A stretch of DNA of 35,892 nucleotides from positions 1 through 35,892 of the forward strand of contig JAAERL010000060.1 in the NCBI GenBank assembly GCA_024230435.1, given 5' to 3'. The DNA is from Desulfobacteraceae bacterium (GTDB taxonomy: Bacteria; Desulfobacterota; Desulfobacteria; Desulfobacterales; Desulfosarcinaceae). Shown one piece after another: positions 1-35,892 of this stretch. The notes beneath the pieces are model-generated. The model was not told the DNA's origin. It saw nothing but the letters and a program-made list of their open reading frames with translations, and did no database searches. The first letter of the stretch is position 1, and the number at the start of each line of letters is the position of its first letter. Made by a program: the position numbers and the translations under genes.

Positions 1-139
1 ACCATCTTGTATGTCTTTTTTCCCGTCTTCTGCGTTATGCCAAAGCCCGAATACGTTAAGTATGCAAACTTTGGCACGCCTTGAATACGAAAAAAAATCC
101 TGCTCAATCTGGTATATTCTTTTCCGCCAATCGCCTTAA
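1..139. repeat. Palindromic repeat A, copy 1 (truncated by window start)
   Basis: The right part of a long imperfect palindrome whose complete copies lie at 20050-20213 and 27616-27795. It ends in the terminal motif AATCGCCTTAA at 129-139. The core (CGTCTT, GCGTTATGCCAAAG, AATACGTTAAGTATGCAAACTT, GCCTTGAATACG) matches the copy at the window's other end in the same orientation, with small differences. This is the short variant, without the central TGATCA insert. A MITE or a large hairpin repeat is the likely nature; no coding capacity is seen. Confidence 0.8.
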
Positions 140-396
140 TTCTTCATTCCGATAGCTGGTGTTATAACCAGGACCCTTTTTTTGAAATGCACTCTTAAAA
201 AAAAACCGCGATCGCTAATTTTATAATTTTGCCATTTTTTCAACATGTTATCGTCCTTTGTTACAAGCCTCGAAGCCTCATAAACCCATACCGGTCGTAA
301 GTTTATTATTTTGAAAGTTTGTGTTTTTAATTGCCGGTTTAATATCAGTGAATTTAAGTCGTAATATATTGAGTTGTTGCAAAATTCACGAATCAC
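136..396 (-). CDS. Uncharacterised 86-residue open frame
   Basis: A GTG-initiated open frame on the minus strand, AT-rich, with no family I recognise, no signal peptide and no clear membrane segment. The middle contains a short Arg-Pro-Val-Trp-Val-Tyr-Glu-Ala stretch that looks protein-like, but the ribosome binding site is poor (CAGG about 10 bases upstream). Its TAA stop is formed by the terminal TTAA of the adjoining repeat A copy, so if real its 3' end may have been set by repeat insertion. It could equally be a chance open frame. Confidence 0.2.
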   Translation of the reverse strand: MIREFCNNSIYYDLNSLILNRQLKTQTFKIINLRPVWVYEASRLVTKDDNMLKKWQNYKISDRGFFLRVHFKKRVLVITPAIGMKN

Positions 397-844
397 TAAA
401 TGCGACCTGAAAAGTTTAACCGTATTGTAAGGTTAACCGGAAGTCTAAAACTGGTGAGGGCAAAGCTTGATTGCAAAACTAAAATTACATAAAGATCGTA
501 CTACTATTGTGAAGGCACAAATTGGCAGCACACGCATAACTTAACTAATATGGTGCACTACCAAACAAATTTTTGTCAACATTTTTTAGACAAATGTAAT
601 GGTCAACAAAAAACGGGCACAAAATTAAGCCACTTTTTTTTGCTAAAGTTTTGTTAAAAAGGGCCGATGAGTTTTATGCCCGCATTGCAGTTGATGTTCA
701 ACACATTGGCACATCTTACCGAAATATTACAATCTGATCTTTTCTCAAATTCTAAAAGACATATCAAAAATGAGGCATTTTGCTCCATCTTGGCCGAGGA
801 TCATTTTACCGCTGTGAATCAAAAAATAAGCAAGGAGGCAAAAA
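397..844. other. Gene-poor intergenic region
   Basis: AT-rich sequence with homopolymer T and A runs and no convincing gene. An open frame at 667-855 overlaps the start of the next gene but has no recognisable family or good ribosome binding site. The promoter of the small secreted protein at 845 presumably lies here, but I cannot assign -35 and -10 boxes with confidence. Confidence 0.4.
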
Positions 845-1189
845 ATGAAACATAAATCTTTAATCGTATTTGCAGTTGCTGTATTATTCATTACCACTGG
901 GGTCGGCAGCGCAATTGCCGGAGGATCATCTGCTACTAGCGGCGATGGTTTTCACTGCTATTTGTTTTTTGACTTAGGCGATGGGGAATTTGCCCAAGTC
1001 ATGGTCAATGACAGTGAGCCCGGCAAAGTTGAAGAAGAAGTATTAAAGGCGATAGATAAGTACGAGCAGGAAGAGGCGGGTTTATTGGATATGTCTATTG
1101 GCAATATTGACTTTGGCCTTCCCGATAACAGACTTGTGTGTGCTGCTGCTGTTAACTCCTGTCCAACACTTGTCCGTACAAGCCAATAG
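845..1189 (+). CDS. Small secreted protein with signal peptide (unknown function)
   Basis: A 114-residue protein preceded by a strong ribosome binding site (AAGGAGG at 832-838, 6 bases before the ATG), which fixes the start. Residues 1-25 form a classic Sec signal peptide: Lys-rich start, hydrophobic core and an Ala-Ile-Ala-Gly cleavage region. The mature part is short, acidic and contains three Cys (in FHCYLF, LVCAAA and NSCPT), so an exported, possibly disulfide-bonded protein is likely. I recognise no family. It stands alone, with about 450 bases of gene-free sequence upstream and 590 downstream. Confidence 0.7.
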   Translation: MKHKSLIVFAVAVLFITTGVGSAIAGGSSATSGDGFHCYLFFDLGDGEFAQVMVNDSEPGKVEEEVLKAIDKYEQEEAGLLDMSIGNIDFGLPDNRLVCAAAVNSCPTLVRTSQ

Positions 1190-1781
1190 TATTTGACTCG
1201 CTCACCATGATATGAACACCCGTGGAATTGCCGTTTAAGCTGAACAAACACTTTATTAAGAGTTATATACAGCAGGCTCAATAAAAATATCGGCATTTAA
1301 AGTGATATCCTGGCGCCTGGCACGGCTGCGCGCTCAAAAACATCACATATAAAAATAGCCCCGCAGGATTGACTTTGCCGGAGCTATGTGAGGTTTTGAG
1401 CGGTTTAAAGCAATACCTGTCTCAAAAAAAACAGCACTGGACTGTTACTAACGATGCCCAACCGCATTTAGATGCGTCAAGGGCCGATCCCTAATCCTTT
1501 GCCTATCATAAACAATTAACGAAGTCTACGTGTCAGGCGTAATCCCTAAAACGTCCTTATCAGCAAAATTGACTAATCATAAATAGTTATGTATTTAAAA
1601 GCAGCGCATCACTAAATAGAAAAAAAGTTTAGTAAGTATCGGGGCGGGACAAAATGCCGGAATTGAATATAGCGCTTGCTATTTATGGAGATAAAATGTT
1701 TGGGCCCCTCGAAGCCGGTCATTGACGATTATAACGATCGGTAACGGCATTAGTTACATTAGTACTGAATAGGCGTAAAAA
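1190..1781. other. Intergenic region without assignable gene
   Basis: About 590 bases with no gene I can support. A frame on the plus strand stays open to a TAA at 1492-1494 and reads protein-like for roughly 60 codons (containing LPELCEVLSGLKQYL), but it has no start codon or ribosome binding site. It may be the tail of a decayed gene. No terminator with a clear T-run was found. Confidence 0.3.
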
Positions 1782-2186
1782 ATGCATGCTTCAATAAATA
1801 AAATTAATATTCTTATAGTGGATGATGAATTTGTCTTTCGTGAATTGAACAAGAAACAAATTAATTCTTATCTGAAGGATAACGTGAATTTTGAAATTTT
1901 TGTTGCTGAAGGACTTGAAAAAGCATTGGAAATAGCAAAAAAAGTGACCATTGATGTCGTTTTTACGGATATGCAAATGGATAATAAACGTGATTGCGGA
2001 TTGGCGTTAACTCGCAAAATAAAATCAATAAATATGAATACACATGTATTTATCACATCGAATGCTATTTTGAACTATCTTCAAGACAGGTCCGATGCTG
2101 CCGGTTTATCGGGCATCTTTCAATTACCGCTAAATGAAGCAGATTTAAAAATCGCATTTGGTCATTATATGCATGGACACAAATGA
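1782..2186 (+). CDS. Stand-alone response regulator receiver domain
   Basis: A 134-residue single-domain receiver (CheY-like). The acidic pair is Asp14-Asp15 after the ILIV strand, and the predicted phosphoacceptor is Asp63 in VVFTDMQ. Thr92-Ser93 in the FITSN strand supply the conserved hydroxyl. The usual Lys of the K-P motif is replaced: the strand reads GIFQLPL with Gln at 114, which suggests altered phosphorylation switching. There is no output domain, so it would act through protein partners. Acceptor-region spacing resembles the receiver at the C-terminus of the hybrid kinase at 5626-7818 (both have an Asp-Cys insertion after the acceptor strand), so the two may be related. There is no adjacent kinase gene. 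Confidence 0.85.
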   Translation: MHASINKINILIVDDEFVFRELNKKQINSYLKDNVNFEIFVAEGLEKALEIAKKVTIDVVFTDMQMDNKRDCGLALTRKIKSINMNTHVFITSNAILNYLQDRSDAAGLSGIFQLPLNEADLKIAFGHYMHGHK

Positions 2187-2344
2187 TAACCTGAAAAAGG
2201 CGACGATTCACGTTACTGGTTCTACAATGTTGAATTTCTTCATAAAATTTCTGGCTGACTTCCTGCTTTAATGAACTCGCCTTCATAATTACGAGCCCTT
2301 TTGATCATCGTGGACGCACAGAAAAACTACCACTGCGCAAATAA

Positions 2345-2770
2345 TGATGTTCAGATGCACCCCATTGCATGCCTTGAATTACCGTGTTGAAAACTTTTTT
2401 CCATCCATGGTTATAAAAATCGTGAACTATAAAGAAAATCCAACTATCAGCCGGGCAATCGATTACCCCTTATTCTTATTGAATGCCTCAATATCCCTGA
2501 CAGCCTTAAACAACCGGCGCCGCCGATCCAGCACTACACTGCAGTCACCGCTTTAAAAAAAAATAATAAAACATATGCGGCATGAAGAAAAAACGCATGG
2601 CCAATGGATCTCCACTTAAAATTATCGCCAGAAAACATCGTATTCATTTTCATGACATGGTGCACAATATCGTAGTTTAATCCAGAATCAAAAATGTTAT
2701 TCAAAACAACCACAAAAGAATAAAGTGCTATACTCCAAACCAACCCGGTTATAAAAAATCTGAAAAACAC
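2345..2770 (-). pseudogene. Decayed DUF2165 family small membrane protein
   Basis: Minus-strand remnant of a DUF2165 integral membrane protein. The first 78 codons from a GTG at 2770 read as the family's N-terminal half: a first hydrophobic helix, then the NNIFD, VHHVMKMNTMF, FKWRSI and HAAYVLL segments. The frame then meets a TAG, after which homologous sequence continues (CWIGGAG). A frameshift leads into RLFKAVRDIEAFNK and VGFSL segments, interrupted by further stops. Intact members are about 160 residues, so the whole gene appears to be present but broken by at least two stops and one or more frameshifts. Homology to DUF2165 is from memory of the family pattern. Confidence 0.65.
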
Positions 2771-3238
2771 AAGCGGACCTTTCGTAAAACCCGAAGAATC
2801 ATATTATTATCGCCTTTAAAGTAAACAGCTAATGGGTAAGGATAAAACCGCGGCAACAGCAATAGTCATTGCTATATTTTGACGCTGGCTATGTAAACCG
2901 GAAGAAATTTAAAAGACAAATAATCCCTTGCAAAGGCAAAAAAGCCCATGAAATTAGGTGATGCCTTGCATATACACTATACGCATCGGTTACTTTTTTT
3001 TGTGACCTGATTTTCCGAAAAGCAATATTTTAACATTATCAGGATCTCGTCAGAAAAAATAAAAAAGGATATTTTTTAAGAAAAGACTTGATATTTTAGT
3101 TTCTTAAGTCTAAGTAGCTGTACAAAAAGTCAAGCTCCTACTGCGTTGAACTCTTAATCGCCGCTTACACAATCGATTCCATTAGAAAAGTCTTTCAGGA
3201 CAACGGCTTGCAAACAGTTGGTGAGACTTTTGATACAT
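2771..3238. other. Intergenic region without assignable gene
   Basis: About 470 bases between the DUF2165 remnant and the first iscB-derived element. Stop-rich in all frames; no ribosome binding site plus start pair, no tRNA and no clear repeat was seen. Confidence 0.35.
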
Positions 3239-3449
3239 GTCAACTACCCCGGCCTAAAGGGCGGGGCGAAGCTTGTAAGAGTAAGTTTTTTGCGTTAACC
3301 AAGGCACGGACAACCGTGACGTAGCTACGTTACAGCATAAACCAGGAACCTTGGGCCTGCTTTGTTGGCTCCAGGCCTGTGGCTGCTTGCGCTAAAGTCG
3401 CCAGGGTTGACTTGGACCCGTGAAACCGGAAAAATTGAAGGTAACTTCA
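3239..3449 (+). ncRNA. HEARO / omegaRNA-like RNA, copy 1
   Basis: The region matches the 5' part of the iscB element at 4632-4892: the left hairpin, an ACCGTGACG stem segment, a GGCTGCTTGCGCTAAAG segment, and the conserved GACTTG-ACCCG-GAAA-CGG block followed by a GAAAAATTGAAGG-ACTTC block just before the relic iscB start. This pattern is that of HEARO RNAs, shown to be the guide-carrying omegaRNAs of IscB nucleases. The ORF that would follow is deleted. Expression cannot be judged from sequence. Confidence 0.65.
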
Positions 3450-3562
3450 ATGCAGCAAGTATTGCCGATTGTTACATCACGCCGATGTCTGCAACTATCA
3501 ACAAAAAAAGGAGGCGGTGTTTGCTCTCCGGAATAAATGCCGGAGTCTGTTCACCAAATTTT
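3239..3562 (+). mobile_element. iscB-derived element 1 (omegaRNA-only, iscB deleted)
   Basis: It starts with GTCAAC and a left hairpin (CCCCGGCC-TAAA-GGGCGGGG) typical of IscB-type IS200/IS605-like elements, and continues through an omegaRNA-like region to the relic iscB start at 3450. After about 10 bases of iscB the sequence jumps at GTATT to the 3' end of iscB, then to the right-end hairpin (CTCCGG-AATAAATG-CCGGAG) and ends near 3562. The same layout and junction occur in element 3 (22221-22555). It lies 25 bases upstream of the next gene's ATG and probably provides that gene's 5' context. It carries no transposase, so movement would need one supplied in trans. Confidence 0.75.
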
Positions 3563-3586
3563 AGACTACGATACAGAGATTTTTAT

Positions 3587-4564
3587 ATGAATTCCTTATT
3601 AAAGGCAAACCGGAAAAAGCGGTATTATCTTTTCAAGTCAACAGCGGGCGGCGTTTTACCGGTAATTTTCATAACAGCGCTGACGGCATTACTGATCTTC
3701 TGGAGCCTTGTGAAAGTAAGTTCTTCGAAAACTATCGATATCCGGGTCAAACTTTATAACCTTTGCGAATCGCCCTACACGCAACTGTCAATGGATTTTG
3801 ATCTATATAAAAAATATGAAATCACCTTTACGACAAAAGACCCGAATTTTACAATGTTGAAAAATGCGCGTTACACAGGAATACCTTTGCCTAAATTGCT
3901 GTCCGGGTCCGCATGCATTACCCCGGATAATTTGAATTTCATTATACTGGCAAATGATCAATATGTTCTGTTTGACGCGTTGGACAAATCGGGCGGCATT
4001 TTTTCGTATGAACTCAATTCAAAACCCATTCCCTTAAAATATGGCGGTCCCCTGAAAGTCGTGTATCGGAACTTTCCGAGCCAGGAAGCCGCGATTTGGC
4101 ACGCTAGCAGCATTGTTCTGGGAACCCTTGAAAAACCAGCCCTGCGTCTTATAACAGAAAAAGGCAAAACAATCTTTTATGATATTGACCGCTTAAAAAC
4201 CATAAAAAACAAGCTGAGAAGAATCCCTTTCATATTACCGCGGGGCTACAGAATAAAAAAAAGCATGACGAAAAGCATTAATGTACGATATCTTCCTTTT
4301 TCACAGCTTCTTCAAGCGGACAACATAAACAATACATATTTCACCATGGATACGTATACAGGGCATTCATTTGAGATCAACAAGCAAACGCACTTGAAGC
4401 AACTGTATCTTGTTTTCCAGTTTAATGAAAAAAATATACCAATTCAACGGGGAGGCCCATTCATTCTGGCGTTTAAACATAAATTCAGCGATTTGTTTGC
4501 AGATATGCAACCATACTATTTCATCCACACCATTCGGATGCAAAAAGGGCCGAACCGGCCATAG
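3587..4564 (+). CDS. Membrane-anchored sulfite-oxidase-fold (molybdopterin-binding-like) protein
   Basis: 325 residues from the ATG at 3587; the frame is open further upstream, but that part is iscB-element sequence and is excluded. An N-terminal hydrophobic segment (about residues 20-40) should act as signal anchor. The body resembles the oxidoreductase molybdopterin-binding (SUOX) fold: YTGIPLPKLL at about 100, a FIILANDQYVLFDALDK-like segment, KPIPLKYGGPL, and SSIVLGTLEKPALRL. Weaker similar elements recur in the C-terminal half (YTGHSFEI, IPIQRGGPFIL), so a second degenerate domain is possible. The Cys ligand of true sulfite oxidases is not apparent, so it may be a sensory or binding domain rather than an enzyme. 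It lies between two iscB-derived elements, 1.06 kb upstream of a hybrid kinase on the same strand, which may be a partner. Confidence 0.6.
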   Translation: MNSLLKANRKKRYYLFKSTAGGVLPVIFITALTALLIFWSLVKVSSSKTIDIRVKLYNLCESPYTQLSMDFDLYKKYEITFTTKDPNFTMLKNARYTGIPLPKLLSGSACITPDNLNFIILANDQYVLFDALDKSGGIFSYELNSKPIPLKYGGPLKVVYRNFPSQEAAIWHASSIVLGTLEKPALRLITEKGKTIFYDIDRLKTIKNKLRRIPFILPRGYRIKKSMTKSINVRYLPFSQLLQADNINNTYFTMDTYTGHSFEINKQTHLKQLYLVFQFNEKNIPIQRGGPFILAFKHKFSDLFADMQPYYFIHTIRMQKGPNRP

Positions 4565-4631
4565 ATTTTTTTTGAGAATTACAGCATTGGCGTTAATCTT
4601 TTTGAAACTTAACATAGCTACAGCAAGTGCA

Positions 4632-4892
4632 GTCAACTGCCCCGCCCCTAAAGGGCGGAACTTGTATGAACACAGCTTTTTACGCTGGCTAAGGCACTGG
4701 CGCCACGGGCAACCGTGACGGTACAGCAAAAACGGGGGCTTTGAACTGCTTTATCAGCTCCAGGCTCTGAGACAAGCAGTCAAAAAGGGTAAAGTAAAGG
4801 GGTTAAGCCGCCGGCTGCTTGCGCTAAAGCAGCTAACATTGCCGGGGTGGACTTGAACCCGGGAAGCGGAAAAATTGAAGGTGACTTCATCA
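4632..4892 (+). ncRNA. HEARO / omegaRNA, copy 2 (with iscB remnant)
   Basis: The longest of the three omegaRNA-like regions, directly abutting the iscB start at 4893 as expected for HEARO RNAs. It shows the left hairpin, the GCAACCGTGACGG segment, a GGCTGCTTGCGCTAAAGCAGC stem segment and the conserved GGTGGACTTGAACCCGG block, then a TTGAAGGTGACTTCATC stretch that leads into iscB. In IscB systems the guide is encoded by genomic sequence just 5' of the element, here the bases ending at 4631. Whether it is still transcribed is unknown. Confidence 0.7.
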
Positions 4893-5411
4893 ATGCAACG
4901 AGTATTCGGTATAGGCAAAAACAAAAAAGCACTAATGCCATGTAATCGTGCAAGGGCAAAAAGACTGCTTGATAGCAACCATGCAGCAGTATTCAAAAAG
5001 TATCCGTTTTCACGTATTTTCAAAGACTGGGAGGCAAAACCGGCTCAATTAGCCGGACTGCGCATTGATCAGGATTCAAAGACAACAGCAATTTCACTTG
5101 CCGTTAGTGGAATAAAGACAAATCGAGACGTTTTTGCATTAAATCTGAATCATCGGGCAAACCTAATTCAAAAAGCTTTAACAGACAGACGAAGTATGCA
5201 CAAAGGATGGTGTAACCGCAAAACCCATTACCGCAAATCACGCTTTTTAAACCGGACGCGACCTGAAACCTGGCTACCTCCATCGCTTCGTATTACCAGT
5301 AAGTATTGTGGGTTATTGCGCCATGTGCCAGCGGGTACAACTATTTACAGGAAGCAGACGACGGGCAGGCTCCGGCATGCATGCCGGAGCCTGCCCGCTG
5401 AATATTTGATC
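4632..5411 (+). mobile_element. iscB element 2 (omegaRNA plus truncated iscB)
   Basis: It begins with the same GTCAAC plus C-rich/G-rich left hairpin (CCCCGCCCCTAAAGGGCGG) as elements 1 and 3, carries the full omegaRNA-like region, then an iscB reading frame with a large internal deletion. It ends in a right-end hairpin (CTCCGGCATGCATGCCGGAG, about 5371-5390) followed by GAATATTTGAT, identical to the end of element 3. No tnpA transposase gene is present. It is inserted 67 bases after the sulfite-oxidase-fold gene and 214 bases before the hybrid kinase gene. Confidence 0.8.
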
Positions 5412-5510
5412 AGGGCTCACAATATCCTTAGAAGCGGTTTCAAGGCGTACTTGAGAACCGGATCAATTTTACAACATCTTATCAACCAGTGCAAAACCTG
5501 GGATTTTTAA
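4893..5510 (+). pseudogene. iscB: Truncated IscB (RuvC-I and bridge helix only)
   Basis: Starting at the ATG at 4893 the frame shows IscB hallmarks: the PLMP domain (KNKKALMPCNRARAKRLL, then AVFKKYPF), RuvC-I with LRIDQDSKTT (family form IDPGSKTT, catalytic Asp retained), ALNLNHRANLIQ, and the Arg-rich bridge helix through RNRKTHYRKSRF-like and RPETWLPPSLR sequences (about residues 110-135). The frame then jumps to the C-terminal tail (SKYCGLL to LPAEYLI), so RuvC-II, HNH and RuvC-III are missing (intact IscB is about 400-450 residues). The homology ends near 5411; the rest to the stop is read-through into flanking DNA. Not expected to cleave; it could at most still bind RNA. Confidence 0.8.
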
Positions 5511-5625
5511 CTGCCTTGATGTCAAAGGTCCGTGGCTGACGGCCACAGCTTTACTGTTGGCTCCTTACCGCTGAACGCCTCAGGCTTTTACAACATTAAG
5601 GTATATTTTCGCAAATCCCAAAGAG

Positions 5626-7818
5626 ATGGATGAATTGTATTTTTCAAGCATAAAAGTCAAACTGACCCTAATCTTCTGTCTTATTTACACTATTTCCTTT
5701 TTCATTATTTTTCAATTCACCTCAAGCCGAATCAAAGAGACGCTTGAAAAAAACATCCTGGAAAAAAATTTACAAAAAACCATTGAGTTGAGCGGCAAAA
5801 TGGCCGACGCGCTCAAATGGGGTAATTGGGCTACTATCGAAGTAACCTTGAAAAGCCGTTTTAAACAGAATCCTGATTGGCTTTTTGTTCTGGTCAGAGA
5901 TAAGAATGGTGAACTTGCCGTATCCACAGACGATACCTTGATCGAGGACGCCGGCTCACATTATCTGCCAGAGTTCAACATGGCTTCTTCAAAGACCATG
6001 ACTCTGTCTTCTGATCCATGGAAAAGCATTCAACTGTCCATTCACTATCAGTTGACGACCATTGCCGGAGATATCATACACAACAATGATATTATCAGCT
6101 CGAAAGGTGAAACAATTTTCGATGCTTACATTCAGATTACCCGGAATAAGGAAATTCTGGGATCGGTCAGAGCCGGATTTTCCCGCCGTGCACTGACTAA
6201 AGACATCAGGCAATTGAAATTATTCCTGATTACAATAGAAATTGCTGCGCTTTTGCTTTCGTTTTTTTTAATGATTGCGGTCTTTAGCAACATGCTCAAG
6301 GACCTGACAGAGCTGGCCCGGGAACTTTCAAAAATCTCACATGCCGACAATCCCAATGAGTTGCTATCCCAATTACAGGCCATTAGCATTGATAAAATTA
6401 ATGTCAAAACACATGAATTAAAGGAATTAAAAAAGGCCTCGCTGCGATTCCAGCAACAGTTGGTGTTGAATATCGAGCAGGCTGAAAAATATTCACACAT
6501 GGAACGGCATGCCCGCACAATGGAGGACATTGCAAAGACAACCCAAATGCTTGCCCATGATATCCGAAAGCCGCTATCAATGATTTTAATGATTATGCAA
6601 ACACTTCAGGACTGCACCGAGCCGCGGGAGATACAAGCGATATCCAAAAAATTCCTTCCGGAAATGCAATCTGCGATTACCGCGGCCAACGACATGATTG
6701 ACGACATCATGGAAATCGATCGTGCACAGCGGCCAAAAATAAAACCTATAGATCCGTTGGTTGTCATAAAAAAGTCTCTCAGGGAAATCTCTCGAATCTA
6801 TCCCACGGCGCAAATTGATATTGAATATGCATTAAACCACCGGCATATGATCAATGCTGATGAATTAAAACTGCAAAGGGTGTTTTCCAATATTTTTTCC
6901 AACGCCGCCCAGGCCATGAACAAAACGGGCGCTTTGCGAATATCGGCTCATGAAGATACGCACAAGCAGATGACAACCTTTTGTATTGAAAATAACGGCG
7001 CCTACCTGCCAAAGGATGAACTGTCGAAAGTGTTTGATGCATTTTACACAAAACACAAAGAAAATGGCACCGGCCTTGGGCTGGCCATTTCAAAAAGAAT
7101 CATCATGGCTCATGGCGGCGAGATTTGGTGCGAATCATTCCGACCTGAAATGGTCGTAAAATTTTGCTTTACAATTCCCATTGCCGCGCAAAATCCAGCA
7201 AATGCTTACTCTGTTGGCTTGCCCTTGCACTTGAATGAATTGTCTGATGAATACGAACTCAAATCGAAAAGCCGCATTACAGCACAAGGCATAACAGTTT
7301 CCGATCCCAAGCAATTATCCTCGGAAAAAACGATTCATAAATACTATAAGCAAAACGGAAAAAAACTCAAACTTTGTATTCTCGACGATGAACTGATTTA
7401 CCAAATATACCTGGTGGAATTAATAAAAAAGTCACAGCTGCTCAATTGCTCTATAGATATCAGTTTAGCCAAAAACCATGAAGAAGTTTCAACGCTTTTT
7501 GCCCAAAACACACCTGATTTATTGATTTGTGATATCGATTTAGGCCCAGATTGCCTCGATGGTTTTCAAATTGTCAGCAAACTTCGAAAAAGCGGATACA
7601 AACAAGCCGTTTGCATGCATTCAAACCTCAGTCTCCTGCAAGACTGCGAAGCATCGATTAGGGCCGGCGCTCAGGCAATATTACCCAAGCCAATGCCCCT
7701 GGAACATCTCATCACGTTTATCTTTGACTCGTTACCGGCGATAACAAGTCAGCCGATAGCAGGCGCTAAACAACCACCATGCCCCTGGCCCGGACCTAAT
7801 CGGCTTCGCTCACAATAA
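5626..7818 (+). CDS. Hybrid sensor histidine kinase with C-terminal receiver
   Basis: 730 residues. A transmembrane helix at about 10-31 and another at about 197-220 enclose a periplasmic sensor of about 165 residues. A linker and coiled coil lead to HisKA with the phosphorylated His311 (MLAHDIRKPL), then HATPase_c with the N box at Asn426 (NIFSNAAQAM) and the G2 box GTGLGL at 481-486. The G1 box is degenerate (IENNGAYLP in place of DxGxG). The C-terminal receiver has Asp587-Asp588, acceptor Asp636 (LLICDID) and Lys688 (PKP). The start ATG overlaps AAGAG, a modest ribosome binding site. No output gene is adjacent; the receiver may pass phosphate to a distant phosphotransfer protein. The sulfite-oxidase-fold gene upstream may have been its neighbour before element 2 inserted. 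Confidence 0.9.
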   Translation: MDELYFSSIKVKLTLIFCLIYTISFFIIFQFTSSRIKETLEKNILEKNLQKTIELSGKMADALKWGNWATIEVTLKSRFKQNPDWLFVLVRDKNGELAVSTDDTLIEDAGSHYLPEFNMASSKTMTLSSDPWKSIQLSIHYQLTTIAGDIIHNNDIISSKGETIFDAYIQITRNKEILGSVRAGFSRRALTKDIRQLKLFLITIEIAALLLSFFLMIAVFSNMLKDLTELARELSKISHADNPNELLSQLQAISIDKINVKTHELKELKKASLRFQQQLVLNIEQAEKYSHMERHARTMEDIAKTTQMLAHDIRKPLSMILMIMQTLQDCTEPREIQAISKKFLPEMQSAITAANDMIDDIMEIDRAQRPKIKPIDPLVVIKKSLREISRIYPTAQIDIEYALNHRHMINADELKLQRVFSNIFSNAAQAMNKTGALRISAHEDTHKQMTTFCIENNGAYLPKDELSKVFDAFYTKHKENGTGLGLAISKRIIMAHGGEIWCESFRPEMVVKFCFTIPIAAQNPANAYSVGLPLHLNELSDEYELKSKSRITAQGITVSDPKQLSSEKTIHKYYKQNGKKLKLCILDDELIYQIYLVELIKKSQLLNCSIDISLAKNHEEVSTLFAQNTPDLLICDIDLGPDCLDGFQIVSKLRKSGYKQAVCMHSNLSLLQDCEASIRAGAQAILPKPMPLEHLITFIFDSLPAITSQPIAGAKQPPCPWPGPNRLRSQ

Positions 7819-8390
7819 ACGGATTGCCTTCGCGCGTTGCCCGGTCATTGAGAATTTTGCATATTCACATTAATATCAGCCGGTAAATACTATGAAGGAT
7901 CATTTGCACAAAAGCCGAGTCTCAAGCAATGCAGACTTCGAAAATAGGCTCATGTTGAATTCCAAATCACGAAGGGATCTATCCAAATGTACGAGGTGCA
8001 AAAAGAAGACAAGCCAAAAGGATAATTTTAAAAAAATAATAAACTATGAAAAATAAAGCTTGACTTTTAAATGCGCCTCCGAAAAAATTATTCATAATAC
8101 TCAATAATAAAAAATCCAATATAATATTCGAGAAGTTGATTCAACCAACAATTGGACTGATTCAACAATCCAGCCACTAACGAAAATGGAAACGATTATC
8201 GAACATCGTTGGACCGACAGGGATTGCACAAAGCTTTTTCCCAAGAACCAAGTTGAAGAGCTTTTCTTTAAGAACTTATCGACAAGGCGCGTTCGGTAGT
8301 TTTTTTAAGCCTGTTTTCGAAACGCTCAAAAGCAAGCGCAGATTGAAATTATGATAATAAGGGCGTGAAAAATGCGGATGCACCACTTAT

Positions 8391-8493
8391 GCTCGTCCTT
8401 AAATTCGTTTTCGTTATGTTGCGTCAATATGCACAGACAACGAGTATACACCCATTGACGCGCCTTGAAAACGAATCCAAATCCGGCGCAATA
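8391..8493. repeat. Palindromic repeat B, copy 1
   Basis: An imperfect palindrome with arms around TTCGTTTTCG-TTGCGTCAAT and its complement (ATTGACGCGCC-TTGAAAACGAA-TCCAAATCCGGCGCAATA). The same block, including ACAGACAA, GTAT and CACCCATTGACGCGCC, recurs at 28164-28277. It shares GCGCCTTGAA-ACGAA with repeat A, so the two families appear related. Confidence 0.7.
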
Positions 8494-8521
8494 ACGTCTA
8501 TATTGTCATCTTTCAGGACCC

Positions 8522-8605
8522 TTACGTATTCGCACCTTTAGCATAACACACAAGACGGGAAAAAAGGCATGCAAGATGGTATATTATTCAACACAAATCG
8601 TCTTA
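8522..8605. repeat. Half copy of palindromic repeat A fused behind repeat B
   Basis: Only the right half of repeat A is present: TTACGTATTCG, a CCTTTAGCATAACACACAAG segment, GGCATGCAAGATGGTATATT and the terminal AATCGTCTTA. The left half is absent and its place is taken by repeat B, 28 bases upstream. This looks like a recombinant between two members of the family. Confidence 0.65.
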
Positions 8606-8986
8606 TACTTCCGAGGGCGACGATAATCTGTTTCGCCATGTTTTCGCCCGGTTTAGAAGAAAAACTAAATGCCATAGTAAAAGCAAGGAGATGCTCCGAA
8701 ATCCACTTATTCTTCTAATTCTCAAATGAGACGATGGTTTTGAGGTTATACTAAATTAACAATGCCAGATCCAGAAACACAACATGAGCCTTCTTTTTAC
8801 AAGTCAATTTTCATGCACAAGTATATTTCACCATCTTATCTGCTGATAAATAGATAAAATATCAGACAGATATATTTGCGAATAGTCCTTATTTTCATGC
8901 GATAGACTCAGATCGCACCTTCTATCTAAATTGCCAACCGTGTCACGATCCTAATCGGATTACATTAAAACTAAAGGAGATTGATG

Positions 8987-10711
8987 ATGAAAAAAAACTC
9001 AAAAAAATTGTTTTTTTTTGTAATGCTCCTGATAATTACGCTTTTGAACACTTCACTTTATGCCTTTAATGACCCGGAACAAAACAAGGCGGATTATCGT
9101 AAAATGGCAATTGAGAATCCCTCCAGCTCTGCGGCTCCAATTCTGGCCTTTGAAGGTTTGGATATCAGTGATCACTATTTGGATTCATTATTGGCGTCGA
9201 TTGTGAATGATGAAACCGGAGATTTTAATTTAGCCCAGGTGATAAGGATATTATATTTCACGGATAAATACGATGAAAAGATACTGCCTGTTTTAAGCGA
9301 ACTGAATTACTGGCTGACCAAGGGCGAAGACTTATACTGTTATTGGTCTGAAAATCACATGATACTATGGATGTCCGCAGCCTATCTTATGAAACAGCGC
9401 GAAGGCTGGCAAATGGACACTGCCCTGGAACAAAGGCTTTCCCACTACCTGAAATTAAAAATCGAGTATGGATTCTATGAATTCTTTTCATCGGTCTACT
9501 TTACGTATTCACTTGCCGGGCTGCTCAATCTTGCCGATTTCGCCAAGGATGAACAGATCAGATATGAAGCTGAAAAGGCGGCAAAAATTCTGATGAAAAA
9601 CATATTGCTGCTGACTAACGATAAGGGAGCTTATTTTCCCTCTGCCGGCAGAAATTATGTCTCCAAATATACATCGGCATACAACCATAATCACACCACG
9701 ATCATTGAACTTGTCACAGGTTTGGCTGAACCGGATACAAGAGCCGGCTACATTGGCGGTTTTATTTCAACCTCTAGTATAGACCTGGCAGATGTTGCAA
9801 ATAGCTGGCGGAATACACTAAACACAACCTTGAATTTTGGGCACAGCCAGTCGGATAAATTAAAGGTTCACGCTGGATTTGACAGGCTTGACCGAACAAT
9901 CTTCCAGTGGAGTTCCGGTGGTTATTTCCACCCCGATACTGCAGCCGACACCAGTTACACCGTCAACTATTACGATTTGGGAAAAAACAAACATCTTGCG
10001 ATATTCGGCAGCGCTACCGGCTTTCCGGACAATTGGCTGGACAATTTGGCTAAAATAGGGGCAACCTTTGGCCGCAGTTCGGATATTTCCCACGCAACGA
10101 TTGATATTTTTAAAAACAAGGGCATTGTGTTGACCTCCCTGCACAATTATTACGGTGGATACTTTGGCTGGCAGCAATGGCCCTGGGCAGCCACAATCGA
10201 TGATATTGCCGTATGGACCCAATCCGGGCAAGTAAAAGAAAACTGGCGGGATCGCGGCGGGATCAACGCCAATTCACATCTGCCATACATCGATCAGGTA
10301 GACAATGTTGCTTTGATTTTGTACTGGCCCAATGCGGAAATACGCATTGCTGATACCTTTAATCAACTCGATACCAGTGTCGCCTTATATTGGCCCGCGG
10401 ATAGATTTGATGACTCCTTTGAATACGGTAAATGGATCATCGGGCGCAAAAACGATAGTTACGTGGCAGTTTACCGTGACGGAACCGGCGTCAAAAACGG
10501 TCATTACTATTCCGAAGCAAATCGTGGAAGGCAAGCCTGGGCCGTGGTCGTAGGAAATGTGGACATGCATCACAGTTTTGACAATTTTGTCAATGTTATC
10601 AAGACCTCTAATTATCGAATCAATTATTCATGGGATTGGTCAAAATGGACCATGGTATATGACGTAAAATTAACTGTCGATGGCATTAGCATAAGCAAAC
10701 GCTGGTGGTAA
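8987..10711 (+). CDS. Secreted protein, possible polysaccharide-lyase-like enzyme
   Basis: 574 residues from the ATG at 8987, chosen because AAAGGAGA (8973-8980) lies 6 bases upstream; the ATG at 8984 is possible. Residues 1-27 are a Sec signal peptide. The N-terminal half is predicted mostly helical, with a YCYWSENHMILW motif at about 120 and aromatic-rich helices, reminiscent of an alpha/alpha-toroid. The C-terminal half is rich in Tyr, Trp and Gly and beta-like (HNYYGGYFGWQQWPW, LPYIDQVDNVALILYWP), as in toroid plus beta-sandwich polysaccharide lyases and related enzymes. I cannot name the family or a substrate. It is monocistronic and convergent with aroH. Confidence 0.6.
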   Translation: MKKNSKKLFFFVMLLIITLLNTSLYAFNDPEQNKADYRKMAIENPSSSAAPILAFEGLDISDHYLDSLLASIVNDETGDFNLAQVIRILYFTDKYDEKILPVLSELNYWLTKGEDLYCYWSENHMILWMSAAYLMKQREGWQMDTALEQRLSHYLKLKIEYGFYEFFSSVYFTYSLAGLLNLADFAKDEQIRYEAEKAAKILMKNILLLTNDKGAYFPSAGRNYVSKYTSAYNHNHTTIIELVTGLAEPDTRAGYIGGFISTSSIDLADVANSWRNTLNTTLNFGHSQSDKLKVHAGFDRLDRTIFQWSSGGYFHPDTAADTSYTVNYYDLGKNKHLAIFGSATGFPDNWLDNLAKIGATFGRSSDISHATIDIFKNKGIVLTSLHNYYGGYFGWQQWPWAATIDDIAVWTQSGQVKENWRDRGGINANSHLPYIDQVDNVALILYWPNAEIRIADTFNQLDTSVALYWPADRFDDSFEYGKWIIGRKNDSYVAVYRDGTGVKNGHYYSEANRGRQAWAVVVGNVDMHHSFDNFVNVIKTSNYRINYSWDWSKWTMVYDVKLTVDGISISKRWW

Positions 10712-10914
10712 CGCCAGGTGCTTGCATTGTGTTATGACCAAGTTACACCTGAGATTGTGTTAATTTGGAATAATTGTTCAATCGGCTACTTTTTGCATAC
10801 GCAAAAAAACAATCGCTGACTAGCAAAATACGGCTTATACGAAGCACTGATTTACCCGTATATCCCGCAACAACTTCCCATTATCGGCCAGTCCTCTTTT
10901 ACGGTAAAAGCGGG

Positions 10915-11394
10915 TCAGGAGCCATCGGGATCGAATTGAATACTTTTAAAATCAAAATTCTTCAATTCCGCTTCAATTTCTTTCATGGAAATCTCGGGAA
11001 TAGTTTTGCGCTCCGGCCTCAACTCTTTTGCTTTGCGCAGGTAGACATGCGCAATTTGCTTTGCGGTGAGCTGTGTATTCCAATGCACCAATACGCGTAT
11101 ACAAAACGGCAAGCCGCCGGGCACCTGCATTTCATGGCCGCACATCAAGGCGGCATCATACCATCCGAGTTGACGCGCTGCTAAAGCCGGATAGGTGGCG
11201 TTAAGGCCGGGGGTGGTTGTAAAATAGGCGCTGGCCACATCTTCTACTTGAATATTGTTGGCCCGGATCATGATGTAAAGCATTTCGCGTGTTGCTTCCA
11301 GGATAGCTTCGCAGGTATTTTCTTCTACGGTTGTCGCCCCGCGAACGCCTCGGCAAACCAAGTTACGGCCCGATGTCTTTTCAGATGATTTCAT
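10915..11394 (-). CDS. aroH: AroH-type monofunctional chorismate mutase
   Basis: 159 residues. It converts chorismate to prephenate, the branch point to Phe and Tyr. The B. subtilis AroH active-site residues can be placed: Arg18 in CRGVRGATT (Arg7 of AroH), Glu88 in CGHEMQV (Glu78), Arg100 in [10 protein letters not shown] (Arg90) and Tyr118 (Tyr108), all at constant spacing. The N-terminus carries about 10 extra residues and the C-terminus about 25 relative to the B. subtilis enzyme. It is the last gene of a minus-strand operon, 30 bases after the oxidoreductase gene. The window also encodes an AroQ-type mutase domain fused in PheA (20302-21360), so two unrelated mutase folds coexist. Confidence 0.92.
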
Positions 11395-11424
11395 AGCTTA
11401 GTTTCCAAAACCTTAAGTAAATCT

Positions 11425-12441
11425 TCATTTCCGATGAAGTTCAAATCCGTAAAGACGTTCTATAAATTGTTGTGACAGGTACGTTTTTTCCACATCACAT
11501 ATCGGTTTTAGGTTGATCATCGCCAAAAGATGCTGTTTGAGTGGATTGTCAACAGCGATTAGCACCTCTTGCAGCTCGGAACTCATATTGCCGTCAAGAA
11601 TTTTGTTCCAGCTCATCGGTTCCCGGAAAATGGCCAAACGCCCCTCGGCGAACCCAAACCTTAAAACGAGTTGATCCAACCGCATACCACGAAAAAGCCC
11701 GCCCGTCTGCAACAAAATTTTACCGGTTTTCAGACCGCCCCCGGAAACAGGGTTCCATGAAAACCGGATTCCGGTAGACGATGCTGTTGCATCAACTTTA
11801 TCAATCGTTACCGGATCAATAGTGGGAATCAACGACCAGGGATGCACGGCCAAATCATTGATGAGACCGGATCTGGCCGTTTCAGATTGCCATAAAAACT
11901 CGAGTTCCCGTGCTCCGGCCAGCACAGGTCCCAAGTAATCGTGATTTTCCATGGCGTGTAAAACCGGCATCATAGGCAAATGCAAGCCGAAACGAGCAGC
12001 GTGTGGGTGCTCGCGCAACCGCTGCGCATGCACCAGGCTTGCTCCGTTACCGCAACCTGAGCTGTATGGTTTTTCACATAACAAAGCACCGTAGTTCAGC
12101 GCCTTGGGGCTATAGTGGGCATGAATGCCGTCGCCGGTGTTATTATCGCGGGCCGTCAGGCAGATTAATCCTGGGCGGTAACGTTCAAGAACCTTTTCCA
12201 ATTGGTGCTCGTTTATGACCTGGCAGCCGGTTACGGTACGCCAAATCCCCGAATATTTGTGTAAAATTTTTCCGGCCAGGGTTTCAGCGCCAGCCTGCTG
12301 TGTACGGGTCACGATGAGATGATCAAAGAAAAAAGGCATGGGCATTTTCCGGGCCTGGTCCGCAAGCCCGGAAATAACATTGATATAGTTTACAGCAAAA
12401 CGGCCGGCTCCAATGATCAAAACGCAAGATTGATTGTTCAC
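11425..12441 (-). CDS. Gfo/Idh/MocA-like NAD(P)-dependent oxidoreductase
   Basis: 338 residues starting at a GTG that overlaps the stop of the upstream cysteine desulfurase gene by 4 bases (GTGA), so translation is probably coupled. The N-terminus is a Rossmann strand-loop-helix (VLIIGAGRFAVNY), with LICLTARDNN in the fourth strand region and ALLCEKPYSS at about 120, where this superfamily carries its E-K-P motif. A later DLAVHPWSLIP segment fits the catalytic-domain position of the family. The dinucleotide motif is GAGRFA rather than strict GxGxxG. The substrate is unknown; the operon partners (sulfur mobilisation and chorismate mutase) do not reveal it. Confidence 0.7.
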   Translation of the reverse strand: MNNQSCVLIIGAGRFAVNYINVISGLADQARKMPMPFFFDHLIVTRTQQAGAETLAGKILHKYSGIWRTVTGCQVINEHQLEKVLERYRPGLICLTARDNNTGDGIHAHYSPKALNYGALLCEKPYSSGCGNGASLVHAQRLREHPHAARFGLHLPMMPVLHAMENHDYLGPVLAGARELEFLWQSETARSGLINDLAVHPWSLIPTIDPVTIDKVDATASSTGIRFSWNPVSGGGLKTGKILLQTGGLFRGMRLDQLVLRFGFAEGRLAIFREPMSWNKILDGNMSSELQEVLIAVDNPLKQHLLAMINLKPICDVEKTYLSQQFIERLYGFELHRK

Positions 12442-13595
12442 GCCTTATCACCAAAGGTTAACTGCTTGACCGCCCCGGAAACGGCCTTGATGGTTTGATC
12501 GATTTGCTCAACAGTGGTCATCCGTCCAACCGAGAAACGAAGTGTTCCCAGGGCATATTCTGCAGGGACCTTCATAGCCGCCAGGACATGGGACACATTT
12601 ACGGTTTCCGAATGGCAAGCCGCTCCGGCTGAAACAGCCACCTGGCCGCCAATCTTTTCTAACATTTTATCGGCTCTTAAGCCCTTGAACGCAATGCTGA
12701 GGGTATTGGGAAGCCTTTGTTCAACATGGCCGTTGAGGTGAATCCGCTCTTGTCCCACCGCCTCAATTATCCCTTTATGCAACCTTTCCCGCAAGAATTT
12801 CAGATGGGCTGTTTGCTGCTCCAAATCATGCAACGCAATCTCGCAAGCCTTGCCCAGACCGGCAATTTGCATCACGTTTTCGGTTCCTGCGCGACGTCCC
12901 CTTTCCTGTCCCGCCCCGTGAATAAATTTTTCAAGCGGAACCCCCTTACGAACATACAAAGCGCCGACTCCTTTGGGAGCATAAAGCTTGTGCCCGGCCA
13001 CGGACAGCAAATCCACCCCCAACTTATCGATTTGGACGACAATTTTGCCAACACTCTGGGCTGCATCGGTATGCATAAAAATTCCCTGGCTGACGGCAAT
13101 TGCGGCAATCTCACTAATTGGCTGAATCGTTCCGACTTCATTGTTGGCGTGCATTATGGTGACCAGCACAGTGTTATTTCGGATGGCTCCGGCCACGGCG
13201 GCAGGATCAACCAAACCGGTTGAATCAACGTCAAGATAGGTCGTTGCAACCCCTTCTCGTTTTAAATAGCGGCACACCTCCAGTACCGCGGGATGTTCGG
13301 CCGCACTTGTAATGATATGACGCCCTCTCTGTGCCAAGGCGCGGGCCACACCACAAATCGCATGGTTATTGGATTCCGTGCCCCCCGATGTAAAAAAAAT
13401 TTCCTCAGATCTGCAATTGAGCAATCCGGCAACCAATGCCCTTGCATTATCCACCGCTTGCCGGGCATTTTTTCCATACCAATGATTGCTGGAAGGATTG
13501 CCGAACTCGTTTTCCATATAGGGCCGCATGGCTTCTACGACCTCGGCAAGCAGCGGCGTAGTACCATTGTAATCAAGATAGATAGGTGGTTTCAT
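12438..13595 (-). CDS. nifS: Cysteine desulfurase, NifS/IscS family
   Basis: 385 residues, standard length for the family. A PLP enzyme that takes sulfur from cysteine and passes it as a persulfide, typically to Fe-S cluster assembly. Visible features: YLDYNGTTP at the N-terminus, FTSGGTESNN, His101 (AAEHPAV), Asp177 (HTDAAQ), the PLP Lys203 in SVAGHKLYAPKG, and the persulfide Cys327 in AGAACHSE on a short loop, as in NifS-like class I enzymes. First gene of the minus-strand operon with the oxidoreductase and aroH. No scaffold gene (iscU or nifU) is next to it. The symbol is by family; iscS is an equal alternative. Confidence 0.93.
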   Translation of the reverse strand: MKPPIYLDYNGTTPLLAEVVEAMRPYMENEFGNPSSNHWYGKNARQAVDNARALVAGLLNCRSEEIFFTSGGTESNNHAICGVARALAQRGRHIITSAAEHPAVLEVCRYLKREGVATTYLDVDSTGLVDPAAVAGAIRNNTVLVTIMHANNEVGTIQPISEIAAIAVSQGIFMHTDAAQSVGKIVVQIDKLGVDLLSVAGHKLYAPKGVGALYVRKGVPLEKFIHGAGQERGRRAGTENVMQIAGLGKACEIALHDLEQQTAHLKFLRERLHKGIIEAVGQERIHLNGHVEQRLPNTLSIAFKGLRADKMLEKIGGQVAVSAGAACHSETVNVSHVLAAMKVPAEYALGTLRFSVGRMTTVEQIDQTIKAVSGAVKQLTFGDKA

Positions 13596-13709
13596 ACGGA
13601 TTGCTCTTGGTTGTCATTGCAAAATGGTAAAAAAAACATTTAGATTATAAACTTTAGGGCGTTGAAAGATACAGGCTCTAAAGTAATCTAAAAAAAACAA
13701 AACAGCTAC

Positions 13710-13733
13710 GGCAAATTCGAAAAATCGAATTGC
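13710..13733. other. Short inverted repeat between nifS and a divergent small gene
   Basis: GGCAAATTCGA and TCGAATTGCC pair around an AAAA loop with one bulged base. It lies in the 150-base region between the minus-strand nifS operon and the plus-strand small membrane gene, so it could be an operator or an mRNA leader hairpin. There is no T-run that would make it a terminator. Confidence 0.4.
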
Positions 13734-13747
13734 CTTGGGACAATATT

Positions 13748-13948
13748 ATGGAGTTTATCATCCCCTTACTGGCGGGTATCCTTATATTTGCTGCTTATTT
13801 TATTGTGTTTTTTTTAAAGGGCCGTTGCCAAGATGGACAGGTTCGGTTTCAACGATGCGGCCAGGGCGCTGGCTGTCAGTGCAGAAGAGAAAATACACCG
13901 GAAAAGCAAAATGTTAACTCTAAGAACAAGGATGATCAAAGTTGCTGA
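13748..13948 (+). CDS. Small Cys-rich single-span membrane protein
   Basis: 66 residues from the ATG at 13748. One N-terminal transmembrane helix (MEFIIPLLAGILIFAAYFIVFFL) is followed by GRCQDG, then RCGQGAGCQC, a cluster of four Cys near the membrane, and a charged tail ending in Cys. The layout resembles NqrM and other FeoB-associated or NqrM-like small Cys proteins involved in metal or Fe-S handling, which would fit its place divergent from a cysteine desulfurase, but the match is only architectural. The ribosome binding site is weak (TGGGA). It may be a real small gene or a chance frame. Confidence 0.4.
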   Translation: MEFIIPLLAGILIFAAYFIVFFLKGRCQDGQVRFQRCGQGAGCQCRRENTPEKQNVNSKNKDDQSC

Positions 13949-14101
13949 CAGTTGTGGAGGCGCACCGGATTGGATTTTTTTTCAAAGTCTTGGATTCCTC
14001 AACGCCCCTAAAACGATTTTTTACGCCGATCGTCTGAACACGCGTTAACGGCTGCATTCTCAATGTCTGTATATATGCGCAAATTAGTTGGATGACCACG
14101 A

Positions 14102-14359
14102 TCAAGCATAAATATCGATCAACCGGCCTTGCATGGATTCTTTAATTGACCGTCCATCGGCCCCGTAGGCAAATCCGTCTACCTGTTTTCCGGGTGACGG
14201 CATGCGGTGGACTTTATGATGCCAGCTGGTTTGCCGCCGCTGAAACTGATGGTTCGAAAGCTTATTATCCTGCTGATTTAAAGAATTATTCTGCCTGATT
14301 GCCGGAACCGTAACAGGGGCAACCAAAGGCAGCTGTATCAGCTCTAACGTAGCGCTCAT
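14102..14359 (-). CDS. Conserved-looking 85-residue protein, unknown function
   Basis: The ATG at 14359 is preceded by AAAGGAAG at good spacing, which supports a real gene. The protein is polar, without signal peptide or membrane segment: it opens with MSATLELIQLPLVAPV, then a Gln/Asn-rich stretch, a basic FQRRQTSWHHKVHR segment and a C-terminal RGRLIDIY-like end (QGRLIDIYA). No family recognised. The upstream region on this strand holds two inverted repeats (14400-14423 and 14454-14486) that may belong to its leader. Confidence 0.5.
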   Translation of the reverse strand: MSATLELIQLPLVAPVTVPAIRQNNSLNQQDNKLSNHQFQRRQTSWHHKVHRMPSPGKQVDGFAYGADGRSIKESMQGRLIDIYA

Positions 14360-14765
14360 ACCATTATCTTCCTTTAGCTAGCGGCTCACATGTTTTTCAG
14401 GGCGTTCGCGGGGGAAAACGCCCCCATGCAAATTATTTAATTCTATTTTTTTTCTGCTTTGAATACAAGTCGTATTTGAAAAGCAGCCCCGAAAAATCAG
14501 ACCAGAAGCAGTTAGGGTTTTAAAAAATACCAACATACAGATATTACTGCAAATTTAAATCTTATAGCTCCCATAGTCAGCGTTTAATTCACAGGGGATA
14601 ATTACATATGAAAAAAATTGTGCAAAGTTAGTTTTCTTATAGTTTTATCTTAGTACAAAGCTAACAGACCGGGCAATTTTACCAGTCTTATCATCATGGC
14701 ACACACCTTATGTCTTATTGCCGATAATCAATACGGTAAAAAGGGGCCTGAAAAATTGCAGCACA
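14360..14765. other. Intergenic region with two hairpins
   Basis: GGGCGTT (14400-14406) pairs with AACGCCC (14417-14423), and CTGCTTT (14454-14460) with AAAGCAG (14480-14486), extended inside by AATAC/GTATT. Both lie upstream of the minus-strand gene at 14102-14359 and downstream of the lipoprotein gene. Neither is followed by a T-run in the minus direction, so they are not clear intrinsic terminators. Nothing else was recognised. Confidence 0.4.
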
Positions 14766-15281
14766 TTACGGCCACCTGTAAGGGCGGTCATTATCGCCCC
14801 GGTTTCGGTTTGAGTGGGGAAATACCGTCATCGGCTGAGAAATCGCCAGCACCTTATCCGACTTGAACGTCACGATGGGAAGCGCCCACACAGAGTACCA
14901 TAAGCCAATCCGGTTCTTTTGATTGTCCAAAATATAAGCGCCGTTAGGTTCGATATTATATTCCGCTCCCGGTTGGTCTTTCATACGATCTACCCATGTT
15001 CTGAGCTGTTTTTCCGTCATAATAACCGGGCGCCAGGAAGGCGCTTCCAATGTGTATTTTTTGCGCAGCCCCACGATTGCCACGGGCTTGGCATCATGAC
15101 CGCTGATATAGTACGAATAGTTATTATCAACTTGATATTGCTCAAAAATACGTTGAGCACTGACTTTACGGTCAAAGTGTTTGCCACTGGTGACACATCC
15201 GGTCGCAGCTCCAAAAAAAACCGGGATAATTATCCAATATATAACGCATATACCGCGCATCATTGCTGATTTTCCAGACAT
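14766..15281 (-). CDS. Predicted lipoprotein, unknown function
   Basis: 171 residues. The hydrophobic N-terminus ends in a lipobox-like AATGC with the candidate lipidated Cys29, so the mature protein should be attached to the inner or outer membrane. The mature part carries FEQYQVDNNYSYYISG, a GLRKKYTLEAPSWRPV segment and EKQLRTWVDRM, followed by a beta-like GLWYSVWALPIVTF end. I believe this pattern occurs in other sulfate-reducer lipoproteins, but no function is known to me. A GAGG sequence upstream of the ATG is a moderate ribosome binding site. It is divergent from the TraB-like gene. Confidence 0.65.
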   Translation of the reverse strand: MSGKSAMMRGICVIYWIIIPVFFGAATGCVTSGKHFDRKVSAQRIFEQYQVDNNYSYYISGHDAKPVAIVGLRKKYTLEAPSWRPVIMTEKQLRTWVDRMKDQPGAEYNIEPNGAYILDNQKNRIGLWYSVWALPIVTFKSDKVLAISQPMTVFPHSNRNRGDNDRPYRWP

Positions 15282-15544
15282 AAGTCACACCTCACATATT
15301 TGGGGGTATTGAAACTTCAAATCGCCCCATTTTTCAATAACGGGTGATTACCTCTTTTCAGGCCGTTATTGAATGCACGTTAACCGTATATTCTTACATA
15401 CTGTCGGTATCGTTGTTGATTCCTGACAATTTTAAAGCTAAGGTAATTACAATACCTTAAAAAATTAAAAAAAAGAATCTTGCTGACAATATAATAATAC
15501 CAGAGTGAAAAACAGGATTTTTAAAAGGATTACAGGAAAACAGC

Positions 15545-16642
15545 ATGGCCCTCATGAATAGAAAAAATGCCTTCATATTCGGCCAAATCATATTGTTCGC
15601 AATTGTGTTGGGCCTGTTGGGAAATCCGAATGCATCGGCTGATATTTACCGGTGGAAAGATGCCGATGGAAAATGGCATTTTACTGACAGCCCTCCTTCC
15701 GAAGAGCAAGTGGAACGTCTGGGTTCGGAAATCATTCAGGAAACATCACCGCCGCCCCAATCAAATGATAAACCGTTGGTGCAAGATCAAAAGCTGCCGG
15801 ACAAAAACCCTTTGCCTTCAAACTCGGCATTTTCCTCCGCCTCTGGAAAAAACGGCCTGTTCTGGAAAATAAGCAAAAACGGTCTACGTCCGAGCTATTT
15901 ATTGGGAACCATCCATTCCTCGGACCCTAGAGTGACTCAATTGCGCTCTGAAGTTCAACAGGCCCTGGACACTTCGGATGCGTTTGTTATGGAAATGCTT
16001 TTGGATACGAGCGTTTTTATGCAACTGGGAAACAATATCATGCTCAACGGCGGCAAAAGCCTGGATCAACTATTGGGCCAACCACTTTTTCAGCGCGTAG
16101 TAAATGCTGTGGCCGGTTACGGGTTGCCGGAAATGGTCACCATGCAACTGAAACCATGGTTTATTATGGCCTTATTGAGCATGCCCAAACCAACCGGCGG
16201 TCAGGTGCTGGACATGGTTCTTTTCCAACGCGCCAAAAGCCGGGGCAAACCCGCAACCGGCCTGGAAACCGCCCAGGAACAAATGGCGGTATTCGAGTCA
16301 ATTCCCCTTGACGATCAAATCTCATTGCTTAAAATGACTTTGGACCAGTTGCCTCAACTTCCGGGGATGTTTGAAGCCTTGATACAGGCGTATGTAGCCG
16401 ATGATCTGGAAAAAATAGAAAAATTGGCCGATCAATACAAAAACCAAAGCGATATAAGCGCCCTGAAGCGCTTCATGTTCAAATTAAACGATGAACGTAA
16501 CACACGCATGGCGGTACGCATGACTTCCTACCTTCAGCAAGGAAATACCTTTATTGCCGTAGGCGCTTTACATCTGGCCGGCAATTCCGGTTTGCTCCAA
16601 AGCCTTCGGCAAAATGGGTACGTTCTTACACCTGTGCGGTAA
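15545..16642 (+). CDS. DUF4124 domain fused to TraB/GumN family protein
   Basis: 365 residues with an N-terminal signal peptide or anchor (about 10-32). A DUF4124 segment follows (ADIYRWKDADGKWHFTDSPP, residues 32-51), then a Pro-rich linker and the TraB/GumN domain from about residue 104. Family landmarks: LLGTIHSSDPR with GTIH at 121-124, GLETAQEQ with Glu241, LNDERNTRMA at about 314, and AVGALHLAGNSGL with GALH at 340-343. The two Gx(x)H motifs and the Glu are the proposed metal-binding residues shared with the Tiki/EreA-like superfamily, so a periplasmic metal-dependent hydrolase is plausible. The physiological substrate is unknown. Confidence 0.88.
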   Translation: MALMNRKNAFIFGQIILFAIVLGLLGNPNASADIYRWKDADGKWHFTDSPPSEEQVERLGSEIIQETSPPPQSNDKPLVQDQKLPDKNPLPSNSAFSSASGKNGLFWKISKNGLRPSYLLGTIHSSDPRVTQLRSEVQQALDTSDAFVMEMLLDTSVFMQLGNNIMLNGGKSLDQLLGQPLFQRVVNAVAGYGLPEMVTMQLKPWFIMALLSMPKPTGGQVLDMVLFQRAKSRGKPATGLETAQEQMAVFESIPLDDQISLLKMTLDQLPQLPGMFEALIQAYVADDLEKIEKLADQYKNQSDISALKRFMFKLNDERNTRMAVRMTSYLQQGNTFIAVGALHLAGNSGLLQSLRQNGYVLTPVR

Positions 16643-16882
16643 ATCAAATGCAAAACACTGTTTCCCGTTGAAAACACCACCTGCTGGTCCACTACGGGCA
16701 ATGACACCAGACCGGACTCCATCTCAAGCTAAAAGTCTATTGTTGGAATGACAAATCCCCAAGTCGTCAAGCGTTAACAAAGACATAGATTCAATATAAA
16801 AGAGCCATCTAATAATTGCCTTAATTCGCGGTTATTAAGGGGCTTGGAAGCTATTAACCTTCTTTAGCAAAAAAAAGTTATA

Positions 16883-18859
16883 ATGCGTCACTTCAAAACG
16901 TTATTTTCCTTGCCAAAATCATTCGGCAATGACTGTAAAATGGAGATCAATCCAATTACGCTAGCCTTTAGAGGTCAACAGGCCAAACTGGAAAAAACCT
17001 TTTTACAACAATATATTGTCAAATCATTACCTCAAATACGCGTGGCAATGGTGCTCGGATTGCTGTTAATTATTTTATTCGGTATCCTGGATATCGTTGT
17101 GGCTCCCGAGCTAAAAGAGCCTTATTGGCTGATTCGCTTTGCCATTATCAGCCCTGCAATTGTGCTGGGTTTTGTGTTCACGTTTTCACATCGTTTTTTA
17201 AAATACATGCAAATCACAACCATTGCGCTGATGCTCATTACCGGATTAGCCATTGTCTATATGACCATGATCGGCAACGGCATAACAGCCCGGACATACT
17301 ACGCCGGCCTGATTTTGGTTATTATGGTCGCGCATATATTTTGCCGTATGCGTTTTATCCTGGCTTCTCCGGCCAGTATCTTTTTAATTATTTGTTATTA
17401 CCTGGCGGCTTATTACAATAGCGCGGTGCCGTTGACAGCTTTAATCAATAATATGTTTTTTTCCGGAGCGGCCAGCATCACCGGTATGCTGATCTGTTAC
17501 ATGATCGAATATTACGCGCGCAGGGATTTTTTTATGGAAAAACTGCTTGATGAGAAACATCAACGCGTTGAGACTAACAATTGCTTGTTGGAAGAAAAGG
17601 TTGAAAAACGTACGGCCATGCTGGGCAAGGCCAACGATGAATTGCGAAAGGAAATTCAGGCCCACCAGAAGCTTGACTGGGAAAAAAAATCATTGGAAGG
17701 CCAGCTGCGTCAAGCTCAAAAAATGGAGGCTGTGGGTACTTTGGCCGGGGGGATTGCACATGATTTCAATAACATTCTGGCAGCCATCATGGGGCATACG
17801 GAACTTGCATTGTTGAAAAAGGGTGTTTCCGAAGAAATGCAAAATTGCCTGAATGAAGTGCTCAGCGCAAGTGAACGCGCCAGAGATCTTGTAAGACAGA
17901 TATTGTCCTTTAGCCGAAACAGTGAAAGTGAACTTAATCCTATTCAGATCAATTTGATTGTTCAAGAAGCCTTACGATTGCTCAGAGCATCTTTGCCCGC
18001 AAATATCAGCATCGATAAGGATATCCAGGCCAAGAACAGCATCGTTGTTGCCGACGCAACCCAAATTCACCAGATATTGATGAACTTATGCACAAACGCT
18101 GCTCATGCTATAGGCGATAAAAACGGCTCACTGAAAGTTTGCCTTAAGAGTGTGGATATTTCGCTCAATGAGCTCAATGATCAATTCCTGTTTCCCAGTC
18201 AGCTCAGACCCGGCGAGTATGTGTGCCTGTCTGTTTCCGATACCGGCCATGGCATACCGTTGCATTTGCATGAACGAATATTCGACCCCTATTTTACGAC
18301 AAAAGATAAGGAGGTGGGAACCGGTCTGGGTTTGGCTGTCGTATGCGGCATAGTCCAAAATCACGGCGGAATCATTGATATGCGAAGCCTGCCGGGCAAG
18401 GGAACTACGTTTGAAGTCTATCTGCCCAGAGCACATGAATTGACAAGGGAACAATTTTCTCCTCCGGCCATTATCAGTACCGGCAAAGAGCACATTTTAT
18501 TGGTCGATGATGACAAAGGATTATCCGAGCTGGGGGCAAAACTGCTGGCAACCCTTGGATACCGGGTAAAGTTCCACACTGAACCGGTGCAGGCCCTGTC
18601 GGAATTTCGAAAGTTCAAAACCCGGTTTGACCTGGTTATTACGGATATGATCATGCCCGAAATCAACGGGGAATCCTTATCCCGGGAAATTTTGAAAATC
18701 CGCCCTGATATCCCGGTGATCATCTACACAGGCTTCAGCGACTCGATTAACCAGGAAAGGCTTGATGAAATCGGTGTAAAAAAAATCCTACGAAAGCCCA
18801 TCACTATCAACAGGCTGTCAAAAGCGATACGCCAAGTTTTGGGAAGCCAGGCAAGCTAA
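16883..18859 (+). CDS. Hybrid histidine kinase with multi-span N-terminus and receiver
   Basis: 658 residues from 16883; a second ATG at 16940 (MEINPITLAF) is an equally possible start, and neither has a strong ribosome binding site. Residues about 50-215 contain roughly six hydrophobic helices, a membrane sensor with little periplasmic domain. A coiled coil (about 225-280) leads to HisKA with His293 (AGGIAHDFNNILAA, the PAS/hybrid kinase type), then HATPase_c with the NLCTNAAHA N box, DTGHGIP G1 and GTGLGLAVV G2 boxes. The C-terminal receiver has Asp588 (VITDMIMPE) and Lys638 (RKPI). All catalytic motifs are intact, unlike the kinase at 5626. It is monocistronic. Confidence 0.93.
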   Translation: MRHFKTLFSLPKSFGNDCKMEINPITLAFRGQQAKLEKTFLQQYIVKSLPQIRVAMVLGLLLIILFGILDIVVAPELKEPYWLIRFAIISPAIVLGFVFTFSHRFLKYMQITTIALMLITGLAIVYMTMIGNGITARTYYAGLILVIMVAHIFCRMRFILASPASIFLIICYYLAAYYNSAVPLTALINNMFFSGAASITGMLICYMIEYYARRDFFMEKLLDEKHQRVETNNCLLEEKVEKRTAMLGKANDELRKEIQAHQKLDWEKKSLEGQLRQAQKMEAVGTLAGGIAHDFNNILAAIMGHTELALLKKGVSEEMQNCLNEVLSASERARDLVRQILSFSRNSESELNPIQINLIVQEALRLLRASLPANISIDKDIQAKNSIVVADATQIHQILMNLCTNAAHAIGDKNGSLKVCLKSVDISLNELNDQFLFPSQLRPGEYVCLSVSDTGHGIPLHLHERIFDPYFTTKDKEVGTGLGLAVVCGIVQNHGGIIDMRSLPGKGTTFEVYLPRAHELTREQFSPPAIISTGKEHILLVDDDKGLSELGAKLLATLGYRVKFHTEPVQALSEFRKFKTRFDLVITDMIMPEINGESLSREILKIRPDIPVIIYTGFSDSINQERLDEIGVKKILRKPITINRLSKAIRQVLGSQAS

Positions 18860-18902
18860 TACAGGAACTGACTCGCGCCACCGGATCCATATATTCTGAT
18901 AA

Positions 18903-19560
18903 TCAAACGGGACGGCGTGCGATGGCAAACAGGTTTCCTAAATCTTTAGCAATAACTTCGATATTCGCCCCAAAAGACGTCTGACTGAAAATTAGGGTCA
19001 GGTCCCGGTCGTCACTGTGAATCCGGCAATCGCCTAAGAGCTTTTTCGCTAAATTTTCTATTTCCCAGACAGGCTCTAAGATATGATCCATAAAATAACG
19101 ATCGGGATTTAACGGCGAAAAATTACCAATAATTAACATGCCGCCGGGCCGTAATTGGCGATAGCATCGATTGATCAAACCCGGCATCTTCCAAGACCCT
19201 CAGATAATCGCAAAACCCGGAAAAATAGATAATATCTTGTGATTGGAAATCATGGACAATACGTCCCAATGACTATTTGATTACATTCTCGCACATAAAC
19301 CTCAACCGGGTCTTATATGAGTACGAGGACCAACCTTTTAACATGTATATTCAAGTGCTTGTGTATCACACATTAATGCAAACGGCGTCAATCTTGCCAT
19401 CGTAATCCACCTCAAGCAATGTAATAAATCGATTAATTCCCGGACGGGCCCGCAGACCAAATTCATAATGCGGATATTTTGTCTGGATTTCAGGACTTGC
19501 GGACTATATTTTTTTAAAAATATTGTAAACAAATTTTCAGGCAATACGTCTAAGTAGTGT
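18903..19560 (-). pseudogene. Frameshifted SAM-dependent methyltransferase remnant
   Basis: Minus-strand fragments of a class I methyltransferase in several frames. From about 19560 a frame reads YLDVLPENLFTIFL and NIRIMNLVCGPVREL, the SAM-binding motif I region. Sequence resembling IDAVCIN and MCENVI appears in another frame with stops. From 19187 a frame reads LINRCYRQLRPGGMLIIGNFSP, the motif post-III region, and runs to 18903. Several stops and frameshifts separate the parts. The 5' end abuts the promoter of the plus-strand gene at 19585, so the original N-terminus may be lost. Some relatives carry an extra N-terminal regulatory domain, which cannot be checked here. Confidence 0.7.
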
Positions 19561-19584
19561 AAAATAGTGAAAAGGAGGTTCCTC

Positions 19585-20007
19585 ATGACAATAAAAAACC
19601 TTGTATCGATTTTCATAGTGAGCGCTTTGGCCGTTTTTTGCGTGATACCTTCATCCTGGGCAGGTTCACCCCAAAGCCACCGCTGGGAAGGTGTTGCCAT
19701 AGGCGTTGGGGCAGCAATTTTAGGCAAAGCCTTCATTGATAGCCATCACAGCAGCTATCGGCCTGACCCGCGCCCTGCACCTGTATACGGCCATAAGCCG
19801 CCAAGGGTCGAACATTATTATTATGAAAAACCGGAGCCTGCCGGGCATTGGGAAACACGTAAGTACTGGGTCGAGCCGGCCTACAAAAAAACCTGGAATC
19901 CGGGTCACTACAACAGGCGCGGGCATTGGGTAGAAGGCGGCTGGGTGCAATTAGAGGTTGAGCCGGGCTATTGGGTCAAAAAAAAGGTTTGGGTTCCGCA
20001 CTACTAA
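19585..20007 (+). CDS. Secreted Gly-zipper / Trp-rich small protein
   Basis: 140 residues from the ATG at 19585, preceded by AAAAGGAGG at ideal spacing; the upstream in-frame codons are excluded. Residues 1-26 are a signal peptide (cleavage near SSWAGS). A short Gly/Ala-rich helix (VAIGVGAAILGKAFI) follows, then a His-, Pro- and Tyr-rich segment. The C-terminal half repeats aromatic modules with GHW or PGH/GYW spacing (PAGHWETRKYWVEP, NPGHYNRRGHWVEGGW, EPGYWVKKKVWVP). Such proteins are common in Proteobacteria and are thought to associate with the envelope; the function is unknown to me. Confidence 0.75.
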   Translation: MTIKNLVSIFIVSALAVFCVIPSSWAGSPQSHRWEGVAIGVGAAILGKAFIDSHHSSYRPDPRPAPVYGHKPPRVEHYYYEKPEPAGHWETRKYWVEPAYKKTWNPGHYNRRGHWVEGGWVQLEVEPGYWVKKKVWVPHY

Positions 20008-20049
20008 TTGTTAAGAAAAGATCCGAAAAAAAAGATCCGGGTGGTAAAC

Positions 20050-20213
20050 TTAGGCGATTGGGCAAAAGAATATACCATATTGGGCTTAGATTTTTTTCGT
20101 CTTCAAAGCGCACCAAAGTTTGCATACTTAACGTATTCGAACCTTTGGCATAACGCACAAGACGCCAAAAAAAGACATGCAAGATGGCATATTATTTAAC
20201 ACAAATCGCCTTA
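20050..20213. repeat. Palindromic repeat A, complete short copy
   Basis: 164 bp bounded by TTAGGCGATT and AATCGCCTTA. The outer arms (AAAGAATATACCA and TGGCATATTATTTAA) and inner arms (TTTTTTTCGTCTTCAAAGCG-CACCAAAG and CCTTTGGCATAACGCACAAG) pair imperfectly around a GTTTGCATACTTAACG centre, so the whole unit can fold into one long hairpin. Flanking TA dinucleotides would fit an IS630/Tc1-like target duplication, but this is uncertain. It lies between the secreted Trp-rich protein and pheA. Confidence 0.85.
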
Positions 20214-20301
20214 TATTAGCGCCCATTCATAAATGGCTAATTTGCCTGCTTCACCGATAGACACCATGCTAACAAAGTTTGCAATTTTCACGGTCCTTAT
20301 T

Positions 20302-21360
20302 TTACCCAAGATCAGGGGGATAGCTGCCCAGAAACTTGACTGCAATGGTCATCTTTTTTAATTCCGCCATTACGGCGGACACGTTAGGATCTTGTTCAGA
20401 GCCCTCAAAATCAAGAAAAAAGCTGTAATTGCCCGGATCAGTTCTAATCGGCATGGAGGCAATGCGTGTGAGGTTGATGTCGGATTCTGCAAAAAGCCTT
20501 AGCACCTTATGAAGCTGTCCGGCTTCATGGGCGGTGGAAAAGATAATTGAGGTTTTGGCGACATCGGGAGTCATTCCATCACGAGATAAAAGCACAAAGC
20601 GGGTTTGGTTGGCATCGCCGTCCTCAATCCCCTGATCGAGAACTTTCAAATCGTAAAGCTCCGCGCTCAAAGCGCTGGCAATAGCTCCAGCGGCACGCGG
20701 AGATTCACGGGCGATCATTTTTGCTGCGCCTGCAGTATCGTAATAGGGTCTGGGTTCAATTTTCCGGGCCGATAAAAATTGCTGGCATTGGGCCAGGGCC
20801 TGGGGGTGTGAATAGGCAACCCGGATTTCATCCAGTTCAAACTCGTGGGGGGCTAAAAGGCAATGCCGGATGGGCACTTTGGCTTCACCGATCACCTTTA
20901 AGCCGGTTCGGGTAAGCAAATCATTTACTTGTGTGACCGCACCTTCTAATGAATTTTCAACAGGCACAACGCCCAGATCCAAAGCCCCTTGCTCAACCCC
21001 TTCAAAAACGTCAGCAAATTCAAGACAAGGAATATAAACCCCCTGGGGGCAAAGACGCCGGGAGGCCACTTCCCCATAAGCGCCATGCTCTCCCTGAAAG
21101 GCGACCAGTTTCCGGTCCTGCTGCTGTAAGCGTTTGCTTTCCCGGATGATATTTTCCAGCAATTGGCGGGAAAAAGAACGCTCAACCAAATCAAGGTTCA
21201 TCCGCTCGGCCCGTTGCAAGACGTCCTGCTCCCGCTTGGGGTCAGCCACCGATGATTTGAATTTTTTTGACCGCATGGCCAATCCCATGCGCTCTTGCAG
21301 CAAGACCAGTAATTCACGATCTATTTTATCGATTTTACGCCTTATTTCATCCAGTTTCAT
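20302..21360 (-). CDS. pheA: Bifunctional chorismate mutase / prephenate dehydratase
   Basis: 352 residues from the ATG at 21360, preceded by AAGGGAAAG; the longer upstream frame is not needed. An AroQ chorismate mutase domain (1-80, KLDEIRRKIDKIDRELL, with Arg and Lys of the AroQ site) is followed by prephenate dehydratase (about 84-262: VAFQGEHGAYGE, VVPVENSLEG, and the catalytic TRF at 253-255 in NQTRFVLL) and a C-terminal ACT domain (about 270-345, SIIFSTAHEAGQLHKVL). It converts chorismate to phenylpyruvate for Phe synthesis. The ACT motif that binds Phe in relatives (ESRP) reads ASMP here (residues 301-304), which may change feedback inhibition. It is a monocistronic unit divergent from the metallopeptidase gene. 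Confidence 0.95.
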   Translation of the reverse strand: MKLDEIRRKIDKIDRELLVLLQERMGLAMRSKKFKSSVADPKREQDVLQRAERMNLDLVERSFSRQLLENIIRESKRLQQQDRKLVAFQGEHGAYGEVASRRLCPQGVYIPCLEFADVFEGVEQGALDLGVVPVENSLEGAVTQVNDLLTRTGLKVIGEAKVPIRHCLLAPHEFELDEIRVAYSHPQALAQCQQFLSARKIEPRPYYDTAGAAKMIARESPRAAGAIASALSAELYDLKVLDQGIEDGDANQTRFVLLSRDGMTPDVAKTSIIFSTAHEAGQLHKVLRLFAESDINLTRIASMPIRTDPGNYSFFLDFEGSEQDPNVSAVMAELKKMTIAVKFLGSYPPDLG

Positions 21361-21648
21361 ATTATACTTTCCCTTCTGGCAATTCACAAAAATATAAAAA
21401 GAACGAACATACAACCAAGTCAATTCTCAGTGCAAGCCAACGGCTGAAAAATTTAGCGCGAATTTACACATTAGGGATTTACTTTATAAGTGTAATACTT
21501 TAATTGGTAAACACGCAAGCTTTGGTGCTGGAAAAATCAAATATAGAAATGTAACTTTTGAGCAATCCGCGGTTCGTTAATTTTTTGAAATAAAAAGCGC
21601 CCGTCAGTGATTTGGCTATTTCGCCGATGGGTGCTGGAAGACTCTGAT

Positions 21649-22239
21649 ATGGCATATAAAAAAATAATCATCCCCGAGGTTGGCGAAGTATTGTTGGAAC
21701 GAAGTCATAGGGCAAAACATTTAAATCTTTCCATGCGTCCGTTCAAGGGCGCCCGGGTAGCTGTGCCGCGAGGTGTCCCGTTCAGCAGCGCTGAGCAGTT
21801 TGCCCGTTCCAAAGCCGAATGGATTCGAACACGAGCCAAGTCCATGGAGCAGATTGAACTGCGGGCCAAGGTTTTGCGAAATGTGCTGCCGTTTGAAAAA
21901 GAAAAGGCCCGGCGGCACATCATTCACCGGTTGAAAACCCTGTCGCGTGAACATGGTTTTTCATATAACCGAGTCTTTATCCGCAATCAAAAAACCCGGT
22001 GGGGAAGCTGCTCGGCGGCCAATAATATCAATCTGAACATCAACCTGGTATTGTTGCCTGCCGAACTTATGGATTATATCATCCTTCATGAGTTGGCTCA
22101 CACCCGTGTCAAAAACCACGGTCCCGAGTTTTGGCGTATGCTGGAAAAAATAATCGACAATCCCAGACAATTGGACTGTAAGCTTGATCGCTACAGAGCA
22201 TTGCCCGCTGTTGATGCTCAGTCAACTACCCCGGCCTAA
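21649..22239 (+). CDS. YgjP/DUF45-type zinc metallopeptidase-like protein
   Basis: 196 residues from the ATG at 21649 (GGAAG 8 bases upstream). The N-terminal half has the family's beta-rich Arg/Lys segment (RAKHLNLSMRPFKGARVAVP); the C-terminal half has KTRWGSCSAANNINLN and the zinc motif HELAH at 147-151 with His157 in NHGPEFW, as in YgjP-like (DUF45, M48-related) proteins. Intact catalytic residues suggest an active gluzincin, role unknown. The last five residues (STTPA) and the TAA stop come from the left end of iscB-derived element 3, so the native C-terminus has been replaced. Confidence 0.88.
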   Translation: MAYKKIIIPEVGEVLLERSHRAKHLNLSMRPFKGARVAVPRGVPFSSAEQFARSKAEWIRTRAKSMEQIELRAKVLRNVLPFEKEKARRHIIHRLKTLSREHGFSYNRVFIRNQKTRWGSCSAANNINLNINLVLLPAELMDYIILHELAHTRVKNHGPEFWRMLEKIIDNPRQLDCKLDRYRALPAVDAQSTTPA

Positions 22240-22438
22240 AAGGCTACGCTTGCAAGAGCAAGCTTCTTTACGTTGACTAAAACAGGTACCACGAGCAATT
22301 GTAGCCGGGCTGCTTTGCCAGGTCTGGGCTCTGAGGCAGGCAGCTAAACTGATTTAAACCGGCGGGCTGCTTGCGCTAAAGCCGCCGCTAACTTTGCCGG
22401 GTGGACTTGAACCCGCGAAAGCGGAGAAATTTAAAGGC
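22221..22438 (+). ncRNA. HEARO / omegaRNA-like RNA, copy 3
   Basis: Shares with copies 1 and 2 the left GTCAAC end, the GGCTGCTTGCGCTAAAGCCG segment and the conserved GGTGGACTTGAACCCGC-GAAA-GCGG block. The left hairpin is weaker (GCCT-AAA-AGGC) and the ACCGTGACGG segment is degraded, so folding may be impaired relative to copy 2. If transcribed as an omegaRNA its guide would be the last codons of the metallopeptidase gene. Confidence 0.55.
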
Positions 22439-22555
22439 AAACGAGTATTGCCGATTATTACATCACGCCAATGGCTGCAACTATCAATTAGAAAAAAAGG
22501 AGGCGGTGTTTGCTCTTCGGCATAAATGCCGGTGTCTGCCCACCGAATATTTGAT
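22221..22555 (+). mobile_element. iscB-derived element 3 (omegaRNA-only, iscB deleted)
   Basis: It begins GTCAACTACCCCGGCC like element 1 and ends with the right-end hairpin region (CGGCATAAATGCCGG) and GAATATTTGAT exactly as in element 2. Between them lie an omegaRNA-like region and only the 3' tail of iscB (reading KYCRLLHHANGCNYQL in one frame). The junction ACGAGTATTGCCGATT is equivalent to CAAGTATTGCCGATT of element 1, so both share one deletion. About 11 bases around the relic iscB start are also missing. It is inserted between the metallopeptidase gene and the MATE gene and overlaps the former's 3' end. Confidence 0.75.
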
Positions 22556-22559
22556 AAAA

Positions 22560-23939
22560 ATGGATAAAAGCTTCGGTTACCGGCAAATTATTCAAATCTG
22601 CATTCCCCTGATGATGAGCATGGCGGCGGTTACCGTTATGGAATTTACGGATCGGGTTTTTTTATCCCGCTACAGCCTGGAGGCCATCTCAGCCGCCATA
22701 CCGGCAGGCGGGGCAGCGATGTTTTTCATTTTTTTATTTTCAGGGGTATCGGGATATGCCAGTGTTTTCATCGCCCAATACATCGGGGCGAAAGCTGAAC
22801 ACCATATTGGCAAAATCCTTTGGCAAGCCATTTATTTTTCGCTGGCATCAGGATTGGCATTTATCGTATTGGCGATTTTCGCAAAAACGTTTTTCGCTTT
22901 TGCAGGCCATGCCCCGGAGATACAACGCCTGGAAGTGATTTATTTCCGCATATTGTGTTATGGGGCTATTTTCCGTGTGACCGCAGATGCACTGACAGCC
23001 TTTTATATCGGCCGGGCTGCCACCCGTCCCATCATGATCGTTAACATGATGGGCATCGTGCTAAATGTTCCCCTGGATTATGCCCTGATAAACGGATTCT
23101 GGATCTTTCCGCAATGGGGAATCGCCGGGGCGGGTATTGCCACGGTTGCCTCCTGGGCCTTTACCTGTGTGCTTTTTGCCGCATTGATCTTTAACAAAAA
23201 CAATAATCGTAAATTCCGTCTGCTGTCTGCAAAATCACTGGACAAAGAACTTTTCATGCGTTTGATCACCTATGGCCTGCCTAGCGGACTTCAGTTTTGT
23301 TTGGATATCGCTTCTTTTATTTTTTTTGTTTTCCTTGTAGGGCGCATCGGAAAATCGGAATTGGCAGCCTCGAACATTGTCCTGTCCATCAGCTCATTGG
23401 CCTTTATGCCAATGCTGGGTATTTCCCAGGCCTTAAGCACATTGACCGGCCAGGCCCTGGGCAGGAAAAATCCCAGCCAGGCGAAATCCGCTGTCCTAAA
23501 GTCAATCCATCTTTTGCTTATCTACATTATATTCATCGACCTGTTATATATCTTTGCCCCTCATTGGATCATTGAAATTTTCATGCCCGGCGATCAAACC
23601 GCAGCAGATCATGAAACCATAGCCGCTACAGCTTCTGTACTGCTTCAATTTGTGGCGGTTTACGTGTTTTTTGACGCCCTTTACATGGCCTTTGCCGGGG
23701 CTTTGCGCGGCGCCGGCGATACCCGCTTTATTCTCTGGAGCACCGGCCTTGCATCCGTATTCATCATGATGGTTCCCAGCTTCATTGCCATTGAAATTCT
23801 TCAATTGGGGCTTGTAAAGGCATGGGGGTGTATAATGGCCTATGTCTTATCTTTATTTTTAATCTGCGGTTTTCGTTACTTGAAAGGCCATTGGCAGGGG
23901 ATGCGGATTGTAGAAAAAGAGATGTTGGAATGCAAATAA
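22560..23939 (+). CDS. MATE family multidrug/toxin efflux transporter
   Basis: 459 residues from the ATG at 22560. Two homologous halves of six predicted helices each, starting FGYRQIIQICIPLMMSMAAVTVMEFTDRVFLSRYS, typical of the first MatE repeat; the second repeat begins near PSGLQFCLDIASFIFFVFLVGRIG, and the C-terminus shows the GALRGAGDTRF motif. Such proteins export organic cations or drugs in exchange for Na+ or H+. The frame is open upstream to a GTG at 22401, but that part encodes iscB tail sequence from element 3 and is not a genuine MATE N-terminus. No ribosome binding site lies close to 22560; AAGGAGG about 55 bases upstream is in the element. Confidence 0.92.
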   Translation: MDKSFGYRQIIQICIPLMMSMAAVTVMEFTDRVFLSRYSLEAISAAIPAGGAAMFFIFLFSGVSGYASVFIAQYIGAKAEHHIGKILWQAIYFSLASGLAFIVLAIFAKTFFAFAGHAPEIQRLEVIYFRILCYGAIFRVTADALTAFYIGRAATRPIMIVNMMGIVLNVPLDYALINGFWIFPQWGIAGAGIATVASWAFTCVLFAALIFNKNNNRKFRLLSAKSLDKELFMRLITYGLPSGLQFCLDIASFIFFVFLVGRIGKSELAASNIVLSISSLAFMPMLGISQALSTLTGQALGRKNPSQAKSAVLKSIHLLLIYIIFIDLLYIFAPHWIIEIFMPGDQTAADHETIAATASVLLQFVAVYVFFDALYMAFAGALRGAGDTRFILWSTGLASVFIMMVPSFIAIEILQLGLVKAWGCIMAYVLSLFLICGFRYLKGHWQGMRIVEKEMLECK

Positions 23940-24002
23940 AATTATATTGGCCAACCTTATAACCATTTGCGCTTGCTCAATGATGTCGACCTGCCAAAAC
24001 GC

Positions 24003-24566
24003 TCACATTTGCCTGTCGTATTTTTTAACACAAAGAATAAAATATTGGGCAAAAGAGATGCTCATAAAAGTATAAGCTGCATAGATCAAAAAAACCTGGG
24101 CAGCCTGAAAGTCATAAATATGGACACACAAAGCGGCCGAAATCATAACTGTAGACACTTTTCCGGCGAAATTAGCGCCAGTTACAATAAATTTTAATTT
24201 CACCAGGTACAAATGCATAATGGAAATTAAAAAATCCCGCACTCCAATGACCACCATGAAATGGAGGGGAATCTTGTTTTTAATGTACAAAAACAAAATC
24301 ACGCTGAAAATGCAAATTTTGTCCGCAGCCGGGTCCAGAGCCTTTCCCAACACAGTGACCGTATTGAACTTTCGGGCGATAAAGCCGTCAAGGGCGTCGG
24401 AAACCATGGCAAGCACTATGAAAGTGGTTACCCACATCATCTGACCACGATTCATGAAAATAATGATTGGCGCCGCCATGGATGCACGGCAAATGCTGAT
24501 GATATTCGAAAGCGTCATAAAACGCTCGGGACTCATCAGAGAACCATTGTAATGCGAATTTGTCAT
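24003..24566 (-). CDS. CDP-alcohol phosphatidyltransferase (PgsA-like)
   Basis: 187 residues with about five or six membrane helices. The full CDP-alcohol phosphotransferase signature is present: Asp57-x2-Asp60-Gly-x2-Ala-Arg-x8-Gly74-x3-Asp78-x3-Asp82 (in SDALDGFIARKF and GKALDPAADK). The family transfers a phosphatidyl group from CDP-diacylglycerol to an alcohol such as glycerol-3-phosphate. The length fits PgsA-type enzymes, but the alcohol cannot be told from sequence alone. The ribosome binding site at the ATG is weak. A second member of the family lies 112 bases upstream on the same strand. Confidence 0.88.
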   Translation of the reverse strand: MTNSHYNGSLMSPERFMTLSNIISICRASMAAPIIIFMNRGQMMWVTTFIVLAMVSDALDGFIARKFNTVTVLGKALDPAADKICIFSVILFLYIKNKIPLHFMVVIGVRDFLISIMHLYLVKLKFIVTGANFAGKVSTVMISAALCVHIYDFQAAQVFLIYAAYTFMSISFAQYFILCVKKYDRQM

Positions 24567-24678
24567 CCGGCCGATTAACCCATTGCTACAAATGCAAACA
24601 TTGAAATTTTATTCAAAGACTCAAACACATAAGCCATCTTAAATCACGGTGCATTACGTTAAATACCGTCTTTTTTCG

Positions 24679-25269
24679 TCAGGACTTGGGCGCCGTCGCC
24701 GCTGAAATAGCTCCTGCGGCATACTCAATGGCCGAAATCAGAGTCACGCCAATAATTAGCCAGGAAAGAGCGTCAACCGTCCATTTGCCCGTAAAGGACC
24801 AATGCAGCGGCCCGAAAATAATTATTACGGCTCCAACACCTTGAAAAATAGCTTTTATTTTTCCGCTTCGCTTTGCCGATACGGTTTTGCCGAATCTGGT
24901 CAGGGTGATCCGGCAATAAGCTACGGTAATGTCCCTTAATGCCATGGCCAGCGGTACCAGAGGAATTACCAGCCCGGCCATTGCCAGCCCCCAGTAGGTA
25001 ATTAATCTGGAAACGCTGTCAGCGTATGGATCAAGCATGGCTCCCCATTCGGTCACAATGCGGTATTTTCTGGCAAAATGCCCATCAAGCAAATCGCTAA
25101 TTTCGATTAACCCAATCAACCCGGCATAAGATAAAACGTTAAAATAACTCCACTTATCTGTATAAGCAAGCAAAAGAGCCAACAAAATAGCAAGAGGTAT
25201 TCGAACAACCGTAAAAAATTGCACCAAAAGAAAAATACCTTTAGGCTGAGGTATATTACCATTTATCAT
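24679..25269 (-). CDS. Second CDP-alcohol phosphatidyltransferase
   Basis: 196 residues from the ATG at 25269, fixed by a GGGAG ribosome binding site 6 bases upstream; upstream in-frame codons are excluded. The signature is intact: Asp59-x2-Asp62-Gly-x2-Ala-Arg-x8-Gly76-x3-Asp80-x3-Asp84 (SDLLDGHFARKY, GAMLDPYADS). It differs clearly from the neighbour at 24003 outside the motif, so the two are not a recent tandem duplication and may use different acceptors. Membrane helices flank the active site. It is divergent from the HAD phosphatase gene at 25639, which may act on a related phosphorylated product. Confidence 0.88.
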   Translation of the reverse strand: MINGNIPQPKGIFLLVQFFTVVRIPLAILLALLLAYTDKWSYFNVLSYAGLIGLIEISDLLDGHFARKYRIVTEWGAMLDPYADSVSRLITYWGLAMAGLVIPLVPLAMALRDITVAYCRITLTRFGKTVSAKRSGKIKAIFQGVGAVIIIFGPLHWSFTGKWTVDALSWLIIGVTLISAIEYAAGAISAATAPKS

Positions 25270-25638
25270 TAAAGACTCCCGATTAACCTGTCTGCTGTAA
25301 TTGCTTAATGCCCATCCACAAGTGACCAATTTGCCCGATATCTTAGTTGTGTGCGAAAAATTTTATCCTCGCTATATCACCCCTATGGCATATCAAATAC
25401 GCTGCCTGTGACAAAAATTTTTCGCTCGCCTCGATCTCGAACAAATTTTCCTGTTTCGCCGATGGACAATACTTAGCAAATAATATTCGCCGCACTAAAA
25501 TCGCGCATTTGTTATACATAATTTTCTCAAAATTTCAATCTTTTTGAAACTCTTTCAACTATCAGATTCCTTTACAACGAGGCTCAGTATAAGATAGAAT
25601 CTCCCAAAAAAAACAAAACTTATGGATGGCAACCCTTT
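25270..25638. other. Divergent intergenic region
   Basis: About 370 bases between the second phosphatidyltransferase gene (minus) and the HAD gene (plus). It must hold two promoters, but no consensus box pair stands out. A 66-codon open frame at 25347-25547 has no ribosome binding site or recognisable family. Confidence 0.35.
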
Positions 25639-26430
25639 ATGAAACCATTTTCCACCATCTCAGCCGAAACAAAAAAAAACATTCGTTACGTGTTAACGGA
25701 CATAGATGACACCCTGACCGTTGATGGCATCCTAGTCTCAGATATCTTTATCGCTATGGAACGTTTGAGGCAAGCCCGTATATTAGTCGTGCCAATTACC
25801 GGACGCCCCGCCGGATGGTGCGACCACATGGCGCGCATGTGGCCCATAGACGCTCTGGTGGGTGAAAACGGCGCCTTTTATTTTTATTATGATCAACAAG
25901 CTAAAATTATGCGCCGGCGGTACTGGAAAACACCCCTTGAACGCCATAGCGATGCTGCGGCCTTAAAAAAATTAGAATCATTGATTTTAGAGAAGGTGCC
26001 CGGTGCAATGGTATCGGCGGACCAGCGCTACCGTGAAGCCGATCTGGCCATAGATTTTTGTGAAGATGTGCCGCCCTTGCCAAAAGATAAAATTCAGCAG
26101 ATTGTTCGCTGCTTCCAGCAAGCAGGGGCCCGCGCTAAAATCAGTTCAATTCATGTAAACGGCTGGTTCGGCGACTATGATAAACTGTCTATGACCCGTC
26201 TGCTCTTTGCAGAAATCTTTAACTCGGATCTGGAACAAATAAAAAATCAGGTCCTGTATATTGGTGATTCGCCCAACGACGCCCCGATGTTCGCCTTTTT
26301 TAAAACCGCAGTAGGAGTGGCCAATGTCAGGGCATTCATAGACGACATCGATACCTTGCCGGCCTGGATTACAGAAAAAAAAGGCGGATACGGGTTTGCT
26401 GAAATGGTCGAAATTCTTTTAGCAAAATAA
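25639..26430 (+). CDS. HAD superfamily (type IIB) sugar-phosphatase-like hydrolase
   Basis: 263 residues. Motif I is LTDIDDTLT with the nucleophile Asp21 and the general acid Asp23; motif II is the Thr in VVPITGRPAGW; a Lys in the YDKLSMTRLL segment fits motif III; motif IV is YIGDSPNDAPMF. The large cap between motifs II and III (about residues 85-185) and the LVGENGAFYFYY stretch are typical of HAD-IIB enzymes such as trehalose-, sucrose- or mannosylglycerate-phosphate phosphatases and Cof-like proteins. The substrate is not determined. It is cytoplasmic, with no signal peptide. Confidence 0.85.
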   Translation: MKPFSTISAETKKNIRYVLTDIDDTLTVDGILVSDIFIAMERLRQARILVVPITGRPAGWCDHMARMWPIDALVGENGAFYFYYDQQAKIMRRRYWKTPLERHSDAAALKKLESLILEKVPGAMVSADQRYREADLAIDFCEDVPPLPKDKIQQIVRCFQQAGARAKISSIHVNGWFGDYDKLSMTRLLFAEIFNSDLEQIKNQVLYIGDSPNDAPMFAFFKTAVGVANVRAFIDDIDTLPAWITEKKGGYGFAEMVEILLAK

Positions 26431-26513
26431 TAAGCAATAGTATGGCGCCGGGCAGTTCATATATTTCGCGAGGCTTGAAAAACAAGTCATCGTGCCCGAT
26501 TTTCTCCGCTTGC

Positions 26514-27557
26514 TCAATATAGCTCTTTGCTTTTCAAAGTCAAAATCTCGTTCCATGGGATCAAAGGACAAGGGTAATCAGGAACTACCTCGGCATATAC
26601 GCGGCGGCAAAAATCATCAAATTGAGCATAACCATCGTCCAAATAAGACGCCAGATTATTTTCCAGGCTATCCGAATAAATATTACCGGCAGCAAATCGC
26701 CTGTGAATATCCACCAATTCGGGTAAGATGTCACCATTTTCTCTTATAACCAGTTGTTTAAGTTCCTTTTGGACCTTTCGATGACATTTTTTCCCATTAC
26801 AAACAAACGCCGTGCAAGGATGCTTTAACATTCTTGCACGGCTTTTATATGTCATGGATATTTTCAAACCCTTGTTGCTGTAGTAAACCGCCATATCGTT
26901 AAGTTTGATAAACAGGTTAGACAAAAATTCATGGCCCAGGGTTTTTTTTCTTAACTCAAATCCTCTGCCTATTCTCTCCAAAGGCTGGAACTGCAATTCC
27001 TGTGCTCCTGCATTATTCGCCCAGGATGCCAGCCAGGGCACGAAATCAAAATTATCAGTGCAAATGGTAACAACGATTTTCACTTCCAATCCCTGTTTGA
27101 CCAACCGGGCAATGGCATTTTCAGTTTTGTGGAAACAGCCGGGTGAATTTCTAAAAACATCGTGGTATGAACCAGGACCATCCACGCTGGTTACGATTCT
27201 AGCATTAATGTGCTTTAGTAGGAGTAAATGATCCTTATTTAAGAGTGTGGCATTGGTGGATAGTACAGTTGCAAATGCTTTTGACTGACAGCTTTCGAGC
27301 ACATCAAGGATATGAGGATACATTAAAGGCTCTCCGCCGCTAAGTTGAACGGATTTAACGCCCAGGTTGTGCGCTTCATCAAGCAGATCCATAACTGTTT
27401 TTATATGCAAAAGCTGATTGCCGCCTGACGAAGCGTCAAGGTAACAATGGCTGCAGGAAAGATTACAGCCATCTAAAAGATGAATCAGTAAATTTCCTGT
27501 CCTGGCAAGAAATTCAGCAATAGTTTCGGGTAGCCGTGGAACCGCCTGGTCATGCAT
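26514..27557 (-). CDS. Radical SAM enzyme with C-terminal Cys cluster
   Basis: 347 residues from the ATG at 27557; a TTG at 27569 would add four. The radical SAM cluster is Cys31-x3-Cys35-x2-Cys38 (CNLSCSHC), followed by VQLSGGEPLMYP (SAM-binding GGEP) and VLSTNATLL. A second Cys group near residue 250-265 (HPCTAFVCNGKKC) and later Cys (DDFC, YPC) suggest an auxiliary Fe-S cluster as in SPASM-like peptide- or protein-modifying enzymes. A beta segment (LVIRENGDILPELVDIH) is like those preceding SPASM Cys. The substrate is unknown. A small gene (27792-28106) lies upstream on the same strand, separated by a repeat A copy. Confidence 0.85.
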   Translation of the reverse strand: MHDQAVPRLPETIAEFLARTGNLLIHLLDGCNLSCSHCYLDASSGGNQLLHIKTVMDLLDEAHNLGVKSVQLSGGEPLMYPHILDVLESCQSKAFATVLSTNATLLNKDHLLLLKHINARIVTSVDGPGSYHDVFRNSPGCFHKTENAIARLVKQGLEVKIVVTICTDNFDFVPWLASWANNAGAQELQFQPLERIGRGFELRKKTLGHEFLSNLFIKLNDMAVYYSNKGLKISMTYKSRARMLKHPCTAFVCNGKKCHRKVQKELKQLVIRENGDILPELVDIHRRFAAGNIYSDSLENNLASYLDDGYAQFDDFCRRVYAEVVPDYPCPLIPWNEILTLKSKELY

Positions 27558-27615
27558 ATTTTTAACCAATTTTTTTTAATTTAATAATTCTGATTATAAT
27601 TAACTTCCAAGTCTC

Positions 27616-27795
27616 TTAGGCGATTGCCGGAAAAGAATATACCAGATTGAGCTTCGATTTTTTTTCGTATTCAAGGTGCGCCAAATTTTTGCTGATCAGT
27701 TTGCATACTTTACGTATTCGTACCTTTGGCATAACGCAGAAGACGGGAAAAAAGACATACAAGATGGTATATTCTTTAACTGTAAATCGCCTTAA
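27616..27795. repeat. Palindromic repeat A, complete long copy
   Basis: 180 bp bounded by TTAGGCGATT and AATCGCCTTAA. It matches the copy at 20050-20213 but carries about 16 extra bases near the centre (around TTTGCTGATCAG), as does the copy at the right end of the window. It separates the radical SAM gene from the small gene upstream, and its last bases supply that gene's stop codon. Confidence 0.85.
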
Positions 27796-28106
27796 GTCAT
27801 AATCTTCGTGTCTAATCGTACGTTTTTTTCGAGACGCTTAACCTGGTTTTTAATTTTATCTATTGATTCGGTAACATGCCAAATCGGCGGCCGCGGACCC
27901 GTACCGTATTCATCTCCTTCCCAAAGAATTATTTCCGTGTTTATGGATGATACACTTTCTTCAACAAGTTTGCTTTTCAAATCAGCGGCGAAAATCTGTG
28001 TAACACGCTCTACAAAGTGTTCAAGCTTTCCTGAAGATACTATTCTGTCAATTTGTGAGGGATCAATCTTCAAGCTGATTAAACCGATTTCCTGAGATTC
28101 TCTCAT
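27792..28106 (-). CDS. Small protein of unknown function upstream of radical SAM gene
   Basis: 104 residues with an excellent ribosome binding site (AAAGGAGG, 5 bases before the ATG), so likely a real gene. It has no signal peptide or Cys. It opens with GLISLKIDPSQIDRIV, continues with an amphipathic helix (LEHFVERVTQIFAADLKSKL), then EGDEYGTGPRPPIWHV, and ends in a basic coiled coil (KIKNQVKRLEKNV). No family recognised. The stop codon TAA overlaps the edge of repeat A, so the C-terminus may have been changed by the insertion. Its position before a radical SAM gene leaves open that it is a substrate or partner protein; this is speculation. Confidence 0.6.
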   Translation of the reverse strand: MRESQEIGLISLKIDPSQIDRIVSSGKLEHFVERVTQIFAADLKSKLVEESVSSINTEIILWEGDEYGTGPRPPIWHVTESIDKIKNQVKRLEKNVRLDTKIMT

Positions 28107-28663
28107 GTCGCCTCCTTTAGGGCCTTGGAAAATTTAAATCCGCTAATCTTGCTTGCTCTGATCTATATTGGCTTTGAATCCGTTTTCTTCGTTGCGGCAA
28201 TGCGCACAGACAATCAGTATATAATCAGTATGCACCCATTGACGCGCCTTAAAAACGAATCCAAATTCGGCGCAATACCGGAACATTAAAATTTTCCAAA
28301 ACTCTTACTTTTAGGTTGATATTCATACACCAGGGCAATAATCAAAACCATACCCCGGAATACATGCGATTGGACTGAATCAAGATATATTGAACCAGGA
28401 TATACAAAATCAAGATATACAAATTTTCGTAAGAACGGCTTATTTTGACTTCAACTGGACGGGATGCGAGTATCGATCCGGAAAAGTTAATCACTTGTTA
28501 ATCCATAGATACTAATTTATTTATATATATGAAAAAAAGTTAAATAGCTATTGCCAAAACCGGTTTTTAAAAAATTATGTATTTTTTTTGCTCCGACTTG
28601 TCATTTGCAATCTATAAATGATAGGAAATCGCAGCATCAATGTTGCAGATTAAAGGAGACCCA
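28107..28663. other. Divergent intergenic region with repeat B
   Basis: About 560 bases between the small minus-strand gene and the thioesterase gene. It contains repeat B copy 2 (28164-28277) and otherwise AT-rich sequence with short direct repeats of ATATACAA-type words (28386-28430). No gene was found. Confidence 0.4.
28164..28277. repeat. Palindromic repeat B, copy 2
   Basis: Imperfect palindrome running from TATATTGG to CGGCGCAATA. The left arm (TTGAATCCGTTTTCTTCG, TTGCGGCAATGCGC) pairs with the right arm (ATTGACGCGCC, TTAAAAACGAATCCAAAT). It matches 8391-8493 over most of its length; a TATAATCAGTATGCAC centre differs slightly, with a short tandem of ATCAGTAT. Confidence 0.7.
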
Positions 28664-29068
28664 ATGTTACACGAAACAGAAATCAAAATCAGAGGCTATC
28701 ACATAGATGTTTTCGGGCATGTAAACAATGCCCGCCATCTTGAATTCCTGGAAGAGGCACGCTGGTCCATTCTCGAAGAGCGCATCGGATTGGATTGGCT
28801 TTTTAAAAACGCTTATTTATTTGTTGTGGTCAATATCAACATCAACTACCGGCGGCCTGCTTTTATGGATGAAAGCCTCATCATCGAAACAACCCTGAGC
28901 TCGCATAGAACACGCAGCGCAATTCTTACTCAAACGGCAAAATTAAAAGGAAGCGATAAAGTCGTAACCGATGCCAAAATCACTTTTGTGATTTTGAACA
29001 CAAACACCCAAAAGCCCCTTAAACTGGAAGGTCCGCTGCTGAAAACGATAAGAAAAATGCAAGCCTGA
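28664..29068 (+). CDS. Acyl-CoA thioesterase, hotdog fold (YbgC/FadM type)
   Basis: 134 residues from the ATG at 28664, chosen because AAAGGAG (28652-28658) lies 5 bases upstream; an earlier in-frame ATG at 28640 lacks a ribosome binding site. The catalytic region is IDVFGHVNNARHLEFLEEARW with Asp15, His19 and Asn21-Asn22, the 4-hydroxybenzoyl-CoA thioesterase/YbgC pattern, followed by the NININYRRPAFMDESLII strand typical of the fold. It would hydrolyse acyl-CoA or acyl-ACP thioesters in the cytoplasm; the chain specificity is not evident. No neighbouring gene suggests a pathway. Confidence 0.9.
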   Translation: MLHETEIKIRGYHIDVFGHVNNARHLEFLEEARWSILEERIGLDWLFKNAYLFVVVNININYRRPAFMDESLIIETTLSSHRTRSAILTQTAKLKGSDKVVTDAKITFVILNTNTQKPLKLEGPLLKTIRKMQA

Positions 29069-29078
29069 TTATAATGGT

Positions 29079-29666
29079 TTAGGCTCTTGAGAAGAGAAAA
29101 TCATTGTGGCAGTTCACCAGATCCATATTGGGGCATCGGCCCAGGCATTAGCTTAAAAGACGGCATTACCGGCAAGCGCGGTTTGATAAGGCATTTTGGG
29201 CTGTTTTTAAGTGGCGCGCTTCCGCGCGTTTGCTTTTCCAGATCTCTTTGAGGCTCTCGCTGCCCAGGCTTTCCATTACTTCTCCGAGAAGAAATGTACA
29301 GGCAATAGCGTTTCAGAACCGGTAACAAAGTATCGGTTAAATGCATCCCATTGGTTGTATGGTTAGCAACGATGCCTTTTTGATAACACAACGCGAGCAT
29401 CTGCGCCAATTGGGGATGAAGCAATGGCTCGCCTCCGCTAATGGCCATTTGACAAACACCGCACTCACCTGCCTGAAAGACTGCCCGCTCAATATCTTCA
29501 TAGCTGATATGCTTGCCACCAGGTGAAGAACCGGCATAACAATGAGGGCATTGCATGTGACATTGTCCGGTTATTGCACCGTTACCGGACTTTAAAGACG
29601 GCAGAGGCGCATCGGGTTTCGGTCTGGCCCATTGCAGCAGACGAGGATGAATCGCTGGATAATCTT
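29079..29666 (-). pseudogene. Radical SAM gene with internal deletion and frameshift
   Basis: The minus-strand frame just after a TAA at 29667-29669 reads YPAIHPRLLQWARPKPDAP, then GQCHMQCPHCYAG (the CxxxCxxC cluster) and AISGGEPLLHPQL (SAM-binding GGEP), up to LLPVLKRYC. There the frame is lost, and a different frame continues with SLKEIWKSKRAEARHLK and CLGRCPNMDLVNCHND, which is the C-terminal SPASM-like Cys region of such enzymes (with two stops). About 200 residues between are deleted. No start codon precedes the first part. The intact gene would have been a roughly 350-400 residue SPASM radical SAM enzyme, not the same as its neighbours at 26514 and 34710. Confidence 0.75.
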
Positions 29667-29817
29667 AAAAGTACGAATCAGTGAACATGGTATCACCAGT
29701 GCCCGCCAATCAAGCATTCGCGTACTGCCTCTGCCGGATTGGTCTAGGTCTGTAATCCAAGGCCTTCTATGCAAAAAATGAAATTGATGGTATATACAAA
29801 TTTTTTAGGAAGTTGAA

Positions 29818-30780
29818 ATGTCTCTAATTGTAAAAATGATTTTCGGCGCACATCTTTACGGCACAGCCACCGATGACTCGGATGTTGATTATAGAGGTGT
29901 TTTTTTGCCCACCCGTGAGCAAATCCTGCTGGGTAAAATACCCAAAAGCAAAAGTTTTTCAACCGGTAACGACGTTTCCAAAAACAACCCGGATGACATT
30001 GACCAGGATTTTTATTCCCTTCATCATTTCATCAAACTGGCCTGTGAAGGCCAAACCGTTGCAATGGATATGCTGCACGCAATCGATGAAACCCTGATCG
30101 TTAATTCCGAAATCTGGCAGCAAATAATCCGTCAACGTCATCGTTTTTATTCAAAAAATCTCAAGGCTTTTATCGATTACGCCCGCAGGCAGACCGCCAA
30201 GTACGGCATAAAGGGGTCACGATTAAACTCCGCCTCCAAAGTACTGGAATTGCTGAACACTAAAAATCCCGAACATAAATTACGCACAATATGGGATCAA
30301 TTGCCCAGAATTGAACACTGCTGCGGCAAGGGCAAAGACCCCAACGGCATGCGATTGTACCAGGTTTGCGGGAAAACCTTTCAGGAATCCGCTGCAATTG
30401 GATATGTGGCCGCCATCATTGAAAAATTCTATGACGACTACGGGCACAGGGCAAAGCTTGCGACGAAGAATAAAAATATAGATTGGAAAGCGGTTTCGCA
30501 TGCGATGCGGGCTGCAATACAGGTCAGAGAAATCCTGACACTGAACACAATCAGGTACCCTCTAAAGGATGCGCCTTATTTATTAAAGGTTAAGCAAGGC
30601 CTGTTAGACTATGGCTCAGAAGTGGCCCCAAAACTGGAATCATTAATGGACGAAGTTGAAGGACTCATCGACAAAAGCAGCCTGCCGGAAAAAACCGATA
30701 CGGCATACTGGGACCAATTTATTTGCGAAACCCTTGAAGCACATCACTTCAGAAAAGTTAAAAAATATAAAAAAATATAA
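29818..30780 (+). CDS. RlaP-like nucleotidyltransferase (YcgL/PF10127 type)
   Basis: 320 residues, with AGGAAG just upstream of the ATG. The N-terminus has the polymerase-beta nucleotidyltransferase signature in short form: MIFGAHLYGTAT, then Asp22-x-Asp24 (DSDVDYRG) as metal ligands. A helical region follows, with a DQDFYSLHHFIKLACEGQ segment that fits the third-acid position, YARRQTAKYGIKG and later helices typical of this predicted nucleotidyltransferase family (RlaP, linked by annotation to RNA repair). The reaction is unproven; nucleotide transfer to an RNA or protein is expected. Its stop codon is immediately followed by the recQ ATG, so the two are co-transcribed. Confidence 0.82.
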   Translation: MSLIVKMIFGAHLYGTATDDSDVDYRGVFLPTREQILLGKIPKSKSFSTGNDVSKNNPDDIDQDFYSLHHFIKLACEGQTVAMDMLHAIDETLIVNSEIWQQIIRQRHRFYSKNLKAFIDYARRQTAKYGIKGSRLNSASKVLELLNTKNPEHKLRTIWDQLPRIEHCCGKGKDPNGMRLYQVCGKTFQESAAIGYVAAIIEKFYDDYGHRAKLATKNKNIDWKAVSHAMRAAIQVREILTLNTIRYPLKDAPYLLKVKQGLLDYGSEVAPKLESLMDEVEGLIDKSSLPEKTDTAYWDQFICETLEAHHFRKVKKYKKI

Positions 30781-32712
30781 ATGATAAATTCAACCCAAAC
30801 GATTGACCATACCCTCAAGAAGACCTTCGAATTCAACGCCTTTAAACCGGGTCAACGGCAGGTGGCCGAGCTTGTGTCATCCGGCAAATCCGCTGTAGCA
30901 ATATTCCCAACTGGTGCGGGAAAATCCCTTTGTTACCAGTTACCTGCCCTTCATGAGCCCGGCATGACCCTTGTGATTTCCCCATTGCTGTCTCTTATGA
31001 AAGACCAGGTTGAGTTTCTGCAGTCTAAAAACATTGCCGCTGCAAAACTTGATTCGGGCCTGCCTTCCCGCCAGTATCGTCAAATCCTGGAGGCGGCGCG
31101 GCTGGGGGATTTGAAAATATTGATGATTGCGGTGGAGCGGTTCAAGAATGAACGTTTCAGAACCCAGCTACGGCAAATGAACATATCGTTACTGGTCGTA
31201 GATGAGGCCCATTGCATTTCCGAGTGGGGGCACAATTTCAGACCCGACTACCTGAAAATTCCCCATTTTCAAAAAGAATTCAACATTAACAAAACGCTGC
31301 TGCTCACTGCCACAGCCACCTCCAAAGTGATCAGCGATATGTGTGAAAAATTTTCCATTTCCCAAGAGCATGTGGTCAAGACCGGATTCTATCGTAAAAA
31401 CCTTTTCCTGCGAATACGGCCTGTTTTGGAAAAAGATAAAGACAGCTTGCTGCGGCAAGTGCTTGCAGGCAAACCTGCTGGACCGGCCATTGTTTATGTA
31501 ACCCTGCAAAAAACAGCGGAAAATGTGGCCCGCATGCTGCAACAGCATGGGTTTGACGCCGAGGCCTATCATGCCGGTATGAAAAACGAGCAGCGTGAAG
31601 ACATTCAGAACCGGTTCATGGCCGGTAAAAATGGTATCGTTACCGCTACAATCGCTTTCGGCATGGGAATTGACAAGCAAGACATCCGCAAGGTAATTCA
31701 CTACGATCTGCCAAAATCCATGGAAGGTTACAGCCAGGAAATCGGCCGCGCCGGGCGGGATCAAGAGCCCTGCTTATGCTGCATGCTGGCCAATCGGAGC
31801 GGCATAGCGCTATTGGAAAATTTTGTCTACGGAGACACTCCCGCCCGCCGGGGCATCTACCACGTGTTAAACCTGATCAAGCAATCGCAGCAACCTTTCT
31901 TTGAAGTCCGCGCCCACTCACTTAGCAAAGAATCCGATATCCGGCTGCTGCCCCTGAAAACCCTGCTGGTTTACCTGGAAATGGAAAAAATCATTTCCCC
32001 CCAATACACCTATTTTGAAAAATATTCTTTCCAATACATCAAAACCGCACAGGAAATCATCAACACTTTCCAGGGGAAAAGAAAGCAGTTTGTACACACC
32101 ATTTTTAAATATGCCAAACCGGCAAAAACATGGTCTCATTTGAACATAGACGCAGTGATCGAAGAGTCCGGTTCGCAGCGTCAGCGTGTTTTGACGGCGT
32201 TGGAATACTTTAACGAAAAAAGATGGATTCATCTTCAGCCCAAGTTAGCAGTGGAGGTATTTACCATTGACAATCCGGGCTTTAACATCGGCGCTACCGC
32301 AGACAAGCTTACAAAACTCTTTAAAAATAAAGAAAAAAAAGATGTTGACCGAATTCACGCCATGCTCGAAATGTTTGAAAAACCACAATGCCTGGCGAAA
32401 AGCTTATCCGCATTTTTCGGTGAAAATCTGGATACTGACTGCGCCCGATGCTCGGTCTGCTTGCAGCACCCGCCAATTATTTTACCGGCCCATGAACTGC
32501 CGCCCCTGGAAAATCATGATGCGGCGGCACTGTTGCAACCCCTTAAAGAAAAGGCGCTTCCCGATCTGTCAGCGGATCTTGCCACACGCTTTTTATGCGG
32601 CATCAATACACCTCGCTTAGCTCAATATAAAGCCAAAGAAATGCCCGGTTTCGGAAAACTGGAGCAATATTCATTCAAAGTCATCGAGCAGTGGGTAACG
32701 GCAAAGCTATAA
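30781..32712 (+). CDS. recQ: RecQ-family ATP-dependent DNA helicase
   Basis: 643 residues. It begins at the base after the nucleotidyltransferase stop and lacks its own ribosome binding site, indicating translational coupling. Motif 0 is FKPGQRQ; Walker A is PTGAGKS with Lys48; Walker B is DEAH at 141-144, then CISEWGHNFRP (RecQ aromatic loop) and TATATS (motif III). Helicase domain 2 has AYHAGM, TIAFGMGIDKQDIRKVIHYDLPKS and QEIGRAGRD (motif VI). The RecQ zinc site is Cys537, Cys554, Cys557 and Cys560. A short C-terminal tail (ATRFLCGINTPRL) replaces a canonical HRDC domain. It unwinds DNA 3' to 5' in repair; the pairing with an RlaP-like enzyme is unusual. Confidence 0.93.
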   Translation: MINSTQTIDHTLKKTFEFNAFKPGQRQVAELVSSGKSAVAIFPTGAGKSLCYQLPALHEPGMTLVISPLLSLMKDQVEFLQSKNIAAAKLDSGLPSRQYRQILEAARLGDLKILMIAVERFKNERFRTQLRQMNISLLVVDEAHCISEWGHNFRPDYLKIPHFQKEFNINKTLLLTATATSKVISDMCEKFSISQEHVVKTGFYRKNLFLRIRPVLEKDKDSLLRQVLAGKPAGPAIVYVTLQKTAENVARMLQQHGFDAEAYHAGMKNEQREDIQNRFMAGKNGIVTATIAFGMGIDKQDIRKVIHYDLPKSMEGYSQEIGRAGRDQEPCLCCMLANRSGIALLENFVYGDTPARRGIYHVLNLIKQSQQPFFEVRAHSLSKESDIRLLPLKTLLVYLEMEKIISPQYTYFEKYSFQYIKTAQEIINTFQGKRKQFVHTIFKYAKPAKTWSHLNIDAVIEESGSQRQRVLTALEYFNEKRWIHLQPKLAVEVFTIDNPGFNIGATADKLTKLFKNKEKKDVDRIHAMLEMFEKPQCLAKSLSAFFGENLDTDCARCSVCLQHPPIILPAHELPPLENHDAAALLQPLKEKALPDLSADLATRFLCGINTPRLAQYKAKEMPGFGKLEQYSFKVIEQWVTAKL

Positions 32713-32935
32713 GTGCCTTATTCTCAACGTTATCTGCTGTTCATTTTTTTGGCATCCAAATTCAAAAATGTGTTTCATTTGTTTCTCCAGATATGCGCTT
32801 AAACCGGCAACTGCCTATATTTTCTAAAATTTTGAAATATTGAAAAAAAATTATTTTTGGCGCCAGTTTTGCTGAACATTTGCTATCCTATTGTTAAAAA
32901 CCAAATAATGTGAATCCATAAAGGAAAACAAAAAC

Positions 32936-34678
32936 ATGAAAAGCATAGCGATATTTATCGGTTTGTTCATGGCCGCCATAATGATAACCTGCTGCGGCGG
33001 CTCAGGCAGTGGCGGCGGCTCAGGCAACTCGGCTTCGACAGGCACGACCGGTGGCGGCAGCACCGGTGGCCAAACCAATCCGGTGTGTGTTCCAGCGGCA
33101 ATCACGGCAGATGTTCAGGCGCCGGTGTTTGTTCGTAACCTTAGCGGCCAGACAAGCTGGTTCGCCTCGCCCATAGTAGCCGACCTTGACGGGGACAATG
33201 AAAATGAACTGATTGCCGCTTACTACTCTGTTTATGTTTTCAGCGCAACCGGCGACTTGCTTGACCGGGCCGATGGCAACGGAGCGCGTATTTACGCACC
33301 CCACGTTGTCACCGATTTAGAAGGAGACGGCATCTATGAAATTGCCTGCGGCCAAAGCAGCGAAGTATATGTCTATGAGTGGCGCAATGGTGAACTTAAC
33401 CTCAAATCCGGCTGGCCCGCAGACACTGATACTGCCGGAAATTCTCCCGAAATCCGCGGCATGGCGGCGGCAGATCTGGACGGTAACGGTACAATTGAAA
33501 TCGTCGTAACCAATACAAACGGCAGCGGGGCCCAGGTGTTTGCCTTCAACAGCGAAGGCGGGCTGTATCAACCCGCGGGCGTATCTTATCCTGCCTGGCC
33601 GCGCTACAATACCCTGTCCGGAACCGGCGGAGACGCCGGCCGTAACGGTCCGGGCCATAACGGCTATGGCTGCTATGGCTTGAACGTGGGCATCGGCGGC
33701 ATCGACGATGACCCGGAACTGGAAATCATTGTCACCTATGACAACCATCATATCCAAGTTTTCGATCATGACGGGGTAGCCCACAACGCATCTGCGTATT
33801 TTACCAACCGGTCCAGCAGCTACCAGGGCAACCCCTTGACCTGGGGGCAATTTATCCGCTGGGCTGACCCGCTGGTGGAAAAAAATCACTACAACCTTCA
33901 TACAGGCGACTGGCCTCACCCGGACAACCAGGAGTGGCTTCAGTGGACCCAATCGCCGCCAAACGTGGCGGATATAGACGGCGATGGCGACAACGAGGTA
34001 ATCGGCATTCCCAATGTGGAAAGATACACCCCCTATGTCACCCAGGCATATGCCGTTATGGTGCTTGAAGGCACATACGGCGACGGTCAGCGCAGCGCCC
34101 GCAGATTGACCGGATGGGAAAACCTACCCAGGGGCGATGCGCCCATTGATGTTGAAGGTTGGTATCCGCCCAGCACGCCGCCCGCGCCCGCAACGGTGAA
34201 CATTCAGGGTGATTCGAGGCCTGAAATCGTAGTGACCCTTAACGATGGTTTTGTATATGCCTTTGACGCCGAAGCCACGGAACTTTGGCGTTACAATTTC
34301 ACTCATGGCAAGCCGATAATGTTTGCTTCAGAAGTCATGGCTGCGGACCTAAATCGGGACGGCTCACCAGAGTTGATTTTTTCAACCTTCGGTGATCCCA
34401 ACGAACTCGACTCCGGCCACCTGGTGATCCTGGCTGCCAACGGCGCTGTATTGCATGATATTGCCCTGCCCAACGCCGGTCAAAACGGCAACGGCAACGG
34501 CGCTCCCGCCGCCCCGGCCATTGCGGACCTGGATGGAGACGGACAACTCGAAATTATGGTGCAGACCTTTGAACATGGCATGGATATCTTCACCGTGCCA
34601 GGGTCCGGTTGTGACTGTCTGTTGTGGGCTACAGCCCGTGGCGGCCCCCTTCGGATGGGATCACCAAACGGCAATTAA
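32936..34678 (+). CDS. FG-GAP/VCBS-repeat lipoprotein (beta-propeller)
   Basis: 580 residues with AAAGGA upstream of the ATG. A hydrophobic N-terminus ends in a lipobox-like ITCC, followed by a long Gly/Ser/Thr linker (about residues 20-48), as in surface lipoproteins. The rest is built of FG-GAP-like repeats with DxDxDG-type calcium loops at about residues 83 (DLDGDNEN), 127 (DLEGDG), 180 (DLDGNG), 346 (DIDGDGDN), 471 (DLNRDG) and 531 (DLDGDG), each followed by an E-I/L-I/V strand. A calcium-stabilised beta-propeller on the cell surface, used in binding or adhesion, is the likely product. It is convergent with the radical SAM gene at 34710. Confidence 0.88.
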   Translation: MKSIAIFIGLFMAAIMITCCGGSGSGGGSGNSASTGTTGGGSTGGQTNPVCVPAAITADVQAPVFVRNLSGQTSWFASPIVADLDGDNENELIAAYYSVYVFSATGDLLDRADGNGARIYAPHVVTDLEGDGIYEIACGQSSEVYVYEWRNGELNLKSGWPADTDTAGNSPEIRGMAAADLDGNGTIEIVVTNTNGSGAQVFAFNSEGGLYQPAGVSYPAWPRYNTLSGTGGDAGRNGPGHNGYGCYGLNVGIGGIDDDPELEIIVTYDNHHIQVFDHDGVAHNASAYFTNRSSSYQGNPLTWGQFIRWADPLVEKNHYNLHTGDWPHPDNQEWLQWTQSPPNVADIDGDGDNEVIGIPNVERYTPYVTQAYAVMVLEGTYGDGQRSARRLTGWENLPRGDAPIDVEGWYPPSTPPAPATVNIQGDSRPEIVVTLNDGFVYAFDAEATELWRYNFTHGKPIMFASEVMAADLNRDGSPELIFSTFGDPNELDSGHLVILAANGAVLHDIALPNAGQNGNGNGAPAAPAIADLDGDGQLEIMVQTFEHGMDIFTVPGSGCDCLLWATARGGPLRMGSPNGN

Positions 34679-34709
34679 AATCGTGGGAGTTGGTCTTTAC
34701 CGTGGTTAA

Positions 34710-35717
34710 TTAATCCGTCCGCGGCTCAGCGTAAAACCCATCGGGAGAAAGCTCGGGAAATAATTTTCCATCTTTGTCGAGATTAAAAAGATAGTAACGG
34801 ATTTCCGTGCACAGGTCGCAGTGGTTCAGGTAGGATTTCCTGTTCGGGATGTATCCCCAATTGCGGCAGGCAAAATTATAAAGCCCGCGAATACCTTTAA
34901 ATATCAGTTGTTCGAGCAAAAGGTATTTACCGGGATCCAACGGTTTTCCCAGCTCTTCCATTGGAAAGGCCAGCCCGGAACAAAGGCCTGGAATATAGTT
35001 GCCATACAGGTCGATGTGAAAATGAGTGGTATCGGAAAAAACCCGTGAGCAACTGGAGATACTGTCAACTAAAATGTGCTGTACCCGCTGCAACGGATAC
35101 ACCGGACGAAAGGTATCAAGGGCCCGGCCCCCCATATGAATCCAATACTTTTCGGGAATACTTTCCAGGTAATTGGGCCCGAAGACCTGTTCAAATTCGC
35201 TAAGACTATGAGTTTTATTTTCATCCAACCGGCTCAAATCGCCCGCAAATGAATCGACCCAGGGAAAAACCTTTACTCCGTTGCTACGGCAGGCATCAAT
35301 GACGCCTTTAACACGCGCATAGGGAATATGTTCATTGTGAAATGGGCTTATGGAAATTAAAAGTGTATGAACACCGGTTTTAAACAGATTCTTGATCACG
35401 GCCGAGGCATGGCCGGAATCCTTAAACCAGGCGCAATTAGTTTCAACATAGTCAATTGCCACTCCGGCTTCAACCGCGGCAGCCAAAACAGGCATAAGCT
35501 TTTTTGAATCCATCAGCGGTTCTCCTCCACCAATGTGAACCGCTTGACATCCAAACCGGCTAAGGCATTTGAAAATTTTATTAGCCCGTTTTTTATCGAG
35601 AAAGTTTTTGGATCTATGGGGACCCGAGTTGTAAAGACAATGCCCGCATTGTGATACACAGCTATAGTTAGTGATCACTCCGCCGGAGGAAAGGTTTTTT
35701 ATTAATAACTGGTTCAT
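34710..35717 (-). CDS. Radical SAM enzyme, unknown substrate
   Basis: 335 residues. The Fe-S cluster motif is Cys20-x3-Cys24-x2-Cys27 (YSCVSQCGHC), with VHIGGGEPLMD (SAM-binding GGEP) next, then DYVETNCAWF in the position of the TNG-like motif and a TLLISISPFHNEHIP strand. Additional Cys are seen at SISSCSR, PGLCSGL, NFACRNW and HCDLCTEIR near the C-terminus, the last pair suggesting an auxiliary cluster. The family is not one I can name, and it differs from the radical SAM gene at 26514. The AAAGATG sequence is a moderate ribosome binding site. A repeat A copy lies upstream, so it is the first gene of its transcript in this window. Confidence 0.82.
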   Translation of the reverse strand: MNQLLIKNLSSGGVITNYSCVSQCGHCLYNSGPHRSKNFLDKKRANKIFKCLSRFGCQAVHIGGGEPLMDSKKLMPVLAAAVEAGVAIDYVETNCAWFKDSGHASAVIKNLFKTGVHTLLISISPFHNEHIPYARVKGVIDACRSNGVKVFPWVDSFAGDLSRLDENKTHSLSEFEQVFGPNYLESIPEKYWIHMGGRALDTFRPVYPLQRVQHILVDSISSCSRVFSDTTHFHIDLYGNYIPGLCSGLAFPMEELGKPLDPGKYLLLEQLIFKGIRGLYNFACRNWGYIPNRKSYLNHCDLCTEIRYYLFNLDKDGKLFPELSPDGFYAEPRTD

Positions 35718-35753
35718 GGCTCAACATCTTTCACTTAACACAGATTCAGGTTC

Positions 35754-35892
35754 TAAGGCGATTTGCAGTTAAAGAATATACCATCTTGTATGTCTTTTTT
35801 CCCGTCTTGTGCGTTATGCCAAAGGTGCGAATACGTTAAGTATGCAAACTGATCAGCAAAACTTTGGCGCGCCTTGAATACGAAAAAAAATC
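35754..35892. repeat. Palindromic repeat A, copy truncated by window end
   Basis: It starts TAAGGCGATTTGCAG and carries the outer and inner arms in the same orientation as the copy at 1-139, including the central TGATCAGCAAAA insert of the long variant, then is cut by the window end at CGAAAAAAAATC. It is not identical to the start copy (CGTCTTGTGCG against CGTCTTCTGCG, plus the insert), so the two ends are different genomic copies. Confidence 0.85.

Follow-up and report, generated by a model that had tools for sequence, protein, structure and literature searches.

The window analyzed here (the whole 35,892-nucleotide stretch of DNA from Desulfobacteraceae bacterium) contains three copies of a repeated element whose family docks at gene start codons above chance. 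The copies are probably degraded, non-autonomous relics of an IscB (HEARO/ISC) element, with a right end that would act as a replacement ribosome-binding site where a copy is docked at a start codon and, in two of the window copies, a junction that would be the product of recurrent slippage.

Docking at Start Codons

A search of the genome with a model of the right end gave 36 matches at 35 places (E from 3e-21 to 3e-4), which rules out chance similarity of the right ends. Copies that lack a right end are invisible to this census. The family is old and decayed: its many copies share their ends, and a full coding sequence is absent. In another short family (L052-L057), the right flank is of the TTTTATA type, and none of the five copies that retain it lies exactly at a start codon, which provides a small internal control.

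In 30 of the 35 places an ATG follows the right end, with A, G or C as the next base. Docking was scored where this ATG, at most 3 nt from the consensus boundary, opens a gene, and was found in 25 of the 35 places. The docked genes include ispF, a purH-like gene and PPDK, and 23 of the 25 products contain Pfam families. For the null expectation, ATGA sites were collected from 17 segments of 20 kb of the same genome, with genes defined as ORFs of 80 aa or more. Among 3406 such sites, 79 (2.3%) are predicted starts (145 by a generous count). Measured against the sum of start and intergenic sites, the null fraction at starts is 14.6%, or 23.8% by the generous count, compared with the observed 25/35 (binomial p 5e-14 or 4e-9). 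When an ORF of at least 100 aa was used as the criterion, 23 of the 35 places were docked against a null of 15.8% (525/3324, p 4e-11). Chance docking through internal in-frame ATGs is ruled out by the ORF-only and site-class nulls. The docked genes are mostly unrelated, with two outer-membrane efflux proteins among the 25, which likewise rules out that the right end is a 5' leader conserved within a single gene family.

The flanks of docked copies with both ends were joined in silico (L110, in which the left end was not found, was left out), and a strong native Shine-Dalgarno sequence was present at the left junction in 7 out of 17, compared with 1 out of 12 undocked copies and 9.8% of 1020 random 22-mers. 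Reading upstream from the ATG, a further in-frame start codon is met before any stop in 6 of these 17 docked sites, and the native start of these genes could therefore lie further up.

Layout of the Right End

The right end consists of AAGGAGG, a covarying hairpin, a spacer of about 8 nt and the ATG. The AAGGAG core is conserved among the copies, and AAGGAGG overlaps the C-terminal KGG codons of iscB. In a first alignment of 25 right ends, covariation was weaker (0.157 vs 0.134 in shuffles, 6/500 as high) and the changes on both sides of four pairs were matched by 104 out of 500 shuffles. With divergent copies added and five places omitted (E2, L032, L038a, L042, and L043), the 31 rows gave a covariation of 0.271 vs 0.171 in shuffles (0/500 as high), a lower stem that is 94.8% paired and both-side changes in three of five pairs. 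Single-sequence folds leave the expected outer stem open in some copies (e.g., L032, L033, L034, L038b, and L038c), and the predicted accessibility of the Shine-Dalgarno sequence is middling (mean unpaired 0.51).

These features suggest the following sequence of events. The parent IscB element would have inserted beside ATGA, with the motif at the right end of the element. Directly before the start codon of a gene, such an insertion would displace the ribosome-binding site of that gene; the right end probably substitutes for it, the hairpin placing the AAGGAGG Shine-Dalgarno sequence some 8 nt ahead of the new ATG, and the element may thus enter without silencing the gene. From the layout, the covariation and the folding we infer that the right end would initiate translation, making insertion nearly harmless. 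Selection on the Shine-Dalgarno sequence is hinted at by the comparison of docked and undocked copies, which is suggestive only: an intact AAGGAG or AGGAGG is weakly commoner in docked copies (18/23) than in undocked ones (6/12, p 0.094; duplex energies p 0.10) in a count that still included L028 and L089 as undocked.

It is possible, though held tentatively, that selection retained the right ends as 5' leaders for the docked genes once the remainder of the element had decayed. Several docked copies retain little that is recognizable beyond the right end (L045, L046, L049, L051, and L086-L090) and divergent copies carry compensated stem changes, both of which fit such exaptation; however, a search based on the right end cannot see copies that lost it, and the Shine-Dalgarno contrast between docked and undocked copies is not significant.

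IscB Elements in Other Organisms

Docking was also found for intact IscB elements in Desulfobacter, Ktedonobacter, Moorena and others, across several phyla, where the genes behind the docked elements include tsaD, asd, a trpB-like gene and a katG-like gene. Because single copies offer no gene-independent right boundary, these named cases are examples and not a rate. Young copies dock less often: 4 out of 10 copies in Desulfobacter latus are docked, and in Ktedonobacter 13 of the 27 copies that reach the right end, from 30 of the 74 listed matches. Docking was not seen in some IscB groups. Among 80 named IscB loci, 18 lack any ORF of at least 90 aa within 300 nt of the iscB stop; in many of the others, the first ORF of this length starts elsewhere than at the right end. 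The groups with right ends resembling ribosome-binding sites differ in layout, the Shine-Dalgarno sequence lying either before or after the hairpin.

These data bear on the view that target preference and purging produced the pattern, with any ATGA being hit, in-gene insertions being lost and docking having no translational meaning, while the hairpin and AAGGAGG serve the transposase and the C-terminal iscB codons. The right-end hairpin does resemble the subterminal palindromes of IS200/IS605-type transposases and may be conserved for the transposase instead of translation, AAGGAGG overlaps the iscB frame, and the lower docking of younger copies elsewhere, compared with the old family here, is what survival by itself would produce. 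We nevertheless consider this view unlikely, as full in-gene purging predicts 15-24% at starts against the 25/35 observed and right ends resembling ribosome-binding sites occur in different IscB groups with two layouts.

Elements in the Window

All features of the window described here lie on the forward strand. Element 1 (3239-3564) is a short IscB/HEARO copy (form A) in which the start of iscB is fused to its end at the junction GTATTGCCGATT (3459-3470), as seen in the sequence and in an alignment with 22 other copies. Its right end (3508-3564), identified by sequence, folds and the right-end model (match at 3508-3568), is composed of AAGGAGG, the hairpin and AAATTTTAG; it is followed by ACTA and no start codon, and the next long ORF starts with ATG at 3587. 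Element 3 (22221-22553) is also form A, with the junction GTATTGCCGATT at 22445-22456 in the sequence and the copy alignment, and its right end (22497-22553; AAGGAGG, hairpin, AATATTTG) is supported by sequence, fold and a right-end match at 22497-22557. It is followed by ATAAAA and then by the ATG of a MATE-family gene at 22560 (MatE E 3.3e-50), so that element 3 ends 6 nt short of an ATG and is not exactly docked. On its left side, a YgjP-like gene (21607-22239; PF01863 E 2.1e-40) has a frame that now terminates inside element 3; with the element removed in silico, the frame would terminate CAA TAA (joined flanks, frame read by eye). Elements 1 and 3 have in common the left end GTCAACTACCCCGGCCTAAA, an omegaRNA-like region, GTATTGCCGATT and the right-end hairpin, and the initial annotation of both as short iscB-deleted copies with one junction is thereby confirmed by the sequence.

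Element 2 (4632-5408) is a longer IscB remnant, identified by sequence, HEARO match, fold and right-end model; its right-end hairpin is strong, and ATCA comes after it. GTATT is present at both of its parental sites, as had been noted, and it retains an N-terminal iscB remnant with the RRXRR domain (4902-5294), which matches PF14239 above its cut-off (E about 1.4e-30 to 3.9e-30) and positions 1-129 of NF040563 with 110 bits, under the cut-off of 175. In the short copies the C-terminus of iscB (TGTVQDISSKYCRLLHHANGYNYQ..KGGG) was identified to the right of the junction, with the frame read from better-kept copies and compared with intact IscB C-termini. An ATGA/GTGA-type motif after the right end is present in the family at large; the window copies have ACTA, ATCA and ATAA, and exact docking is absent in all three.

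A search with RF02033 (HEARO) gave no match at the gathering score of 83 bits. On short stretches the whole model did match all three elements, with 29.7, 28.3 and 28.2 bits (E values 0.0012, 0.0024 and 0.00063) for elements 1, 2 and 3, respectively. We take these sub-threshold matches to reflect decayed homology and not chance because the element is repeated about 35 times in the genome. RNAalifold on 14 rows of the omegaRNA region found eight pairs and almost no covariation in them, so that neither an omegaRNA fold shared by the copies nor functional guide RNAs today are supported. The description of the short copies as guide-RNA-only elements therefore applies to their structure.

The Shared Deletion Junction

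Nine copies of the same junction type were found at different sites in the genome. GTATTGCCGATT alone is not diagnostic, since longer copies carry it as their 3' parental site; what defines the junction is its fusion to the iscB start. A longer form B retains ~95 bp more of iscB than form A (seven copies fully, a further five partly), as a segment flanked by direct repeats. The phylogenetic analysis included the 14 of the 23 aligned copies that have part of the omegaRNA region and the iscB 3' end, with partial copies and other junctions omitted. Form A needs five changes on this tree, compared with a mean of 5.0 for shuffled labels, and is thus unclustered. At the repeat, form A copies fall into two or more sequence types, through either different crossovers or later point mutation; other deletions lie close to the same place in L034 and L038b. 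In form B, the segment lost from form A often forms a long hairpin with direct repeats on either side, a likely hot spot that predicts repeated slippage. The shared junction is most likely a recurrent slippage product between the hairpin-flanking direct repeats and not the mark of one founder. The history initially proposed, one microhomology deletion giving rise to a guide-RNA-only element whose descendants, with the junction fixed, spread in trans, could account for the nine copies at different sites and for a few common substitutions right of the junction in elements 1 and 3, and an AU test does not formally reject a single origin (p 0.129), but it is improbable given the unclustered label, the repeat types, the nearby deletions and the hairpin-forming segment.

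The proposed movement in trans is plausible in itself because the iscB-deleted junction type recurs and the search of this draft assembly gave no IscB above the family cut-off, but no mobilizer was identified among the 34 Y1_Tnp matches in the genome, one of which spans the whole profile without a stop and none of which is tied to these ends. Spread of the family to relatives found no support, as the right-end model gave zero matches in 59 related genomes.

Discussion

The elements resemble HEARO/ISC (IscB) OMEGA elements in the putative HEARO-type RNA at the left end, the iscB remnants to the left and right of the junction, the right-end hairpin and the ATGA-type flank. Weinberg reportedly described ORF-less HEARO RNAs and insertion before ATGA or GTGA in 2009, and omegaRNA loci without iscB are said to have been noted in Ktedonobacter racemifer by Altae-Tran in 2021. 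MITEs and PATEs of the IS200/IS605 group are likewise short, multi-copy, presumably trans-mobilized elements with kept ends and a deleted coding part. The family differs from them in keeping the guide-RNA region and in a deletion junction that seems to have arisen repeatedly and not in one founder. A hairpin that shortens a long Shine-Dalgarno-AUG distance is also found in gene 38 of phage T4, where it is fixed in one mRNA, whereas the proposed bridging hairpin here would be carried to many genes by a mobile element.

Neither start-codon docking nor a right end resembling a ribosome-binding site was found in the part of the literature searched, which did not extend to the founding HEARO and OMEGA papers. 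The target-adjacent motifs of IsrB are NTG, NTGA or NTGG, located 3' of the target, and ATGA targets are cleaved in vitro (PMC9581776). The motif side corresponds to the right flank here and the motif to a start codon plus one base; the phrase "start codon" is absent from the main text of that paper, and the start-codon link described here is genomic.

IscB is the likely ancestor of Cas9. We lean, with caution, towards a wider reading in which IscB-type OMEGA elements with an NTG(A) motif are start-codon parasites: the motif would be the start codon, insertion would take place between the Shine-Dalgarno sequence and the ATG, the guide would record the displaced ribosome-binding site, and the right end would supply a replacement, hairpin-bridged in some lineages, that keeps the gene translated. 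If true, this reading would account for the NTG/NTGA motif of IsrB, the C-terminal KGG codons of some IscBs and the ability of such elements to sit before genes such as ispF, asd or tsaD. Some short IscB remnants would be visible by their right end only, and genes downstream of IscB elements could carry leaders of mobile origin. If docking and the new ribosome-binding site are both real, then a single mechanism would cover the choice of target, the content of the guide (the old ribosome-binding site) and the harmlessness of insertion.

The IscB-Derived Family in the Window Genome

Three copies of an IscB/HEARO element are located on the forward strand of the window, at positions 3239–3564 (element 1), 4632–5408 (element 2), and 22221–22553 (element 3). 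Elements 1 and 3 were found as described in the initial annotation and share the string GTATTGCCGATT, and element 2 retains the IscB N-terminus. A covariance search with the HEARO model matched all three over its full length, but weakly (28–30 bits, below the gathering score of 83). A YgjP-like gene ends at element 3, and joining the flanks of the element (GATGCTCA to ATAA) restores a TAA stop (frame read by eye) 6 nt before the start codon of a MATE gene.

DNA searches of the draft genome (6.13 Mb, 1238 contigs) returned 48 matches with element 1 and 42 with element 3, the queries included, and identity to element 1 among its matches ranged from 66% to 91%. Twenty-five copies were used to build a covariance model of the right end, which gave 36 hits at 35 places (one hit is a palindromic end read in reverse). 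Spread of the family among relatives was not found, as the model had no match in 29 genomes of the same taxonomic family and 30 of the same order (59 related genomes in all). IscB above the family cut-off was present in 21 of the 335 genomes searched and was not found in the draft window genome. Y1 transposase matches occur there at 34 places, most of them partial, with one (C350:17986–18348) spanning the whole profile without a stop; no link was made between these matches and the element ends. Since the end branches of a 14-copy tree measure 0.07–0.23 changes per column, the family looks old and is probably dead.

Right Ends Are Docked at Start Codons

In consensus form, the right end consists of AAGGAGG, a hairpin (lower stem CGGTG/CACCG), and a spacer (AATTTTAG or AATATTTG), followed by ATGA. 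An ATG follows the right end at 30 of the 35 places, and 25 right ends are docked: no more than 3 nt separate the consensus boundary from an ATG that opens a gene. The docked genes are 23 ORFs of at least 100 aa, a 55-aa Pmp3 gene, and a 73-aa gpW gene. Pfam families were assigned to 23 of the 25 products (none for L033 and L045) and include YgbB (IspF), AICARFT/IMPCHase (PurH-like, 225 aa), PPDK, class III aminotransferase, OsmC, GHMP kinase, epimerase, PSP1, a RecD2-type helicase, AsnC, two outer-membrane efflux proteins, and MauE. The ten undocked places are elements 1, 2, and 3, L026, L030, L032, L042, L043, L044, and L085. As background, 3406 ATGA sites in 340 kb of the window genome were classified: 79 are predicted gene starts (145 if all in-frame ATGAs up to codon 25 are included), 2798 lie within predicted genes, and 463 between them. 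If all in-gene insertions were lost, 14.6% of the surviving insertions (23.8% by the generous count) would be expected at starts, compared with the 25 out of 35 observed (P = 5e-14 and 4e-9, respectively).

Several further observations concern individual right ends. The hairpin is exceptionally well paired in two undocked copies, L042 (C86:3820–3880; 20 pairs, −43 kcal/mol) and the window copy at 5362–5397 (16 pairs, −41 kcal/mol). At L049, L051, L086–L088, and L090, genes are preceded by divergent right ends whose lower stem is flipped (CACCG/CGGTG or CGCCG/CGGTG); these seem to represent one or two older groups of IscB elements of which little beyond the right end is left. The right ends of L085 and L089 (C242:772 and C524:755) share a different upper stem and a similar upstream context; because one of them directly precedes a phage gpW gene, the family also seems to be present in an apparent prophage. 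Another dispersed repeat (GCGCGCCAAAGTTTGCATACTTAA and similar), beside or within L029, L031, L055, L057, and L083, might represent yet another miniature element.

Empty sites were reconstructed by joining the flanks of 29 copies with both ends (17 docked, 12 undocked). An anti-Shine–Dalgarno energy of −5 or lower, 3–12 nt from the junction, was found in 7 of the 17 docked copies; the undocked set had 1 in 12, and a sample of 1020 random 22-mers had 9.8%. Joined sites read AAGGAGCCAACCCG (L142), GGGAGCGAAA (L163), and GCAAGGAGAAAGAAT (L037), each followed by ATGA. In 11 of the 17 docked copies no other in-frame start intervenes between the preceding stop and the joined ATG; six (L035, L037, L038c, L147, L205, and L209) have an additional upstream in-frame start, which makes their native start less certain.

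IscB Elements in Other Genomes

Intact IscB loci elsewhere, with boundaries set by copy comparison and joined flanks, also dock. In Desulfobacter latus, four of ten examined copies are docked (L138, L142, L205, and L209, the last before asd). Docking is also seen at L163, L145, L146, L147 (TrpB-like gene), L150, and L151; undocked in the same comparison are the L149-type group (L149, L154, L164–L166, L168, and L169) and L148/L152. In two Ktedonobacter genomes the right end is covered in 27 of the examined copies, and in 13 of these an ORF of at least 100 aa begins no more than 3 nt from it; 141 of 816 background ATGG sites have such an ORF (25 by a strict start criterion). At L219 in K. racemifer the right end, laid out as in the window family (AAAGGAG, hairpin, AATTTTTAG, ATGG), precedes a HIT gene. 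Docked examples with a fitting Pfam family, drawn from 80 named IscB loci, include a KatG-like peroxidase (L223, Moorena), a MutS2-like protein (MutS V + Smr, L181), a glycosyltransferase (L193), the semialdehyde dehydrogenase at L209, an AdhE-like protein (L232), and ABC (L239), plus TsaD at L110, outside the 80. No docking rate is claimed for the named loci because many lack such a gene at the right end; in 18, no ORF of at least 90 aa occurs within 300 nt. The Shine–Dalgarno motif is 5′ of the hairpin in the window family, D. latus, and Ktedonobacter, and 3′ of it in L147, L223, L239, and L110.

Potential Function of the Right End

In the window family 48–56 nt separate the Shine–Dalgarno-like stretch from the ATG, more than ordinary initiation allows, but closing the consensus hairpin would bring it to about 8 nt. 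Covariation in the hairpin scored 0.271 versus 0.171 for shuffled alignments (0/500 as high) across 31 sequences (L116 and 30 from the window genome, omitting element 2, L032, L038a, L042, and L043 of the 35 places), with the lower stem 94.8% paired. Divergent copies carry CACCG/CGGTG or CGCCG/CGGTG in place of CGGTG/CACCG. Covariation was weaker in a first set of 25 copies (0.157 versus 0.134, 6/500), and the outer stem is unclosed in some single-sequence folds. Of 23 docked copies 18 retain AAGGAG or AGGAGG, compared with 6 of the 12 others (P = 0.094, L028 and L089 counted as other), a weak excess in docked copies, and the mean unpaired probability of the motif (0.51) is middling. A role in transposition would account for the conservation of the hairpin equally well.

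Recurrent Deletion as a Likely Alternative to a Single Founder

In form A copies the iscB start is fused to the iscB end. This junction occurs, in some cases with internal point changes, in nine copies (elements 1 and 3, L026–L031, and L040), whereas seven form B copies (L032, L033, L035–L037, L038c, and L047) keep about 95 bp more between the same direct repeats. Five copies (L039, L041–L044) keep part of this segment, and L034 and L038b carry other deletions (23 aligned rows in total). The initial annotation attributed the junction to one microhomology deletion that subsequently spread; its interpretation as a whole is partly supported. The microhomology was right, and GCAGCRRGTATT-like direct repeats border the form B segment, but a single founder is neither needed nor supported: on a nearly star-like tree of 14 copies, seven of each form, with junction and form B columns removed, the A/B label changes five times (shuffled mean 5.0, 349/500 as low), although a single form A clade is not rejected (AU P = 0.129). 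The repeat reads CAAGTA in element 1, L026, L028, and L031, CGAGTA in element 3, L027, and L029, and CAGGTA in L030 and L040, suggesting different crossover points, although point mutation could also produce these variants. Where short repeats flank a hairpin, slippage during replication generates the same junction repeatedly. Folding gives a single long hairpin for the form B segment of L033, L037, L047, and L038c and a less distinct one for L032, L035, and L036.

The genome also has another short IscB family, a fusion (L052–L057; C136:17998, C144:61598, C750:6395, C1057:27914, C1044:34944, and C644:27644), with an omegaRNA-like left end in most copies and about 71 iscB codons. The remnant after these codons matches the final part of the Y1 transposase profile in five of the six copies. 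Its right flank is TTTTATA-type, and none of five flank-keeping copies lies exactly at a start. It apparently has one junction, and it is a better match than the window family for the spread of a fixed deletion.

Relation to Known Target Motifs

An NTG triplet is a start codon when N is A, G, or T, and insertion before ATGA or GTGA was reportedly noted by Weinberg in 2009. For IsrB, PMC9581776 gives a target-adjacent motif of NTGA, NTG, or NTGG. The term “start codon” is absent from the main texts of PMC9581776, PMC9755519, and PMC12558985 and appears once in PMC13180657, on the choice of iscB starts; the IscB passages of PMC8987985 concern Cas9 origins. In the literature searched, which does not include the likeliest places (Weinberg 2009; Kapitonov 2016; Altae-Tran 2021), no report of start-codon docking was recognizable from titles and abstracts. 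As far as could be seen in these sources, the motif was already known, and its start-codon meaning and a replacement ribosome-binding site are not in print. The stronger and more general result is docking at start codons by a right end that resembles a ribosome-binding site. Confidence in the explanation is slightly reduced by the weaker first covariation set and the six less certain native starts, and it remains fairly likely that these elements are decayed IscB derivatives whose right end lands before start codons and probably substitutes for the displaced ribosome-binding site.
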